Assembly: GCA_000403315.2 (NCBI GenBank)
Contig: KE159636.1
Coordinates: 649,358-713,357, forward strand
DNA from: Lachnospiraceae bacterium A2
Lineage (GTDB): Bacteria; Bacillota; Clostridia; Lachnospirales; Lachnospiraceae
Reading direction: 5' to 3'
Length of the DNA stretch: 64,000 bases
How positions within the stretch are numbered: position 1 is the first letter of the stretch; each line of letters begins with the position of its first letter. Made by a program: the position numbers and the translations under genes. Below are positions 1 through 64,000 of the stretch, piece by piece. The notes below the pieces were generated by a model, which saw nothing but the letters and a program-made list of their open reading frames with translations, did no database searches and was not told the DNA's origin.

Positions 1-62
1 CCAATTATCAGCAGGAGCTTATCCTGCGTTGAATATCTTGAAAATACGCTTTTCTTCTTCAT
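1..62 (-). CDS. Carbohydrate ABC transporter permease, LplC/YtcP type (5' end only)
   Basis: Only the first 20 codons are inside the window; the gene runs off the left edge on the minus strand. The ATG at 62-60 is preceded by a strong AAGGAGG (complement of 71-78). The visible protein starts MKKKSVFSRYSTQDKLL, a charged cytoplasmic leader followed by the start of a hydrophobic segment. It begins 16 bases after the stop of the LplB-type permease, the usual order for the two inner-membrane subunits of oligosaccharide importers of the CUT1 class. The assignment rests mostly on position, because too little of the protein is visible to show a permease signature. Confidence 0.6.
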   Translation of the reverse strand, partial: MKKKSVFSRYSTQDKLLLII

Positions 63-77
63 CCCGTATGCACCTCC

Positions 78-1028
78 TTATAATCCCTGTCCGTCATTCA
101 TCTTTGCTACAATCTTATTCACAACAAGCAGGAGAATCACGTTAATCACCGTATTGAAAAGGCCCACCGCCGTTGAAAAGCTGTAATCCCCATCAATCAA
201 GCCCTTTCGGTATACATAGGTAGCAATGATTTCAGAAGACGGAAGGTTCAGGTCTGTCTGTAGCGCATATGCCTTCTCAAATCCGATACTCATGATATTG
301 CCTGCCTGCAGGATAAACTGGAGCACTACCATATCCTTGATTGCAGGCCACTCTACTACCCGGATTTGCTGCAGGATATTTGCTCCGTCCATGACTGCGG
401 CTTCCCTCAGCTCTTGGCTGGCATTGGATAAAGAAGCGGTGTACATAATAGAAGCCCACCCTGCCCCTTGCCAGATACCGCTGATAATATAGATAGAGCG
501 GAATGCCTCCGGCATTGTCATAAAGTTGATGTCACTTCCCAACAAAAGGTTTACCGGGCCGGTCACAGAGAGGAAGATACGCACGATACCACAAAGTACG
601 ATGACCGATACAAAGTTCGGCAGATAAAGTATCAGCTGTATTTTTTTCTTAATACCCGTGCTCTGGATCCTGTTCAGCAAAAGAGCCAAAATAATCGGAA
701 CTGGGAATCCCCACAACAGGCTGTATACACTCAGCTTTAATGTATTTGCCAAATAACCCATAAAATCAGGCGAAGACAAAAACCTTGTGAAATGCTTTAG
801 CCCTACCCACTCGCTGCCAAAGACCCCTTTAAAGGGATTATAATCCTGAAATGCGATCAGGATACCGCTCATAGGCGCATACTTAAAAATCAGTGTCAGC
901 AATAATGCCGGCATTAAGAAAATCAGATAAAGCTGCCAGTGCTGCTTGATGTATAACAGCGTGTTATGCAATCCGGCGCCTGTGTTGCCCTGTTTTCCAC
1001 TTGAAACAGTTTTTGTAGTTGTTCTCAT
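78..1028 (-). CDS. Oligosaccharide ABC transporter permease, LplB/YteP type
   Basis: Integral membrane subunit of a CUT1-type sugar importer, about 316 residues with six predicted membrane segments. The first is preceded by a basic N-terminus and followed by the family's typical YAPMSGILIAFQDYNP segment. The EAAxMDGAN loop (EAAVMDGANILQQ), which contacts the ATPase, is present near residue 210. The start at 1028 (MRTTTKTV) is preferred over an in-frame ATG at 1058 because AAAGGAGG lies just upstream of it. The gene is divergent from a LacI regulator and followed by a second permease start, so a substrate-binding protein and the rest of the permease lie outside the window. The substrate cannot be read from the sequence; the neighbouring DUF624 and LacI genes suggest a plant or host oligosaccharide. 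Confidence 0.9.
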   Translation of the reverse strand: MRTTTKTVSSGKQGNTGAGLHNTLLYIKQHWQLYLIFLMPALLLTLIFKYAPMSGILIAFQDYNPFKGVFGSEWVGLKHFTRFLSSPDFMGYLANTLKLSVYSLLWGFPVPIILALLLNRIQSTGIKKKIQLILYLPNFVSVIVLCGIVRIFLSVTGPVNLLLGSDINFMTMPEAFRSIYIISGIWQGAGWASIMYTASLSNASQELREAAVMDGANILQQIRVVEWPAIKDMVVLQFILQAGNIMSIGFEKAYALQTDLNLPSSEIIATYVYRKGLIDGDYSFSTAVGLFNTVINVILLLVVNKIVAKMNDGQGL

Positions 1029-1153
1029 AATTTCCTCCTTTCTTCCAAATCCCTCCATTTTTGCATTTGCCTACTCCTATTCCTTACTATCCCCCTTCCA
1101 TACGCTAAAATTTGTGCATTTGTAAAATTTTGTGTTGAGATTTGTATATTACA

Positions 1154-1182
1154 TTTATACCATTAATTTTACATTTAGTCAA
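1154..1182 (-). promoter_or_regulatory. Sigma-A promoter for the ABC permease operon
   Basis: Read on the minus strand, TTGACT (1182-1177), a 17-base spacer and TATAAA (1159-1154) form a near-consensus promoter about 125 bases upstream of the permease start. Its spacer contains a TTTTACATTT motif (as AAATGTAAAA on this strand), one of several copies in the divergent region. Confidence 0.75.
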
Positions 1183-1307
1183 CACTTGATGGTTCATTTG
1201 CCCAATTATTTTTTGGGTTTTTTTACTTTTCTGTACAAAACGCCTTGGAAAAATGCCCTTAAGCAAAACTTAACCCATAAATTATTTCATTTTTTTAATT
1301 TTTACAT

Positions 1308-1336
1308 TTGACACATAATCATTTGCACATTATAAT
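1308..1336 (+). promoter_or_regulatory. Consensus sigma-A promoter for the LacI regulator gene
   Basis: TTGACA at 1308-1313, a 17-base spacer and TATAAT at 1331-1336 match the consensus exactly. It drives the regulator and probably the DUF624 and membrane-protein genes behind it. The -35 is fused to a TTTTTACATTTG site, and another site lies at 1354-1363, which would allow autorepression. Confidence 0.85.
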
Positions 1337-1435
1337 AGTAATTAGAATCACAGAATGTAAAATAAACCATAACAGCATTTAGGTACGTTACTTTTATTAT
1401 AGAATTAACGACAAGGAGGCATAAAGGAGGCATAT

Positions 1436-2506
1436 ATGAAGACACGAGTTACTATTCAGGATATCGCAGAAGAACTGGGCATTTCCCGCAATACTGTTTC
1501 CAAGGCCATCAACAATACCGGAATACTGGCAGATGCAACCCGGGAAAAAGTATTGAAGAAAGCAGCAGAGATGGGGTATAAGCAATTTTCATATGTAAAA
1601 GTAGTGGATTCAGGCATGCCGGTACTTACCCTTTCAGCGCCGAAAGAAAATGCCGAGATTGCCTTATTTATCACGAATTTACTGGGAAATTCCCATTTTG
1701 CAACAGTTATGCTGGATAAATTCCAGAAAGAGCTTTCAGGGCTGGGATACACGCTTACCATGCATCGGATTCTTTCGGAAGAAATCAATTCCCTGACGCT
1801 TCCTGCGTCCTTTTCCATAGAGCGGACCGCCGGTATTATCTGCATTGAGATGTTTGATTATAACTACGACAAAATGATTTGCAATCTGGGTCTCCCCGTT
1901 TTACTGATAGACGCTCCAGCGCCTTGTTTCAAAGAGCCTTTAGAAGCAGATATCCTACTCATGGATAATCAGTCCAACATCTATCTGTTCATTCAGGAAA
2001 TGATACGGCGCGGAAAGACAAATATCGGATTCATCGGCAAACATCTGCATTGCCAGTCCTTTTTTGAACGCTACACTGCTTATCGGCAGGCCTTGTACCT
2101 GTCAGGGCTCCCCTGCCCCGATGCGTACTGCATCACAGGGAATCCGCCGGAAGGCCGTGACCTAGACCCCGCAGCTTATCAGGATTATCTGACAGAATGT
2201 CTGCAAAAATTAAAGCATATGCCAGACGTATTCCTGTGCGCCAATGACTTTGTGGCGATTGATGCTATGCAGGTACTGAAGAAACTGGGGTATTCCGTTC
2301 CGCAGGATGTCTATTTGTGCGGATTTGATGATTCGCCGGATGCAAAAATTGTTACGCCTGCGCTTACTTCTATCCATATACATAGCCAAATCATGGGATA
2401 CTATGCCATAAACCTGCTGATGTCCCGTATCAATGAGCCTTCTTTGAATTATTGTACCGTGCACACGGAAACTAACCTGATTTACAGGGAATCTACAGAA
2501 AATTAA
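1436..2506 (+). CDS. LacI family transcriptional regulator
   Basis: DNA-binding sugar-responsive regulator of 356 residues, the family's normal length. Residues 5-25 form the LacI helix-turn-helix (TIQDIAEELGISRNTVSKAIN), followed by the hinge, which departs from the usual NxxAR(A)L form. The remainder is a periplasmic-binding-protein-like effector domain containing the family's late segment 'VYLCGFDDSP' and 'PALTSIHI'. Two consecutive Shine-Dalgarno sequences (AAGGAGG at 1413 and AAAGGAGG at 1423) precede the ATG, so the start is secure. It lies divergent from the oligosaccharide permease genes and probably controls them. The effector sugar is unknown. Confidence 0.93.
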   Translation: MKTRVTIQDIAEELGISRNTVSKAINNTGILADATREKVLKKAAEMGYKQFSYVKVVDSGMPVLTLSAPKENAEIALFITNLLGNSHFATVMLDKFQKELSGLGYTLTMHRILSEEINSLTLPASFSIERTAGIICIEMFDYNYDKMICNLGLPVLLIDAPAPCFKEPLEADILLMDNQSNIYLFIQEMIRRGKTNIGFIGKHLHCQSFFERYTAYRQALYLSGLPCPDAYCITGNPPEGRDLDPAAYQDYLTECLQKLKHMPDVFLCANDFVAIDAMQVLKKLGYSVPQDVYLCGFDDSPDAKIVTPALTSIHIHSQIMGYYAINLLMSRINEPSLNYCTVHTETNLIYRESTEN

Positions 2507-2591
2507 TCAGAAGCAGTAAACCATGCCGTACCTGCCATATACCACATAGGCGCCCAGGGGAGGCAGCTTACACAAACAAGGAGGAACCACT

Positions 2592-3239
2592 ATGAGAAAT
2601 TTATTCAATCTGGACGGACCGCTTATGCAGCTTATCAACAAAGTCGTTTACAGTGTTTATCTGAATATCCTATGGTTTATTTGCTGCATCCCCATTGTAA
2701 CAATCGGGGCGTCAACCACCGCGCTTTTTTATGTCACATTGAAGATAGCCAAGAATGATGAAGGCAACATCACGAAAGCTTTCTTCCATTCTTTCAGGGT
2801 AAACCTAAAGCAGAGCACCATCGTCTGGATGATTCTTCTATGTATGGGAATTATCCTTGGCGTGGACGGGTATGTCGTATACCACATGCGGTACGAAAAT
2901 GCTTTCTGGACCCTTTGTACTGCGTTCCTTATTATTGCCGCGGCTGCCTATGCCATTGTCCTCATGTATATTTTCCCTCTTATGGCAAGATTTGAAAATA
3001 CAATTAGCGCAATGTTTAAAAATGCGCTGTTTATGGGCATCCGGTTTTTGTTCTGCACCATATCAATGGCTGCCATTTATTTTGCAATGCTGCTGGTTGT
3101 AGTCCGCTTTTTTACCCCGGCTATCATTTTTGGGGAAGGCCTGTGCGCATTGCTCTGCTCATGCCTGCTGTCCAATATCCTGCTGCTTTGTCAGGAAAAA
3201 ACAGAATCTAACCAAAAATCTGCTTCTGAACCGCAGTAA
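2592..3239 (+). CDS. DUF624 (YesL) family membrane protein
   Basis: A 215-residue membrane protein with about five hydrophobic segments and the YesL-type start MRNLFNLDGPLMQLINKV, followed by 'IPIVTIGASTTALFYV', the most conserved part of the family. Members are found next to CUT1 oligosaccharide ABC transporters and their regulators, and this one follows a LacI gene; their biochemical role is not established. The ATG has an AAGGAGG ribosome site 8 bases upstream. It is probably cotranscribed with the LacI gene (85-base gap) and the next gene (51-base gap). Confidence 0.88.
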   Translation: MRNLFNLDGPLMQLINKVVYSVYLNILWFICCIPIVTIGASTTALFYVTLKIAKNDEGNITKAFFHSFRVNLKQSTIVWMILLCMGIILGVDGYVVYHMRYENAFWTLCTAFLIIAAAAYAIVLMYIFPLMARFENTISAMFKNALFMGIRFLFCTISMAAIYFAMLLVVVRFFTPAIIFGEGLCALLCSCLLSNILLLCQEKTESNQKSASEPQ

Positions 3240-3290
3240 CTTCCAAACGAAAGGATGCTGGGAACTTTTTAAGCCCACGGAAATTTGCTT

Positions 3291-4034
3291 ATGAAACCCA
3301 ATGAAACTATAACCGCAAAAAAGGAACAATGGAAGCGGCTCCACGGAAAACAGAAGCTACAGTACATCTGGGATTATTACAAATTCCCAATGATAGTTTG
3401 TTTCATTTTCCTATATATCATCGGCTATACCGCTTATGGGCGCTTTACCAGGAAAGATCCTGTGCTCTATGCCGGTCTTATTAATATATCTTCCAGCGAA
3501 CCGTTAAATCTTCAGCTAAGCGAAGATTTTCTGGAGTTTATGGATGAAAATATTTCCCAAAAAAAGGTGCAGTTATACACCGGGCTATACCTGACTAGTG
3601 ACCCAAACAATCCGCATCATGAATACACTTATGCCTCCCGCATAAAAATCCTTGCTGCTATCGACAGCGAACAGCTCGATGTAGTTTTGATGGACAAGGA
3701 GTCATTTGACGCATTCTCGCAAAACGGGTACCTGTGCAATCTGGAGCATTTACTTCGGGATTTATCTCCAGATACCTTTGACGCACTAAAACCATACCTC
3801 GTTACCAACACATCCATATTGGAAGACAACTCCGAAGATTTACTCGCAGACAGCTCCCTGCCTTATCAGGCGGTAACGGAAGAATACCCAATGGGCCTTA
3901 TTGTTTCACAAAAGGGGTTATTGAAGCAGGCAGGGTTTCACGATGACATATATCTTGGCGTGGTCGGCAATTCTCCCCGAACCGGCAATGCTGTAAAGTA
4001 TATCAACTATTTATACACAGGAAATGAACAATAG
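3291..4034 (+). CDS. Uncharacterised protein with one N-terminal membrane anchor
   Basis: A 247-residue protein with a basic cytoplasmic start, one membrane segment at about residues 32-50 (FPMIVCFIFLYIIGYTAYG) and a soluble outer domain. That domain has a segment reading VVLMDKESFDAF...GYLCNLEHLL and ends with 'VVGNSPRTGNAVKYINYLY', which resembles the ligand-binding part of extracellular solute-binding proteins. Similar proteins sit beside DUF624 genes in Clostridia, so it may be an accessory of the sugar uptake system. ATG at 3291 is chosen; a TTG two codons upstream has no better ribosome site, and the Shine-Dalgarno is weak for either. Function is unknown. Confidence 0.75.
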   Translation: MKPNETITAKKEQWKRLHGKQKLQYIWDYYKFPMIVCFIFLYIIGYTAYGRFTRKDPVLYAGLINISSSEPLNLQLSEDFLEFMDENISQKKVQLYTGLYLTSDPNNPHHEYTYASRIKILAAIDSEQLDVVLMDKESFDAFSQNGYLCNLEHLLRDLSPDTFDALKPYLVTNTSILEDNSEDLLADSSLPYQAVTEEYPMGLIVSQKGLLKQAGFHDDIYLGVVGNSPRTGNAVKYINYLYTGNEQ

Positions 4035-4267
4035 CTGTCTGGAATATGCCCGGCTGATAAGCATCTGGAAAGTCCTGTAAAGTAAAAGAGGGGGCGTGTG
4101 AAACCAAGATTTTTGCCTGCCGTACATATCAGATTCTGACAGTAATTTTAAGATTAGCATTTCGATTACGGCTTTTTTCATTGTGTTTGTTAAGCTTTTC
4201 ATAACACCATTCTAAAACGCAGGATGGGAAAATGCAAGAGATAAAATGGGAATATTGACAAAAAACC
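4035..4267. other. Gene-poor spacer before marR
   Basis: The 343 bases from 4035 to 4377 contain only a minus-strand PadR remnant near 4118-4202 and the marR promoter/operator block at 4268-4317. No intact gene is visible. Confidence 0.6.
4118..4202 (-). pseudogene. PadR-family regulator, N-terminal remnant
   Basis: Reading the minus strand from the ATG at 4202 gives MKSLTNTMKKAVIEMLILKL followed by LSESDMYGRQ, which matches the start of PadR regulators (xxKGxLExxILxLLxxxxxYGYQ). After the YG-Q segment the frame continues for another 30 codons with no PadR character, so the rest of the winged helix and the C-terminal helix are missing. The remnant lies convergent to the sugar cluster and back to back with marR, suggesting an older regulator gene replaced or deleted here. 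The truncation is inferred from family knowledge. Confidence 0.55.
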
Positions 4268-4317
4268 TTGACATAAATCCGAAGTCGGATTATACTATCA
4301 ATTATCCGATTTCGGAT
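4268..4317 (+). promoter_or_regulatory. marR-MATE promoter with two palindromic operators
   Basis: TTGACA (4268-4273), a 17-base spacer and TATACT (4291-4296) form a strong promoter. The spacer ends in a perfect palindrome, ATCCGA-AG-TCGGAT (4277-4290), and a second one, ATCCGA-TT-TCGGAT (4304-4317), lies over the expected transcription start. Their centres are 27 bases apart. This is the classic layout for autorepression by a MarR dimer. Confidence 0.85.
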
Positions 4318-4377
4318 TATAAGGGATGAACTGGATTGTCCATCGCTATTTGTACCAAAGTGAAAGGAATGGTGGCT

Positions 4378-4824
4378 ATGACGAAGTATGAACAAGGGAA
4401 AAATTTAGAAGCGTTTAACCGCCTGTACCGGGAAATGGACCAGATTTACCACGGGCTGGCTGTCCGGCTTGGCATGTCCGACAGCGGATTTATCATTCTG
4501 TATACCATTGCGGAACTGGGGGAAGGATGCCTGCAGAAAGACATTGCAGCATGGTGTTCCTTAAGCAGGCAGACCGTCAATTCTTCCATCCAGAACCTGA
4601 AAGCCCAAGGGTTCCTTACCTTGGAATCTGGCAGGGGGAGGGAAAAAGGCGTTTTTCTTACCCAGGAAGGGAAAAGCCTGATAGAAAAAAAGATTTTCCC
4701 AGTCATGGAAATGGAGAAATCTGCCTTTGAGGAGATGTCCCCGGAAGAAAGCCGGAAAATGCTGGAGCTGATGGGGAAATATGTCCAGTTTTTCCGGGAA
4801 CAGGCGGCAGAGAGGTTATTATGA
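4378..4824 (+). CDS. MarR family transcriptional regulator
   Basis: A 148-residue winged-helix regulator. The recognition region 'LQKDIAAWCSLSRQTVNSSIQNL' is followed by the wing 'LTLESGRGREKGVFLTQEGK' with the typical D/G-R-rich turn, flanked by helices used for dimerisation. ATG 4378 (MTKYEQG) is chosen because AAAGGA lies about 10 bases upstream; the in-frame ATG at 4369 is too close to it. The stop overlaps the start of the MATE gene (ATGA at 4821-4824). Two identical-arm palindromes in its promoter are its probable operators, so it should repress itself and the efflux pump until an inducing compound binds. Confidence 0.93.
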   Translation: MTKYEQGKNLEAFNRLYREMDQIYHGLAVRLGMSDSGFIILYTIAELGEGCLQKDIAAWCSLSRQTVNSSIQNLKAQGFLTLESGRGREKGVFLTQEGKSLIEKKIFPVMEMEKSAFEEMSPEESRKMLELMGKYVQFFREQAAERLL

Positions 4825-6152
4825 GAATACAGTTATCAGACCATTTTACGTACCGGAGGCTGCTGCGTTTTGTGGTATCCCCTGTTTTAATGATGATCTG
4901 CACTTCCTTCTACAGCATTGTGGATGGTTTTTTTGTGTCGAATTATGTAGGAAAGACTCCCTTTGCGGCGTTGAACCTGGTATTTCCAGTGTGCATGGCA
5001 TTTGGGACGGTAGGGATTATGATAGGGACAGGCGGCAGCGCGGTAGTGTCTAAGACATTAGGGGAAGGGAAACGGGAGAAGGCGAACCAGTATTTTTCCA
5101 TGCTGGTGTATTTTTCTATTGGCTTAAGCCTTGCCCTGACGGTGGCAGGGCTTGTATTTGCAAGGCCTATTTCCATTGCCCTGGGGGCAGGCGGGGAGTT
5201 ATTGGAATACAGCGTGCTCTACAGCAGGCTCCTGTTTGCGGCATTGACGCCTTTTGTGCTGCAGAATGTGTTCCAGAGCTTTTTTGTTACGGCGGAAAAA
5301 CCGGGCCTGAGCCTGAAAATGTCCATAGCCGCAGGGATTACAAATATTGTGCTGGATTATCTGTTTATTGCAGTATTCCGCTGGGGGCTGGCGGGTGCGG
5401 CGTTAGCTACAGGCATTGGGCAGGCCGTAGGCGGAATTATCCCGCTCTTTTATTTTGCCCGGGAAAATGACAGCCTGTTAAGGCTTACCAGGACAAAGCT
5501 GGAAAAGCAGGTCATCTTAAAGACATTTGGGAATGGCTCGTCCGAAATGGTGACGAACCTTTCCGCATCCATCATAAATATCCTGTACAATTTCCAGCTT
5601 ATGAAGCTGGCGGGGGAAAATGGGATTGCGGCTTATGGGATTATTATGTATGTGAACTTTGCCTTTATGGCGATTTATTTGGGGTACGCTATTGGCAGCA
5701 GCCCTGTGGTCGGCTACCATTACGGCGCGGGCAACCACAAGGAACTGAAAAACCTGCTGGCAAAAAGCCTTGTCCTAATGGGCGGCGCCGGGATTTTGCT
5801 GACTATGCTGGCAGAACTCCTGACAGCGCCCCTTGTAGCCATTTTCGCCAACTACGATGCGGAGCTTTTCGCCATGACTTGCCATGGGTTCCGCCTGTAT
5901 GCCCTGGCTTTCGCAGCAATGGGCGTCAATGTGTTTGGCTCTGCCTTTTTTACCGCCTTGGGGAACGGGGTGATTTCCGCCACGATTTCCTTCCTGCGGA
6001 CACTGTTGTTCCAAATCGCCATGATTATCCTGCTGCCTGTATTTCTTGGCATAGACGGCATTTGGCTGGCAATTGGGGCGGCGGAACTTCTGGCCTTGGC
6101 AGTTACCGTTACATTCCTTTTAAGAAACCGGAAGAAATACCACTATGCTTAA
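4821..6152 (+). CDS. MATE family multidrug efflux transporter
   Basis: A 443-residue, 12-segment membrane protein of the multidrug and toxic compound extrusion family, which exports cationic drugs or metabolites using a Na+ or H+ gradient. The first half has the family pattern 'SIVDGFFVSNYVGKTPFAALNLVFP' and 'GTGGSAVVSKTLGEG', and the second half repeats the fold with 'IGSSPVVGYHYGAGNHKELK'. It overlaps marR by four bases and is translationally coupled to it, so substrate sensing by MarR probably controls the pump. Length and motifs are normal. Confidence 0.93.
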   Translation: MRIQLSDHFTYRRLLRFVVSPVLMMICTSFYSIVDGFFVSNYVGKTPFAALNLVFPVCMAFGTVGIMIGTGGSAVVSKTLGEGKREKANQYFSMLVYFSIGLSLALTVAGLVFARPISIALGAGGELLEYSVLYSRLLFAALTPFVLQNVFQSFFVTAEKPGLSLKMSIAAGITNIVLDYLFIAVFRWGLAGAALATGIGQAVGGIIPLFYFARENDSLLRLTRTKLEKQVILKTFGNGSSEMVTNLSASIINILYNFQLMKLAGENGIAAYGIIMYVNFAFMAIYLGYAIGSSPVVGYHYGAGNHKELKNLLAKSLVLMGGAGILLTMLAELLTAPLVAIFANYDAELFAMTCHGFRLYALAFAAMGVNVFGSAFFTALGNGVISATISFLRTLLFQIAMIILLPVFLGIDGIWLAIGAAELLALAVTVTFLLRNRKKYHYA

Positions 6153-6205
6153 ATGGAAAATAGAATGGATAAGGAAAAATACATTGACGAAACAGAGGAA
6201 ATGCC

Positions 6206-6334
6206 ATGAAACAGTACAGCAAAATTATTGTCTTGTACCCCAGACTTTCAGATGGGAATGAGGGCAGGGACGGCTATGCCCCCTGTTCAGTTTGCTGTAC
6301 TGCTTTTGTAAATTTTTTCATAGATTATGAATAG
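6206..6334 (+). CDS. Possible 42-residue peptide of unknown function
   Basis: A short frame with a GAGGAA ribosome site begins MKQYSKIIVLYPRLSDGNEG and ends IDYE. It lies between the MATE gene and the defence module. A 12-base inverted repeat, CAGTACAGCAAA (6212-6223) and TTTGCTGTACTG (6291-6302), brackets most of it. It could be a true small gene or the remnant of a larger one ('IIVLYPR' has the look of a beta strand from a longer protein). No function is proposed. Confidence 0.3.
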   Translation: MKQYSKIIVLYPRLSDGNEGRDGYAPCSVCCTAFVNFFIDYE

Positions 6335-6395
6335 ATAATTAAGTGGAAAAATCACATTATAATCCAGAAATACATTGAAAAATATAAAAATATAA

Positions 6396-6424
6396 TTGAC
6401 AAACAAGAAATAATCGCATATATT
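6396..6424 (+). promoter_or_regulatory. Promoter of the ATPase-RloB module
   Basis: TTGACA at 6396-6401, a 17-base spacer and TATATT at 6419-6424 lie 26 bases before the ATPase start. The expected transcript would begin near 6431, almost at the ribosome site. Confidence 0.75.
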
Positions 6425-6449
6425 TGTCAGTAGCAGGGAGGTGCCGTTA

Positions 6450-7829
6450 ATGCTTATCCGTTTTAATATTAAAAATTTTCTTTCGTTTTCGGAAAGAGAA
6501 GATGGAAAATCAGAAGAATTTTCTATGATAGCTGGAAAAGTGAGAAATAAAAAAGAACATATCTATTCAGATGATAAAATTAAATTGTTAAAATTTGCTG
6601 CAGTTTATGGGGCAAATGCTTCTGGAAAGTCAAATTTAGTGAAAGCATTAGAATTTATGAAACAAGTTGTACTATTTGGTTTGCCAGAAGGGTATACGGA
6701 TAAATATTGTAAAGTAATAGGAGAGAATAAAGAGAAAGAAAGTTACTTTGAGTTAGAGCTTATGTTGGAAAATAAATATTATGCTTATGGATTTGAAGTG
6801 ATTTTAAATAAAGGGAAAATTGTATCTGAGTGGTTGATAGAACTTACATCTGATAACAGAGAAAAAGTGATTTTTACTAGGGATATAATGAACGGAACAT
6901 ATGAATTTGGCGGGCAAGTCAATGTGAAAGGATTGGCAGAAAAGTTAGATGTTTATGCAGAGGATATTCAGGAGGATACCAGTGCGTTATTGTTGTCTGT
7001 AATGAACCAAAATAAGAAAACATTATATCAGCAATTTGCACAGGCGGCAGTATTTCAAAATGTTTATATGTGGATGCAAAATAGTTTAGATATTAATTAT
7101 CCAGACAGGCCAATTTCGGACTATTCTTATTTGGCTGAAACTGAAAATGTTGAAGAAATTTGCAGAATTATAGCGGCATTTGGAACAGGGATCACAGATT
7201 TTCAGATGGTAGAAGTGCCTGTTGAAAAGGTATTGGGATATTTGCCAAAAAGAGTACAAGAGGATTTGCTTGCTGGTATTGAAAAAAAAGTAACTGATAT
7301 GAAAAATGAGGAAACAGATGGCTTGGGGATTATAATGAGAAGCAACCGTGACTTTTTTATATTAAGGATAGATAAGGAAGAAAACGTTATATGCAAAACA
7401 ATTAAATTTTCACATGGAAAAAAGAATATACTTTTTGACTTGTCAGAGGAGTCAGACGGTACAGTAAGGGTCTTAGATTTGTTAGAAGTGCTTTTGTCTG
7501 GAGAAGGAAAAACATATGTAATTGATGAGTTAGACAGATGTTTACATCCGAGCCTAACATATAAATTTGTGGACACATTTCTTAAATTGGCAGAGCAAAA
7601 ACACATTCAGTTAATTGTTACGACACATGAGTCAAGGCTCATGGATTTTGATCTGTTACGCCGGGATGAAATTTGGTTTGTAAATAAACGGAAATCGGGT
7701 GAAAGTGATATTTATTCCTTGGAAGAGTATAATGCTAGATTTGACCAAAAAATAGACAAAGCGTATTTGGAGGGGCGTTATGGCGGTGTCCCTGTTTTTA
7801 GCACAGTATTTCCAATTAGGGAGGGATAA
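6450..7829 (+). CDS. AAA ATPase, AbiLi/RloA-like (predicted phage defence)
   Basis: A 459-residue ATPase of the AAA_15/AAA_21 group. It starts with the family's 'MLIRFNIKNFLSF', has Walker A GANASGKS at about residues 54-61, an ABC-like signature region 'LSEESDGTVRVLDLL', Walker B 'TYVIDELDRCLHP' and a final 'TTHESRLMD' switch His. GTG at 6441 is possible, but the ATG at 6450 has AGGGAGG at proper distance. It overlaps the RloB-domain gene by one base (TAATG). This ATPase plus RloB pair is the composition of lactococcal AbiL and of RloAB; AbiL acts by abortive infection. The module is clearly more AT-rich than its neighbours, a sign of transfer. Confidence 0.85.
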   Translation: MLIRFNIKNFLSFSEREDGKSEEFSMIAGKVRNKKEHIYSDDKIKLLKFAAVYGANASGKSNLVKALEFMKQVVLFGLPEGYTDKYCKVIGENKEKESYFELELMLENKYYAYGFEVILNKGKIVSEWLIELTSDNREKVIFTRDIMNGTYEFGGQVNVKGLAEKLDVYAEDIQEDTSALLLSVMNQNKKTLYQQFAQAAVFQNVYMWMQNSLDINYPDRPISDYSYLAETENVEEICRIIAAFGTGITDFQMVEVPVEKVLGYLPKRVQEDLLAGIEKKVTDMKNEETDGLGIIMRSNRDFFILRIDKEENVICKTIKFSHGKKNILFDLSEESDGTVRVLDLLEVLLSGEGKTYVIDELDRCLHPSLTYKFVDTFLKLAEQKHIQLIVTTHESRLMDFDLLRRDEIWFVNKRKSGESDIYSLEEYNARFDQKIDKAYLEGRYGGVPVFSTVFPIREG

Positions 7830-8782
7830 TGTGTATGAGGGAGAGTAGGACATTTGCAGAACGCACACAAGTATTTTCTTCAGATAGAACTTTAAAAAAA
7901 TATTTTCTCGTATACGAAGGTTCCGATACGGAAGCTCTTTATTTTGATGCAGTTGTTAATATGCGTAATGAGATTGGCATCAATCCATTAATTGAACTTG
8001 TTCCTGTGATAAGGAGTTATAGTGAGGAAGGATGGAGCAATCCTAAAAAAATATTAGATAGGGTAATAGAAAATTTGGAAGAAAGTAGGACAAAGAGCAT
8101 GTCCTATGAAACCTTATTAAATCGAATTATGGATTATTTTTATGATGTAAAAGTAATTACATCCAGTAGGATACAGGCCAAAAGCATATGGAAAACAATG
8201 GGTAGGATTTGTGAGAAGGATTTACATAAAACTCTTGCGTCAGAGGTTGAAGATATAGAATATGCATGTAGTGTGATATTAGGGATATTGGAAAAAGAAT
8301 ACGAGTTAGTGCACGTAATTTCAGACATTTCGAATATAATAAAGGATGGTGGAATTACATATGCAGAAGGTTTTGATAAAATTTGCCTAATTGTAGATAG
8401 GGATAGAGGAAGCTTTGTTTCCACACCCAATAATAACCAATATGAATATGTGGTTCATAAATGTGCGGAAAAGAAATTTGGATTATATATTACAAATCCT
8501 TGTTTTGAATTTTGGTTATTGCTGCATTTTGATGAAGTATTTGAGTTGGAGATAGATAAGCTGTTGGAAAATCCAAAGGTGACTGCTAAAAGGAGATATG
8601 CAGAACAGGAGCTGCGCAAGATTTGGCTGGGATATGGAAAAAGTTCATATAAGGCAGAGGAGATTGTAAAGCGTATTGGGAAAGCTATTGAGAATGAAGA
8701 AAAATTTTGTGAGGATGTAGTTTTGCTGGAAAACAAAGTAGGAAGTAATCTGGGGATTCTGATTAAAGAAATGAGATTATAA
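7829..8782 (+). CDS. RloB-domain protein, AbiLii-like (predicted phage defence effector)
   Basis: A 317-residue protein with the RloB pattern: an early strand 'KKYFLVYEGSDTEALYFDAV' with the conserved EGxxTE-like acid residues, a middle 'ICLIVDRDRGSF' (the DxDR site) and the diagnostic 'TNPCFEFWLLLHF'. These acids resemble a TOPRIM-like metal site, so nuclease or nucleotide-cleaving activity is likely but not shown. Start is the ATG at 7829 (overlapping the ATPase stop), with an alternative ATG at 7835. With the ATPase it forms a two-gene AbiL/RloAB-type defence unit. A central insertion of about 90 residues (roughly 75-165) separates the first strand from the DRDR site. Confidence 0.85.
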   Translation: MCMRESRTFAERTQVFSSDRTLKKYFLVYEGSDTEALYFDAVVNMRNEIGINPLIELVPVIRSYSEEGWSNPKKILDRVIENLEESRTKSMSYETLLNRIMDYFYDVKVITSSRIQAKSIWKTMGRICEKDLHKTLASEVEDIEYACSVILGILEKEYELVHVISDISNIIKDGGITYAEGFDKICLIVDRDRGSFVSTPNNNQYEYVVHKCAEKKFGLYITNPCFEFWLLLHFDEVFELEIDKLLENPKVTAKRRYAEQELRKIWLGYGKSSYKAEEIVKRIGKAIENEEKFCEDVVLLENKVGSNLGILIKEMRL

Positions 8783-8807
8783 ACAGATGCAAGAAACTAA
8801 TATCAGG

Positions 8808-8847
8808 GGTTTGCCAAGTAAAGTGTGGGTTTGTCAAGTAAAGTGTG
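8808..8847. repeat. 20-base tandem duplication
   Basis: GGTTTG(C/T)CAAGTAAAGTGTG occurs twice head to tail (8808-8827 and 8828-8847) with a single C/T difference, just after the RloB gene. It may be the end of a lost insertion element; no transposase trace was seen. Confidence 0.7.
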
Positions 8848-9069
8848 TAAGTTTTATAGGGAGTGTCATATCATCTGGGTAAATTGTCCAGACTGCAATT
8901 TTGGTTTTATCGACTTGTCAAAATCCTGTAAAGGCGGAAACCCTTGCCATGACAGGATTCCGGCAATTCGAGGTATGATTATCAAGCAGCTAATGTGAAT
9001 ATTCAGACAATTGTTTTACTTTTACTGTTTCCGGTTCTGTAAATAGATAAACGATATAAATGTTCATTC

Positions 9070-9212
9070 CCGCGAGCAATGAGCCAAGCAGCCGCGCTTG
9101 CGCGGATATTTGGCGAATGCCGCGAGGGTCAGATACCCCGCCCCTTGGGGCGGAAAGAACAAGTTAGGTCATGCCCCGTAGCTTGCTGCGGGGTATTTGA
9201 CTTTTGTATCCC
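9070..9212. repeat. Cluster of GC-rich hairpins
   Basis: Several stems follow one another: CCGCGCTTGCGCGG (around 9092), CCCCGCCCCTTGGGGCGG, and an outer pair GTCAGATACCCCG / CGGGGTATTTGAC that encloses 9129-9212. The nested architecture looks like a palindromic intergenic repeat, not a terminator, because no T-run follows. No second full copy was found in the window. Confidence 0.5.
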
Positions 9213-9383
9213 AAATCCCTGCGCGCTGCCCAAATTGCTATTTTTAAGGGTCATATTAAGTTCCTGTTTGTTGATTCAAAGTATAACACATCTTCCTGCC
9301 AGAAACAATTATTTTCCCATATCCCAAATTATTTCCCCCAATTCTGCCAATACTATTAAAAAAACAGAAATGAGGGACTAACA

Positions 9384-10616
9384 TTGAAAACATTCCATCA
9401 ACTATACCTGGACATCCTACACCAAGAAGCAGGCCACGGCCGCATCCTTGAGGAAGATTACGACCCCTACCATATGGACTGCCTTCTCCATCCCGAGCGC
9501 CACGCCCCTGTGGTTTTCGCAGAAGAATGTGAGCAGTGCGCCTTTGAGCGGGCCTGCGAAAATAGCTGCATTTTCGACGCCTTTGAGCAGGACGAATCTG
9601 GAAAAGTCCATATTAATAAAGAAAAATGCACGGGCTGCGGGGCATGTGTAGAAGCCTGCAAATTAGAAAAACTAGTCGCTAACAAAGACATCGTCCCAGT
9701 CCTCCGCTCCATCCGGGAAAAAAAGCGGGAGGTATACGCCCTTGTGGCGCCGGCTTTCTTAGGGCAGTTTGGCAGGGAAGTTACCACCGGGAAATTGCGG
9801 GCGGCATTTAAGGCCATGGGGTTCCAAGGGCTGATTGAGGTGGCTGTATTTGCAGACATTTTGACGCTGAAAGAAGCATTGGAATTTGACGCAAACATCA
9901 AGAAGGAACAGGATTACCAGCTTACAAGCTGCTGCTGCCCCGTCTGGATTGCCATGATACGGAAGGTTTATCAGGAACTGATGCCCCATGTGCCCGGGGC
10001 GGTTTCCCCTATGGTTGCGGCAGGCCGTGTGGTGAAAGAGCTGCACCCGGAGGCCCTTACGGTATTTGTAGGCCCCTGCATGGCGAAAAAAAAGGAGGCA
10101 AGGGAGCCGGACATTGCGGATGCCGTGGACTATGTACTGACCTTCCAGGAAGTACAGGACATGTTTGATGTGGCAGGCATCCATCCAGAGGAGCTTGGGG
10201 AGGATGAAAAAGAGCATTCCTCCCGGGCAGGGCGGATTTATGCCCGGACAGGGGGCGTCAGCGAAGCGGTGAAGGCTACGGTAAAGCAGTTAAGCCCAGA
10301 CCGGAAAATTGAGGTCCGTGCGGAACAGGCGGACGGCGTACCAGCCTGCCGGGAGATGATAGAACGGCTGAAAAGGGGAGAAACAACAGCGAACTTTTTT
10401 GAAGGCATGGGCTGCAAAGGCGGCTGCGTAGGCGGGCCCAAAGCCCTGATTGGAAAAGAGGAAGGGTGCAGGAATGTGGAACAGTATGGGGAGGAAGCCG
10501 AATACCAGACCCCGCTGGAAAACCCTTTTGTGCAGGAACTGCTGGCACGGCTGGGTTTTTTTACCATTGAGGAGTTTTTGGAAAAAAGCGATATTTTGGT
10601 GCGGGATTTCTCTTAA
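9384..10616 (+). CDS. Monomeric [FeFe] hydrogenase-like protein
   Basis: A 410-residue iron hydrogenase-type protein. The N-terminus has a Cys cluster (CEQCAFERACENSC, residues about 49-62) and a ferredoxin-type [4Fe-4S] motif CTGCGACVEAC. The H-cluster domain shows all three signatures: L1 TSCCCPVW, L2 GPCMAKKKEA and L3 EGMGCKGGCVGGP. The L1 motif carries one more Cys than the usual TSCCPxW. The protein is shorter than bifurcating HydA, lacks the long modular N-terminus, and stands alone, so it may be a sensory or minor redox form; the exact group cannot be assigned here. The start is a TTG with TGAGGGA seven bases upstream; the next ATG is 30 codons inside. Confidence 0.85.
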   Translation: MKTFHQLYLDILHQEAGHGRILEEDYDPYHMDCLLHPERHAPVVFAEECEQCAFERACENSCIFDAFEQDESGKVHINKEKCTGCGACVEACKLEKLVANKDIVPVLRSIREKKREVYALVAPAFLGQFGREVTTGKLRAAFKAMGFQGLIEVAVFADILTLKEALEFDANIKKEQDYQLTSCCCPVWIAMIRKVYQELMPHVPGAVSPMVAAGRVVKELHPEALTVFVGPCMAKKKEAREPDIADAVDYVLTFQEVQDMFDVAGIHPEELGEDEKEHSSRAGRIYARTGGVSEAVKATVKQLSPDRKIEVRAEQADGVPACREMIERLKRGETTANFFEGMGCKGGCVGGPKALIGKEEGCRNVEQYGEEAEYQTPLENPFVQELLARLGFFTIEEFLEKSDILVRDFS

Positions 10617-10702
10617 TTCCTCTGCCCCTTTATCACAGCTTCTTTTGACAAGTATATGCAGAGGAAACAGAAGGGAATCTACAGCCCTGAAGGCTGGGCA
10701 TA

Positions 10703-10744
10703 CCAGAAAACAGCTTAAGCATAGGAAATGCTGGTGTTTTCTGG
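10703..10744 (+). terminator. Hairpin downstream of the hydrogenase
   Basis: CCAGAAAACAGC (10703-10714) pairs with GCTGGTGTTTTCTGG (10730-10744) with a small bulge. It lies about 90 bases after the stop; there is no long T-run, so it may be a 3' processing or stability stem instead of a strong terminator. Confidence 0.4.
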
Positions 10745-10798
10745 CTGCCTGAGGGACTGTGGGCTCAGGACTTAAAAAGAATAAAAAACGAAAACCAA

Positions 10799-10844
10799 GT
10801 GAAAAAAGCCCTTTTATATGGTAAGATATAAAGGGGCTTTTTCA
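10799..10844. terminator. Hairpin in front of the YcxB-like fragment
   Basis: GTGAAAAAAGCCCTTTTATAT (10799-10819) pairs with ATATAAAGGGGCTTTTTCAC (10825-10844), a long stem flanked by A and T runs that can act as a bidirectional terminator. A larger hairpin of different sequence occupies the equivalent position before the deoR gene (13371-13476), where the sequence that follows is nearly identical. Confidence 0.6.
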
Positions 10845-10952
10845 CAAACAAAATTTGTGGGAAGGCGAAACAATGAATAAGATAACAGTAAATATGACGA
10901 AAGAGGCTCTTTTCGATTTTCTTCTGTTCCATGCATATTCCAAGCTGGGCGG
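10845..10952 (+). repeat. Direct repeat: 5' end of YcxB-like gene, copy 1
   Basis: About 105 bases, from AAACAAAATTTGTGGGAA through the first 25 codons of the YcxB-like frame, are nearly identical to 13479-13584. Differences are scattered single bases. This is a dispersed duplication that includes the ribosome site and coding start. Confidence 0.85.
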
Positions 10953-11439
10953 TTTTCTGGTGAATGTGTTGGGGCTGGCTGTGGCATTTATGGGTATCTT
11001 CCTGTATGTGTCCGGGAACACAACGGGGCTTGGCGCATCCTGTTACCTTGGCGCGTCCGTCCTGTTCCTTGCCTATACCTCCATCCAGTTAAAAATAAGG
11101 GCGAAAAAACAGGTGCAGGCAAACCCGGAATACAGCCAGCCGGAAAGCATTTGCAGGAGCACGGGACGTAAGAAGATTGATAATGCGCCAGCGGAGGAAA
11201 ACAGAAAGGCAGTGAAAGATAGGCATCTTGCACAAAAAACGCTCTGGAAAGCCAGCTTTTCAGAGCGCTTTTATGTGCAAAGTGTTTCCATCACTTTGTG
11301 TTGGAAACCTTTTGGCATTATAAATTACAAAATGGGGAAACTCAAAAAAATTATGTCTTGTATAATACTACAAGTTATGATATATTTTTTTTATAAAATA
11401 AAATTTTTAACACATATAGTATTAAAAGTGGGCAAGTGA
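10873..11439 (+). pseudogene. YcxB-like membrane protein, truncated and fused to unrelated sequence
   Basis: From ATG 10873 the first 85 or so residues look like the membrane half of YcxB-type proteins: MNKITVNMTKEALFDFLLFH, two hydrophobic segments (about residues 29-45 and 52-70) and 'LKIRAKKQVQANPEYS'. After about 11135 the reading changes to PESICRSTGRKKIDNAPAEE, which resembles the DeoR segment AESIYRHTERKKKIAACAYE encoded at 13792, and from 11224 the frame runs through a dispersed non-coding repeat. The YcxB C-terminal domain is absent. It therefore looks like a decayed mosaic. A short truncated membrane peptide could still be made. Confidence 0.6.
11224..11346. repeat. 123-base two-hairpin repeat, copy 1
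   Basis: The same 123 bases recur at 50205-50327 with about 13 mismatches. An outer stem TTGCACA/TGTGCAA encloses a GCTCTG...CAGAGC stem, and a second hairpin GTTTCCATCAC / GTGTTGGAAAC follows. The structure is preserved in both copies although loops and some stem bases differ. Confidence 0.85.
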
Positions 11440-11456
11440 ATCAGAGAAGGAATAGT

Positions 11457-11792
11457 ATGAATAAAAAATTAGTTTCTATCCTGATATTAGGTGTTATTTC
11501 TTTCATGCTTGCATTGCCAGTATCAGCATCCCAAAATGTATCGGAAGGAATCCAGCCACGGGTACAGGAATGTGGTAGGTGCGGGAAAATGAGCTTACAT
11601 GTTGTTAAATGTGGATCCAGAACATCAACGGCAGAAGTTGATTGTGGACATGGACTTCCTTTCGGAAGCGATGCGGTTAAAAAGACATATACTATTTATC
11701 AGTATAAATGTTCGAACTGCGCATATGGAAGCAGTACATGGGAGAAATGTACGAATACGGAGATAAAATGCGGTGGTTATTATCCTAACTAG
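11457..11792 (+). CDS. Small secreted Cys-rich protein of unknown function
   Basis: A 111-residue protein with a clear signal peptide (MNKKLVSILILGVISFMLAL, cleavage likely after PVSA near residue 24). The mature part has eight Cys, including two CxxC pairs (CGRC and CSNC) spaced about 50 residues apart, which suggests a zinc-ribbon-like or disulphide-bonded fold. ATG 11457 has GAGAAGG six bases upstream; a GTG at 11436 lacks one. The gene is AT-rich compared with the core genes and sits alone between repeat debris and a solute-binding protein gene. No family was recognised. Confidence 0.7.
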   Translation: MNKKLVSILILGVISFMLALPVSASQNVSEGIQPRVQECGRCGKMSLHVVKCGSRTSTAEVDCGHGLPFGSDAVKKTYTIYQYKCSNCAYGSSTWEKCTNTEIKCGGYYPN

Positions 11793-11889
11793 TTAAGAAA
11801 ATTTGTATTTCACGGATAATTATAATAAAAAGTCATGAAATTCACTTGCGCCACTTTTTATATATAAAATTTTAAATTGTACTCGCAAC

Positions 11890-11951
11890 AGGGCAGCCTG
11901 AATTTGGCGCGAATATCGTGCAAGATAGATACAGTATGCCAGGCTGCTGTA
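11890..11951. other. Inverted repeat upstream of the solute-binding protein gene
   Basis: GGCAGCCTG (11892-11900) pairs with CAGGCTGCT (about 11941-11949) across a 40-base loop, directly before the ribosome site of the next gene. It could be a leader structure or a terminator remnant. Confidence 0.3.
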
Positions 11952-11979
11952 TTTTGGGATTAACAGGGAGGTGTAATTT

Positions 11980-13254
11980 ATGAAGAAAAAATTCGCGCTT
12001 ATCCTGTCCTTATGCATAGGTTTGTTTACATCCTGCGCATCTTCCGGCGTTTCCCCGGAACAAAAGGCCGGGAACCAAACGGAGATAGTTATCGCTGTTT
12101 CCGAACATCAGAAAGAATTTTATCAGGTGGTAATATCCGAATATCGTAAGCTCCACCCAGAAACAGACGTAACAGTTGAAATAATACCTTGGATTGATAA
12201 TATGCCTACGGAGAAAACGGAGAAAAACAGGAAAGCGGTAAAGGACATGCAGGTGCAGGTTCTGGCGGGTAAGGGGCCGGATGTTTTCCTTCTGGACGAA
12301 AGCGACAGCTTATTGCCGGACATTGTAAAAAGCAGTTACAACGGGGTGTTTTTAGACCTGAACACAGTGATAGACGGGATCAAAGGCCTGCCGCTGAACC
12401 AGACGGTGGTAAAAGCAGGGGAAGTGGATGGGAAACAGTATTTTCTGCCACTGGGATATAGGCTGGCAGGCATTGCTGTGGCAGATGATACGCTTGGGGA
12501 TTTCCAGCCGTCCTCCGGCCAGCCGGATAAATTCCTAAAAGAGGTTGCCGCCCATGCAGGGGTGGAAAGCTTCCGCAACGAATCTTTGATGAAATGGTAT
12601 CTGCCTGGGCTTTTTGGGACGCCTGTTTTGGATTATGAGGAAAAATCCGTGACGGTTTCCAAGGAATTGCAGGATATGGCAGAGCTGTTAGAAGAAGGAT
12701 TGGGAATTACAGATGAAAATGCGCCGGAATTGCCAGATATTATGACGGTTGGTGACTCTGATGATGATAGTTTTGCAATGCTTGTGGAAGGGTCTTTTGC
12801 TTCGGGTACAGACATTAAGTTCCTGCCGTTCCCAAATGGGGAGGGAGGGATTAACGCACAGGTGAGCATATTTGCAGCAGTCCGGGCAAACAGCGCGCAC
12901 GCTTCCGAAGCTGGTGAGTTCCTGGCCTTTTTGCTGTCAGATGAAATGCAGGGCAGCACAGGCTGGGAAGGCTTTGGGAATGGAAAAATGCCTTCGGTGG
13001 TTCCTGTGAATAACAATGCTGTTGTTCCGGCGCTCCAGTATAAGTTTGCCCTTGGGGCAGAAGAATATCAGGAAGATGCTGCAAAGAAAGCGGAGGAATT
13101 GTTCCAGCTCACACAGCAGGTTACAACGGCTCGGTTCTGCGGATACGAGAATTCTTTGGTTCGCCGGGCGGTTTTTATGACAGACGGAAGCCAGTCCGTA
13201 GAGGAAAGGCTGGAGGATTTGAAGAATGAATTACGCTTTTATTTTGATGAGTAA
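11980..13254 (+). CDS. Extracellular solute-binding lipoprotein (orphan)
   Basis: A 424-residue protein of the CUT1 solute-binding class. It begins with a lipoprotein signal (MKKKFALILSLCIGLFTSC; Cys 19 as lipidation site, although the -3 position is Phe), followed by 'EIVIAVSEHQKEFYQVVISEYRK', the early strand-helix of these proteins, 'VLAGKGPDVFLLDE' and a late 'FLAFLLSDEMQG' segment. It would bind a sugar or peptide outside the cell. No permease or ATPase gene is adjacent, so it must either serve a transporter elsewhere or be a leftover. AGGGAGG precedes the ATG. A deoR gene follows after a large hairpin. Confidence 0.82.
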   Translation: MKKKFALILSLCIGLFTSCASSGVSPEQKAGNQTEIVIAVSEHQKEFYQVVISEYRKLHPETDVTVEIIPWIDNMPTEKTEKNRKAVKDMQVQVLAGKGPDVFLLDESDSLLPDIVKSSYNGVFLDLNTVIDGIKGLPLNQTVVKAGEVDGKQYFLPLGYRLAGIAVADDTLGDFQPSSGQPDKFLKEVAAHAGVESFRNESLMKWYLPGLFGTPVLDYEEKSVTVSKELQDMAELLEEGLGITDENAPELPDIMTVGDSDDDSFAMLVEGSFASGTDIKFLPFPNGEGGINAQVSIFAAVRANSAHASEAGEFLAFLLSDEMQGSTGWEGFGNGKMPSVVPVNNNAVVPALQYKFALGAEEYQEDAAKKAEELFQLTQQVTTARFCGYENSLVRRAVFMTDGSQSVEERLEDLKNELRFYFDE

Positions 13255-13370
13255 ACGGGGGCTCAGGGGGCAGGCCCCATCTATTTGGAAAGGCGGGCAG
13301 GGCGGTTGGTGGTGCAACGCCCTGCGGCATGGAAAAGGCTTACGGGAATAAAAACTGGAAATAAATTGAA

Positions 13371-13476
13371 AAAAGGGGCTGTCGCATTAAGAAAAATGAT
13401 ACAAGATATAGTTGGTATAAATCATTCTTCTATACTATATCTTATATATATTTTGCTTAGTGCGACAGCCCCTTTT
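13371..13476. terminator. Large nested hairpin between the solute-binding gene and deoR
   Basis: AAAAGGGGCTGTCGCATTAAG (13371-13391) pairs with CTTAGTGCGACAGCCCCTTTT (13456-13476) with one mismatch. Inside it AAGATATAGT (13403-13412) pairs with ACTATATCTT (13434-13443). The long G/C stem with A and T flanks can terminate in both directions. Confidence 0.75.
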
Positions 13477-13478
13477 CC

Positions 13479-13584
13479 GCAAACAAAATTTGTAGGAAAG
13501 CGGAATCATGAATAAGATAACAGTAAATATGATAAAAGAGGCCCTTTCCGGTTTTCTTCTGTTCCATGCATATTCCAAAGCGGG
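13479..13584 (+). repeat. Direct repeat: 5' end of YcxB-like gene, copy 2
   Basis: Near-identical to 10845-10952. Here the duplicated 5' end reads straight into a DeoR-family coding sequence. Both copies are preceded by a strong hairpin of different sequence. Confidence 0.85.
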
Positions 13585-14344
13585 CGGCGGCAACGCCCAA
13601 AACCATCGGCATTTCTTATTACAGGAACTGGAGGAAAACGGGAAAGTGCGGGTGGCGGAGCTCAGCAGGAAAATGGGGTGCTCAGAAGTGACAATCCGCA
13701 ATGACATCAAAAGCATGGATGCAGAAGGCCTTCTGAAGCGCACCCACGGAGGGGCGCTCTGCATACCCAGGGAACAGGAGCGGAAATATCAGGCAGAAAG
13801 TATTTACCGGCACACGGAACGCAAGAAGAAAATAGCCGCATGCGCCTATGAATTTGTGGCTGACCGGGACACCATCATTTTGGACGATGCCTCCAGCACC
13901 TTTTACCTTGCCCTCCATATCAAAAAGCATCCGGAGAAGCAGCTTGCAGTAGTGACAAATTCCCTTCTGGTGGGAAATGAGCTGGCCGGGGCAGGCCATG
14001 TGGAGCTGTTTATGGTGGGCGGGACCGTAGGGGGGCACCTTGCCGCAACCATGGGGGATGCCGCCGTCCATAATATTGAGCAGTTCCATGTGGACAAGGC
14101 GTTTATCGGCGTCCAGGGCATTAATTTTGAGGTAGGCCTCACCTCCATTGCCCCCCAGATGCAGATCAAAAGGGTAATCTTAAAGGTGGCAGGGGAAGTC
14201 TATGTGCTGGCGGACAGCAGTAAATTCCGGGACAGCTACCTTTCCGTGATTTGCCCAATCCGGGACGTTTTTAAGGTTATCACGGACAATGAGGTATCCA
14301 AGGAAAACATTAAGAAGGCCCCAAAGCCCTCCGCACCCAGCTAA
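13508..14344 (+). CDS. DeoR family regulator with a foreign N-terminal extension
   Basis: A 278-residue sugar-metabolism regulator. The DeoR core begins at about residue 35 (NHRHFLLQELEENGKVRVAE) with helix-turn-helix 'LSRKMGCSEVTIRNDIKSM' and 'LLKRTHGGAL', followed by a sugar-phosphate-binding domain ('DDASSTFYLALHI', 'VVTNSLLVGNEL', 'GGTVGGHL', 'DKAFIGVQGIN', 'VYVLADSSKF'). Residues 1-25 (MNKITVNMIKEALSGFLLFH and on) are not DeoR-like; they match the start of the YcxB-like gene at 10873. No ATG, GTG or TTG lies between, so the protein is apparently translated from the borrowed start. It precedes araR and the pentose genes; its target is unknown. Confidence 0.88.
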   Translation: MNKITVNMIKEALSGFLLFHAYSKAGGGNAQNHRHFLLQELEENGKVRVAELSRKMGCSEVTIRNDIKSMDAEGLLKRTHGGALCIPREQERKYQAESIYRHTERKKKIAACAYEFVADRDTIILDDASSTFYLALHIKKHPEKQLAVVTNSLLVGNELAGAGHVELFMVGGTVGGHLAATMGDAAVHNIEQFHVDKAFIGVQGINFEVGLTSIAPQMQIKRVILKVAGEVYVLADSSKFRDSYLSVICPIRDVFKVITDNEVSKENIKKAPKPSAPS

Positions 14345-14508
14345 TCCGCAGCGCCATAAAAGCCCGGAAGGCCTGCCAGCCCAACTCACCAGAGTAAGCG
14401 CTGCAAGCCGCACACAAAACGCAGCAATTGCCGTCCGCCCCCAAAGACCCAAAACTTACTCCAAAGCCAACTTGTCTGCCTGCACCGGACAAGCCGCCAC
14501 TTTCCCCC

Positions 14509-14537
14509 TTGTAGGAACCCAAAATTTCCTGTACAAT
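14509..14537 (+). promoter_or_regulatory. Candidate araR promoter with TTGTA...TACAA symmetry
   Basis: TTGTAG (14509-14514), a 17-base spacer and TACAAT (14532-14537) precede araR by 65 bases. The two hexamers form an inverted TTGTA/TACAA pair like that in front of araA, hinting at autoregulation. Confidence 0.5.
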
Positions 14538-14601
14538 AAACCCGCAGGGCCTGCACTGCACCAAACTTACACACCGCAGGCCCCAGGCAGGAGGAAAACA
14601 A

Positions 14602-15744
14602 ATGGCAAAAAAAGACAGCCAGAAATTAAAATATTCCCGTCTGGCAGAGGATTTAAGGGGAATGATTCTGGAAGGCAAAATTCAGGCAGGGGAACAGCTC
14701 CCCTCCGAAAACGTCTTGTCTGCCCGTTACCAAATCAGCAGGCACACGGTCCGCAAGGCGCTTTCCATCCTGGAAAATGAAGGCTACATCTATGCTGAGC
14801 ATGGGAAAGGCACCTTCTGCTCCGAACTTGTACGCCATACCAAGACATCCCGGAACATCGCAGTGGTGACTACCTACCTGTCCGATTATATTTTCCCAAG
14901 GGTTATTCAGGGAATCGACGGGGTAATGGCAGAAAACGGCTACACGATTCTCTTAAAGAACACCCGCAATTCCAGGAAGGCAGAAGCAAGGTGCTTAGAG
15001 GAGCTGCTGCAGAAGGACATTGAGGGGCTGATTATCGAGCCAAGCAAAAGCGAGATTTTCTGCAAACATGTTTCCCTGTATGCACGTCTGGAGCAGTACG
15101 GGATTCCCTATGTGTTTATCCAGGGGTGCTTTGCCCAGATGAAGGACAAGCCGCAGGTGAAAATGGATGACTGCCAGGGGGGCTACCTTCTGGCAAAGCA
15201 TCTTGTTTCCACCGGGCACAAGCGGATCCTTGGGGTATTTAAAGCAGACGACATGCAGGGACGCCAGCGGCACCGGGGCTTTGTCAGGGCATTGCAGGAA
15301 GCTGGGATGCTTTATGACCCGGACGACATTATCTGGTTCCACACGGAGGACCGGGCAGTGAAGCCCTTTGCCGCCATGCAGGAACTGGTGCGGCAGGGCA
15401 GGGAGTTTGACGCAGTTGTATGTTATAACGACCAGATTGCCATAGAAGTCATCAAGGCGCTGGAGGAATGCCAGGTAGATGTGCCCGGGCAGGTATCCGT
15501 CACTGGGTATGACAATTCCTTTATTGCAGAAAACAGCAGGATTAAGCTTACTACCATTGCCCATCCCCAGGAAAAACTGGGGGAACTGGCTGCAAAGCTG
15601 CTGCTGGACCTGATACAGAACCCGGGGGGTACGCCCAGGGAAAGCCAAATCTTGATTAAGCCAGAACTGATAGTCCGGGAATCCTCCCAAAAAAGGGAAC
15701 AAAGTGGGCAAGCCCATATCCCCTCCCCATTCCCTCGCTCATGA
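14602..15744 (+). CDS. araR: AraR-type regulator (GntR DNA-binding domain, LacI-like effector domain)
   Basis: A 380-residue regulator with an N-terminal GntR winged helix (residues about 8-75: 'YSRLAEDLRGMILEGKIQAG', 'LPSENVLSARYQISRHTVRKAL', 'EGYIYAEHGKGTF') joined to a periplasmic-binding-protein-like domain (from about residue 85: 'NIAVVTTYLSDYIFPRVIQGI', late 'VSVTGYDNSFIAE'). This combination is typical of AraR, the repressor of arabinose genes in Firmicutes, released by L-arabinose. It directly precedes araA, whose promoter carries a perfect 8+8 inverted repeat as probable operator. The ribosome site GGAGGAAAACA is strong. Confidence 0.92.
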   Translation: MAKKDSQKLKYSRLAEDLRGMILEGKIQAGEQLPSENVLSARYQISRHTVRKALSILENEGYIYAEHGKGTFCSELVRHTKTSRNIAVVTTYLSDYIFPRVIQGIDGVMAENGYTILLKNTRNSRKAEARCLEELLQKDIEGLIIEPSKSEIFCKHVSLYARLEQYGIPYVFIQGCFAQMKDKPQVKMDDCQGGYLLAKHLVSTGHKRILGVFKADDMQGRQRHRGFVRALQEAGMLYDPDDIIWFHTEDRAVKPFAAMQELVRQGREFDAVVCYNDQIAIEVIKALEECQVDVPGQVSVTGYDNSFIAENSRIKLTTIAHPQEKLGELAAKLLLDLIQNPGGTPRESQILIKPELIVRESSQKREQSGQAHIPSPFPRS

Positions 15745-15825
15745 GGGGCTTGGACACTTTGCCGCGCCGAGCGCAGCCGCCTTAGCGGCGTATTACCTCT
15801 TGCGCGAGTGCGCATCCTCCGGAGG

Positions 15826-15870
15826 TTTTATTCCATAGGAAAATTCGGAGAAATTTCCTATGGAATAAAA
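15826..15870. terminator. AGGAAA/TTTCCT hairpin, copy A (araR terminator)
   Basis: Seventeen bases TTTTATTCCATAGGAAA (15826-15842) pair perfectly with 15854-15870 around an 11-base loop. With its T/A flanks it can terminate araR. Related hairpins occur at 29021 and 61794, so it also belongs to a dispersed family. Confidence 0.75.
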
Positions 15871-15874
15871 AACA

Positions 15875-15898
15875 ACTTGTATTGACGAGCATACAAGT
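15875..15898 (+). promoter_or_regulatory. Predicted AraR operator and araA promoter
   Basis: ACTTGTAT (15875-15882) and ATACAAGT (15891-15898) form a perfect inverted repeat with an 8-base spacer. Bacillus AraR recognises ATTTGTAC half-sites, and these are close to that. A -10-like TATAGT at 15901-15906 lies 17 bases after TTGTAT, so a bound regulator would cover the promoter. Confidence 0.7.
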
Positions 15899-15960
15899 TA
15901 TATAGTAAAGACAGAAGCAAAAAGTTCTTAAATCTTATAAAAAGCAGGAGGGTTTTAGGT

Positions 15961-17460
15961 ATGAAATTACAAAAAAATTACAAGTTCTGGTTCTGCACAG
16001 GCTCACAGGATTTATATGGGGATGAATGCCTGAGGAATGTGGCAGAGCACTCAAGGGTGATTGTAGAGCAGCTTAACAAGTCCGGGGCGCTTCCCTTTGA
16101 AGTGGTGTTAAAGCCTACGCTTATCACAAATGAGTTAATCCGCAAAACGTTTAACGAAGCGAACATTGACGGGGAATGTGCAGGCGTGATCGTATGGTGC
16201 CACACGTTTTCCCCTGCAAAGTCCTGGATTTTAGGGCTGCAGGAATACCGCAAGCCACTGCTGCATTTACATACCCAGTTTAACGAGGAAATCCCTTACG
16301 ATACCATTGACATGGATTTCATGAACGAGAACCAGTCCGCCCACGGCGACCGGGAGTGGGGCCATATGGTGACCCGCATGGGCATTGAGCGCAAGGTAGT
16401 GGTAGGCCATTGGGACAGCAAGGCAGTACAGGAAAAAATCGCTTCTTGGATGCGCACGGCGATCGGCATTGTTGAGAGCAGCCATGTCCGGGTAATGCGC
16501 GTGGCAGACAATATGAGAAACGTAGCAGTGACCGAAGGGGACAAGGTGGAAGCGCAGCTGAAATTCGGATGGGAAGTGGACGCTTATCCGGTCAATGAAA
16601 TTGCAGAATCCGTTGCAGCCGTATCAGAATCCGACACCAATGCATTAGTAGACGAATACTATGAAAAATATGACATCCTGTTAGAAGGCAGGGACCCGGA
16701 AGAATTCAAACGCCACGTTGCCGTACAGGCGCAGATAGAGCTTGGCTTCGAGCGGTTCCTGGAAGAAAAAAATTATCAGGCAATTGTGACGCATTTCGGG
16801 GATCTGGGCGCATTGAAACAGCTTCCAGGCCTTGCAATCCAGCGCCTGATGGAAAAAGGCTATGGCTTCGGCGCAGAGGGCGACTGGAAGGTGGCGGCTA
16901 TGGTACGCCTGATGAAGCTGATGACTGCAGGCATGAAGGATGCAAAAGGGACCTCCATGTTAGAGGACTATACCTACAATCTGGTACCAGGCAAGGAAGG
17001 CATACTCCAGGCACATATGCTGGAAATCTGCCCCTCCATTTCCGAAGGGCCCATCAGCATCAAATGCCAGCCGCTTTCCATGGGTGACAGGGAAGACCCG
17101 GCGCGTTTGGTATTTACCTCCAAGGAGGGCATGGGCATTGCAACATCCTTAATTGACCTTGGGGACCGGTTCCGCCTGTTAATCAACACGGTAGAGTGCA
17201 AAAAGGTAGAAAAACCAATGCCCAAGCTCCCGGTAGCAACTGCATTCTGGACGCCGCAGCCTGATTTTGCAACTGGAGCGGAAGCATGGATTCTGGCAGG
17301 GGGCGCCCACCATACGGCATTTACTTATGACCTGACTGCAGAGCAGATGGGCGACTGGGCGGCAGCTATGGGAATCGAAGCCGTTTACATTGACAGCCAC
17401 ACCAATATCCGTGACTTTAAGAAAGACCTGATGCTTGGGAATGTGGTATTTGGAAAATAA
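15961..17460 (+). CDS. araA: L-arabinose isomerase
   Basis: Cytoplasmic enzyme that converts L-arabinose to L-ribulose, the first step of arabinose use. It is 499 residues long, as expected. The start 'YKFWFCTGSQDLYG', the segment 'VIVWCHTFSPAKSW' and the active-site region with 'HTQFNEEIPYDTIDMDFMN' are characteristic, and the C-terminal 'WILAGGAHHTAFTYDLT' supplies the conserved His pair. AGGAGG precedes the ATG. It is the first gene behind the predicted AraR operator. The other arabinose genes (kinase, epimerase) lie 3-5 kb downstream, after transaldolase and transketolase. Confidence 0.96.
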   Translation: MKLQKNYKFWFCTGSQDLYGDECLRNVAEHSRVIVEQLNKSGALPFEVVLKPTLITNELIRKTFNEANIDGECAGVIVWCHTFSPAKSWILGLQEYRKPLLHLHTQFNEEIPYDTIDMDFMNENQSAHGDREWGHMVTRMGIERKVVVGHWDSKAVQEKIASWMRTAIGIVESSHVRVMRVADNMRNVAVTEGDKVEAQLKFGWEVDAYPVNEIAESVAAVSESDTNALVDEYYEKYDILLEGRDPEEFKRHVAVQAQIELGFERFLEEKNYQAIVTHFGDLGALKQLPGLAIQRLMEKGYGFGAEGDWKVAAMVRLMKLMTAGMKDAKGTSMLEDYTYNLVPGKEGILQAHMLEICPSISEGPISIKCQPLSMGDREDPARLVFTSKEGMGIATSLIDLGDRFRLLINTVECKKVEKPMPKLPVATAFWTPQPDFATGAEAWILAGGAHHTAFTYDLTAEQMGDWAAAMGIEAVYIDSHTNIRDFKKDLMLGNVVFGK

Positions 17461-17480
17461 CAGCCGCCGCAAGGCGTTCC

Positions 17481-17646
17481 CTAGAGCGTGTCTTAAAATT
17501 GCTTTCTGTCGGATGTATTTCACAGTTCGTGGAAGATTTGTGCCAAATGAGGGAGGCGTAGCGGGCTACGTTGACCGAATTTGGTGCAAAAATGCCGCGA
17601 AGTGGGGGATGCAGACGGTGGAAATGAATTTTAAGACACGATCTAG
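17481..17646. repeat. Long imperfect palindrome with GGCGTAGC/GCTACGTT core, copy P1
   Basis: The ends CTAGAGCGTGTCTTAAAATT and the reverse complement of 17627-17646 match except one base, and complementarity continues inward to a short central hairpin AGGCGTAGCGGGCTACGTTGAC (about 17553-17574). The element fills nearly the whole araA-transaldolase gap. A 96-codon frame runs through it but has no protein character. The core resembles two elements at 38790 and 39062, whose arms are different in sequence. Confidence 0.85.
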
Positions 17647-17730
17647 CCCAATCAGGGTATGCGGGGCGTGCAATGTTTTGTACTCAAAAGACGGACAAAT
17701 GCCCTGTTTTTTCCGGGACAAATAGTGTAA

Positions 17731-17786
17731 AATAGAAACGTAACAATAGAAACGTAACAATAAATGCATAACGATAAATGCATAAC
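17731..17786 (+). repeat. Four 14-base tandem repeats in the transaldolase leader
   Basis: AATAGAAACGTAAC occurs twice (17731-17758), followed by two variants AATAAATGCATAAC and GATAAATGCATAAC (17759-17786), ending directly at the AAAGGAGG ribosome site. Pairs 1-2 and 3-4 are near-identical within each pair, suggesting two rounds of duplication or slippage. Confidence 0.9.
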
Positions 17787-17799
17787 AAAGGAGGACAAC

Positions 17800-18453
17800 A
17801 TGAAATTATTTATTGACACCGCCAATGTAGAAGATATCCGCAAAGCCAACGACATGGGCGTTATCTGCGGGGTAACTACGAACCCTTCCTTGATCGCAAA
17901 AGAAGGCAGGGACTTCAATGAGGTTATCAAGGAAATCACCAGCATTGTGGACGGCCCAATCAGCGGCGAGGTGAAGGCAACTACCACGGACGCAGAAGGC
18001 ATGATAAAAGAAGGCCGTGAAATTGCAGCAATCCATCCCAACATGATTGTAAAAATCCCAATGACCGCAGAAGGCTTAAAGGCTGTGAAAGTACTGGCAG
18101 CAGAAGGCATTAAGACAAACGTGACCCTGATTTTCTCCGCGAACCAGGCCCTTCTTGCAGCACGGGCAGGCGCAACCTATGTATCCCCGTTCTTAGGCCG
18201 CCTGGACGACATCAACCAGCCGGGGATTGCCTTAATTGAAGACATTGTGACAATTTTTGAAAACTATGGGTTGGAAACAGAAATCATTGCAGCCAGCATC
18301 CGCAGCACCGTACATGTAAACGACTGCGCCCTTGCAGGTGCAGATATTGCAACCATCCCATACAGCGTGATTGAGCAGATGACAAAACATCCCCTCACCG
18401 ACCAGGGGATTGAAAAATTCCAGAAGGACTACAAAGCAGTTTTCGGCGAATAA
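17800..18453 (+). CDS. tal: Transaldolase, short FSA/TalC type
   Basis: A 217-residue class I aldolase of the decameric transaldolase/fructose-6-phosphate aldolase group. It starts [20 protein letters not shown] and has '[13 protein letters not shown]', the Schiff-base lysine in '[14 protein letters not shown]' (near residue 86) and '[11 protein letters not shown]'. It moves a dihydroxyacetone unit in the non-oxidative pentose phosphate pathway and so joins arabinose-derived xylulose-5-phosphate to glycolysis. The real start is ATG 17800 behind AAAGGAGG, not the upstream ATG that lies in the tandem repeats. It is followed closely by the transketolase pair. Confidence 0.94.
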
Positions 18454-18479
18454 AAAGAACAGAAAAAGGAGAATGTTAC

Positions 18480-19319
18480 ATGGAAAACTTAGAACTTCAG
18501 AAAACGGCCAATGAAGTCAGGAAAGGCATTGTCACAGCTGTCCATGCAGCAAAAGCAGGGCATCCGGGCGGATCCCTTTCCGCGGCAGAGGTTTTCACAT
18601 ATTTATATTTTGAAGAAATGGACATAGACCCCAAAAACCCGAAGAAAGCAGACCGTGACCGCTTTGTGCTTTCGAAAGGCCACACTGCGCCGGGGCTTTA
18701 CTCCACCCTGGCAAACCGTGGGTTCTTCCCGGTGGAGGATTTAAAGACGCTGCGCCATATCGGGTCCCACCTGCAAGGCCACCCATGCTTACAGCATACC
18801 CCCGGCATCGATATGTCAAGCGGCTCCCTGGGGCAGGGCATTTCCGCAGCCGTGGGCATGGCAATTTCTGCAAAGCTTAGCAACGACAGCTACCGGGTAT
18901 ACACCCTGTTAGGGGATGGGGAAATCCAGGAAGGGCAGGTCTGGGAGGCAGCGATGTTTGCAGGCCACCGGAAACTGGATAACCTTGTAGTGATTGTGGA
19001 TAACAACGGCCTGCAGATCGACGGCAAGGTGGACGACGTGTGCTCCCCCTACCCCATTGATGAAAAGCTGAAAGCATTTAATTTCCATGTCATTAACGTG
19101 GAAGATGGAAATGATTTCGACGCCCTGCGCGCAGCTTTCCAGGAAGCAAGGGAAACCAAGGGGATGCCTACCGCCCTTGTGCTGAAAACTGTCAAAGGGA
19201 AAGGCATTTCCTATATGGAAAATAAAGCCGGATGGCACGGCAAGGCGCCAAATGACGAAGAATATGCCATTGCCATGGAAGAATTGGAGAAAGCAGGTGA
19301 AGCATTATGCCAGAAGTAA
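18480..19319 (+). CDS. Transketolase, N-terminal (thiamine diphosphate) subunit
   Basis: A 279-residue protein equal to the first domain of transketolase. It has 'AVHAAKAGHPGGSLSAAEV', the metal/ThDP-binding 'LLGDGEIQEGQVWEA...NLVVIVDNNGLQIDG' and 'TVKGKGISYMEN' with the conserved His later in 'AGWHGKAP'. Together with the next gene it makes a complete split transketolase, a common arrangement in Clostridia and archaea. It transfers two-carbon ketol groups between pentose phosphates. It overlaps the next gene by 13 bases. Confidence 0.94.
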   Translation: MENLELQKTANEVRKGIVTAVHAAKAGHPGGSLSAAEVFTYLYFEEMDIDPKNPKKADRDRFVLSKGHTAPGLYSTLANRGFFPVEDLKTLRHIGSHLQGHPCLQHTPGIDMSSGSLGQGISAAVGMAISAKLSNDSYRVYTLLGDGEIQEGQVWEAAMFAGHRKLDNLVVIVDNNGLQIDGKVDDVCSPYPIDEKLKAFNFHVINVEDGNDFDALRAAFQEARETKGMPTALVLKTVKGKGISYMENKAGWHGKAPNDEEYAIAMEELEKAGEALCQK

Positions 19320-20248
19320 AGAAAATCGCAACCAGGGACAGCTACGGGAACGCATTGGCAGAGTTGGGAAGGGAGCATGACAATCTGGTCGTTTTAGATG
19401 CAGACCTTGCTGCAGCCACAAAGACAGGCGTATTTCAAAAAGAATTCCCAGACCGCCATATTGACTGCGGGATTGCAGAATGCAATATGATGGGCATTGC
19501 AGCAGGCATTGCAAGCACCGGGAAAGTGCCTTTCGCAAGCTCCTTCGCCATGTTTGCAGCAGGCAGGGCCTTTGAGCAGGTGCGCAATTCCATCGGATAC
19601 CCGCACCTGAACGTAAAGATCGGCGCAACCCATGCCGGGATTTCCGTTGGGGAGGACGGCGCAACCCACCAGTGCAACGAGGATATTGCCTTAATGCGCA
19701 CCATCCCGGGGATGACAATTATCAACCCGGCAGACGACGTAGAAGCAAAAGCAGCCGTGCGGGCGGCTTATGAAATGGATGGCCCGGTATACTTAAGGTT
19801 CGGCCGTCTGGCAGTCCCGGTGATTAACGACCGCCCGGATTATAAGTTTGAAGTGGGCAAAGGCGTCCTCCTTAGGGAAGGGACAGACGTTACCATCGTG
19901 GCAACCGGCCTGTGCGTAGGCGCATCCCTGGAAGCAGCGGAACAGCTTGCAGCAGAGGGCATCAGCGCAGAAGTGATCAATATCCATACCATCAAGCCCC
20001 TTGACACGGAGCTTATCATAAATTCCGCGAAGAAAACCGGGAAAGTCGTTACCGCAGAGGAACATTCCGTAATCGGTGGCCTTGGGAGTGCAGTATGCGA
20101 CTGCCTTTGCGAAAATGCCCCCACCCCGGTATGCAAAATCGGCGTGTATGACGTATATGGCGAGTCCGGCCCGGCAGCAAAGCTTTTGGAGAAATATGGC
20201 CTTGATGCACAGGGGATTTATGAAAAAGTAAAAAATTTTGTAAAATAG
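19307..20248 (+). CDS. Transketolase, C-terminal subunit
   Basis: A 313-residue protein equal to the pyrimidine-binding and C-terminal domains of transketolase. Motifs are 'DSYGNALAELG', 'HIDCGIAECNMMGIAAGIA' (the catalytic Glu that activates thiamine), 'THAGISVGEDGATHQCNEDIAL' and 'VYLRFGR'. The C-terminal domain ends with 'VVTAEEHSVIGGLGSAVCD'. It works as a heteromer with the product of the overlapping upstream gene. Confidence 0.94.
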   Translation: MPEVKKIATRDSYGNALAELGREHDNLVVLDADLAAATKTGVFQKEFPDRHIDCGIAECNMMGIAAGIASTGKVPFASSFAMFAAGRAFEQVRNSIGYPHLNVKIGATHAGISVGEDGATHQCNEDIALMRTIPGMTIINPADDVEAKAAVRAAYEMDGPVYLRFGRLAVPVINDRPDYKFEVGKGVLLREGTDVTIVATGLCVGASLEAAEQLAAEGISAEVINIHTIKPLDTELIINSAKKTGKVVTAEEHSVIGGLGSAVCDCLCENAPTPVCKIGVYDVYGESGPAAKLLEKYGLDAQGIYEKVKNFVK

Positions 20249-20430
20249 ATATCAGGTATTAGGAATGTATGCTGATTCTATTGCATATATAAAGCAGATA
20301 CGCTGCCCGGCCTCACGCAGGCGGCCCATGGGCATTGCCCAGCTTGCGTGGGGGAGGGCAGCCCAATTGCCGCCCATCCCCAAGAGTCCACTATATCACA
20401 CGAATCATAAAGATTGGAGGGTTTTTACAT

Positions 20431-22032
20431 ATGGAAAGAGAACAGATAATCAAAGATATCCAGGCTGGCAGTACCGCCCTGGGCATTGAATTTGGCTCCA
20501 CCAGAATCAAAGCCGTGCTGGTAGGCAGCGACAATACCCCCATTGCTTCCGGCGCCCATGACTGGGAAAACCAGTATGAGGACCATATCTGGACCTACAG
20601 CCTGGATGCAATCTGGAAAGGGCTTCAGGACTGCTACCAGAACATGGCCAAAGACGTGAAAAATCAATATGGGGTTGCCCTGGAAACGGTTGGGGCAGTT
20701 GGTTTTAGCGCAATGATGCATGGTTATATGGCATTTAGCCAGTCCGGGGAGCTTTTGGTTCCCTTCCGCACATGGAGGAATACCATTACGGAGGAAGCTT
20801 CCAAAAAGCTGACAGACGTTTTCCAGTATAACATTCCCCAGAGATGGAGCATTGCCCACCTGTACCAGGCCATCTTAAACAAAGAAGAACATGTAAGCTC
20901 CATTGCTTATTTCACTACCCTTGCCGGCTATGTCCATTGGAAGCTGACCGGGCATCAGGAGCTGGGCGTAGGCGAGGCTTCCGGCATGTTCCCCATTGAC
21001 ATTGAAACAGGGGATTTTGACAAGAAAATGATGGCGCAGTTCAACGAACTGGCTGCAGCAGAAAACCTCCCGTGGAAATTAGAGGACATTATCCCGAAAG
21101 TGCTGACTGCCGGGGAACAGGCAGGCACTCTGACAGAAGAAGGGGCTAAGCTTCTGGATGTGTCCGGTACGCTGAAAGCGGGGATTCCCGTATGCCCGCC
21201 GGAAGGGGACGCAGGGACAGGGATGGTGGCAACCAAGAGCGTAGCGCAGCGTACGGGGAATGTTTCCGCAGGGACTTCCGTATTTGCCATGGCAGTGCTG
21301 GAAAAGAATTTAACGAAAGTCCATCCTGAAATTGACATGGTGACGACGCCGGACGGAAGCTTGGTGGCAATGGTGCACTGCAACAACTGTACTTCTGACT
21401 TAAATGCATGGGTAAACCTTTTCAAAGAATTTGCAGAAAGCTTCGGCATGGAAGTGGATATGCAAAAACTGTTTTCCGTACTGTACAATAAGGCTCTGGA
21501 AGGGGATGCAGACTGCGGCGGGCTGCTGGCATATAATTATTTCTCCGGGGAGCATATTACAGGCTTTGAGGAAGGCCGCCCCCTGTTTGTGCGTACGCCG
21601 GACAGCAAATTTAACCTTGCCAACTTTATGCGGGTGAACCTGTTCACTTCCCTTGGGGCGCTCAAGACAGGGCTTGATATCCTCTTAAAGGAAGAAGGGG
21701 TAAAGCTGGATGAACTGATGGGTCATGGCGGGCTCTTTAAGACAAAGGGCGTAGGCCAGAAGATTATGGCTGCGGCAGTCAACACTCCCGTTTCCGTTAT
21801 GGAAACAGCCGGGGAAGGAGGCGCATGGGGCATTGCGCTGCTTGCATCCTATATGCGGAACAAGGCGGAAGGCGAGTCCCTCTCCCAGTATCTGGAGGAG
21901 AAAGTATTTTCCGGGCAAAAGGGCACGACCATCCAGCCGGATGCAAAAGATGTGGAAGGCTTTGACGCATTTATCAAACGCTACAGCGCAGGGCTCCCCA
22001 TTGAGCGCGCAGCCGTAGATTTCTTAAAATAG
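20431..22032 (+). CDS. FGGY-family carbohydrate kinase, predicted L-ribulokinase
   Basis: A 533-residue sugar kinase. The N-terminal ATPase fold starts '[17 protein letters not shown]' and the second half has '[12 protein letters not shown]' and '[21 protein letters not shown]'. Between araA and araD genes it most likely phosphorylates L-ribulose; its sequence is unlike classical AraB and fits the alternative clostridial kinase (AraK) found in such clusters. Xylulokinase activity is the alternative. ATG 20431 follows TTGGAGGG; an upstream in-frame extension has no ribosome site. It is followed by araD after 12 bases. Confidence 0.88.
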
Positions 22033-22044
22033 AAAGGGAAAATC

Positions 22045-22746
22045 ATGTTAGAAGAACTGAAAAAAGCAGTCTATGAAGCAAATATGGATTTGCCCCGCTA
22101 CGGGCTTGTAACTTTTACCTGGGGGAATGTCAGCGGCATTGACCGGGAACGGGGATTGTTTGTCATTAAGCCAAGCGGCGTGGATTATGAGAAGCTGTCG
22201 CCGGAGGATATGGTAGTCATGGATTTGGACGGCAACAAAGTAGAAGGGAAATATAACCCTTCCTCCGACACCGCTACCCATGTGGAACTCTACAAGGCGT
22301 TCCCGGAAATCGGCGGGATTGTCCATACCCATTCTTCTTATGCTACAAGCTGGGCACAGGCAGGGCGCAGCATCCCATGTTATGGGACTACCCATGCGGA
22401 TTATATGTACGGGGAAATCCCCTGCCTGCGCTGCCTGACGAAAGAGGAAATCGACGGCGCATACGAGGAAAACACGGGGCGGCTGATTGTGGACGCTTAC
22501 CGGGAACTGGGGAAGGACATCATGGCAGTCCCGGCGGTGCTCTGCAAAAACCACGGCCCCTTTGCATGGGGCAAGGACGCCCATGAGGCTGTGCACAATG
22601 CAGTGGTGCTGGAAGAAGTGGCTAAGATGGCATACCGGGCAGAAACCATCAACCCCCGCATCCAGCCTGCCCCGCAGGAATTGCAGGATAAGCATTATTA
22701 CCGGAAACATGGGGCAAATGCTTATTATGGGCAGACAGTGGAATAA
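22045..22746 (+). CDS. araD: L-ribulose-5-phosphate 4-epimerase
   Basis: A 233-residue zinc-dependent class II aldolase-fold epimerase that yields D-xylulose 5-phosphate. It has '[21 protein letters not shown]', the zinc ligands in '[15 protein letters not shown]' plus a later His in the 'HGPFAWGKD' region, and '[16 protein letters not shown]', all diagnostic of AraD. It closes the arabinose cluster; a hairpin follows at 22819. Confidence 0.95.
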
Positions 22747-22818
22747 GGTTTCCCGCTTAAAGGATGTGGGCAGGCCTGAAACGTGTTTTCTGTGGGATGT
22801 GCTGAAAATATAAGAAAA

Positions 22819-22864
22819 ACCAAAGGTGTCCTGTAGGGGAAGCTCCTTGCAGGGCATCTTTGGT
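22819..22864 (+). terminator. Hairpin terminator after araD
   Basis: ACCAAAGGTGTCCTGTA (22819-22835) pairs with TGCAGGGCATCTTTGGT (22848-22864), a 17-base stem with few mismatches, about 70 bases after the araD stop. The T-run is short. Confidence 0.65.
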
Positions 22865-22921
22865 GTCTGTTAAATTAGTTAGTTAATGCGGGCAGGAACA
22901 GGCAGAAGGAGGTGGAACATC

Positions 22922-24175
22922 ATGTATACAGAGGAAATGGTGCTGATTGCCAAACGGGAAAATAACACAAAACGGAATTATTTGGTTGTCAACAAGTACC
23001 AGGGGAAACATATCCCGGCAGACCCTGGCAAGGCCTTGGGGCTGTTTTCAGCGTTGGCGGGCTTGGTGGAAGGCCGTTACCAAGGGGAACGCCTGCTGCT
23101 GATTGGCTTTGCAGAAACTGCCACAGCTATTGGGGAGGCCCTTGCCGTGCAGCTTGGTGCAGATTATATGCAGACCACCCGGGAGCAGATCAAAGGGGTA
23201 GAATACCTGTATTTTTCAGAATCCCACAGCCATGCCACAGAGCAGAAGGTTGTGAAGGATGATTTGGACGCCGTAATCCTTGGGGCAGGAACTGGCGCTA
23301 AGCCACACCTTCGGATTGTGTTTGTAGAGGACGAGGTGACTACTGGGAATACGGTTTTGGGGATTATCCAGTTAATGCGGAAGGAATATGGGGAGAGCTT
23401 ACGTTTTTCTGTAGCGTCCCTGTTAAATGGGATGGATGGGGAAGCGCAGGAGAAGTACCGGAACAATGGGATAGACATGGTATACCTGGTAAAAACCGAC
23501 CATAGCGGATACCCGGAGCTTGCGGGACGCTGGGCGGCCGATGGGGTTTACCATAAGTGCCAGCCATTTTGCAGAAATCAGGGCCAGGCCAGGAAATTGT
23601 GTCCTATAAAGCAAAACCCCTCCAGGAGATGCGAAGTTCCCGGCATGGAAATTTCTGCACCGGGCTGCATCAATGCCAGAAGGCTCCACAAAGGCGCGGA
23701 TTATCAGGCGGCTTGCGGCCTGCTGTGGCAGGGCATACAGGAAAAAATTTCTTTTGGGGCAGGGCAGGAGGTCCTTGTCCTTGGCACAGAAGAATTTATG
23801 TACGCCCCATTGTATGTGGCGCAGAAAATACAGGAACTGGGCAGCCATGTGAGATACCATGCAACGACCCGCAGCCCCATTATGGTGGGCAAAAGCCCCT
23901 GCTATCCTTTGCATGAACGGTATGAACTGGTGAGCCTGTACGATGCCGGCCGCACGACATACGTATATGATCTGGCAAAGTATGATCTCGTGCTGGTAAT
24001 TACAGACGCAGAACCTGGCAATGGGCAGAATGGCGATTTTCCAGAAAAGTACAGGCAGGGAACTGCCTGCCTTGGGGGACCGGGAATGGCTTCCCTGTGC
24101 AATGCGATTGACAGATGCGGCAACCAAACAGTTTATTTTATCAGGTGGTGCAAAAAAAGTGAGAAGTTCTTATAA
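22922..24175 (+). CDS. Phosphoribosyltransferase with C-terminal TRSP domain (Ter cluster)
   Basis: A 417-residue protein of the PRTase-TRSP family found in Ter stress gene clusters. The N-terminal phosphoribosyltransferase domain has the PRPP loop 'IVFVEDEVTTGNTVLGII' (near residues 140-157); the C-terminal domain carries the name-giving 'RYHATTRSPIMV'. In the published domain analysis of Ter systems these enzymes are part of a predicted nucleotide-like biosynthetic module; the product is not known. The ribosome site AAGGAGG is strong. It overlaps the next gene by 17 bases, and together they open the Ter cluster. Confidence 0.85.
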   Translation: MYTEEMVLIAKRENNTKRNYLVVNKYQGKHIPADPGKALGLFSALAGLVEGRYQGERLLLIGFAETATAIGEALAVQLGADYMQTTREQIKGVEYLYFSESHSHATEQKVVKDDLDAVILGAGTGAKPHLRIVFVEDEVTTGNTVLGIIQLMRKEYGESLRFSVASLLNGMDGEAQEKYRNNGIDMVYLVKTDHSGYPELAGRWAADGVYHKCQPFCRNQGQARKLCPIKQNPSRRCEVPGMEISAPGCINARRLHKGADYQAACGLLWQGIQEKISFGAGQEVLVLGTEEFMYAPLYVAQKIQELGSHVRYHATTRSPIMVGKSPCYPLHERYELVSLYDAGRTTYVYDLAKYDLVLVITDAEPGNGQNGDFPEKYRQGTACLGGPGMASLCNAIDRCGNQTVYFIRWCKKSEKFL

Positions 24176-25316
24176 AAAAAGCGATGTTATTTTTCTCTTA
24201 AAAGATATTACTGGGCTGGTGCAGCCCCAGTCCACGGAAGAACGGGAAAAAGAAATACAGGCGGGGCGCCACTATTGCGAAATGCTTCCCATAGAGTATG
24301 TGCCCACCCCGAAATATATGGAAACCTACCGGGAGGCCTTAAAGCATTTTGCAAAGCCCACAGCAAGGGCGGTTGGCGCCCTGGCAGATAAAATTATACG
24401 GGAAAAAGGGGAGCATGTGGTCCTGGTATCCCTGGCAAGGGCTGGTACGCCCATTGGCATTTTGCTGAAACGGTATTTTATCCGGAAATACCATCTGGAA
24501 GTGCCCCACTATTCCATTTCCATTATCCGGGGAAAGGGGATTGACCGGAATGCAATGAAGTTCCTTCTGGGAAAACATAGGCCAGAGGAACTGCTTTTTG
24601 TAGACGGCTGGGTGGGGAAAGGCGCAATCCTTGGGGAACTGAAAAAAGAAATTTCCGCTTATCCCGGTGTGGCTGCAGAACTTGCAGTGCTGGCAGACCC
24701 GGCGAATATTACAGAATTGTGCGGAACCCATGAGGACATTTTAATCCCCAGCTCCTGCCTGAACTGTACGGTGTCGGGGCTGGTGAGCCGGACATTTTTG
24801 CGTGGGGATATCATTGGGCAGGATGATTTCCACGGGGCGGCGTATTATGGGGAGCTGGCAGGGGCAGATTTGTCCTATGGTTTTATTGAGGCCATTGAAA
24901 AAGAATTTGAGTTCCAGGCAGCCCCAAAGGAACTTATGCCCCAAGGATTCGGAATCCATATGGGAAAGGAAAGGGTTTGCGGGCCATCTTCATCTGGAAA
25001 AGCGGGAATAAGAGATGGAATCTATGTGGACCATGGGGAAAAAGCCACGAACAGCTTTGGCATAGATGAGGTAAAAGAGATAGCCGTGGAGTTTGGCATA
25101 TCAGATATCAATTTGGTAAAGCCAGGGATTGGGGAAACCACAAGGGTTTTGCTGCGCCGGGTTCCATGGAAGGTATTAATCCGGCAGGACTGCAGAAACG
25201 ATAAATCCCTGGCCCACATCCTGCGTCTGGCAGAAGAAAAAAATATCCCTGTTGCATACTACCCTTTGCAGCATTACAAATCCTGTGGGATAATAAAAAA
25301 ACTGGCAGACACATAA
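24159..25316 (+). CDS. PRTase_1/PELOTA-type protein (annotated elsewhere as StiP family; Ter cluster)
   Basis: A 385-residue protein. It opens 'SSYKKSDVIFLLKDI', has the phosphoribosyltransferase-like 'VVLVSLARAGTPIGILLKRY' and 'ELLFVDGWVGKGAILGEL', and ends in an L7Ae/Pelota-like RNA-binding module ('LAHILRLAEEKNIPVAYYP...KSCGIIKKL'). Database names for this family include 'cysteine protease StiP', but the domain analysis of Ter operons treats it as a PRTase joined to a PELOTA domain. The start is probably GTG 24159, ten bases after GGTGG, overlapping the upstream gene. Its 3' end lies in a 67-base repeat array. Confidence 0.8.
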   Translation: MRSSYKKSDVIFLLKDITGLVQPQSTEEREKEIQAGRHYCEMLPIEYVPTPKYMETYREALKHFAKPTARAVGALADKIIREKGEHVVLVSLARAGTPIGILLKRYFIRKYHLEVPHYSISIIRGKGIDRNAMKFLLGKHRPEELLFVDGWVGKGAILGELKKEISAYPGVAAELAVLADPANITELCGTHEDILIPSSCLNCTVSGLVSRTFLRGDIIGQDDFHGAAYYGELAGADLSYGFIEAIEKEFEFQAAPKELMPQGFGIHMGKERVCGPSSSGKAGIRDGIYVDHGEKATNSFGIDEVKEIAVEFGISDINLVKPGIGETTRVLLRRVPWKVLIRQDCRNDKSLAHILRLAEEKNIPVAYYPLQHYKSCGIIKKLADT

Positions 25317-25452
25317 GGCAATGGGGGCAGCGTTTCCATGCTGCAAATCCTGTGGGCGGATGAAAAATCCTGTAGGCACATAAGGCAGTGGGGGAGGGCG
25401 TTTCCATGCTGCAAACCCTGCGGGGTTCCCAAAGGCTGGCAGGGGCATATGC
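25262..25452. repeat. 67-base unit repeated about three times across a gene end
   Basis: AAATCCTGTGGG occurs at 25278 and 25345 and as AAACCCTGCGGG near 25412; ACATAAGGCA occurs at 25311 and 25378. The period is 67 bases. The first copy encodes the last 18 or so codons of the PRTase/PELOTA gene and its stop; the others are degenerate and non-coding. It ends at the stop of the convergent CitE-like gene. Confidence 0.75.
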
Positions 25453-26411
25453 TATTTCAGGCCATATGCTTCTGCCAATAGGAGGGTGCGCAGGGCCCAG
25501 TTATGGTGGGTCTTGTATTCGTTCATCCGTTCTCTTACAATGCTCCCGGCCACTAAGAAAGGGGAAGTGGCGTCCCAGTCCAGAATGGCTTTTGCATCAT
25601 TGTAATCTTTCAGCGGCACTTTGTAGGCTTCATTTACCAGCCGGATTTGGCTGGGGTGGATGACGGTTTTCCCGATAAAGCCGCAGAGCCTGTCTTCGTC
25701 CAGTTCTTTTGCCATTCCGGCATCCCAGTTCTTTCCATTATAATATTCAAAAACGGGCCCAGAAACCACATAGTCCATGCCAAACACGGTAATGATGTCA
25801 GAAAAAATATTTGCCACTGGCCGGATATGGTAAATGGTTTCATTGCTGTGCCGGCGGAACCCGAACCTGTGGCATAGGTCATTGCCGCCTACCCGGATAT
25901 TCAGCACGTATTGGGAAATGGAGTCTAATTTTTCCTTAAGCTGGTACAGGATCTGCGCCCTGTCCAAAAGATGGATCAGGTCGGGGCTTTCCAAAATCGG
26001 CATCATGTAGCAGGGGACGTCCCTGTGCCGGTTCAGTTCCCGGAACACAGTAAGGTAAGCGTCTGCGTTTGTCAGGGAAAATTTGGGGATGTTAAAGCCT
26101 GTGACAAGCTTCTGGGCGTCCCCCAGCCTTCCCAACAGGCTTTTTATCTGCTCCGGGTTCCTGACGCGGATAAAGATTTTGGGCAGGAAAAAGGGTTTTT
26201 GGGCATGGCGCGCCTGCAATGCCTGAAGGGAAGAAACCAGCATGTTTTCAGCGTCGGCAACACAACTGTCCTGTATGGCGTCCTCAAGGCATAGGGCGAG
26301 GGAAAACTGTTTGCCGAATTTTTCATTTGCCAGTGAATTTACAATGCCTGTGTGGTTGGCTGGGCAGTAAAGCAGCGCGCCAACGCTGTAGGCGGGAAGG
26401 AAATGGTTCAT
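25452..26411 (-). CDS. HpcH/HpaI-CitE-like TIM-barrel lyase (Ter cluster)
   Basis: A 319-residue protein of the C-C bond lyase family seen in Ter biosynthetic modules. It begins 'YSVGALLYCPANH', followed by 'SLALCLEDAIQD' (the metal-binding acid pair typical of CitE folds), 'FIRVRNPEQI', 'YMMPILESPDLI' with a metal-ligand Glu and 'IGKTVIHPSQIRLVNEAY' near the C-terminus. It probably makes or breaks a carbon bond in the unknown Ter metabolite. It is transcribed opposite to the two PRTase genes and convergent with them. Confidence 0.85.
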   Translation of the reverse strand: MNHFLPAYSVGALLYCPANHTGIVNSLANEKFGKQFSLALCLEDAIQDSCVADAENMLVSSLQALQARHAQKPFFLPKIFIRVRNPEQIKSLLGRLGDAQKLVTGFNIPKFSLTNADAYLTVFRELNRHRDVPCYMMPILESPDLIHLLDRAQILYQLKEKLDSISQYVLNIRVGGNDLCHRFGFRRHSNETIYHIRPVANIFSDIITVFGMDYVVSGPVFEYYNGKNWDAGMAKELDEDRLCGFIGKTVIHPSQIRLVNEAYKVPLKDYNDAKAILDWDATSPFLVAGSIVRERMNEYKTHHNWALRTLLLAEAYGLK

Positions 26412-26523
26412 GTTAAGATGCTCCTGTTCTTGTTTTCATGTTCCAATTTATTATAGGTGAAATTCGTGGGTTTCGCAATAGGGCTTTGTGGTTCATTGTA
26501 TGGAAAAATAGCGGCATTTATAG

Positions 26524-27160
<637 letters not shown>

Positions 27161-27551
27161 AATGTTTCACTCCTTTTTTAACATAATTATAGCATAATTA
27201 TGCCAAGATGAAAATAAAAAATGCTGCATAATGAAAATTTTAATATATGACATAGAGTGAAAGGCTTTGGACAGGACAAACGTATGGGTGAAGAAATTGT
27301 GGACAAATTGTATCAGCATGGATGCCGGAAAGTAAATGGAACAGGTATTAATTTAAGGCCTGACAATGAACTTTCTGCCAATTTTCCTCCCTCTTTTAAC
27401 TGGATTATGGTAAAATAAGAAATAAATTGGAAAGCATGTATGCAATATTTATGATATTTAACCGCCAGGGCAATGTATATGGAAAAGCATAGCTGTAGAA
27501 TTTGATGTACGGTGCGGCGGCAATAAAAAAGGACAAGGTAGGTGGTTTCCC
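27161..27551. other. 391-base region with a short gene remnant
   Basis: Apart from the antitoxin promoter side (AT-rich, 27180-27240) and a possible 44-codon remnant at 27284-27418, nothing recognisable lies here. It is part of the debris that interrupts the Ter cluster. Confidence 0.5.
27284..27418 (+). pseudogene. Short coding remnant of unknown family
   Basis: The frame MGEEIVDKLYQHGCRKVNGT runs 44 codons to 'FNWIMVK' and a stop; upstream in-frame sequence (VKGFGQDKR) also looks protein-like but has no start or ribosome site. The composition suggests the tail of a small enzyme. It cannot be named. Confidence 0.3.
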
Positions 27552-29012
27552 ATGCAGACAGGGAATTTTAAAACAAGGCGCAGCGGGCTGGCGTTATCGT
27601 CCGTGGAAGGGTTCCGGAATGTGAAAGGCAGTTTCCGCGATGGCTGCAAGGAGGTGCAGTTTCTCAGGATTGTGGGGATGGATGGGACAGCCTTAATGGA
27701 AACAGCGGCAATGGACAGAAGCCTGACGGAGCAGATGGGCCGCGGACAGGGATTTTATAACAGGAAAAACAGCCTGCCCAAGCTGGCGGCCCTGGAGGAT
27801 GTGGAATTTTATTCTGGGGCTTATAGGAACTGGGCAGACAGCGGGAAACATAGTGTTTCCTTGAAAACGCCTGTGCAAAACCAGCAGCTCCCCCATGTTA
27901 TCAGCGGGGCATGCGCAGAAATCCTTGGATTGCTTGGGCAGGGAAAGCAGGGGATGAACCAGTCCATAGAGAAAAATTTTATAGCAAAGGTGCTGTTTTG
28001 GCTGGATGAAATTTTTTCCCCGGCCTTGCAGGCATGGAAACCGGATTATGTTATGAAAGCAGTGTTTGCCAATATTTCCAAACCGCAGGAATACCTGTTT
28101 TGCTATCTGCTCACCCTGTTGGGGGCAGACGTGCTTCTGCTGCAGGCAAAGCAGGATATTCCTGCAGAATTGGAAGGGCTTGGGCTGTCCCAAAAGTGCG
28201 TAGTGGGAAATTTGGGGCAGCATGAGGTTCCGGAGTACCGGCCGGAGCAGTTCCAAACTAGAGGTAGCTTGGCGGGAAATGCTTCTGGAAGGAGCCAAAG
28301 CGGCAGCGCCCACAGCTTAAACCAGGCAAATGCAGCCGTCCATAGGACGCAGGCTGGGGCAGCGCATCTTGTGGTAGACGCGAGGGTTCCGGAACGTGAC
28401 AGAAGGACGAGGGAAATGTTGGAACCTCGGCACAGCAGGGAATTGGATTATGAAGAATTGGCGCAGTTAGCCTCCTCCGTGGTGCAGATTATGATACATG
28501 ACGGCAGGGGAAATGTTATTGGCGGCGGCTCTGGGATTATGGTTGGCCGCGCTGGCTATATCCTGACGAATAACCATGTGGCCTGCCGGGGAAGTTATTA
28601 TTCGGTAAGGATAGAGGAGGATGAAAGGGTATACCAGACCGATGAAATGATTAAATACAATTCCGTGCTGGACTTGGCGGTTATCCGTATTGACCGGAGG
28701 TTACAGCCCCTCCCCATTTATAGTGGGCAAAAAAAGCTTGTCCGGGGGCAGCGGGTGGTTGCTATCGGCAGCCCCCTTGGCCTGTTTAATTCTGTATCCG
28801 ATGGGATTATTTCCGGGTTCCGTATGATAGAGGACGTGGAAATGATTCAGTTCACCGCCCCAATTTCCAGCGGCAGTTCCGGCGGGGCAGTGCTGAACAT
28901 GTACGGGGAAGTGATTGGGATCAGCACGGCAGGGTTTGACGCGGGGCAGAATATCAACCTTGCGGTGGGGCACAAGTACATAGGGGATTTTGTACGGGGA
29001 TTTTATGGATAA
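27552..29012 (+). CDS. HtrA-like serine protease with a YceG-like N-terminal region (Ter cluster)
   Basis: A 486-residue protein. The C-terminal 190 residues are a trypsin-fold protease with a complete triad: His342 in 'ILTNNHVACRG', Asp374 in 'NSVLDLAVIRID' and Ser443 in 'SSGSSGGAV'. No PDZ domain follows. The N-terminal part (about residues 90-220) has 'KVLFWLDEIFSPALQ...LLTLLGADVLLLQ', which resembles the modules of the YceG protein encoded at 29885. A Gly/Ser/His/Gln-rich linker joins the halves. There is no signal peptide, so it should act in the cytoplasm. It lies upstream of rhomboid, YceG, telA and terD and probably belongs to the same stress system. Confidence 0.82.
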   Translation: MQTGNFKTRRSGLALSSVEGFRNVKGSFRDGCKEVQFLRIVGMDGTALMETAAMDRSLTEQMGRGQGFYNRKNSLPKLAALEDVEFYSGAYRNWADSGKHSVSLKTPVQNQQLPHVISGACAEILGLLGQGKQGMNQSIEKNFIAKVLFWLDEIFSPALQAWKPDYVMKAVFANISKPQEYLFCYLLTLLGADVLLLQAKQDIPAELEGLGLSQKCVVGNLGQHEVPEYRPEQFQTRGSLAGNASGRSQSGSAHSLNQANAAVHRTQAGAAHLVVDARVPERDRRTREMLEPRHSRELDYEELAQLASSVVQIMIHDGRGNVIGGGSGIMVGRAGYILTNNHVACRGSYYSVRIEEDERVYQTDEMIKYNSVLDLAVIRIDRRLQPLPIYSGQKKLVRGQRVVAIGSPLGLFNSVSDGIISGFRMIEDVEMIQFTAPISSGSSGGAVLNMYGEVIGISTAGFDAGQNINLAVGHKYIGDFVRGFYG

Positions 29013-29020
29013 AATTTTTC

Positions 29021-29150
29021 ATTCTATTAGGAAAGGACTTGTCACGTTAACGCGTGAAAGTATCTTTCCTATAGAATAAAAAAGTTTTTATCGCACTGAG
29101 GCGGGTATGAAATCTGTCGCAAAGCGACCCGCCGCACCCTTTTGACACCA
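29021..29150. repeat. AGGAAA/TTTCCT hairpin repeat, copy B, with GGCGGG tail
   Basis: ATTCTATTAGGAAAGGA pairs with TCTTTCCTATAGAAT (29021-29076), followed by 'ATCGCACTGAGGCGGG', a GGCGGGT...ACCCGCC hairpin, and CACCCTTTTGACACC at about 29135-29149. The first two parts recur at 61794-61880 and the last part is the outer arm of the element at 44673. It can serve as terminator for the protease gene. Confidence 0.75.
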
Positions 29151-29241
29151 TAATCTATAGAGGAAATCTTGTTATTGTTCACACCCATGGTGTTCACAGT
29201 AACGAAATTTTCTTAATTTTTGGTTAAATTATGAAAATCCA

Positions 29242-29270
29242 TTGTAATAAAGTGTAAGAAAATATATAAT
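29242..29270 (+). promoter_or_regulatory. Promoter upstream of the rhomboid-YceG-telA-terD run
   Basis: TTGTAA (29242-29247), a 17-base spacer and a perfect TATAAT (29265-29270) lie 31 bases before the rhomboid start. It probably drives a long transcript through the Ter genes. Confidence 0.7.
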
Positions 29271-29300
29271 GAAAAATAATATGAAATGAGGATTTTAGGT

Positions 29301-29888
29301 ATGTCTGTAAACAGGAAGCTGAAAGTATCATTTAATTCACCAGTCATCTTAGGCTTTGCCATCTTATGTTTTGCGGCAATGGTACTGGATTTTATTACCC
29401 GCGGCGCTGCCAACCATGCATTTTTCAGTGTGTACCGCTCCTCCCTTTTGAGCCCGCTGACGTATGTAAGGCTGTTTGGGCATGTGCTGGGCCATGCCGG
29501 ATGGGCGCATTTTTTTGGGAACATAACGCTGATACTGGTGGTTGGGCCTTTGCTGGAGGAAAAGTATGGTTCTGCCAATCTGCTGTTTGTCATACTGGCA
29601 ACTGCATTAACGACAGGGCTGGTGCATTTTATATTTTTCCCGCGGGTAGGGCTGTTGGGGGCAAGCGGCGTGGTATTTGCCTTAATCCTCCTGTCTTCTT
29701 TTACCTCCATGAAGGAAGGGGAGATCCCCCTGACGTTCCTGCTGGTAGCTGTGATTTACATTGGGCAGCAGGTCTATGAAGGGCTGTTTGTACATGATAA
29801 TGTGTCAAACCTGACCCATATTTTAGGCGGCGTAGTAGGCGCGGGCCTTGGGTTTGTGATGAACAGGAACAAGATGAACAGATATTGA
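29301..29888 (+). CDS. Rhomboid-family intramembrane serine protease (Ter cluster)
   Basis: A 195-residue protein with six hydrophobic segments. The catalytic pair is visible: Ser122 in 'GLLGASGVVFA' (GxSG) and His173 in 'SNLTHILGGVVGAG'. The conserved 'HAGWAHFFGNI' His/Asn region in segment two, which shapes the oxyanion hole, is also present. ATG 29301 with GAGG upstream is preferred over ATG 29286, which has no ribosome site. Its stop overlaps the start of the YceG gene. A membrane protease beside a cytoplasmic HtrA-like protease suggests that proteolysis is part of this stress system. Confidence 0.9.
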   Translation: MSVNRKLKVSFNSPVILGFAILCFAAMVLDFITRGAANHAFFSVYRSSLLSPLTYVRLFGHVLGHAGWAHFFGNITLILVVGPLLEEKYGSANLLFVILATALTTGLVHFIFFPRVGLLGASGVVFALILLSSFTSMKEGEIPLTFLLVAVIYIGQQVYEGLFVHDNVSNLTHILGGVVGAGLGFVMNRNKMNRY

Positions 29889-32179
29889 AGGTGTTAGAAA
29901 AATCTATGTTTGAACATAAAAAGCTTCAAAGCTTAAACGAGTATTTTTTAGAGCCGGGGAGCCGGAGGGAGGAAGGGGTATTTTTTTACCGAATCAATGG
30001 GTATAATGGGGAAATCCATGGGTTTATCAAAAAATATTATGAAGCGGCAAGGATGTCCGGCGTTGTCATTGAAGGCAGAATTCCCAACCCAGGGGAACAG
30101 CAGTTGGATTATTATGGGGAAATTATGGGGATGGGGTTTGAGATGAACACTGGCTTTCTTTCTGCCAGCCTAAAAAAATGGCTGCCAAGGATGAAGGGAT
30201 ACCAGCGGGAGCAGGTATCCCTTGCCATTTATGGCACCTTAGACGGGATGCGCAGGGCAGGCAAGAATGAAAATATCCTGAAAAATGCATATATTAAGTT
30301 CATGTGCTGGCTTTACTATAAATTTGAGCGTGTGGTGAACCAGCTAGGGGAACAGAAAATCCCCAAAATCCTCTATGAAGGGGAAATCAGCAATTATGAG
30401 CTGATGCTGATGGCAGTCCTTTCAGGGGCTGGGTGCGACATTGTGCTCCTACAGTACCATGGGGATGGAAATTACTTAAAGCTGGATGCAGCTTCTGCAG
30501 TTTCCCTTGCGTGGGATGGGGGAAACATGGATCCTTTCCCGGAACATTTCAGCCTGAAAGCGCTGCGGGAGGAAGCGGCAAGGGAACTGGATAAAGAACG
30601 GCTCTATGGGCAAAAGCCACAGCTATTAAATTGCACCAATGCGTGGATCCCCGGCAAAGGGCTTTCGGATGCGAAAGCAGAGCCCAGAAGCCGCGGGAGT
30701 GACCCGAACCTTTTTTATAATTGTTTTTGCAGGATCCACGGGGTGGAAGATAAGCTGACGTACTTAAATGACTTGTTCCAGTTCCAACTGGAGATTACAA
30801 ACAGCAAGCGGAAGCTGCTGGTGCTGGAACAGGAAATTCCAAAGCCCACTATGGAAGAAATCAGCGGGGTAGCCCGGAAAAATTATACGGAGCCAGGGCA
30901 GATGCTGGCAGATTTAGCAGCAAATAATATTAAATATACCGCAAATTTAGAACTGCAGCGGCTGATTTCCAAAGCATTTCTGGATGTCATGTTAGAAGAA
31001 GCGGGCAGGCAGGGCATGAACTTAAACAAGCTGACGAATCAGGCAGTTTATCTTATCTGCTGGCTGAAACGGTACCAGCCAGAACTTTTTTCCAACTGGA
31101 AGATGCCGGAGATTGGATGCTTTGTTTATCTGGGGGGCTGCCGGACCAGGCAGGAGGCTATGTTTGTACGGATATTGGCCCGCCTTCCGGTGGATGTGCT
31201 GATTTTAACCCCAGATTTGGGTACAAAGTGCTGCTTGGAAGATTCCCTGCTCTATGAAGTGGATTACCCGGAATCAATGGCAGTGGACAGGTTCCCAAGG
31301 GACAGCTCCGGGATACGGATGGGGACGGCGGCCTACCATGCGGAGCGGGAACTGGACGCCATTATGTACCAGGATTCCGGCCTGTACCGGAACCACCAGT
31401 ACGGGAAGGCAAATGCAGTTACCTTGCAGACTATGTATGAGGAAATAGCCATCCTCTGGGAGCAGGAGCCAAAATACAGGCCGAATTTCAGCACGGTGGA
31501 AGGGGCTGTGAATATCCCGGTTATTTATGCCAAGATTTCCGGGGTGAAGCATGGGGTATCCGAGTATTGGGCCGATGTAAAGAAGCTTGTTACCGGCGAT
31601 ACGGTAGTATCGCGGAAGGTTCCCTATATCAGCACTGCGGAGCCAAACCCTGTCAAGCCCTATGTAGCCGAGTTTTTTAAAAATGGGAAACTCCAGCGGG
31701 AAAAAGTTAAAAACCATCCCAGCTACCAATATGGGTTCCTGCGGGAAGAAATACAAGAGCATATTTTAGATAAGCTGCAGCTTCTGATTGAACAGAGAAT
31801 TATTAAAGGCACATTTGAGAATGGCATGGAATATACCATAATTGGGGTTATCCTGAACTTGAACAAAGAAGTGCTGCGGATGGTGCAGAAGTTTGATTTT
31901 ACCAAGAAGAACCCCAAGTTCCTTTACATCAGCACCACAGAGGAAATGATGACCCTGGAGGATTCCATACTGGTTTCTTTCCTGAATCTGGCAGGGTTTG
32001 ATGTGCTGTTTTTGGTGCCTACGGGCTACCAGAGCATAGAGAAGTATTTTAACCGGAAATTAATGGAAGAACACCAGATTGGCGAGTACTTTTACGATTT
32101 GCAGGCGCCGGATTTTGGGAGGATTCCATTTAATGGGCGTCAGTCATGGCGTGATAAAATTTTTAAGAGAGGTAGTTGA
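29885..32179 (+). CDS. YceG family protein, putative component of the Ter biosynthetic module
   Basis: A 764-residue cytoplasmic protein of the YceG type. Three similar strand-helix modules recur: 'IPKILYEGEISNYELMLMAV...GCDIVLLQYHGDG' (about 160-205), 'IGCFVYLGGCRTRQEAMFV...VDVLILTPDLG' (about 405-445) and 'PKFLYISTTEEMMTLEDSIL...FDVLFLVPTGY' (about 675-720). Each ends in a Rossmann-like D-V-L-x-L-x-P strand. Enzymatic activity is unknown. The start may be the TTG at 29885, overlapping the rhomboid stop, or the ATG at 29906. Its stop overlaps the telA start. Confidence 0.85.
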   Translation: MKVLEKSMFEHKKLQSLNEYFLEPGSRREEGVFFYRINGYNGEIHGFIKKYYEAARMSGVVIEGRIPNPGEQQLDYYGEIMGMGFEMNTGFLSASLKKWLPRMKGYQREQVSLAIYGTLDGMRRAGKNENILKNAYIKFMCWLYYKFERVVNQLGEQKIPKILYEGEISNYELMLMAVLSGAGCDIVLLQYHGDGNYLKLDAASAVSLAWDGGNMDPFPEHFSLKALREEAARELDKERLYGQKPQLLNCTNAWIPGKGLSDAKAEPRSRGSDPNLFYNCFCRIHGVEDKLTYLNDLFQFQLEITNSKRKLLVLEQEIPKPTMEEISGVARKNYTEPGQMLADLAANNIKYTANLELQRLISKAFLDVMLEEAGRQGMNLNKLTNQAVYLICWLKRYQPELFSNWKMPEIGCFVYLGGCRTRQEAMFVRILARLPVDVLILTPDLGTKCCLEDSLLYEVDYPESMAVDRFPRDSSGIRMGTAAYHAERELDAIMYQDSGLYRNHQYGKANAVTLQTMYEEIAILWEQEPKYRPNFSTVEGAVNIPVIYAKISGVKHGVSEYWADVKKLVTGDTVVSRKVPYISTAEPNPVKPYVAEFFKNGKLQREKVKNHPSYQYGFLREEIQEHILDKLQLLIEQRIIKGTFENGMEYTIIGVILNLNKEVLRMVQKFDFTKKNPKFLYISTTEEMMTLEDSILVSFLNLAGFDVLFLVPTGYQSIEKYFNRKLMEEHQIGEYFYDLQAPDFGRIPFNGRQSWRDKIFKRGS

Positions 32180-33333
32180 TGCATATGGGACTTGATTTTA
32201 GTAAGACAGCAGTGCAGCCGCAGCAGCAGGCTGTGCCGGAACCCAAAAATGAGATTGAGGTGGTGGAGCAGTATGACATTGCTGCGGACAGGCAGCAGAT
32301 GAACGATACCCTGACGAATTCCGCGGAGGTAGACAGCTTAGCCAGCACTATCGAGGTCTACAACCTTGAAACCATTGTGTCCTTCGGGGCGGAAGCGGCA
32401 GAGGAAATTTCCAAGGCCTCCGACGTGGTACTAAACAGCATGAATATGTCCCAGCTCGACGATTCCAGTGAAATGCTGAATACTTTGGCAAAAATTATGT
32501 CTAAATTTGATATTGATGAGCTGAAAGAAAATCCCAGCCTGTTTGGGAAGATGTTTGGGAACTTGCGGAAACAGTTGGATAAAATTTTAGCCAAATACCA
32601 TACTATGGGGGAAGAAGTGGATAAGATTTACGTACAGTTAAAGCAGTACGAATCGGAAATCAAGCAGTCCAACCGGAAATTGGAGCAGATGTTCCAGGCA
32701 AACGTAAATTATTACCATGATTTGGTAAAATACATTTTGGCCGGGGAACAGGGCTGCCGGGAGCTGGAAGCATATATTGCCCAGCGGCAGGCAGACATGG
32801 AGGCCACCGGGGACAATTCCATCCAGTTTGAGCTCCAAAGCTTACAGCAGGCTTTGATGATGCTGGAGCAGAGGACCCAGGACCTTAGGACCGCAGAAAG
32901 CGTGGCAATGCAGTCCATCCCCATGATAAAGACCATGGAATTCAGCAATATGAACTTGGTGAGAAAAATTAATTCAGCATTTATTATTACCCTTCCGGTC
33001 TTTAAACAGGCGCTGGCACAGGCAATTATGCTGAAACGGCAGAAGATTCAGGCAGAAGCCATGTCTGCGCTGGATGAAAAGACCAATGAAATGCTTATGA
33101 AAAATGCAAGGAATACGGTGGAACAGTCTAAGATGACGGCAAGGCTGGCTTCGGGCAGCTCCATTAAAATAGAAACCTTGGAAACAACATGGAGGACAAT
33201 TGTAAACGGCATTGAGGAAACCAAGCAGATTCAGGACAATGCAAGGCAGAAACGCGTGCAGGACCAGGCAAGGCTGGAAACAATTAAATCAGAATTTAAT
33301 AAAATGTACCATATGCCGGATAAGAAGTATTAA
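32179..33333 (+). CDS. telA: Toxic anion resistance protein, TelA family
   Basis: A 384-residue, largely helical cytoplasmic protein of the TelA/KlaA family, linked to tellurite, colicin and nisin or bacitracin tolerance. After a disordered N-terminus, '[19 protein letters not shown]' and '[19 protein letters not shown]' lead into long coiled-coil helices. The diagnostic C-terminal stretch '[25 protein letters not shown]' is present and is followed by '[14 protein letters not shown]'. ATG 32179 overlaps the YceG stop (TGATG) and has AGAGAGG six bases upstream. It may bridge membrane sensing and the TerD proteins; the mechanism is unproven. Confidence 0.93.
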
Positions 33334-33386
33334 AGCTTTTCGGGATGCAAGGTATAGCCATGACAAAAGTAAAGGAGGATTTTAGT

Positions 33387-33968
33387 ATGCCAATTAACTT
33401 ATCAAAGGGACAAAAAGTAGACTTGACAAAAGGGAACCCGGGGTTAAGGAAGATTATGGTGGGATTAGGCTGGGATGTAAATGCTTTTGATTCCGGCGCA
33501 GCCTTTGACCTGGATGCAGCGGCTTTTATGCTGGGGCAGAATGGGAAGTGCCCAACGGAGAATGAATTTATTTTTTATAAGAATTTGGAGCACAGCAGCG
33601 GGGCAGTGAAGCATATGGGGGACAACCTGACTGGGGAAGGGGAAGGGGACGACGAACAAATTTTAATCGACCTTACATTAATCCCTGCCAATGTGGATAA
33701 GGTGGCCTTTACTGTGACAATTTACGATTCCGATGCACGGCGGCAGAATTTCGGGCAGGTATCCAACTCATTTATAAGGATAGTGGACGAAACCACCGGG
33801 CAGGAGCTGATACGCTATGATTTGGGGGAGGATTTCTCCATTGAAACTGCGGTGGTGGTAGGGGAATTGTACCGCCATGGCGGGGAGTGGAAATTTAATG
33901 CCATTGGCAGCGGGTTCCAGGGAGGGCTTGCAGCGCTTTGCGGGCATTATGGGATAGAAGTGGCTTAA
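33387..33968 (+). CDS. TerD family protein, paralogue 1
   Basis: A 193-residue Ca2+-binding stress protein. It starts '[20 protein letters not shown]', followed by '[20 protein letters not shown]' and the paired Ca2+ site '[17 protein letters not shown]', and ends with '[20 protein letters not shown]'. These beta-sandwich proteins confer tellurite, colicin and phage tolerance in Ter systems. AAAGGAGG precedes ATG 33387. It is the first of three tandem paralogues. Confidence 0.95.
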
Positions 33969-34053
33969 AAGAATGTGGGGACAGGCGGCAAGCTGGGCTG
34001 ACCTTCCCCACGCAAACTATGAAAACAGCGCTGTATATAGAAGGAGGGTTAAC

Positions 34054-34635
34054 ATGCCAATTAATTTGCAGAAAGGGCAGAAAGTAAGCCTTACCAAAGA
34101 CAATCCGGGACTGTCCAAGATTGTAGTGGGGTTAGGCTGGGATGTGAATGCGTTTGATACGGGCGGGGATTTTGACTTGGATACGTCGGCGTTTTTGCTG
34201 ACGGATGCAGGGAAGGTTTCAAGGCCGGAGGATTTTGTGTTTTACCAGAATCTGCAGCACCCGTCGGGATGCGCCCAGCATATGGGGGATAACCGGACAG
34301 GGGCAGGGGACGGGGATGACGAGCAGATCAGGGTGGATCTGTCCATGGTCCCGCCAAACATTACGAAGATTGCATTTACCGTGACGATTTATGAGTCGGA
34401 GCAGCGGCGGCAGAATTTTGGGCAGGTGAACAATGCCTTTATCCGCATTTATAAAGAGGATACGGGGGAAGAACTGCTGCGGTATGATTTGGGGGAGGAT
34501 TTTTCCATTGAAACCGCCGCAGTGTTTGGGGAGCTGTATAAGAATGGGAGCGAATGGAAATTCAATGCCATTGGCAGCGGCTACCAGGGAGGGCTGGCTG
34601 CCCTTTGTGCCAATTATGGCGTAGATGTAGAATAG
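34054..34635 (+). CDS. TerD family protein, paralogue 2
   Basis: A 193-residue paralogue, closely related to the preceding protein: '[20 protein letters not shown]', '[10 protein letters not shown]', Ca2+ site '[17 protein letters not shown]', end '[20 protein letters not shown]'. GAAGGAGG precedes the ATG. The close similarity in both protein and DNA points to a local duplication. It differs from paralogue 1 mostly in surface positions, so all Ca2+ ligands seem kept. Confidence 0.95.
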
Positions 34636-34646
34636 GAGGAAAAGAA

Positions 34647-35237
34647 ATGTCGGTTAGTTTACAGAAAGGGCAGAAGGTCAACCTGTCCAAAGATAACGCG
34701 GGCCTGTCCAAAATTATGATAGGCCTGGGATGGGACGAGGTGCAGCGGAAGAAACGAGGGCTTTTTGCAGCAAAGCCAGCAGAGATTGACTGTGATGCAT
34801 CTGCCATATTGTTAAGCGGCGGCAAGGTGATGCGCAAGGAGGACCTTGTATTTTTTGGGAACCTGCGCCATGATTCCGGTTCCGTGCTCCACATGGGGGA
34901 CAACGTGACAGGGGCAGGGGATGGGGACGACGAGCAGATTGCCGTGGATTTGTCCCAGGTGCCGGCTCATTATGACAGGATTGTGATTGTGGTAAACATT
35001 TATCAGGCAGTGGAGCGCAGGCAGCATTTTGGGATGATACAGAATGCATTTATCCGCCTGGTAGACTGCAGGAATAACAACGAGATGTGTAAATATGACT
35101 TGTCGGAAGATTATTCCGGGATGACAGCCATGATTTTCGGGGAGGTATACCGCCACAATGGGGAATGGAAATTCAGCGCCATTGGGCAGGGTACCAATGA
35201 CAGGAGCATAGGCGAGTTGGCAAATAGGTATGTATAA
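34647..35237 (+). CDS. TerD family protein, paralogue 3 (divergent)
   Basis: A 196-residue TerD-like protein that is more diverged. A basic insertion (EVQRKKRGLFAAKPAE, about residues 28-43) splits the first Ca2+ region, leaving 'IDCDASAILL', while '[17 protein letters not shown]' is intact. It ends 'FSAIGQGTNDRSIGELANRY' instead of the GGLAALC end of the others. It follows paralogue 2 after 11 bases and precedes the Ca2+ ATPase by 11 bases. The insertion may tune Ca2+ affinity or partner choice. Confidence 0.93.
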   Translation: MSVSLQKGQKVNLSKDNAGLSKIMIGLGWDEVQRKKRGLFAAKPAEIDCDASAILLSGGKVMRKEDLVFFGNLRHDSGSVLHMGDNVTGAGDGDDEQIAVDLSQVPAHYDRIVIVVNIYQAVERRQHFGMIQNAFIRLVDCRNNNEMCKYDLSEDYSGMTAMIFGEVYRHNGEWKFSAIGQGTNDRSIGELANRYV

Positions 35238-35248
35238 GGAGATTTAGA

Positions 35249-37903
35249 ATGAAATTTCAGGGACTTACAGACAAAGAAGTAGAGATTTCCAGAGGGAAGT
35301 ATGGCTCCAATGAAATTCCGGATTCGGAACCTACCACATTTTGGGAAGAATTTAAGGAAACCTTTGGGGACCCCATGATTAAGATTCTGCTTGCAATTGC
35401 AGTGCTTATGATTGTGATGTTTTTCTTTGGTTATGCAGAGATTTATGAGCCGCTGGGCACAATTGTGGCAGTCCTGATTGTGGCGTTTGTATCGGCAAAG
35501 ACAGGCGTTGCCAGCGATACAAAGTACCGGGAATTAAAGGACAGCACCAAGAAAGACCAGTGCAAGGCCCACCGGAACGGCATGGTCACGGTAATTGACG
35601 TGGACGACGTGGTGGTTGGGGACAAGGTGCTCCTGCAGTCTGGGGATAAAATCCCCGCAGACGGGATCCTTATTTCCGGCGCCTTAAGCGTGGATAACTC
35701 TGCACTGAACGGGGAGGCGGAGGAATGCAGGAAAAAAGAAACCTCCATAGAAACCTCCCTGGCCGAGGATATCACAGGGGATACTTTTGTGGATCCCTAC
35801 TCTTTATTCCGGGGAGCAGTGGTTTTTGACGGAGAAGGCGTGCTGGACGTACGGAAAGTAGGTCTTAAGACAATGATGGGCAAAATGGCGGAGGAAATGC
35901 AGGAGGACGAGCCGGATTCCCCGCTGAAAGTAAAGCTTGCCAAGCTGGCAAAACAGATTTCTACCTTTGGCTATATTGGGGCGGTTGTGATTGCCGTGCT
36001 GTATTTTGTGTATTTTATTGTGTCCGCAGGCGGGGTATCCGCTTACTTTGCCATTGGGGCAGAGGAAGTCATCAAGGACATTGTGGAAGCAGTTTCCCTT
36101 GCCGTGGTTATTATTGTCTGTGCGGTGCCGGAGGGGCTTCCCCTGATGATTTCGCTGGTGCTGATGCAGAATACCAGCAAAATGCTGGACCATAACGTGC
36201 TGGTGCGTAAGGCGGAAGGGATTGAAACGGCTGGGTCGCTGAACATTTTATTTAGCGATAAGACGGGAACCATTACCAAGGGTATGCTGGAAGTGGTGGA
36301 TTTTTTTACTGCAGACGGCAGTTCCATCCCAATCCCGGAATTGGGAAGCCATGGGAAGGTAAAGCATCTGCTGGATCTGGCAATTGGGAAAAATACCCAG
36401 TCCATGTTCGACGGGGAACACCGGGTGATTGGCGGAAATGCTACCGATCAAGCCTTGATGAAATTTCTTGGGGAGGAAACCTTCCGTGGGCTAGAAGGAG
36501 ATAAATCCTGCGTGGTATCCAAATCCCAAGGCTTCAACTCCACCAATAAATTCAGCCAAGCGAGGATTGACAGCGAGGGGAAGACCTTTTACAAAGGCGC
36601 GCCGGAGCGCCTGCTGGCTTCTGCTTCGAAATATCTGGATGGGAATGGGGAACTCCGTGACATTGATAAACCTGCGCTGGACCGTAAGATTGACGAACTG
36701 GCGGCAAAAGCAATGCGTGTCCTTGCCTTCGGCTATTCTGAGCAGGGGCTGGTGGAAAATAAAATCAATGGGGACATTGTAATTATCGGCCTTGTAGGCA
36801 TCCGTGACGATGTGCGGCCAGAGGCAAAAGAGGCCATTGAGCAGGTGCAGCACGCAGGCATCCAAGTAGTTATGATTACTGGGGATCGTCTGGAAACCGC
36901 AGTTGCCATTGCAAAAGATGCGGGGCTTTTGAAAACAGATACCGACCGGGCGCTTTCCTCTGCGCAGCTCAATGAAATGCCGGATGAGGAGGTTAAGAAA
37001 ATTATCCCCAATATCCGGGTGATTGCCAGGGCTCTGCCTACAGATAAATCCAGGATGGTACGCCTGTGCCAGGAAATGAACCTGGTTGTCGGCATGACTG
37101 GGGACGGGGTGAACGATTCCCCGGCATTGAAGCGGGCAGACGTTGGCTTTGCAATGGGCAGCGGGACTGAGGCTGCCAAGGAAGCAGGCAAAATTGTTAT
37201 TTTGGATGATAACTTTAAGTCCATAAAAGATGCGATCTGGTATGGAAGGACCATTTACCACAATATCCTGAAATTCTGTAAGTTCCAGCTTGTGATTAAT
37301 GTGGCGGCGGTGGTGGTAAGCGCAATTGCACCTTTCTTTGGGGTAGAAGAACCGCTGAAAGTAACGCACCTGCTGTTTGTCAACCTTGTAATGGACGGCC
37401 TTGGGGCCATTATGCTTGGGAACGAGCCAGCCCTGACGGAATATATGTCCGAGAAGCCCAGAAGGAGGGATGAAAGCATTGTAAGCAGGAAAATGATGGC
37501 CCAGATTATTACCATGGGGGCATGGTTGGTATTTATCAGTTTCCTGTACCTGAAGCTGCCCTTCTTCCGTAACCTGTTTGATACGGAGAAACAGCATTTG
37601 ACCGGGTATTTTGTGCTGTTTATTGTGAGCGCGCTGTTTAATGGGTTTAATGTCCGGGATGAAAAATATGGAATTTTCCAGGGCTTGAATGAAAATACCG
37701 GGTTCCTGAAAGTGTTCTTTACAATTATTCTGGTTCAAGCATTGATTGTAAATGCGGCTCTTGTGCCGTTCACAGTGTTTACCTGGATTGGGAATATGTT
37801 TAGCTGTGTGCCCTTTGGGATTGCAGGCTGGGCAGCGGTAGTATTGCTGGCAGTGACAATGATCCCGGTGGATTTGGTGCGCAAGGCAGTTGTGGAGAGA
37901 TAA
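35249..37903 (+). CDS. Ca2+-transporting P-type ATPase (PMCA/SERCA-like)
   Basis: An 884-residue P2-type ATPase with about ten membrane segments. Visible motifs are the N-terminal actuator 'DNSALNGEAEEC' (TGES-like site replaced by NGEA), the ion-site 'VCAVPEGLPLMISL' in segment four, the phosphorylated Asp in 'LFSDKTGTITKG' (about residue 337), 'KGAPERLL' and 'MTGDGVNDSPALKRADVGFAMG'. Cation transporters of this type accompany Ter genes in Firmicutes; together with Ca2+-binding TerD proteins this suggests Ca2+ homeostasis during stress. Mg2+ or other cations cannot be excluded. Confidence 0.93.
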   Translation: MKFQGLTDKEVEISRGKYGSNEIPDSEPTTFWEEFKETFGDPMIKILLAIAVLMIVMFFFGYAEIYEPLGTIVAVLIVAFVSAKTGVASDTKYRELKDSTKKDQCKAHRNGMVTVIDVDDVVVGDKVLLQSGDKIPADGILISGALSVDNSALNGEAEECRKKETSIETSLAEDITGDTFVDPYSLFRGAVVFDGEGVLDVRKVGLKTMMGKMAEEMQEDEPDSPLKVKLAKLAKQISTFGYIGAVVIAVLYFVYFIVSAGGVSAYFAIGAEEVIKDIVEAVSLAVVIIVCAVPEGLPLMISLVLMQNTSKMLDHNVLVRKAEGIETAGSLNILFSDKTGTITKGMLEVVDFFTADGSSIPIPELGSHGKVKHLLDLAIGKNTQSMFDGEHRVIGGNATDQALMKFLGEETFRGLEGDKSCVVSKSQGFNSTNKFSQARIDSEGKTFYKGAPERLLASASKYLDGNGELRDIDKPALDRKIDELAAKAMRVLAFGYSEQGLVENKINGDIVIIGLVGIRDDVRPEAKEAIEQVQHAGIQVVMITGDRLETAVAIAKDAGLLKTDTDRALSSAQLNEMPDEEVKKIIPNIRVIARALPTDKSRMVRLCQEMNLVVGMTGDGVNDSPALKRADVGFAMGSGTEAAKEAGKIVILDDNFKSIKDAIWYGRTIYHNILKFCKFQLVINVAAVVVSAIAPFFGVEEPLKVTHLLFVNLVMDGLGAIMLGNEPALTEYMSEKPRRRDESIVSRKMMAQIITMGAWLVFISFLYLKLPFFRNLFDTEKQHLTGYFVLFIVSALFNGFNVRDEKYGIFQGLNENTGFLKVFFTIILVQALIVNAALVPFTVFTWIGNMFSCVPFGIAGWAAVVLLAVTMIPVDLVRKAVVER

Positions 37904-37979
37904 GAAACATAAGGATTGGGATGCACGGCTTTCCGGGAGAGGGCAGCGCATCCCAATTTTTGTGGGATGGAGGTGGGGA

Positions 37980-38807
37980 ATGGTATTCCATTCGGATTTG
38001 GACAATACATTGATTTATTCTTATAAGCATGAAATTGGCACAGGGAAAAAGTGTGTGGAAATTTATCAGGGACGGGAGATTTCCTTTATGACAGCCCATT
38101 CCGCAGAATTATTAAGGCGGGTACGGGCGCAGGCAGTGTTTGTCCCCACGACGACAAGGACGGTGGAACAGTACCAGAGAATCCGGCTGGGGGAGGAGCC
38201 GCCGGAGTATGCGCTGGTATGTAATGGAGGGGTTCTTCTGGTTCATGGGGAAAGGGATGCAGGGTGGTATGAGGAATCAAGGGAACTGGCAGCTGGCTGC
38301 CAGGAGGATTTGCAGGCCGTGCAGGAACTGCTCAGGGCGGATGGGAATGTTGATTTTGAAATCAGGGATATTGAGGGGCTGTTTGTGTTTACGAAAAGCG
38401 CGGAGCCGGAACAGACGGTTTGCAGGCTGCAGGAATATCTGGAAGGGGGCAGGCTGGATGTGTTTTCCAATGGGAAGAAAGTGTACGCGGTCCCGAAGGC
38501 GCTCAGCAAGGGGGAAGCAGTCAGGCGGTTCCGGCGCAGGCTGCAGGGGGATGCAGGCAGCGGCAAGCTTGGAAGCCCTATTGCAGCAGGGAAAAAGGGG
38601 AGCAGTTTTAGCGATTCTGTAGTGGTGGCGGCAGGTGACAGCAGGTTTGATATTTCTATGTTAGAAGCGGCAGACGTGGCCTTGGCAGAGCAAAGCCTGA
38701 AATTGGAAGGCATTCAGGGGGAGCATGTGGTTTATTTGGGGGAAGAAGGGATTTTCTCAGATGAAGTACTGGAATACATATGGAATATTTATTACTCCGG
38801 CGGTTAA
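37980..38807 (+). CDS. HAD-family hydrolase (Ter cluster)
   Basis: A 275-residue HAD phosphatase: motif I 'HSDLDNTLIYSY' (nucleophile Asp6, acid Asp8), motif II in 'FVPTTTRTVEQY', and motif IV 'AAGDSRFDISMLEAADVALA'. HAD enzymes of this kind form part of the Ter biosynthetic module. ATG 37980 has GGAGGTG upstream; a longer in-frame frame to 37890 has no ribosome site. Its last codons (IYYSGG and stop) lie inside the left arm of a long palindromic repeat, so the natural C-terminus was probably replaced when the repeat arose. Confidence 0.85.
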   Translation: MVFHSDLDNTLIYSYKHEIGTGKKCVEIYQGREISFMTAHSAELLRRVRAQAVFVPTTTRTVEQYQRIRLGEEPPEYALVCNGGVLLVHGERDAGWYEESRELAAGCQEDLQAVQELLRADGNVDFEIRDIEGLFVFTKSAEPEQTVCRLQEYLEGGRLDVFSNGKKVYAVPKALSKGEAVRRFRRRLQGDAGSGKLGSPIAAGKKGSSFSDSVVVAAGDSRFDISMLEAADVALAEQSLKLEGIQGEHVVYLGEEGIFSDEVLEYIWNIYYSGG

Positions 38808-38949
38808 ATATCGACGTTTTTACTTGCCTAAATTTCCATTTGCCGCGTTGTCATCCGTTGACGTAGCCCAGCTACGCCGCCTTCTTCCGCCTTGCAGATG
38901 GAAATTTATTCTGCGTAAAATTCGTCGGCATTTAATCGCCGGAGTAATA
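38790..38949. repeat. Long imperfect palindrome, copy P2
   Basis: TATTACTCCGGCGGTTAAAT (38790-38809) matches the reverse complement of 38930-38949 except one base; pairing continues through ...CGACG...TTTTAC...AAATTTCCAT toward a central ACGTAGCCCAGCTACGCCGCC (38871-38883 region). The middle 'CATTTGCCGCGTTGTCATCCGTTGACGTAGC' is, in reverse complement, homologous to the middle of P3. The left arm contains the HAD stop codon. Confidence 0.85.
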
Positions 38950-39061
38950 TATGGATAAAGGGCATCATGGGGGGTAAGGCAAAAGTATGGGCAGTTCGGG
39001 GAATTGAAAAATGTGATAATTTCATGTATACTTAAGAAAAAATTAGGCTAAGAAATCTCTG

Positions 39062-39221
39062 GTACAGCGAATAATAAGTTTCTGATACATTGGCGCAGGA
39101 TGATTGTTTCATATGCAAGGCGGAGGAATGAGGCGTAGCGGTGCCTACGTCGATTGACGACAACGCCGCAGATGAAAAATCAGACAAGCCAAAGTGTCCG
39201 TTACTTATTATTCACTGTACT
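39062..39221. repeat. Long imperfect palindrome, copy P3
   Basis: GTACAGCGAATAATAAGT (39062-39079) pairs with ACTTATTATTCACTGTAC (about 39203-39220), with further pairing inward to 'TGCAAGGCGGAGGAATGAGGCGTAGCGG' and 'CTACGTCGATTGACGACAACGCCGCAGATG'. The core matches P2 in inverted orientation while the outer arms are different in sequence. P2 and P3 together fill the HAD to M50 gap of 464 bases. Confidence 0.85.
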
Positions 39222-39271
39222 AGTTAGGGAAGCTACATACAACAAAGCCCGGATGGCAGAGGTGGGAATGG

Positions 39272-39829
39272 ATGAATAAGAAATTAAAAAGTATAGGATA
39301 TATTTTGCTTTCAGCAGGAATTGGAGTTTTTCTATATATTCTTTTGCATGAATTTGGCCATATGGCCGTTATGCTGTCAGCAGGGGCAACAATAACAGAT
39401 TTCAGTATATTTACAGCCCACGTGAGTGCAGACGGTGGTAATTACACAGATTTAACGGATATGCTAATGAATGCAAATGGCGCGTTGTTTCCGCTGATTA
39501 TTTCTTATGTATACATTTTACTGTACCAAACGGGCAGCACAAAATCATTCTATCGGATTTTTTCATATGTGGTTACGCTCATCCCGATAGTTTCCATGCT
39601 TGCATGGGTAGTCATCCCGTTTGCTTATTTACAGGCCAACCCACCGGGAAATGATGATGTAACAAAATTTCTGGCTGTTTTTTGTGAGGATTACCACCCC
39701 TTGATTGTGAGTGCAGCGGCAGCAGCCCTTATTGGATTGGGTGTGGTTCTGATGATAAAGAAACAGGTAATTCATAATTTTATTGTGGAGATAAAGCATA
39801 CCGTCCATACGGTCAGCACTTCGGATTGA
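39272..39829 (+). CDS. M50-like membrane zinc metalloprotease
   Basis: A 185-residue membrane protein with four hydrophobic segments. HEFGH at residues 26-30, inside the first segment, is an HExxH zinc site like that of site-2 proteases and the M50B-like group; 'DLTDMLMNANGALFPLI' could supply the third ligand region. The rest of the protein is short and no PDZ domain is seen. GGTGGGA precedes the ATG. It may cleave a membrane-bound regulator or serve only as a metal-binding membrane protein. It is flanked by repeats. Confidence 0.7.
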   Translation: MNKKLKSIGYILLSAGIGVFLYILLHEFGHMAVMLSAGATITDFSIFTAHVSADGGNYTDLTDMLMNANGALFPLIISYVYILLYQTGSTKSFYRIFSYVVTLIPIVSMLAWVVIPFAYLQANPPGNDDVTKFLAVFCEDYHPLIVSAAAAALIGLGVVLMIKKQVIHNFIVEIKHTVHTVSTSD

Positions 39830-39880
39830 TATTGGAGGACGGTAATTCTGCCAGTATATTTCGCAGAAAGGAAAACAACA

Positions 39881-40693
39881 ATGTCCATTTACAACATCGA
39901 CAAAGAAAACATGGCAGCCATCGCCCCTCTCTTTGCAGGCTGGCAGGAATCCTTAATCTGGTCCTGCCTGCAGGGCTGCATGGGGGAGGCATGGGCAGAC
40001 AGACGGGAAAACCCAAGGTCTGCCAGAATCCTGCTGGCAGATTTCTGCTTTTTTGCAGGGCAGCCCAGCCGGGAACTGGTAACAGAGGAAATCAGGAACC
40101 AAACCCGGGAGTTTGTGATTATGGTTCCGCCTTTGAAGGAAGAAGGGGAAGGCTGGGCGCGGGAAATAGAACAGGCTTATGGCGGCAACTGCAAGCGTGT
40201 GGAGCGTTACGCCATTAAAAAGGAGCCGGGGATTTTTGACAAAGGGCATCTTGCCCGTATTGCAGGAAGCTTAAAAGAAGGCTATGAACTAAAACTGATA
40301 GACAAGGAAATTTTCCAGCAGACGAAGAAGTCCCAGTGGTCGGTAGATTTTACCTCCCAATTTTCAGATTATGGGGATTATCAGGAACGGGGGCTGGGTG
40401 CAGCCGTGCTTGCAGGAGGGGAATTGGTTGCCGGAGCTTCTTCCTATACGGTGTACCAGGGAGGGATCGAGATAGAGATCGGCACAAGGGAGGATTACCG
40501 CAGGAAAGGGCTGGCGTCTGCCTGCGGGGCAAAACTGGTTTTGGAATGCATGGAGCGTGGGCTGTACCCAAGCTGGGACGCCCAGAATTGGTGGTCGGTA
40601 AAGCTGGCAGAGAAGCTGGGATACCATTTTGACCGGGCGTACCCTGCCTATGAGGTCTATAAATTACAGCAGGATACAGGGGATGGAAGGTAA
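39881..40693 (+). CDS. GNAT family N-acetyltransferase
   Basis: A 270-residue two-part protein: an N-terminal helical half ('MAAIAPLFAGWQESLIWSCL') and a C-terminal GNAT domain with the acetyl-CoA loop 'IEIEIGTREDYRRKGLASACG' and 'YPSWDAQNWWSVKLAEKLGY'. This layout fits the 'GNAT acetyltransferase' family common in Clostridia, whose substrates are unknown. GAAAGG precedes ATG 39881. It is convergent with the purine permease, with a structured repeat between them. Confidence 0.85.
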   Translation: MSIYNIDKENMAAIAPLFAGWQESLIWSCLQGCMGEAWADRRENPRSARILLADFCFFAGQPSRELVTEEIRNQTREFVIMVPPLKEEGEGWAREIEQAYGGNCKRVERYAIKKEPGIFDKGHLARIAGSLKEGYELKLIDKEIFQQTKKSQWSVDFTSQFSDYGDYQERGLGAAVLAGGELVAGASSYTVYQGGIEIEIGTREDYRRKGLASACGAKLVLECMERGLYPSWDAQNWWSVKLAEKLGYHFDRAYPAYEVYKLQQDTGDGR

Positions 40694-40736
40694 GTTTGGA
40701 ATGTAAGGAAAGGGGGTGCTTTTGTTTTATAGGGTT

Positions 40737-40844
40737 GGGATGCCAAAAGTACCGTTGGTGCTGCGCCCATACCATATATTGCTATTGCAGATGGATTTGC
40801 ACATCAATATATGGTATGGGCGCAGCGAACCCTTTTGGAATCCT
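40737..40844. repeat. Multi-hairpin element, copy D1
   Basis: CTGCGCCCATACCATATATTG (40761-40781) pairs perfectly with 40805-40825, and outer arms GGATGCCAAAAG / CTTTTGGAATCC flank it. It separates convergent genes and may terminate both. A second copy lies at 44673-44789. Confidence 0.85.
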
Positions 40845-40849
40845 GATTT

Positions 40850-42220
40850 TTATAACAGGATATACTTCAGGATAAATACAAACGTCAGGAAATACATCAA
40901 AACGCTAATCCTTTTCTCACTGGCCTTCCCAGTCAGCAGGTTAATCAGCGTCCAGGAAATTACCCCAATGGAAATCCCTTCTGAAATACTGTAAGCCAGC
41001 GGCATGGCAATAATGCAAAGGAATGCCGGGATAGCGTCCCCCATGTCCTCAAAGTCAATTTTTGCAACAGAGCCCATCATATAAAACCCGACAATAATCA
41101 GCGCAGGCGCAATAGCGAAAGACGGGATGCTTAAAAACAGCGGGGAGAACACCACAGACAGCAGGAACAGCAGCGCGGTGGTAAGGGAGGTAAGCCCGGT
41201 ACGGCCCCCTGCGGTAACGCCGGAAGCGCTTTCTACATATGTGGTGGTTGTGGAAGTCCCGAACAATGCCCCTATACAGGTAGCAATGGCGTCAGACAGC
41301 AGCGCAGGCTTAATCCTCGGCAGCTTCCCATCTTCATCCAGCATGTCCGCTTTGGAGGAAACGCCGATTAAGGCTCCCAGCGTATCGAACAAATCCACAA
41401 ACAGGAATGAGAACATGACAATTGCGAAATCCCAGATATGCAGGGAACTGAAATCTATGGTAAAGACAGCCCCAAAGGTTTTCTGAAAGGAAGAAAAATC
41501 AAGGCTTGCAATTCCGGCAGGGATAACAGAATACATGCCAGCATCCGGGGAAGGCACATAAATGCCTGCAAGCTCACATAAGATGCCAAGGAGCCATGTG
41601 GCAAGGATGCTGATTAAGATACCGCCTTTCACCTGCTTTACCAGCAAAATGGCAGTAATGAGGATGCCTACAAGGGCAAGGATGGCGCCGACGCCTACGG
41701 AACGGAACGTGTCCCCTTTGAAGGTCTGGTAAGTCACCAGCGTAGAATCATTGTGCACAATCAATTTAGCGTCCTGCAGGCCAATAAAAGCGATAAACAG
41801 GCCGATGCCTGCACTGACAGCCGACTTTAACGTCATAGGGATGGCATTGAAAATCGCTTCCCGCACATTTGTCAGGGACAGGGCGATAAAGAGGATGCCT
41901 TCCACAAAAACAGCAAACAGCGCGATCTGCCAGCTATAATCCATGCCAATGACAACCGAGTAAGCAAAATAGGCATTGAGCCCCATGCCGGGAGCCAGCG
42001 CAAAGGGGTAATTTGCCAAAACCGCCATCAGCAGCGTACCCACAAAGGAAGCCAGCGCCGTAGCAATCATAACGGCATTTGGGTCCATACCGGCGGCAGA
42101 CAGGATATTAGGGTTTACGGCAAGGATGTATGCCATTGTCATAAACGTGGTAAACCCTGCAATGACTTCTGTCTTTACAGTAGTGCCGTTTTCTTCCAGT
42201 TTGAAAAATTTTTCCATCAT
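40850..42220 (-). CDS. NCS2 family purine permease (AzgA/PbuG-like)
   Basis: A 456-residue, 12-14 segment permease for adenine, guanine or hypoxanthine. Diagnostic parts are 'EVIAGFTTFMTMAYILAVNP', 'NYPFALAPGMGLNAYFAY', 'GTSTTTTYVESASGVTAGGRTGL' and 'MPLAYSISEGISIGVISW'. A GGAAGGAGAG ribosome site precedes the ATG. No purine riboswitch was recognised in the leader. It is divergent from a CDF metal exporter. Confidence 0.93.
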   Translation of the reverse strand: MMEKFFKLEENGTTVKTEVIAGFTTFMTMAYILAVNPNILSAAGMDPNAVMIATALASFVGTLLMAVLANYPFALAPGMGLNAYFAYSVVIGMDYSWQIALFAVFVEGILFIALSLTNVREAIFNAIPMTLKSAVSAGIGLFIAFIGLQDAKLIVHNDSTLVTYQTFKGDTFRSVGVGAILALVGILITAILLVKQVKGGILISILATWLLGILCELAGIYVPSPDAGMYSVIPAGIASLDFSSFQKTFGAVFTIDFSSLHIWDFAIVMFSFLFVDLFDTLGALIGVSSKADMLDEDGKLPRIKPALLSDAIATCIGALFGTSTTTTYVESASGVTAGGRTGLTSLTTALLFLLSVVFSPLFLSIPSFAIAPALIIVGFYMMGSVAKIDFEDMGDAIPAFLCIIAMPLAYSISEGISIGVISWTLINLLTGKASEKRISVLMYFLTFVFILKYILL

Positions 42221-42255
42221 AAATATTACTCTCCTTCCAAAAAAATACGAACCCC

Positions 42256-42261
42256 ATTATA
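42256..42261 (-). promoter_or_regulatory. Extended -10 promoter of the purine permease gene
   Basis: On the minus strand TGGTATAAT gives an extended -10 (TATAAT at 42261-42256) about 36 bases upstream of the start codon. A clear -35 was not found at 17 bases. Confidence 0.5.
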
Positions 42262-42492
42262 CCATATATTTTGGCAAAATACTATGAAAAAATACTTTTC
42301 CTTTGATTTTATTTGTGTTATGATGGGAAATAAGTTTTTCGGGCATCCATCCGCCGCACTGCAGCAAGCCGTCCAAGTTTGCATCACAGCAAGCTGGTAG
42401 GTTCGAAACAGGCGTTTTTTTCATATATTAGGTTAGCAGAAAAAACGAATCATGGGGGAACTGTGCGGATGGAAAAATTTCAGGGGGCCGAC

Positions 42493-43677
42493 ATGGTTAC
42501 AATATTGGTAAATTTATTGATTAAAGAAAAAGACGACGTAAAAAACCCAAAAGTCCGGCAACAATATGGGATGCTCTGCGGGTCGGTAGGCATTTTCCTT
42601 AACTTTCTCCTCTTTTTGGGGAAATTTGCAGCAGGGGCAGCCAGCAATTCTATTTCCATTACGGCGGACGCCTTTAACAACTTGTCGGATGCAGGTTCCT
42701 CCTGCGTGACGCTGGTTGGGTTTAAGATGGCGGGGGCAAAGCCGGATGTGGGGCATCCCTTTGGGCATGGGCGGATTGAATATATTGCGGGGCTGATTGT
42801 ATCCGGCGCCATCCTGCTGATGGCTGTGGAGCTGGTGCGTACCTCGGCAGGCAAAATCATAGCCCCCCAGCCGGTGGAATTTCAGGCGGTGACAGCGGCA
42901 ATCCTGCTGGTTTCGATTCTGGTAAAGCTATATATGGCATATTATAATTACAGGATTGGGAAAAAAGTAGGGTCCGCCGCCATGCGGGCTACGGCAACCG
43001 ACAGCTTAAGCGACACCTGCGCCACGGCGGCAGTCCTGGCTGCAGGGGTAATAGGAAAGCTGACAGGGCTCCAGATTGACGGGTACTGCGGCGTGCTGGT
43101 AGGGATTTTTATTTTTTATGCAGGGGTCAGCGCGGCAAAAGAAACGCTGGACCCGCTGCTTGGGCAGGCGCCGGAGGAAACGCTGGTGCACCAGATAGAG
43201 GAGATTGTGCTTTCGCAGGAAGAAATCTGTGGGTTCCACGACTTGCTGGTCCACGATTACGGCCCGGGCAGGCTGATGATTTCCCTCCATGCAGAGGTCC
43301 CGGCAGAGGGGAATATGCTGAAGCTGCACGACGCCATCGACAATACGGAAGCAGAGCTGCGCAGGAAATTAAACTGTGACGCAGTCATCCATATGGACCC
43401 GGTGGTGACGACAGACAAAAGGGTGTTAAGCCTTAAGAAAAACATGGAGGAAATCATCCATGGCATAGACCCGGTGATTTCCATGCACGATTTCCGGGTG
43501 GTGAAGGGGCCGACCCACACGAACCTGATTTTTGATATTGTGGTGCCTTATGGGTATAAAATAAGCGACGATGCATTGGCAGCCCAGATCCAGGGGCGCG
43601 CAAGGGAACGGCTGGGGGACAGCTATTTTGCAGTGCTCCAAATCGACAAAGCATGTTGTAAAATTGGAAATAATTAG
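42493..43677 (+). CDS. Cation diffusion facilitator (metal efflux) family transporter
   Basis: A 394-residue CDF transporter. Six membrane segments carry the metal-site pattern 'SITADAFNNLSDAGSS' (HxxxD-like site with Asn in place of the first His) and 'ATATDSLSDTCAT' (DxxxD). The histidine-containing 'GHPFGHGRIEY' loop follows segment two. A cytoplasmic domain ('GFHDLLVHDYGPGRLMISLHAEV') is followed by a second similar extension (from about 330), longer than minimal CDF proteins. ATG 42493 behind AGGGGG is chosen; ATG 42469 is also plausible. The metal is probably Zn2+, Mn2+ or Fe2+. Confidence 0.9.
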   Translation: MVTILVNLLIKEKDDVKNPKVRQQYGMLCGSVGIFLNFLLFLGKFAAGAASNSISITADAFNNLSDAGSSCVTLVGFKMAGAKPDVGHPFGHGRIEYIAGLIVSGAILLMAVELVRTSAGKIIAPQPVEFQAVTAAILLVSILVKLYMAYYNYRIGKKVGSAAMRATATDSLSDTCATAAVLAAGVIGKLTGLQIDGYCGVLVGIFIFYAGVSAAKETLDPLLGQAPEETLVHQIEEIVLSQEEICGFHDLLVHDYGPGRLMISLHAEVPAEGNMLKLHDAIDNTEAELRRKLNCDAVIHMDPVVTTDKRVLSLKKNMEEIIHGIDPVISMHDFRVVKGPTHTNLIFDIVVPYGYKISDDALAAQIQGRARERLGDSYFAVLQIDKACCKIGNN

Positions 43678-43790
43678 TACTTTAGGGAGATAATTGGAAA
43701 TTAAAGGAAAGAAGTGTTTGAAAAATTGTTCAATTTTTCTTGTGTAAAGTACATTGTTTCAGTGGAAATTACCAGTTTTTCAGAAACCGC

Positions 43791-43819
43791 TTGAAAAAAA
43801 AAGTGTGTTGGGTTATATT
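43791..43819 (+). promoter_or_regulatory. Promoter of the HPr-like gene
   Basis: TTGAAA (43791-43796), a 17-base spacer and TATATT (43814-43819) lie 67 bases upstream of the HPr-like start. Confidence 0.65.
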
Positions 43820-43885
43820 TATTAAGGTATAAAGCACATGTGTGCATAGGTTGTATGATAGTATTACATGAGAAAGAGAGATAAG

Positions 43886-44140
43886 ATGAGCGAAAAGAAA
43901 ATTATTGTATCTAATGTAGCTAAAGAGTACAGCAATCCGATTGCAGAACTGGTGCAGGTGGCTTGCCAGTTTGACAGTGAAATCAGGCTGGAAAGCAGTG
44001 AAGCAAAAATTAACGCAAAGAGTATTATGGGAATCATGGCATTTAATCCGTCAAAGGGAATGACTGTAAATATAGTGGCCGATGGAAGCGATGAAGAAGA
44101 AGCACTGTTGGCAATGGAAAAATTTTTAGTCTGTCAGTAA
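43886..44140 (+). CDS. HPr-like protein lacking the catalytic histidine (Crh-like)
   Basis: An 84-residue HPr fold: the middle 'LESSEAKINAKSIMGIMAFN' contains the regulatory Ser46-type site (SIMG), and the end 'VNIVADGSDEEEALLAMEKF' is typical. The phosphorylated His region, normally GLHARPA, reads 'VAKEYSNPIAELV' with no His, so it cannot work as a PTS phosphocarrier. Bacillus Crh also lacks His15 but keeps Ser46 and acts as a CcpA corepressor; this protein may have a similar regulatory role. ATG 43886 is preferred; ATG 43868 lies upstream without a ribosome site. Confidence 0.85.
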   Translation: MSEKKIIVSNVAKEYSNPIAELVQVACQFDSEIRLESSEAKINAKSIMGIMAFNPSKGMTVNIVADGSDEEEALLAMEKFLVCQ

Positions 44141-44161
44141 AATTTAGGGAGGAAATGGAAA

Positions 44162-44599
44162 ATGGCAAAGAGAGAGGCAAAAGTAACCCCAGTAAAGACG
44201 ACTCCGGCAAAAGCAGCAGAAGCAAAGGAGGAAGCAGTAAAGGGCGCGGCTGGGAAAGCAGAAGAAACCCAGGCAGCAAAGACAGAAGAACCGAAGAAGG
44301 AAGAAGAAGTGAAGGCTGAAACAGTGAAAAAAGAAACCACTGCCAAAAAGACTGTGAAGAAAACAACAGCAGCAAAGAAAACAGAAAGCAAAAAGGCAGA
44401 AAGAGTAGAAGAAATTTACTTACAGTTCCACGGGCAGGAAATCTTTACAAAAGAGATTATGGATAAGGCAAAACAGGCTTATATTTCAGAAGGCCACAGG
44501 GAGTCCTCCATTAAGTCCATCCGCCTTTACATTAAGCCGGAGGAGAACATGGCATATTATGTAATCAATGAAAAAATTGCAGGCGGCGTTGCACTGTAG
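44162..44599 (+). CDS. DUF6465-type protein with a histone-H1-like Lys/Ala/Glu tail
   Basis: A 145-residue protein in two parts. Residues 1-80 are low-complexity (Lys, Ala, Glu, Thr; 'KKTVKKTTAAKKTESKK'), like the tails of bacterial histone-H1-like proteins. Residues 82-145 form a compact domain ('VEEIYLQFHGQEIFTKEIMD', ending 'AYYVINEKIAGGVAL') that matches the DUF6465 family as remembered. The tail may bind nucleic acid. It follows the HPr-like gene after 21 bases and is probably cotranscribed. Function is unknown. Confidence 0.8.
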   Translation: MAKREAKVTPVKTTPAKAAEAKEEAVKGAAGKAEETQAAKTEEPKKEEEVKAETVKKETTAKKTVKKTTAAKKTESKKAERVEEIYLQFHGQEIFTKEIMDKAKQAYISEGHRESSIKSIRLYIKPEENMAYYVINEKIAGGVAL

Positions 44600-44672
44600 A
44601 TAGAAATTTGATATGGGAATATGGGAATCCACTTGTTATGAAAATGACAGGTGGATTTGTTGCATCATGGGA

Positions 44673-44789
44673 TTAGGGTGTCAAAAGCACCGTTGGTGCT
44701 ACGCTCATACCATATATTGTTATTGCAAATCAATTTGCACATCAATATATGGTATAGAGCGGGTGCGTCGCACCCTTTTGACACCCTAA
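44673..44789. repeat. Multi-hairpin element, copy D2
   Basis: Outer arms TTAGGGTGTCAAAAG (44673-44687) and 44775-44789 pair over 15 perfect bases. Inside are three stems: GCACCGTTGGTGC (44688-44700), CATACCATATATTG / CAATATATGGTAT (44706-44719 with 44743-44755) and GGGTGCGTCGCACCC (44761-44775). The fold would be a closed stem with three branches. Confidence 0.85.
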
Positions 44790-44860
44790 CCATCATAGGG
44801 AAGGCTGCAGGGCTGTACAGGCAGCCGTTTAAGATGCGTATCCCATAACGGGAGGATGGC

Positions 44861-45931
44861 ATGCAAAGGATAATTATAGCAGACGATGTAGAACCCAACC
44901 GTGAAATGCTGCGTAACATGCTGGAAGGCAGCTACCTTGTGGAAACGGCGGAGGATGGGGAGGAAGCCCTTGGGAAGCTGGGACAGTACCACAGGGAAAC
45001 CGCAGCTGTCCTTTTGGACCTGAAAATGCCGAAGGCAGACGGGTACGCAGTGATTGAGGAGATGAAGCGCAGGGGATGGATGCAGAAAATCCCGGTGCTG
45101 GTAATCAGCGGCGAGGATGCCGCGGCGGCGGAAAACCGCTGTTTTGAGCTGGGGGCGGCGGATTTTGTCCATAAGCCTTTTGAAAGCTCCGTTGTAAAAA
45201 ACAGGATTAAAAATGCAGTGGATTTATTTGCAGGCAGGAACCAACTGGAGCAGAAGGTGGAGGAGCAGGCAAGGGCTTTAAAGGAACGGGACCGGATTAT
45301 CCAGCTTCAGGCGGAGAAGCTGCGGGAAGGCAGGGCATTTGGGAAACTGATGATGGAGTACCGTTCAGCCATTATGGAAGTGGAAACAAGGCTGAAGGTG
45401 CTGAATGATGAATTTTCCATAGAATATAACAGGAACCCTTTTGAGTCCATCAAAAGCAGGCTGAAATCCCCGGCGAGCATTTACGAGAAGCTGGAGCGGA
45501 AAGGGTTTCCCATTTCCGTAGAAAGCATTGAGGAAAACTTAACGGATGTGGCAGGACTGCGTGTTATCTGCTCTTTCCCGGATGACATTTACCGGCTGGC
45601 AGATTTGTGCATCCGGCAGGACGATATTTCCTTAATCCGGAAAAAGGATTATATCAAATATCCGAAATGCAACGGCTACCGGAGCCTGCATTTGATTTTA
45701 AGCGTGCCGATTTTCCTGTCAGACCGGAAAAAGTATGTGAAGGTTGAAGTCCAGTTCCGCACTATTGCCATGGATTTCTGGGCCAGCCTGGAGCATAAAT
45801 TAAAATACAAAAAAAACGTGGATGAGGCAGACGGGATTGTGCTGCAGCTTAAGGCCTGTGCCGATTCCATAGAGGAACTGGATTACCAGATGCAGGAAAT
45901 CCGGGACAGGATAGACGAGTCCAGAGGATAG
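44861..45931 (+). CDS. Receiver domain fused to a RelA/SpoT-type (p)ppGpp synthetase
   Basis: A 356-residue fusion. Residues 1-120 are a CheY-like receiver with acid pair in 'IIIADDVEPN', phosphoacceptor Asp in 'AVLLDLKMP' and Lys in 'DFVHKPFE'. A coiled-coil linker (about 125-170) leads to a small-alarmone-synthetase domain with 'SRLKSPASIYEKLERKG', 'LTDVAGLRVICSF', 'DYIKYPKCNGYRSLHLIL' and 'VEVQFRTIAMDFWASLEHKL', so all synthetase signatures are intact and no hydrolase domain is present. It would transfer pyrophosphate from ATP to GDP or GTP under phosphorelay control. No histidine kinase is adjacent except BceS downstream. GGGAGG precedes the ATG. Confidence 0.9.
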   Translation: MQRIIIADDVEPNREMLRNMLEGSYLVETAEDGEEALGKLGQYHRETAAVLLDLKMPKADGYAVIEEMKRRGWMQKIPVLVISGEDAAAAENRCFELGAADFVHKPFESSVVKNRIKNAVDLFAGRNQLEQKVEEQARALKERDRIIQLQAEKLREGRAFGKLMMEYRSAIMEVETRLKVLNDEFSIEYNRNPFESIKSRLKSPASIYEKLERKGFPISVESIEENLTDVAGLRVICSFPDDIYRLADLCIRQDDISLIRKKDYIKYPKCNGYRSLHLILSVPIFLSDRKKYVKVEVQFRTIAMDFWASLEHKLKYKKNVDEADGIVLQLKACADSIEELDYQMQEIRDRIDESRG

Positions 45932-45957
45932 GCGTCCAAGCTGCGCTCCGGACGGGC

Positions 45958-46031
45958 ATAGGCTCCCGGGGACTGGATGGGGTGGAACCGGGGGATAGGC
46001 TTCTGGGAACTGGATGAATGGGACCGTCCGT
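45958..46031. repeat. 37-base direct duplication
   Basis: ATAGGCTCCCGGGGACTGGA at 45958 recurs as ATAGGCTTCTGGGAACTGGA at 45995, period 37, in the gap between the synthetase fusion and the response regulator. Confidence 0.6.
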
Positions 46032-46071
46032 ATCAGAAGGTATGGAATTTTGGGACAGGAAGGAGCAGCGC

Positions 46072-46743
46072 ATGTATAAATTATTAGTAGTAGAGGACGA
46101 CGAAGTCATTGCAAGGGCCATCAAAAGCCATATGGAAGGCTGGGGTTACCAGGTGGCCTGCGCCGGGGATTTTAAGGACGTGCTTTCCTCTTTTGTGGAG
46201 GAAAAGCCCCAGCTGGTATTAATGGATATTTCCCTTCCCTTCTATAATGGGTTCCACTGGTGCGACGCCATACGTAAGATTTCAAAGGTGCCTGTGATTT
46301 TTATTTCTTCCGCATCAGACAATATGAATATTGTAATGGCGGTAAATATGGGCGGGGACGATTTCATTGCCAAACCCTTTGACCTGAATGTGCTGCAGGC
46401 TAAGGTACAGGCCATGCTGCGCAGGGCTTATGACTTTGCGGGGGAAAGCAGCCTGCTGGAGCATAAGGGCATGATTTTTGACAGCAGCAGGGGGATTGTG
46501 ACTTATGAAGGGATCCAGGTGGAGCTTACAAAAAATGAAATGGGCATCTTAAAAGCTCTTTTGGAGCAGAAAGGGAAGATTGTGACGCGGGAGAAGCTGA
46601 TGGAGCGGCTCTGGGAATCAGACAGCTTTATTGACGACAATACCCTTACCGTAAACGTAGCACGGCTCAGGAAGAAGCTGGAGGGCATTGGGGTTGTGGA
46701 TATGGTAAAGACAAGGAAAGGGATTGGCTATGCAGTGGATTAA
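46072..46743 (+). CDS. OmpR-family response regulator, BceR-like
   Basis: A 223-residue regulator: receiver ('LLVVEDDEVIARAI', Asp in 'QLVLMDISLP', 'FIAKPFD') and a winged-helix DNA-binding domain ('VELTKNEMGILKALLEQKGKI', 'FIDDNTLTVNVARLRKKLEG', 'TRKGIGYAVD'). Together with the overlapping short-sensor kinase it forms a BceRS-type system that senses cell-wall antibiotics through a BceAB transporter; such a transporter lies at 50458, and a probable binding box precedes it. AAGGAG precedes ATG 46072. Confidence 0.92.
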   Translation: MYKLLVVEDDEVIARAIKSHMEGWGYQVACAGDFKDVLSSFVEEKPQLVLMDISLPFYNGFHWCDAIRKISKVPVIFISSASDNMNIVMAVNMGGDDFIAKPFDLNVLQAKVQAMLRRAYDFAGESSLLEHKGMIFDSSRGIVTYEGIQVELTKNEMGILKALLEQKGKIVTREKLMERLWESDSFIDDNTLTVNVARLRKKLEGIGVVDMVKTRKGIGYAVD

Positions 46744-47785
46744 GGCATATATCACCCGCCATCGGCTGGGGATTTTCCTGTATCTGGCCTTTGGCATTAT
46801 TTTTTCAATTATACTGTTCCTGTACCAGCTTCCCATGGAGCCTGTGGTTTACGCCATCGGCCTTTGCATTGCCGTTGCCGTTGCTGTGATGGCTGTGGAC
46901 GGCTTCCGTTACCAGAAAAAAGTGAAAGGCCTCACGTGGCAGTTAGAAGCCGTAAAAAACGGCACGGAAAAGCTGCCGGATCCGGCAGACGAGATTGAAC
47001 GGCTATACCAAATGCTCCTTGAAAATGCCCAGATAGAGCGCAACAGGCAGGTAGGGGAAATCTTAAAGGAAAAAGCGGACGTGACGGATTATTTTACCTT
47101 ATGGACCCACCAGATTAAAACTCCCATTGCAGCCATGCGCCTGCTGCTCCAGCAGGGGATTGGGCTTGCCGCGCCTGCTGCGGAGCCAGATGCGCTGCAG
47201 GGAAAACAAGGCCTGCCAGAGCCGGAGGAAGAATATTTCCCGGCAGAAGCGTATTACGCCCAGAAGCAGGAAATAGAGTCAGAACTGTTTAAGATAGAGC
47301 AGTATGTGGAAATGGTGCTCCAGTACCTCCGCCTGAACAGTTCCATCAACGATTTTGTGCTGCAGGAATATGGGCTGGACGGAGTGATCCGTCAGGCAGT
47401 GCGTAAATATGCCCCTATGTTCATCCGCAAAAAGCTTACCCTCCACTATGCCTCCCTGCAGGCGAAAGTAGTGACGGATGAAAAATGGATGGCATTTGTG
47501 ATGGAGCAGATCCTGAGCAATGCCATCAAATACACATCTTCCGGTTACATTTCTATTTACATGGAAAGCGGATGCCTTGTGGTAGAGGACACAGGCATTG
47601 GCATCCTGCCAGAGGACCTTCCCCGGGTTTTTGAAAAAGGCTACACGGGCTATAATGGCAGGAGCGACAAGAAAGCTTCCGGCATCGGCCTGTATCTGGT
47701 GAAGAAGATACTTAATAAGCTGGGCCATAAAATTTTAATTGAGTCCGAGCTGGGGAAAGGGACGAAGGTGAAGCTGCTGTTTTGA
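46730..47785 (+). CDS. Sensor histidine kinase, BceS-like (intramembrane-sensing)
   Basis: A 351-residue kinase with two membrane segments near the N-terminus (about 12-30 and 36-55) joined by a very short outer loop, the mark of Bce-type kinases that get their signal from an ABC transporter. The H-box is 'LWTHQIKTPIAAMRLL', followed by an acidic insertion (about 140-165), the N-box 'VMEQILSNAIKY' and G-boxes 'VEDTGIGILPEDL' and 'GIGLYLVKKI'. It overlaps the regulator gene by 14 bases. Confidence 0.92.
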   Translation: MQWIKAYITRHRLGIFLYLAFGIIFSIILFLYQLPMEPVVYAIGLCIAVAVAVMAVDGFRYQKKVKGLTWQLEAVKNGTEKLPDPADEIERLYQMLLENAQIERNRQVGEILKEKADVTDYFTLWTHQIKTPIAAMRLLLQQGIGLAAPAAEPDALQGKQGLPEPEEEYFPAEAYYAQKQEIESELFKIEQYVEMVLQYLRLNSSINDFVLQEYGLDGVIRQAVRKYAPMFIRKKLTLHYASLQAKVVTDEKWMAFVMEQILSNAIKYTSSGYISIYMESGCLVVEDTGIGILPEDLPRVFEKGYTGYNGRSDKKASGIGLYLVKKILNKLGHKILIESELGKGTKVKLLF

Positions 47786-47863
47786 AAATAGCTCTTTACC
47801 GATATATGGAAAGCTGTTTTTCCTGAAACAGAAGGAGTGGAAGTTACAGAATAGGAGAATGGG

Positions 47864-49453
47864 ATGGAACTTGAAATCAGTATTGAAGATCTTTTGGATA
47901 AGCGGCGGGTGGAATCAGACCGCATTGAATTTAAGGCTGGCTGGAACCTGGATGATATTTACCGTAGTGTCTGTGCATTTGCGAATGATTTTGATAATGT
48001 TGGCGGCGGGTACATTGTGGTTGGCGTAGAAGAAAAAAATGGGATTGCAGTCCGTCCAGTAAAAGGTTTACATGAGCAGGAGATTGATAGAATCCAAAAA
48101 GAAATTTTGGGTTACAATAATACCATGGTTCCAGCCTATTTTCCAAAAGTGGTTCTGGAGGAAGTAGATCAGAAGTTTGTCATGGTATTGTGGGTGATGG
48201 CTGGGGTACAAAGGCCTTATAAAGCGCCGGAACATGTGACGGCCAAAAGGGATAAAAAGCATTATTATTATATCCGCTATGCGTCAAGCTCTGTGCGTGC
48301 CAATTCAGAACAGGAACGGGAATTGGTAAATATGGCAAACCATGCCCCATTTGATACAAGGCCAAATTTTGAAGCTTCGGAAGAAGATATTTCTGTTGCA
48401 CTTTTAAGGGACCATTTGGTGGAAACGAAAAGTAAGCTTTCCAAACAGGTAATTGAACGTGGAGCCATGCCTGTTTTAAATGATATGCAGCTTTTGGTGG
48501 GGCCTCCAGAGCAGCAATATATTTCAAATGCGGCATTGATGATGTTTTGTGAGCATTTAGATAAATTTTTTCCATATACGCAGGTTGAGATAGTAAAATT
48601 TCCAGAAGGCAGCATAAAAAATCCTAATAACTTTAAAGAATTTCCCATTATCAAAGGTTCTGTGCCAATGATAATCCGGCGGACAATGCAGGCGTTACAG
48701 GATTTGGTAATAGAAGAAATGGTTACAAAAGTAAACTACCAGATGGAAGCAATCCGCAGGTTTAACTATCCATACCAAGCATTGGAAGAAGTAGTTGTAA
48801 ATGCTTTTTACCATAGGGACTATATGTCGTATGAGCCAGTGCATATCGAAATTGAGCCAGAGTGTATTAATATTATCAGCTTTCCGGGAATAGACCGTTC
48901 GGTATCTATGGAAACGATTGAGGCTGGGGAGCGTTTCCGTTCAAGGGTTTACCGTAACAGAAGGCTTGGTGAATTTTTAAAGGAATTGGATTTATCGGAA
49001 GGGCATTCCACGGGGATTCCTACGGTTCAGGAGGAATTGGAAAAGAATGGTTCCCCTAGGGCAAAATTTTTTACAGATGAGAGCCGGAGGGCATTGCGGG
49101 TGGAAATACCAGTCCATCCAGATTTTATAGAAAAGAAAATTGATATTGGATGGAAGAAAGTTGATATTGGGGAAGAAAAAGCAGACATTGAGATGCTAAA
49201 ACCTATTTATTGGAAAAAATTAAAGCAAGGCGGTTTTAATAAAACAACATTCCTCCGTTTGGATGCTCTGCTGAAAGAGATAAAAGTTGGGCAGGTGTTT
49301 GGAAGGAAAGAAGTGGTCCAGGCGTTGCAAATTTCACCGGCGGCGGCTTCGGGCTTTCTTTCAAAGATGAAGGATGCTGGAATTATCATAGGGGTTTCAG
49401 GATATGGCAAAGGGAAATATCAGCTTTCTACAGAAAATCCCAACATGAGCTGA
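47864..49453 (+). CDS. AlbA_2 (Schlafen-like) DNA-binding protein with HATPase_c_4-type domain
   Basis: A 529-residue protein. The N-terminal AlbA_2 domain (about 1-150) has 'ESDRIEFKAGWNLDDIYRSV', 'FDNVGGGYIVVGVEE' and 'YYIRYASSSVRANS'. The middle region has 'YPYQALEEVVVNAFYHRDYM', a GHKL-like ATP-binding start, and 'GHSTGIPTVQEEL'. A lysine-rich stretch with three xDIG repeats (about 425-445) leads to a C-terminal helix-turn-helix. Such proteins act as regulators or as parts of mobile or defence loci. It separates BceRS from BceAB and is more AT-rich than they are, suggesting later insertion. Confidence 0.85.
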   Translation: MELEISIEDLLDKRRVESDRIEFKAGWNLDDIYRSVCAFANDFDNVGGGYIVVGVEEKNGIAVRPVKGLHEQEIDRIQKEILGYNNTMVPAYFPKVVLEEVDQKFVMVLWVMAGVQRPYKAPEHVTAKRDKKHYYYIRYASSSVRANSEQERELVNMANHAPFDTRPNFEASEEDISVALLRDHLVETKSKLSKQVIERGAMPVLNDMQLLVGPPEQQYISNAALMMFCEHLDKFFPYTQVEIVKFPEGSIKNPNNFKEFPIIKGSVPMIIRRTMQALQDLVIEEMVTKVNYQMEAIRRFNYPYQALEEVVVNAFYHRDYMSYEPVHIEIEPECINIISFPGIDRSVSMETIEAGERFRSRVYRNRRLGEFLKELDLSEGHSTGIPTVQEELEKNGSPRAKFFTDESRRALRVEIPVHPDFIEKKIDIGWKKVDIGEEKADIEMLKPIYWKKLKQGGFNKTTFLRLDALLKEIKVGQVFGRKEVVQALQISPAAASGFLSKMKDAGIIIGVSGYGKGKYQLSTENPNMS

Positions 49454-49508
49454 AATGAAATACCTGTGCTTAACCGATATTCCCTTCTAGTAGCTAAAAG
49501 TCAGAAAT

Positions 49509-50045
49509 TTATATGCACAATGTAATATTGGCGCTTATATATTCTGGAAATGACGCCTGGTAAATCCCATGGTACTCCTCAAAGGAAACTTCCGCCCCAT
49601 TGGTCAGGACCTGCATTTTCACCCCAAACAAATCTACCAGGAAAGGCATAACAGCCATTCCATTCCTTAAATAAAAGGCTTTCCTGCGGATGCGCCCTTC
49701 CCGGTTGGGCGCGTCCTCCCCGGTATCTTCAATTTCCAAAACCAGCCGTTTCCCGGCATAGCGTTCCTGCAAAAGCCGGAGCGTGCCGGATCCAATCTCC
49801 TGTCCCCGCAGCTTGGGGCAGATGGCAAAGTAATCCAGCAGGACCAGGCCATGGGAAAGGACAGTAATGGCAAGCCCCAGGAAAGCGCCGCCTTCCCCTT
49901 CAATTGCCAGCAGTTCCACTACGCCTTCCCGGCTTTTTTCCAACAGAAGGGGGAACGGCTTGCGTTCGGCAGCGGGGAATGTGTCCATATATAAGCGCTC
50001 CAGGTTTGCAAATTGTGCTTCGGTGGTGCAGTTTGTCAATTTCAT
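49509..50045 (-). CDS. GNAT family N-acetyltransferase
   Basis: A 178-residue acetyltransferase: 'FANLERLYMDTFPAAERKPF' at the start, then 'FLGLAITVLSHGLVLLDYFA', the acetyl-CoA loop region 'CPKLRGQEIGSGTLRLLQ' and 'LVLEIEDTGEDAPNREGRI' with 'KAFYLRNGM'. The substrate is unknown. It is on the minus strand inside the split Bce locus. The start codon is ATG 50045 with a weak GGAGG-like site. Confidence 0.87.
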   Translation of the reverse strand: MKLTNCTTEAQFANLERLYMDTFPAAERKPFPLLLEKSREGVVELLAIEGEGGAFLGLAITVLSHGLVLLDYFAICPKLRGQEIGSGTLRLLQERYAGKRLVLEIEDTGEDAPNREGRIRRKAFYLRNGMAVMPFLVDLFGVKMQVLTNGAEVSFEEYHGIYQASFPEYISANITLCI

Positions 50046-50204
50046 ATTTGGACCTCCATGGCTGTGTCTTTTTCATTCTGTATCCGTCTATCATACAATC
50101 TTATGGGGAGGAAAGCAAGGGTTTTTCTTAGTTTGAGTTTCCCTATTTTTTATAATAGCCGATACTACAGAGCCAAAAGGTCTTGCTGCCTTTGGCAGCA
50201 CAGA

Positions 50205-50327
50205 CATCTTGCACAAAAAGCGCTCTGAAAAGCTGGCATTCCAGAGCACTTTTATGTGCAAAGTGTTTCCGTCACTTTGTGATGGAAACCTTTTGGCACT
50301 ATGAATTGCAAAATGCGGAAACTCAAA
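50205..50327. repeat. 123-base two-hairpin repeat, copy 2
   Basis: Second copy of the element at 11224-11346 in the same orientation, about 89 percent identical. It ends 20 bases before the predicted BceR box of the transporter operon. Confidence 0.85.
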
Positions 50328-50347
50328 TTTTTCTTATTCTTCCCCAA

Positions 50348-50385
50348 TCTTACAAAAGCGTAAGAAATTCCCTGCAAAATGTAAG
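50348..50385 (+). promoter_or_regulatory. Predicted BceR binding boxes upstream of bceAB
   Basis: TCTTAC-AAAAGC-GTAAGA (50348-50365) is a perfect 6+6 inverted repeat, followed by TGCAAAATGTAAG (50373-50385), a variant of the same half-site. Bce-type regulators bind TTACA-like inverted sites of this form. A TATACT -10 lies at about 50418. Confidence 0.65.
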
Positions 50386-50457
50386 CCAAAATTAAGGCAT
50401 CCTCCTCCAAAATCCGCTATACTGTTACCAGAACAACAGAACACAAGGAGGATGGTT

Positions 50458-51228
50458 ATGGCAATTTTAGAAGTAAATAATGTAAAAAAAGTATATACCA
50501 CAAGATTTGGGGGCAACCAGGTACAGGCTCTGACAGATGTAAGCTTTTCCGTGGAAAAGGGAGAATATGTAGCGATTATGGGAGAATCCGGTTCCGGGAA
50601 AACCACCCTTTTGAATATTCTGGCAGCTTTGGATAAGGCTACTTCAGGGCTGGTCCTGCTGAACGGGAAAAACCTTTCCACGCTGCGGGATTCCGAGGTA
50701 TCAGCGTTCCGCCGGGAAAACCTTGGGTTTGTCTTCCAGGACTTCAACCTGTTAGATAACTTTAACATCCAGGACAATATTTTTCTTCCGCTGGTGCTGG
50801 CCGGGAAAAATTACAACGAGATGCGGGTGCGCCTGATGCCCATTGCCGAAAGCCTTGGCATAAAGGGGATTTTGGGAAAATACCCCTATGAGGTATCTGG
50901 CGGGCAGAAGCAGCGGGCAGCGGTAGCCCGTGCGCTGATTACCAACCCCCAGTTAATTTTGGCAGACGAGCCTACCGGGGCATTGGATTCTAAGGCAGCG
51001 GAAAGCCTGCTGGCCCAATTTCAGGAAATTAACGGGGCGGGGCAGACCATTTTGATGGTAACCCATTCCACCCAGGCGGCAAGCCGTGCCAAGCGTGTGC
51101 TGTTTATCAAGGATGGGCAGGTATTCCACCAGCTTTACAAAGGGAGCAGCACTAACGAAGAAATGTACCAGAAAATCTCTGACACCCTTACCGTGATTAC
51201 CACAGGCGGGAAAAGCAGGGAAGCTTAA
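50458..51228 (+). CDS. BceA-like ABC transporter ATPase
   Basis: A 256-residue ATPase of the MacB/LolD/BceA group. Walker A 'GESGSGKTTLLN' (about 37-48), Q-loop 'VFQDFNLLDNF', signature 'VSGGQKQRAAVARAL', Walker B 'LILADEPTGALD' and the switch His in 'MVTHSTQAA' are all intact. It energises a peptide-antibiotic resistance transporter with the FtsX-type permease that follows. ATG 50458 is chosen because the AAGGAGG site abuts the other candidate at 50452. Confidence 0.94.
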   Translation: MAILEVNNVKKVYTTRFGGNQVQALTDVSFSVEKGEYVAIMGESGSGKTTLLNILAALDKATSGLVLLNGKNLSTLRDSEVSAFRRENLGFVFQDFNLLDNFNIQDNIFLPLVLAGKNYNEMRVRLMPIAESLGIKGILGKYPYEVSGGQKQRAAVARALITNPQLILADEPTGALDSKAAESLLAQFQEINGAGQTILMVTHSTQAASRAKRVLFIKDGQVFHQLYKGSSTNEEMYQKISDTLTVITTGGKSREA

Positions 51229-51380
51229 AGGCTGTGCAGCCTGTGGCTGGAAACAGGCAGATTGGGCTCCGGATGATCCCCAAGGCCCTGTTCCGGGCAA
51301 AGGATATTTGGCAGCATCGGGGAGATGGGCGAAGGGGATTTTAAGGATAGTCTGGATTTTGGAAAGGAATGGTTAAGGAC

Positions 51381-53396
51381 ATGAATGGATTTTTTTATGG
51401 GAAACTTGCATGCGGGAATTTAAAGAAAAATGGCAGGCTCTACCTGCCCTACATCCTTGCAGCCGTTGGCATTGGCGCCATGTACTATATTATGGTGGCC
51501 CTCACTGGGGATGAAGGGATTATGGAGATGCCTGGGGCTGTGGAACTTAAGATGATTATGAGCCTTGGGTGTGGGGTTATCATGGTTTTTGCAGTGATTT
51601 TCTTATTTTATACCAACAGCTTTTTAATGAAACGCAGGAAAAAAGAATTTGGCCTGTTCCATATCCTTGGGATGGAGAAACGCCATATTGGGAAAATGAT
51701 GTTCTGGGAAACCTGCATTGTAGGGGCAATCAGCATTGCAGGAGGGCTTTTGGCCGGGATTATCCTGTACAAATTAGTGGTTTTGGTGCTGCTGAACATT
51801 ACAGGGCTGGAGGTGTCCTTTGGGTTCCGCATTTCCATCCCCGGGGCAGCAACGGTGGCAGCCTGCTTTGCAGTTATTTTTATTATGACGCTCCTGTATA
51901 ACCTGCGCCAGGTGCAGAAGGCCAATGCCATTGAGCTGCTGCACAGCGGAAGCCAGGGGGAACGGGAGCCGAAGACCCGGTGGCTTTTGGCGCTGGTTGG
52001 CCTTGCTGCCTTAGGCCTTGCTTACGGGATTGCCATTGTGACGGAAGACCCGGTAGGGGCAATGCTGTTATTTTTTGTGGCGGTGCTGCTGGTTGTCCTT
52101 GGAACCTACTGCCTGTTTACGGCAGGGAGCATTGCCGTGCTGAAAATGATGCGGAGGAATAAGGGCTATTATTACAAAACGAAGCATTTTACTTCGGTAT
52201 CCGGAATGATTTACCGCATGAAGCAGAATGCGGTAGGCCTTGCAAATATCTGTATTTTAAGCACCATGGTGCTGGTTATGGTATCCGGCACGGTATCCCT
52301 GTATATTGGAGTGAACGATATTGTCAATACCAGGTATCCAAAAGATTTTTCCATCACAGGGTATGATGTGCCCGACCAGGAGAAAGCGGCGCTGAAAGAG
52401 ATGCTCTTACAGGCTGCGGAGGAATCCGGCCTTACGGTAGGGGAAACCACGGAATATACAACACTGGGCATTACAGCGTGGAAATCTGGGGAAAATATAA
52501 AGCTTGCAGCTTCGGAAACGGAAAGGGCAGAGGGTGAGATTTGTATCTTCCAGCTAATTACACTGGAGGAGTACGCCCGCTGCTCCGGGGATCAGCAGGA
52601 ACTGGCGGAGGATGAAATTTTAGTCAGCGTAAGGCAGGGGGAAGAAGGGGACCAGGCTTACAGCATAAACGGGCTGAATTTTAAGATTAAGGGATACGTA
52701 GCAGATTTGGATTTAGAGGGTCTGGACAACAATGTGGTATTTGATGGGTACTTTGTGGTAGTAAAAGACAATCAGGTATTGGACCAGATTGATAAAATAC
52801 AGCGTGAAGCATATGGGGACAATGCAAGCACCAGAAACTATTGCATTTATGCAGACCTGTCCGGGGAGGCACAGCAGAAGAAAGACTGCGGCAGAAGGCT
52901 GGAAGAATTAATAGAAGCTTATAACCAGGGAAAAGCGGAGGAAAGCCATCTGGCGGCGCGCCTGGACATTAAGGAAGAACAGCGGGAAGGGTTCTTAATT
53001 TTCTGCGGCGGGTTCCTGTTCCTTGGGGTGTTCTTAGGGTTTGTGTTCCTGATGGCAACTGTGCTGATTATTTACTATAAACAGGTTTCAGAAGGATATG
53101 AGGACAAGGGGCGGTTTGAAATTATGCAGAAGGTGGGCATGAGCCCTAAGGAGGTAAGGGCCTCCATACACAGCCAGGTGCTGAAAGTATTTTTCCTTCC
53201 CCTGGTGATGGCATGTATCCACCTTACCATGGCATTCCCCATGCTGAACCGGCTCCTGGCGTTGTTTAACCTGAGGAACCCGCAGCTCTTTGCAGTCTGT
53301 ACCATCACTTGCGTCGGGATTTTTGCAGTGATTTACGGGATTGTGTTTGGGATTACGGCAAAGGCGTATTACCGGATTGTAGGGGAGCAGAAGTAG
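51381..53396 (+). CDS. BceB-like FtsX-family permease
   Basis: A 671-residue membrane protein. It begins 'FYGKLACGNLKKNGRLYLPY', has one N-terminal segment, FtsX-type segments ('KRRKKEFGLFHILGMEKRHIG'), a large extracellular domain (about 310-540) and a C-terminal FtsX block ('GRFEIMQKVGMSPKEVRAS'). Ten segments with the big outer domain between seven and eight are typical of BceB, which removes bacitracin-like or lantibiotic peptides from their lipid target and signals to BceS. ATG 51369 is an alternative start. Confidence 0.92.
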   Translation: MNGFFYGKLACGNLKKNGRLYLPYILAAVGIGAMYYIMVALTGDEGIMEMPGAVELKMIMSLGCGVIMVFAVIFLFYTNSFLMKRRKKEFGLFHILGMEKRHIGKMMFWETCIVGAISIAGGLLAGIILYKLVVLVLLNITGLEVSFGFRISIPGAATVAACFAVIFIMTLLYNLRQVQKANAIELLHSGSQGEREPKTRWLLALVGLAALGLAYGIAIVTEDPVGAMLLFFVAVLLVVLGTYCLFTAGSIAVLKMMRRNKGYYYKTKHFTSVSGMIYRMKQNAVGLANICILSTMVLVMVSGTVSLYIGVNDIVNTRYPKDFSITGYDVPDQEKAALKEMLLQAAEESGLTVGETTEYTTLGITAWKSGENIKLAASETERAEGEICIFQLITLEEYARCSGDQQELAEDEILVSVRQGEEGDQAYSINGLNFKIKGYVADLDLEGLDNNVVFDGYFVVVKDNQVLDQIDKIQREAYGDNASTRNYCIYADLSGEAQQKKDCGRRLEELIEAYNQGKAEESHLAARLDIKEEQREGFLIFCGGFLFLGVFLGFVFLMATVLIIYYKQVSEGYEDKGRFEIMQKVGMSPKEVRASIHSQVLKVFFLPLVMACIHLTMAFPMLNRLLALFNLRNPQLFAVCTITCVGIFAVIYGIVFGITAKAYYRIVGEQK

Positions 53397-53455
53397 CGGC
53401 ATTATAATACCTTCCGCGCTTTTGCGTGATAAGGCCTAATCCTATAAGATAAAAA

Positions 53456-53502
53456 CAGCCCTTCCCCATGCAGGCGGCAGATGCTTGCATGGGGAAGGGC
53501 TG
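53456..53502 (-). terminator. Intrinsic terminator of prs (possibly also of bceAB)
   Basis: A perfect 17-base stem (53456-53472 with 53486-53502) around a 13-base loop; on the minus strand it is followed by TTTTTATC, giving a classical terminator for prs. On the plus strand the T-run is missing, so it is weaker for bceB. Confidence 0.85.
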
Positions 53503-53525
53503 TAAGGCATACGGTGACAGATAGG

Positions 53526-54710
53526 CTATTTTACTTTTTCCCCGGCCTTATACCGCTTTACCAGCCCTTCAATCCTCTCATAAGGATCCAGTAAGTCGCT
53601 GATGGAGGTATCGTGGTTCAGGGTATCGATAATATATGCAATGTACTTGCTCATGTCGCAGTCAATATAGTAAGGCCGCTCCAGAAGCTCCGGCGTCTGG
53701 TATGTCAGGTTAGTGGTAACGACTTTATAGATAATGCCTTCTTCCACAGCCTTGTCAAATTTTTCCAGCCCGTTGGTAAAGAGCCCGAAGGTTGCAATCA
53801 CAAAGATGCGTCCCGCCTTCCGTTTTTTCAGTTCAGTAGCCACGTCAATCATGCTGTCCCCGGAAGAAATCATATCGTCAATAATGAACATATCCTTGCC
53901 TTCCACAGAGGAGCCAAGGAACTCATGGGCTACAATGGGGTTGCGCCCATCCACGATTTTGCTGTAATCCCGGCGTTTGTAAAACATTCCCATGTCAAGC
54001 CCGAGGACATTCGCGAAGTAGACGGCACGGTTTGTTCCCCCTTCGTCCGGGCTTATGACCATCATATGGTCGCTGTCAATCTGCAAATCCGGGGTTTCCC
54101 GCAAAATGCTTTTGATAAATTGGTAAGCAGGCTGCACCGTTTCAAAGCCATGGAGCGGGATGGCGTTCTGCACCCGGGGGTCGTGTGCGTCAAAGGTGAT
54201 GATGTTGTCTACCCCCATGTTGACAAGCTCCTGCAGCGCAAGGGCGCAGTCCAAAGATTCCCGGCCGGTACGCTTGTGCTGGCGGCTTTCATAGAGGAAG
54301 GGCATAATGACGGTAATCCTTCTGGCTTTCCCGCCTACAGCAGCCACAATCCGCTTTAGGTCCTGGTAGTGGTCGTCTGGCGACATATGGTTTTCCTGGC
54401 CGCATACCGTATAAGTCAGGCTGTAATTGGTGACGTCCACCATCAGGAACAGATCATAGCCCCGGACAGAATGCTTGATGCTGCCTTTGGCCTCTCCTGT
54501 GCCAAACCGGGGGGTATAGCAATCCATCAGGAAGGTATCCCTCTGGTATCCCCGGAAAGCAATGTCATTTTCATGCTCGTGTTCCCGTTCTGCACGGAAA
54601 CGTACCAAATAGCTGTCCACCATTTCGCCCAGCGGCCGGCAGCTTTCCAGTGCGATTACACCCAAAGCGCCGGCAGGAATTGTTTCATAATTTCTTTCGT
54701 TACGCTGCAT
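53526..54710 (-). CDS. prs: Ribose-phosphate pyrophosphokinase
   Basis: A 394-residue PRPP synthetase, about 80 residues longer than the usual enzyme owing to an N-terminal extension. It has 'VIMPFLYESRQHKRTGRESL' (flexible loop with catalytic His/Arg), 'DNIITFDAHDPRVQNAIPL', 'VISPDEGGTNRAVYFANVLG', and the PRPP loop 'DMFIIDDMISSGDSMIDVA'. It makes PRPP for nucleotide, His and Trp synthesis. ATG 54710 with GGAGG eight bases upstream is chosen over the ATG five codons earlier. Confidence 0.94.
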   Translation of the reverse strand: MQRNERNYETIPAGALGVIALESCRPLGEMVDSYLVRFRAEREHEHENDIAFRGYQRDTFLMDCYTPRFGTGEAKGSIKHSVRGYDLFLMVDVTNYSLTYTVCGQENHMSPDDHYQDLKRIVAAVGGKARRITVIMPFLYESRQHKRTGRESLDCALALQELVNMGVDNIITFDAHDPRVQNAIPLHGFETVQPAYQFIKSILRETPDLQIDSDHMMVISPDEGGTNRAVYFANVLGLDMGMFYKRRDYSKIVDGRNPIVAHEFLGSSVEGKDMFIIDDMISSGDSMIDVATELKKRKAGRIFVIATFGLFTNGLEKFDKAVEEGIIYKVVTTNLTYQTPELLERPYYIDCDMSKYIAYIIDTLNHDTSISDLLDPYERIEGLVKRYKAGEKVK

Positions 54711-54761
54711 TAAAATGTCCTCCATAAATATAAGTTGAAAATGTTTTTGTGTGCCTGTGGA

Positions 54762-55769
54762 TTAAGGTTTCATGGGCGTATGGGCTTTCTGCCCCAGTTT
54801 CTTCTGAATCCTGATGTCGTTCCCAAACAGCTTTATCATGGTATAGCTGCTGGAAATCCTTGAAAATACCCGCTCGGAATAAGTGTCCACCAACTGCCCA
54901 AGGCTTAAGTTCGTGGAAATGATAGAAGCTTTCCGGCGCAGGATACGTTCATTGATGCATAAAAACAATTGGGAAACCGTAAAGGAGTTGGAAAGCTCCG
55001 TCCCCAAGTCATCTATAATTAATAAGTCACATTCAAAAATATTCTGGTAGTCCTCGCTGAAATCCGCCTGCTTCCCGAAATAACCTTTCTCAAAAATATG
55101 GAACAGGGAGGAGGCGGTAAAGTAAATGACGGAATATCCCCGGCTTAACAGCTCTTTTGCCACGCAGTTGGACAGGTAAGTTTTCCCAATCCCGGTATCC
55201 CCATAGAAAAACAGGTTCTTAAATTCCGTGCCGAATCCGGCGATAAAATCCTTGCACAGGGAAACAGCCTGCTTTGCGGTGGCAAGGCTGGAAAGGCCGG
55301 TAGAAGGGTTTTTTAAGGAATCCGAATAATATTCATAGGTGAAATTCTGAAAATTTTCCTGCTCCAAAATCTGCCGGAGGTTGGACTGGGTGTACACCAA
55401 ATCAATGGCAGCCTGCCGGAAGCAATGGCATTTTTCCCTGCCGATATACCCAGTGTCCTTGCAGTCGGGGCACTGGTAGGGAGGGTCAAAATAATTTTCC
55501 GGGTATCCATGGCTTTTTAAGACTTCCCTCCGCTCTGCGGCAAGGGCAGAAAGGTCTTTTTTTAGCTGGGGAAGGGCGCTTTCATCCCCTTCGATAAATT
55601 TCTTGGCCTGCGCTACGGAGTGGGAGGAGATGGCCGCATCAATCTCTGCAAGCCTGGGAAACTTAGGGTAAAGGGCGTTGATCCGCTCCGCCACAATATG
55701 TTGGTTTTCCAGCTGCCTTGCTTCATAGCGCCGCATTAATGTGTCGTACTGTGTATTGCTTAAAGCCAT
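54762..55769 (-). CDS. DnaI/DnaC-like helicase loader ATPase
   Basis: A 335-residue protein. A helical N-terminus is followed by a zinc-binding motif 'CPDCKDTGYIGREKCHC' (about 118-134) and an AAA+ domain with Walker A 'FYGDTGIGKTYLSNC', Walker B 'LLIIDDLGTE' and 'SIISTNLS' as sensor 1. This is the composition of Firmicute DnaI-type helicase loaders, which place DnaB/DnaC helicase on DNA. AGGAGGC precedes ATG 55769. It follows a DnaD-domain gene in one operon. Confidence 0.93.
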   Translation of the reverse strand: MALSNTQYDTLMRRYEARQLENQHIVAERINALYPKFPRLAEIDAAISSHSVAQAKKFIEGDESALPQLKKDLSALAAERREVLKSHGYPENYFDPPYQCPDCKDTGYIGREKCHCFRQAAIDLVYTQSNLRQILEQENFQNFTYEYYSDSLKNPSTGLSSLATAKQAVSLCKDFIAGFGTEFKNLFFYGDTGIGKTYLSNCVAKELLSRGYSVIYFTASSLFHIFEKGYFGKQADFSEDYQNIFECDLLIIDDLGTELSNSFTVSQLFLCINERILRRKASIISTNLSLGQLVDTYSERVFSRISSSYTMIKLFGNDIRIQKKLGQKAHTPMKP

Positions 55770-55822
55770 GGATGCCTCCTTTGTTTGGTATTCCCCATGC
55801 TGCATGGAGCAGCCCCTGTGGG

Positions 55823-57031
55823 TTAACGTGCAGCGGTTAATAATTCTGCTTCCAGTTTATCTAAGTTATAGGTGCGCTGTGGGAAGCTGTTAAAGCGGTT
55901 TGCAGCAGCCGTTTTGGGGGCTTGGGCCTTTGCAGGCTTCACAGCCTTGGCGGCATGGAAGGATTCGTCTGCCTTCTTAATATCAGAAGAAGTCCGTATG
56001 CCCTCTTTCTTCCAGTTGCGCAGGATCCGGTCTGCATAATCAAAGTTTGGCTGGTGGATATTTAAAATAGTGCGGCTGCAAGCTTCGGTAATGATATCCT
56101 GCCCAAAACCCAGTTCTTTACTCCATTTCTCAATATAAGCGGACTCTGCGGGAATCAGGCTGCGGCCATGGATGCCCAGCGCTTTCATAACCGCATAGTG
56201 GAGCTTGCTGTGGGTATTGGAGCTGCGTTTTGCCTGTTCCACGGTGGAGATGCCTGTATCCTTCCAGTTTAAGGCAACCTTTTCCATATAATGGAGGCTG
56301 GGATGCCCCCCTGCAATACAGTATTCCATCAGGTAGACAATCAGGTCTGCGCAAAGGCCAAGGCCGTCATACCAGTAGAGGAGCGACTGGATGTCCGTAG
56401 GGGACAGGGGCCTTGCAAGGTAGCTTTCTGCTACAAACAGCAGTTCCCGGACTTCCTCCTGTTCCTTTAAGGCTGCAAGCTGGTTGGGGGAGTAGCTGTT
56501 CTTTTCTTTTTTTGCCTTTTTTTCCTGGGCATGGCTCTCCTGCCCTTTGGGGGCCGGCTGCTGCCCTGGGAGACAGCCGCCCGGTTCCTTGGCGCCTGCC
56601 TGCCTGCTTTGGGCATGGCTTGGCTGCTTGCCCTGGAATGTCCCGTCTGTGCCGGAAGCATAAGTGCCGCCAACAGGCGGAAGGATAAATTCCGCTTTCT
56701 TTAAGGGAACCATGTCGTCTTCCAGGACCGCCGTGTCAGGGTCCATCAGGTAAATGCCGGAAATGGATTTGTCCCCGTCATATTCCAGCCGCAGCAGGTT
56801 CATTTTTTCCCAGTAGGATAAAGCCCGCCGGATATCCTTCTCCGTGTGGTCGAACTTGTCCGCAGTCCTTGAAATGGAGAAGCTGCAGCCCGGTGAGTTC
56901 ATGCAGCGGAGAAGGTACAGGTAAATCTTGACAAATTCTCCGTTGGCATTTGTCATGTATTCATCAATAAATTGGTTGGGGATTTCCGTTGTGGAAGCCC
57001 CGTTCTTTTTGCGTAAAGTAATTTCTGCCAT
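55823..57031 (-). CDS. DnaD-domain replication initiation protein
   Basis: A 402-residue protein. The N-terminal winged helix ('YMTNANGEFVKIYLYLLRCM') is followed by a low-complexity Gln/Lys/Pro linker (about 135-195) and two DnaD-like (DnaB_2) domains: 'YDGLGLCADLIVYLMEYCIAG' and 'HQPNFDYADRILRNWKKEGI', the latter holding the YxxxIxxxW signature. DnaD/DnaB-type proteins remodel origin DNA and help load the helicase together with DnaI, encoded downstream. GGAGG precedes the ATG. Upstream lie tandem DnaA boxes. Confidence 0.92.
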   Translation of the reverse strand: MAEITLRKKNGASTTEIPNQFIDEYMTNANGEFVKIYLYLLRCMNSPGCSFSISRTADKFDHTEKDIRRALSYWEKMNLLRLEYDGDKSISGIYLMDPDTAVLEDDMVPLKKAEFILPPVGGTYASGTDGTFQGKQPSHAQSRQAGAKEPGGCLPGQQPAPKGQESHAQEKKAKKEKNSYSPNQLAALKEQEEVRELLFVAESYLARPLSPTDIQSLLYWYDGLGLCADLIVYLMEYCIAGGHPSLHYMEKVALNWKDTGISTVEQAKRSSNTHSKLHYAVMKALGIHGRSLIPAESAYIEKWSKELGFGQDIITEACSRTILNIHQPNFDYADRILRNWKKEGIRTSSDIKKADESFHAAKAVKPAKAQAPKTAAANRFNSFPQRTYNLDKLEAELLTAAR

Positions 57032-57185
57032 AATGTCCTCCAGTTTCCTCTGATTCCAATAACCTTCCCGTACATGAAGCGCTTCACTTTAATGTGGCTA
57101 AAGTATAGCACATAAAATCCAAAATGAGAAGTAAAATTTTTCCCGCAAACCCCGAAAAATCAAGGGATTTTGGAAATGTGGAAAG

Positions 57186-57358
57186 AGTGGATAATGTGGA
57201 TAAAGAATGTTTTTGGTATTATGGTAACACGCTATCCCTTGGTGAAACCGGAAAAAACCACATATTTCCCAAAATCGGAAGCAACACATTATGTAAACTT
57301 AAAAATCCACATCCAGTCTGGAAAGTTTTCCCCATTTGGATGTGGATAATGTGGATAA
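57186..57358. promoter_or_regulatory. DnaA box cluster between dnaD and murC
   Basis: TGTGGATAA (complement of TTATCCACA) occurs at 57195-57203, 57341-57349 and 57350-57358, with a one-mismatch AGTGGATAA at 57186-57194. The pairs abut without a gap. The rest of the 327-base region is AT-rich, including 57250-57305. It could bind DnaA to control the dnaD-dnaI operon or titrate DnaA. Confidence 0.7.
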
Positions 57359-58738
57359 CTATTCCCCCAGAAGGTGCTCGCCTACTTGCACAATATCTCC
57401 GGCTCCCATAGTTATCAACAAATCGCCGTTTATACATTTTTTCAAAAGAAAATTTTCAATTTCGTCAAAAGATGGAAAATAATAACATTCCCGCCCGCGG
57501 TTTTGTAACTTTTTTTGCAAATCAACGGAACTGATGCCTAAAGTATCTGTTTCACGGGCTGCGTAAATATCCGCCAGCACAACAAGGTCTGCCAGGGAGA
57601 GGGCTTCGGCAAACTCATCAAGGAACGCTTTGGTCCTTGTGTAGGTGTGGGGCTGGAACACGCAGACAATCCGGCTGTTCCCGCAGTTTCTGGCAGCCGT
57701 TAAGGTAGCGGTGATTTCTGCCGGGTGGTGGGCGTAGTCGTCTATAATGGTTATGCCGCCCAGGTCCCCTTTATGCTCAAACCGCCGTTTGGGGCCGTGG
57801 AACTGGGCAAGGGCAGCCTGTATGGCTGCAAAGGGCAGGCCCATTTCAAGCCCGAGGGCGCAGGCCGCCAGGGCATTGCTTACATTGTGGGCGCCGGGGA
57901 CGCTTAAGGAAACGCTGCCCACTTCCTCCTGCCCATGCATGAAAGTAAAGCTTGCACAGCCTTTTGTGTTAAAAGCAATGCCGCTGGCATAATATGGATT
58001 AGATGGGTCCATGCCAAAGGTCAGGGTTTTGCAGGGGAGCCCCTCTGTAATTTCCTGTAAGTTTTCAATTTCCCCATTCAGGATCAGGGTGCCTTCCGGC
58101 GGGACGTTGCCGGCAAAGCGCCGGAAGGACTGGCGGATCTCCGCAAGGTCCTTGAAGAAATCCAGATGGTCTTCTTCTATATTTAATATCAGGGCGTACT
58201 TAGGGTAAAAGTTCAGGAAGCTGTTGGTGTATTCACAGGCTTCTGTCAGGAAGAAACCGGAGTTCCCCACACGGATGTTCCCGCCGATGGAATCTAAAAT
58301 ACCCCCTACGGAAACGGTAGGGTCGGTACCTGCCCCTAACAGCATCTGGGTTACCATGGAAGTGGTAGTGGTTTTCCCATGGGTGCCGGAAATGGCAATG
58401 GATTCCCCGTAGTTGCCCATAATCTGCCCTAAGAGCTCTGCCCTTGTGAGGGTGGGGATCCCCCTGTCCACGGCAGCTTTCAGCTCTGGGTTGTCTGGGT
58501 GGATGGCCGCGGTGTATACCACGGCGCCAATCCCTTCTGTAATGTTGCCGGCGCGCTGCCCAAAGGAAATCTCCGCCCCCAGCCTTTCCAGCTTTTCCGT
58601 CAGTTCCGAGCTTTTTGCGTCAGAGCCGGAAATGCGGAAATTTTCCTGCAGCAGGATTTCAGCGAGGCCGCTCATGCTGATGCCGCCGATTCCGATAAAG
58701 TGAAGATGAATTGGTTTTTTAAAGTCGATTTTGTACAT
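57359..58738 (-). CDS. murC: UDP-N-acetylmuramate--L-alanine ligase
   Basis: A 459-residue Mur ligase that adds L-Ala to UDP-MurNAc in peptidoglycan synthesis. It shows 'HFIGIGGISMSGLAEILL' (UDP site), the ATP loop 'SGTHGKTTTTSMVT', 'EACEYTNSFLNFYPKYALILNIEEDHLDFF' and 'IIDDYAHHPAEITATL' with 'VFQPHTYTRTK'. Length and motifs are normal. Its stop codon abuts a perfect DnaA box. The upstream region to 58995 contains only promoters for this gene and glgC. Confidence 0.95.
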   Translation of the reverse strand: MYKIDFKKPIHLHFIGIGGISMSGLAEILLQENFRISGSDAKSSELTEKLERLGAEISFGQRAGNITEGIGAVVYTAAIHPDNPELKAAVDRGIPTLTRAELLGQIMGNYGESIAISGTHGKTTTTSMVTQMLLGAGTDPTVSVGGILDSIGGNIRVGNSGFFLTEACEYTNSFLNFYPKYALILNIEEDHLDFFKDLAEIRQSFRRFAGNVPPEGTLILNGEIENLQEITEGLPCKTLTFGMDPSNPYYASGIAFNTKGCASFTFMHGQEEVGSVSLSVPGAHNVSNALAACALGLEMGLPFAAIQAALAQFHGPKRRFEHKGDLGGITIIDDYAHHPAEITATLTAARNCGNSRIVCVFQPHTYTRTKAFLDEFAEALSLADLVVLADIYAARETDTLGISSVDLQKKLQNRGRECYYFPSFDEIENFLLKKCINGDLLITMGAGDIVQVGEHLLGE

Positions 58739-58941
58739 ATTTTTTTACCTGCCCACTCTTTTTTTCTGTATTATCCTTATTTTATACTACTGAAAGGCAT
58801 TTTGCAAATTGAAAATGCGGGGGAGCGTGGGAAAGTCGTAGAAGAATGGAAAAGATTGCTGGAAAAGGTTGTGTAAAATGACAAAATTATTTACTTTTTG
58901 CGAAAAAAATTGTGAAATATGTGTACGAAAAGATTACTTTG

Positions 58942-58950
58942 TGTTATAAT
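58942..58950 (+). promoter_or_regulatory. Extended -10 promoter of glgC
   Basis: TGTTATAAT (58942-58950) is an extended -10 element 45 bases upstream of glgC; no good -35 is seen at 16-18 bases. Confidence 0.55.
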
Positions 58951-58994
58951 TGGTCTACAAGGAACAAGAAATTCATTGACGAGAGGTGAGAGAC

Positions 58995-60269
58995 ATGATT
59001 CGTAAAGAAATGATTGCCATGCTTCTGGCAGGGGGGCAGGGGAGCCGGCTGGGTGTGCTGACTTCTGAAGTAGCAAAACCGGCAGTGACATTCGGCGGCA
59101 AGTACCGTATCATTGATTTTCCGTTAAGCAATTGTGTGAATTCCGGGATTGATACGGTAGGCGTATTGACCCAGTACCAGCCTTTGCGGTTGAACACCCA
59201 TATCGGGATTGGCATCCCGTGGGATTTGGACCGTAACCATGGCGGCGTAACGGTACTGCCTCCCTACGAGAAGAGCGACAACAGTGAATGGTACACAGGC
59301 ACTGCCAATGCAATATATCAGAACCTGAATTACATTGAAAACTATCATCCGGAATACGTGCTGATACTTTCTGGGGATCACATTTACAAGATGAATTATG
59401 AGGTTATGCTGGATTTCCATAAGGAGAACAATGCAGACGTCACTATTGCAGCCATGCCGGTCCCATGGGAGGAGGCAAACCGCTTCGGCCTTGTGATTAC
59501 AGATGAAAATAAGCAAATCCAGGAGTTTGAGGAGAAGCCAGAGCACCCAAGGAGCAATTTAGCTTCCATGGGGATTTATATTTTTAACTGGAGTGTGCTG
59601 CGGGAAGCCCTTGTTACCATGTCGGAGCAGAGGGGCTGCGACTTTGGGAAGCATATTATCCCTTATTGCCGGGAAAATGGCAGGCGGCTGTTCGCTTATG
59701 AGTACAATGGGTACTGGAAGGATGTTGGGACCCTCGGCTCTTATTGGGAAGCCAATATGGAGCTGATTGACTTAATCCCGGAATTCAACCTGTACGAGGA
59801 GTACTGGAAGATTTATACGAAAAGCGAAGCCATTGAACCCCAGTACATAGCTGCGGACGCCGTGACAGAACGGTGCATTATCGGCGAAGGCGCTGGGATT
59901 TACGGCAAGGTATATGGCTCAGTCATCGGGCCTGGGGTAATTATCGGCAAGGATACCGTGGTGCGGGACTCCATCATTATGCAGAATACCAGGATTGGGG
60001 AGAATGTGGTAGTCAACAAGTCCATCATTGCAGAGAATGTGAAGATAGGCGACAATGTGGAGCTGGGCATTGGGGAAGAAGTGGAAAACAAGCTGAACAA
60101 GGACGTTTACTCCTTCGGCCTTGTGACCATTGGGGAGAATTCCGTGGTTCCGCCTGGGGTTAAGGTTGGGAAGAATACCGCCATTTCAGGCGAAACAACG
60201 GCAAACGATTATAAAGACGGGGCTCTGGCGAGCGGGGAATCAATCATTAAGGCAGGTGACAGAATATGA
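58995..60269 (+). CDS. glgC: Glucose-1-phosphate adenylyltransferase
   Basis: A 424-residue nucleotidyltransferase making ADP-glucose for glycogen. It has '[23 protein letters not shown]' with the catalytic loop, '[18 protein letters not shown]', '[13 protein letters not shown]', '[14 protein letters not shown]', 'EFEEKP' and a C-terminal left-handed beta-helix of hexapeptide repeats. ATG 58995 follows AGAGGTGAG. It overlaps glgD by four bases, giving the heteromeric pair usual in Clostridia and Bacillus. Confidence 0.95.
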
Positions 60270-61381
60270 AGGCATTAGGTATAATATTAGCAGGCGGGAA
60301 CAACAGTAAGATGCAGGAGCTTTCCAGTAAGCGGGCGATTGCAGCCATGCCCATAGGCGGGAGCTACCGCTGCATTGATTTTGCCCTGAGCAATATGAGC
60401 AATTCCCATATCCAGAAAGTAGCTGTCCTCACCCAATATAACGCAAGGAGCCTGAATGAGCATCTGAGTTCCTCCAAGTGGTGGGATTTCGGCAGGAAAC
60501 AGGGGGGTCTGTACGTATTTAACCCTACGGTGACTTCCGACAATGCATGGTGGTACCGGGGGACAGCGGACGCTATGTACCGGAACGTTGATTTCTTAAA
60601 GAGGAGCCATGAGCCTTATGTAATCATCGCTGCAGGGGACTGCGTGTATAAGATGGATTACAACAAGATTTTAGAGTACCATATTGAGAAAAAAGCAGAT
60701 ATCACTATTGTATGCAAGGACATGCCGGTAGGCGAGGACGTCAGCCGGTTTGGGGTGGTGAGGATGAACGAGGATTCCCGGATTGTGGAATTTGAGGAAA
60801 AGCCCATGGTGGCCCAGTCCAACACCATTTCAGCGGGGATTTATATTATCCGCAGAAGGCAGCTTATTGAGATGCTAGAGCGTTGTGCAGAAGAAAACCG
60901 CCATGATTTTGTAACGGATATTCTGATCCGCTATAAGAACATGAAGCGCATTTATGGGTATAAGATGGAGGAATACTGGAGCAATATTGCCACAGTGGAA
61001 TCCTATTACCGGACCAACATGGATTTCTTAAAGCCGGAAGTCCGCAAATATTTTAGCAATGAGCCGAAGATTTATTCTAAGGTGGATGACCTTCCGCCTG
61101 CAAAGTACAATGTAGGCTCCGAAGTGCGCAACAGCCTTATATCCAGCGGATGCATTATCAACAGCAAGGTGGAGAACTCCATTTTGTTCAAGAAAGCATT
61201 TGTAGGGAAGAACTGCGTGATTAAAAATTCGATTATCCTGAATGATGTATACATCGGAGATAACACACATATTGAAAACTGTATTGTGGAAAGCCGGGAT
61301 ACCTTGCGTGCCAATACGTATTTCAGTGGCGGCGACGGCATCAAGGTAGTATACGAACATAATGAAAGGTATGTGATTTAG
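60266..61381 (+). CDS. glgD: Glucose-1-phosphate adenylyltransferase, GlgD regulatory subunit
   Basis: A 371-residue GlgC paralogue. It has '[20 protein letters not shown]' where the catalytic GxGxRL loop is changed (NNSKM), '[20 protein letters not shown]', '[16 protein letters not shown]' and '[14 protein letters not shown]' with Cys in place of the usual His. These changes fit a non-catalytic, activity-tuning subunit. The ATGA overlap with glgC implies coupled translation. Confidence 0.94.
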
Positions 61382-61435
61382 CTTGTCGGCGCGGCTGCTT
61401 TAAAAAAACAAACATTATGAAGGGGCGGTGAATTT

Positions 61436-61711
61436 ATGCAAATCACAGATGTGAGAATCCGTAAAGTGGAAAAGGAAGGCAAGATGCGGGCGGTGGTGTC
61501 CATCACCATTGATGAAGAATTTGTAGTCCATGACATTAAGGTGATTGAGGGTGAGAAAGGCCTGTTTATTGCGATGCCAAGCCGGAAAGCGGCTGACGGA
61601 GAATACAGGGATATTGCACATCCCATCAATTCACAGACACGGGAAACGATACAGCAGATTATTCTGGATAAGTATCGGATGGAAACAGCAACAGTGACAG
61701 CAGAGGAATGA
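61436..61711 (+). CDS. spoVG: SpoVG family regulator
   Basis: A 91-residue protein with the complete SpoVG pattern '[20 protein letters not shown]', '[21 protein letters not shown]' and '[15 protein letters not shown]'. SpoVG is a small nucleic-acid-binding regulator of sporulation, cell division and surface genes in Firmicutes. GGGGCGG precedes the ATG. It is single-gene, ended by a strong hairpin. Confidence 0.95.
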
Positions 61712-61762
61712 CAGGAAAGTGGTGCATGGGAAATGTTAAGGAAAAGAATAGGGAATGACAGA

Positions 61763-61880
61763 GCCAGTGCAGAGGGAACAGAGCCTTTGCACTGGCTTTA
61801 TTCTTCGATAGGAAAGTATCTTTCCTATCGAAGAATAAAGCCTATATCGCACTGCGGCGGATATGGAACCTGCCGCAAAG
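61763..61880. repeat. AGGAAA/TTTCCT hairpin repeat, copy C (spoVG terminator)
   Basis: A hairpin GCCAGTGCA...TGCACTGGC (61763-61796) is followed by a perfect 22-base stem (61794-61815 with 61821-61842, loop GTATC), then 'ATCGCACTGCGGCGG' and a GCGGCGG...CTGCCGC hairpin. The order matches copy B at 29021. The perfect stem can terminate spoVG. Confidence 0.8.
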
Positions 61881-61985
61881 GAAAATGTGTAAAGAAAAAT
61901 TTAAGAAAAATTTGCATTTATTTATTCCTAAATCCCCCAATAGTATGATATACTGTAACGGAGTTTGTTGGAAAGGATTAGTCGT

Positions 61986-62822
61986 ATGTTAGAAATTTTA
62001 AAAGCAGTAGTATATGGAATTGTAGAGGGCATTACGGAATGGCTGCCAGTCAGCAGCACCGGCCATATGATTTTGCTGGAGGAACTTATGCCCATGGAGG
62101 TGGCGAAGGAATTTTGGAACATGTTCCTTGTGGTTGTCCAGCTAGGGGCAATCCTTGCAGTGGTACTTTTGTTCTGGAACAGGATTTTCCCCTTCCGCCT
62201 GAACCGGAGGAAGCAGGTAAGGATGGACTGGGACATTATGAACCTCTGGGGCAAGATTCTGGTGGCCTGCATCCCGGCGGGCATTGTAGGGGTGCTGTTC
62301 GACGACTGGCTGGAGGAGCATCTTTATAATTTCTGGGTTGTTGCGGTAATGCTGATTGCAGTTGGCATGATTTTCATTCTTGTAGAAAACAGGAACCGGG
62401 GCATGAAGCCCATAATCCGCACCACCGGGGAACTGGATTACCGGATTGCCCTGCTGATTGGGCTGTTCCAGCTTGCGGCGGCGGTATTCCCGGGAACCTC
62501 CCGTTCCGGCGCAACCATAATCGGCGCGCTGATGGTGGGGGTGTCCCGTACTGTGGCTGCGGAGTTTACCTTTTACCTTGCCATCCCGGTTATGTTCGGG
62601 GCAAGCCTGCTGAAGCTTTTGAAGTTTGGCTTTGCATTTACCGGCATGGAACTGGGCATCCTGTTTACAGGGATGGCAGTATCCTTTGTGGTTTCCATTG
62701 TAGTCATCCGTTTCCTGATGGGGTACATAAAAAGGCATGATTTTAAAGTGTTTGGATGGTACCGGATTGTGCTGGGGGCGGTGGTGCTGCTGTATTTTGG
62801 CTTAATCGCAGGGATAGAATAA
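61986..62822 (+). CDS. uppP: Undecaprenyl-diphosphate phosphatase
   Basis: A 278-residue membrane enzyme (UppP/BacA) that recycles the lipid carrier of wall synthesis; overproduction gives bacitracin resistance. It contains 'GIVEGITEWLPVSSTGHMIL' (EGxTEFLPxSSTGH motif with Trp for Phe) and 'FPGTSRSGATIIGALMVG'. ATG 61986 behind GGAAAGGA is preferred over an upstream alternative start. Confidence 0.94.
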   Translation: MLEILKAVVYGIVEGITEWLPVSSTGHMILLEELMPMEVAKEFWNMFLVVVQLGAILAVVLLFWNRIFPFRLNRRKQVRMDWDIMNLWGKILVACIPAGIVGVLFDDWLEEHLYNFWVVAVMLIAVGMIFILVENRNRGMKPIIRTTGELDYRIALLIGLFQLAAAVFPGTSRSGATIIGALMVGVSRTVAAEFTFYLAIPVMFGASLLKLLKFGFAFTGMELGILFTGMAVSFVVSIVVIRFLMGYIKRHDFKVFGWYRIVLGAVVLLYFGLIAGIE

Positions 62823-62934
62823 AGCTTTGGCCGGGGGCAGCCCGGGGGCTGCCCTGAATTGCCTGTATACCGGCAAAGGCTGCGGAACGGCTGCGCTGTA
62901 ACGGGATGTTTGTGGAAAAGAAAAGGAGAAAAGC

Positions 62935-63495
62935 ATGTTTGTGATTGCAGGGCTGGGGAACCCTACTAAGCAGTATGAGAAAACAAGGCACAATGTTGGG
63001 TTTGATGTGATTGACTTGCTGGCGGAGAAGTACAATATCAGGGTAACGGACCGGAAACACCGGGCGTTGTGCGGGACAGGCTATATAGAAGGGCAGAAGG
63101 TGCTTCTGGTAAAACCCCAGACATTTATGAATTTAAGCGGGGAAAGTATCGGATCTGTCCTGAATTTTTATAAAATCGACCCGGAAGCCAATCTGATTGT
63201 GATATTTGACGACGTCAGCCTTCCTCCCGGGAAGCTTAGGATCCGTATGAAAGGCAGTGCAGGCGGGCACAACGGCATAAAGAGCATTATCAGCCATGCT
63301 GGGACCCAGAATTTCCAGCGGATTAAGGTTGGGGTGGGGGAAAAGCCCCAGGGATGGGACCTTGCGGACTATGTGCTGGGAAGGTTCTCCAAGGCGGAAC
63401 GGGAGCTGGTGGAAGAAGCCTTTGGGAATGCCTGTGGGGCGGCGGCCCTGATGGTGCAGGGAGAAACGGACCGGGCTATGAATCTATATAATTAA
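62935..63495 (+). CDS. pth: Peptidyl-tRNA hydrolase
   Basis: A 186-residue Pth that frees stalled peptides from tRNA. It has 'VIAGLGNPTKQYEKTRHNVGF' with catalytic His20-type residue, 'LVKPQTFMNLSGESI', 'VIFDDVSLPPGKLRIRMKGS' and 'AGGHNGIKSIISH'. AAAGGAG precedes the ATG. The pth-mfd order is conserved in Firmicutes. Confidence 0.95.
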   Translation: MFVIAGLGNPTKQYEKTRHNVGFDVIDLLAEKYNIRVTDRKHRALCGTGYIEGQKVLLVKPQTFMNLSGESIGSVLNFYKIDPEANLIVIFDDVSLPPGKLRIRMKGSAGGHNGIKSIISHAGTQNFQRIKVGVGEKPQGWDLADYVLGRFSKAERELVEEAFGNACGAAALMVQGETDRAMNLYN

Positions 63496-63555
63496 GCTGG
63501 AAAAGATAGGGTAGGCCATTCTGGCATATATCTGTTGTATGATATGGAGGAAACC

Positions 63556-64000
63556 ATGAGAAGTTTTACGGAGCCTTTGTCAGAGCTAAAGGAGTATGCA
63601 GATTTAAAGGAACAACTGAAGAACGCAAAAGAAGCAGTGCAGGTTTCTGGGTGCATAGACGCCCAGAAGCCTCATTTTATCTACAGTCTTGCAGAAGAAC
63701 AGGAGAATTGCCTGATTGTGACATTCCAGGAGCAGAAGGCCAGGGAATTGTATGAAAATTACCGGTTTTTTGACCGGGATGCAGTCTATTACCCAGCCAA
63801 GGACGTGCTCTTTTACCAGTCGGATATCCGGGGCAACCTGCTGACAGGGGAACGCCTTGGGGCGGTGAAGGCCTTGCTGGAGCAGGGGAGGGTGACGGTA
63901 ATCACCACTTTTGATGCGCTGATGGACAGGGTTGCGCCCCTTTCCCATATCAGGGGGTCTATTATGGAGTATTCCCTGGGGGATGCGCTGGATATGGAGC
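63556..64000 (+). CDS. mfd: Transcription-repair coupling factor Mfd (5' part)
   Basis: The first 148 codons of Mfd; the gene continues past the right edge. From ATG 63556 (GGAGG upstream) the protein shows the UvrB-like N-terminal domain: 'CLIVTFQEQKARELYENYRF', 'VYYPAKDVLFYQSDIRGNLL' and 'ERLGAVKALLEQGRVTVITT'. Mfd removes stalled RNA polymerase and recruits UvrA. Gene order pth-mfd supports it. Confidence 0.9.
   Translation, partial: MRSFTEPLSELKEYADLKEQLKNAKEAVQVSGCIDAQKPHFIYSLAEEQENCLIVTFQEQKARELYENYRFFDRDAVYYPAKDVLFYQSDIRGNLLTGERLGAVKALLEQGRVTVITTFDALMDRVAPLSHIRGSIMEYSLGDALDME

Follow-up and report, generated by a model that had tools for sequence, protein, structure and literature searches.

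Three long palindromes, P1, P2 and P3, lie in the 64,000-nucleotide stretch of the Lachnospiraceae bacterium A2 genome that we analyzed (the window), and each is bounded by TA and has the anatomy of a miniature inverted-repeat transposable element (MITE). The explanation that we regard as probable is that they are non-autonomous MITEs moved by IS630-type transposases, that an old core has been kept in them through changes of the terminal inverted repeats (TIRs), and that one strand of this core must fold, to the advantage of the element itself. MITEs are usually seen as a pair of ends with filler between them, whereas here the filler is conserved and the ends turn over. A preliminary description of the window had found the arms of the palindromes strange and had taken the core for granted; it is the arms that are ordinary and the core that is unusual.

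Three TA-bounded palindromes with the anatomy of MITEs

With the element ends set from TA to TA, all three palindromes of the preliminary description were confirmed, at the coordinates given below; R1 is our covariance model of the core.

17482..17645, plus strand: P1, complete 164-bp MITE, TIR TAGAGCGTGTCTTAAAATTG, CTAG context
17482..17501, plus strand: P1 left TIR
17555..17572, plus strand: P1 apex hairpin, the sole clear sequence match of P1 to the shared core
17626..17645, minus strand: P1 right TIR
38790..38949, minus strand: P2, complete 160-bp MITE, TIR TATTACTCCGGCGGTTAAAT
38790..38809, plus strand: P2 left TIR, with similar ends on IS630 elements L166 and L185 of relative G027
38820..38918, minus strand: P2 conserved core (model R1), core-sense strand minus
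38930..38949, minus strand: P2 right TIR
39060..39222, plus strand: P3, complete 163-bp MITE, TIR T(A/G)GTACAGCGAATAATAAGT
39060..39079, plus strand: P3 left TIR
39091..39191, plus strand: P3 conserved core (model R1), core-sense strand plus
39203..39222, minus strand: P3 right TIR

P1 is flanked by an L-arabinose isomerase gene and a transaldolase-family gene, the left end of P2 supplies the stop codon of the open reading frame (ORF) at 37890-38807, and the left terminal TA of P3 reads TG. P1 folds into a single long stem of −86.6 kcal/mol, compared with a mean of −41.2 for shuffled sequences (z, −12.6; 0 of 200 shuffles as good), and P2, P3 and representatives of the other families described below each fold into one long hairpin. 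The outer arms match within an element at 24, 25 and 23 of 30 positions for P1, P2 and P3, respectively, and between different elements at 6 to 14 of 30, which bears out the earlier claim that each arm matches its own partner and differs across the three palindromes. P2 and P3, which lie in opposite orientations, have about 95 bp in common at 77% identity, so that the flanks previously noted as shared by these two are indeed shared, over a wider stretch than had been named. The core hairpin ascribed to all three elements is present in P2 and P3, and P1 clearly has only its apex. The elements are short, multicopy, noncoding (as judged from the ORF list) and bounded by TIRs, and from these sequence features we are confident that their anatomy is that of mobile DNA, namely MITEs.

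Arms differ between families, not between copies

We searched the A2 genome (5.2 Mb in 10 contigs) for further copies with 40 of the 65 to 86 candidates scored in each search. Among these, P2 had at least 15 further full-length copies, at 83 to 98% identity, and P1 had at least 16 further copies, at 84 to 86%; the 40 candidates scored for P3 included at least one further full copy, at 96%. A second P1 subfamily, P1b, has at least 18 full copies in this genome at 70 to 72% identity to P1. One locus (L044) is a copy of P3 with an internal deletion, two others (L056 and L095) form a subfamily related to P3, P3b, and three more families combine the same core with other arms: P4 (L045 and L129), P5 (L094, L096, L130 and L132) and P6 (L134 and L135).

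All copies inspected (15 of P2, 32 of the 34 of P1 and 1 of P3) have kept the arms of their family. It had been claimed that an arm is matched by its own partner and not in other copies, and identical arms in other copies had been named as the finding that would count against this; for the arms, that is the finding obtained. The difference in arms is thus one between families and not between copies. The arms are TIRs, and their complementarity is ordinary, because a transposase needs matching ends; the difference between families is best read, from sequence comparison, as a difference of transposase. The other earlier proposal, that flanking DNA is duplicated in inverted form on either side of a mobile core, is unsupported, because the copies inspected have the same arms within a family and because four relatives with an orthologue of the P2-ended gene have neither P2 arm at that place. 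In one of the four, G025, a core element does lie next to the gene, at another site, and the orthologues aligned included no clean empty site with both flanks.

A common core between unrelated ends

A core of about 100 bp recurs in P2, in P3 and in some ten further TIR types; P2, P3, P3b, P4 and P5 align over this length, and their outer 30 bp or so do not align. R1 matched the A2 genome 49 times at an E value of ≤0.1, and the core was present in 32 of 61 genomes (A2 included) and in 9 of 33 genera. Scanning named genomes with a sequence pattern gave at least 117 stretches, of which 80 loci were listed and 37 further stretches were left out; the pattern fixes the apex sequence, so that apex conservation in those 80 loci is built in. 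Among the matches listed, the titles bearing a taxon named Lachnospiraceae or other Clostridia/Eubacteriales, with Blautia, Roseburia, Dorea, Anaerobium and Enterocloster among the genera. Elements of this kind are common among gut Lachnospiraceae. Sampling by R1 under-represents elements that have the same TIRs and have lost the core, and a search by structure only found 77 of 80 TA-bounded palindromes of 150 to 170 bp to be core elements, most of the loci having been chosen for their core.

P1 matches R1 weakly (E value, 0.007 to 0.07) and has the apex hairpin, length, TA ends and strand bias (see below) in common with the core elements, so that it is likely to be a distant member of the core lineage.

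A greedy rule sorted the TIRs of 86 elements into 13 clusters, two of which (T1 and T4) are probably one type trimmed differently, making about a dozen types. Between families, the TIRs diverge more than the core does. TIR labels change 25 times on the core tree, compared with 57 times in shuffles and a minimum of 12, which speaks for TIRs that diverged mostly by descent with their core lineage; some exchange of TIRs between core lineages may also have occurred.

TA target sites and candidate IS630 partners

To the core matches from the A2 genome, its relatives and the named genomes we applied one test of the ends. The 124 matches used were 81 of 91 and 31 of 34 that were carried on, together with 12 from the A2 genome; those left out of the 91 were cut by contig ends, weak or on the reverse strand. 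Eleven had no room for flanks, and of the 113 with enough flank, 95 had TA-bounded TIRs and 18 had none at the cut-off. The length was 161 to 165 bp in 79 of the 95. The target site was CTAG in 63 of the 95 overall and in 62 of the 69 elements starting with TAG, and it was GTAC in 11 of the 14 starting with neither TAG nor TATT, which we read as elements with TAGTAC-type ends and a mutated outer TA, as in P3; the 12 TATT-type elements had no site preference. By family, CTAG was found at 21 of 32 copies of P1 and 0 of 16 copies of P2. Insertion of IS630 family elements duplicates TA, as described in part of PMC2170065, and a title in the reference list of that paper gives a CTAG preference for IS630; the MITEs studied here would likewise have duplicated TA.

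We then examined 31 loci with DDE_3 transposase genes from the A2 genome and its relatives. Under a uniform rule, a TA-bounded inverted-repeat pair enclosing the DDE_3 gene was found at 19 of the 31 loci, and 12 were without such a pair. Eight of the 19 IS630 elements (L097, L166, L169, L173, L178, L179, L185 and L192) have MITE-like ends: 17 or 18 of 20 bases match, which none of 500 shuffles equaled in any of the eight cases. The other 11 match no MITE TIR well; the nearest of them, L188, matches at 15 of 20 bases, with 6 of 500 shuffles as good. P2-type ends occur on L166 and L185 of relative G027, P5-type ends on L173, L179 and L192, and P6-type ends on L097 of the A2 genome, which has two ORFs with DDE_3 and helix-turn-helix domains. 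The TIR types with an IS630 counterpart are therefore P2, P3-like, P5 and P6, and neither the P1 nor the P4 TIR had a partner among the 31 loci. We also considered whether the core might be a regulatory RNA of the IS630 elements themselves and rejected the idea, since a search of 30 IS630 loci for the core gave 0 matches.

Covarying helices and constant loops

In 50 aligned cores, standard pairs filled 93.8% of the pair cells, compared with 73.6% after shuffling and 31 to 48% after sliding, and two-sided changes were seen at 27 of the 29 core pairs. This count used all 50 rows; the loop, G-U/A-C and tree counts were made without four reverse-strand self matches. The helices thus covary beyond chance, as those of a structured RNA do, with controls that leave some relatedness. 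Covariation alone is no proof of selection, because the rows share ancestry, the aligned sequences had been fitted to the structure of the model, and copying of one arm onto the other could keep a palindrome intact.

The strings of the internal loops are near constant while the surrounding helices change: CGCAG on the left in 75 of 117 cores, CAAG on the right in 91 of 117 and GCAAGG on the left in 100 of 117. Core positions 9 and 93 are A-G or G-A in 81 of 117, A-A in 16 and G-G in 7. The second loop appears to be the first repeated in flipped sense, about two helical turns away; it is missing in L152, L162 and L056, and this loss fits arm homogenization.

Rfam had no match in the window at gathering score and none to P2 or P3 at an E value of ≤5. 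The sole Rfam match in 11 loci was that of a P1b element (L077) to a plant microRNA family, at 27.4 bits against a cut-off of 80, and we take it as the likeness of one long hairpin to another.

G-U pairs are more frequent than A-C on one strand of the core

If a palindrome acts as double-stranded DNA, G-U and A-C should be equally frequent on a given strand, because a G-U on one strand is an A-C on the other. In 107 distinct rows we counted 222 G-U and 30 A-C on the core strand without helices 4 and 5, and 243 and 62 with these helices included. Neither the 222:30 count nor the tree counts below include helices 4 and 5 (pairs 17 to 21 of 29), which on their own have more A-C than G-U (32 versus 21), because we think that their pairing is misassigned; if the pairing in the model is right, they speak against folding of one strand. 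Changes giving G-U outnumber those giving A-C whether the starting pair is G-C (C to U, 90; G to A, 11) or A-U (A to G, 116; U to C, 16). In the outer 24 bp there were 35 G-U and 24 A-C (P = 0.19), and since the bias is so small there, it belongs to the core; the outer arms are explained as recognition ends for the transposase.

The core strand also folds better than its complement in 27 of 28 representatives, with a mean difference of −18.6 kcal/mol; the representatives comprised 25 elements whose likeness to one another on a simple string measure was below 0.80, together with three P1 forms, two of which are 86% alike. For nine other palindromes at the same loci, the strands differed by 0.1 to 17.1 kcal/mol, their orientation being not comparable. 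Tolerance of G-U on one strand is another mark of structured RNA that the core displays, the control from recent mutations being small. This strand specificity, read from sequence, favors the fold of a single strand over a double-stranded cruciform. The earlier suggestion that a long cruciform or RNA stem is under selection is thus supported for the core, by covariation and the one-strand G-U bias, and finds little support for a double-stranded cruciform and for the outer arms.

Bias in old and recent changes

On a tree of 117 cores, 77 events created G-U and 28 created A-C, with 24 and 5 on internal branches and 53 and 23 on terminal branches. Recent changes were taken from 45 copies of three subfamilies in the A2 genome. 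At Watson-Crick-paired core positions, changes confined to a single copy gave 3 G-U and 7 A-C, and shared changes gave 4 and 6; over whole elements, the counts were 11 and 10 for single-copy changes and 5 and 12 for shared changes. The recent core changes differ from the tree events at P = 0.008 for single-copy changes (n = 10) and P = 0.0015 for all, and the single-copy count for whole elements differs at P = 0.07. On these small numbers, young copies seem to decay without bias while older lineages keep one, which would mean selection among lineages for the folding of one strand. We therefore consider it likely that one-strand folding of the core has been selected.

Orientation and promoters

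If there is such an advantage, it most probably falls to the element and not to the neighboring gene, because benefit or harm from read-through would favor one orientation and none is favored: relative to the gene on the 5′ side, the core-sense strand was sense in 51 and antisense in 52 of 103 intergenic elements. These were 59 of 64 from relatives and named genomes and 44 of 54 from the A2 genome. Genes were called with a crude ORF picker, and the count leaves aside 13 elements that fell inside an ORF (3 of 64, 9 of 31, 0 of 14 and 1 of 9) as well as 2 that had no ORF beside them. The same count gives no sign of cotranscription with neighboring genes. An internal promoter in the core-sense direction was rejected, since promoter-like sites were not conserved inside 25 elements and scored no better than shuffled sequence (mean best score, 8.44 sense, 8.12 antisense and 8.28 shuffled).

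Alternative readings

These two results bear on the form in which the fold might be selected. In DNA, too, G-T is better tolerated than A-C, and single-stranded DNA arising in replication or transposition could account for the bias together with the lack of a conserved promoter-like site in the 25 elements and of an orientation preference. We give this reading some weight, while thinking it unlikely, since IS630-type transposition is described in part of PMC2170065 as cut and paste by double-strand breaks, in which no strand-specific single-stranded stage is expected. For the selected form of the fold we lean toward RNA.

Rather unlikely, in our judgment, is that the elements are ordinary IS630-type MITEs and nothing more, the core being baggage and the arms being kept complementary by foldback template switching. 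The TA ends, TIRs and copy families are all typical, the same change is found in both arms of some copies (the TIR of P1 in the window and L027), and the second loop is now paired in L152 and L162. Copying between arms would, however, wipe out the internal loops, which hardly vary from one TIR type to another, nor can it produce more G-U than A-C on a single strand; moreover, it is the TIRs, which a transposase must read, and not the core that diverge more between families.

Strand-biased mutation, for example by deamination of an exposed strand, would yield a G-U excess without any selection for folding. The excess arises from both G-C and A-U pairs, and terminal branches of the tree share in it, which fits such a process, but the recent core changes in the A2 genome run the other way (3:7 and 4:6) or are level to reversed in whole elements (11:10 and 5:12), and C and A residues are kept in the unpaired loops, so that we hold this account to be improbable. 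That the elements are transcription terminators or host regulatory hairpins is very improbable: they are stable hairpins, mostly intergenic by the crude ORF picker and often within 60 bp of a gene end, but they lie no more at 3′ ends (35 of 63) than at 5′ ends (29 of 55), are as often antisense as sense, and form TA-bounded multicopy families that need an explanation by mobility.

A core probably kept through changes of transposase partner

In the explanation that we favor, IS630 (Tc1/mariner-type) transposases would bind the TIRs and move the elements in trans, the outer 20 to 30 bp of each arm serving as the TIR for one kind of transposase; because each TIR would be read by one kind, the two arms of an element match and those of different families do not. 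Insertion would occur at TA, usually within CTAG. The inner 100 bp or so would be an old common core, retained while one IS630 partner after another brought a change of TIRs. When single stranded, one strand of this core would have to fold, most probably into an RNA hairpin whose internal loops are constant, and lineages would last only if that strand can fold. The fold would help the element, and not a neighboring gene, to persist or spread; it might, speculatively, be bound by a protein of the host or by the transposase. Mobilization in trans and a selective origin of the G-U bias are both inferred from anatomy and substitution patterns.

A stronger claim we put forward only tentatively: this lineage of MITEs would have, as a noncoding passenger function in an IS630-type element, a conserved fold of one strand, as RNA or single-stranded DNA, which serves the spread of the element itself and has outlasted repeated changes of transposase partner. 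If the fold is selected for the spread of the element, some bacterial DNA transposons would depend on an overlooked structured nucleic acid. The natural copies with differing TIRs are ready test material, and comparing G-U with A-C in old and recent changes is a simple test that, in mobile palindromes, tells selection for folding from mere inverted repetition.

Relation to known elements

REP/BIME sequences with RAYT transposases are also hairpin repeats with conserved imperfections. Their Y1 tyrosine transposases act on single-stranded DNA and make no TA duplication, whereas the elements described here have TA ends and IS630-type TIRs. The nearest known kinds are RUP, Correia and BOX. RUP of Streptococcus pneumoniae, compared here by its description in PMC2229807, is likewise a small, TA-bounded stem-loop MITE with a TIR like that of an IS630 element, and in that account it is thought to be moved by IS630-Spn1; it is 107 bp long and is described there for one species, whereas here about a dozen TIR types surround one core across genera. 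Correia/NEMIS elements of Neisseria have TA ends, a 24-bp TIR and stem-loop transcripts processed by RNase III, and the passages of PMC2229807 and PMC10969869 that describe them do not mention a core between unrelated ends such as we find.

BOX elements of streptococci are modular, with an RNA-like structure and some expression, as outlined in part of PMC3049150. In Streptococcus suis, boxB lies between boxA and boxC or between boxE and boxF ends, so that, on that outline, a core shared between different ends has a precedent. BOX differs in having ISSpn2-like TIRs and lengths of 67 to 637 bp (again from that part of PMC3049150), compared with the IS630-type ends and near-constant length seen here. 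Among the papers listed by searches of an open-access library we recognized none as describing the present element, and the combination of many TIR types around a core of near-fixed length with a one-strand bias set against young mutations was not found there either.

Short forms without the core

Among the A2 loci examined were 12 pairs of P2 TIRs, 46 to 81 bp long, that lack the core. Most of them are unlike one another and may be deletions in place, but three, each 81 bp long, have one structure in common. If they have moved, the core is not strictly needed.

P2 and the end of a host gene

The stop codon of the open reading frame (ORF) at 37890-38807 lies in P2 sequence (38790-38807). In four relatives, the orthologues of this ORF have a different 3' end sequence and the element is absent at that place. 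In relative G025 (locus L313), a fragment of a core element, that is, a miniature element carrying the folded middle common to P2 and P3, immediately adjoins the aligned portion of the orthologue, as if a second, separate element had struck the same gene as P2.

Paired, short, and interrupted copies

Core elements occur in pairs ~160 bp apart at five loci (L136, L204, L223, L245, and L251), and the two elements of the L136 pair have one TA in common. Such elements can chain because an element end within CTAG restores a target site.

Short forms of P1 and P2 run from one terminal inverted repeat (TIR) to the other in 37 to 90 bp (L037, L038, L040, L041, L046-L052, L055, L090-L092, and L095); some are nothing but both TIRs, back to back, and three of the P2 forms are 81 bp long. 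One P2 copy is interrupted:

L031:200-493, P2 copy split by an unrelated GC-rich insert of ~130 bp

An IS630-family element and other palindromes

The genome itself carries an IS630-family element:

L097:1356-2581, 1,226 bp, identical 20-bp TIRs

Its transposase is split over two ORFs, perhaps a sign that the gene is read by programmed frameshifting or is broken. Three TA-bounded palindromes without the core, from Lachnospiraceae loci, may represent additional hairpin families:

L222:2417-2605
L229:3307-3448
L257:4767-4873

The second P1 subfamily, P1b (L077:231-334), matched the plant microRNA family MIR5565 at 27.4 bits, far under the cut-off of 80, which is probably a mere likeness of two long hairpins.
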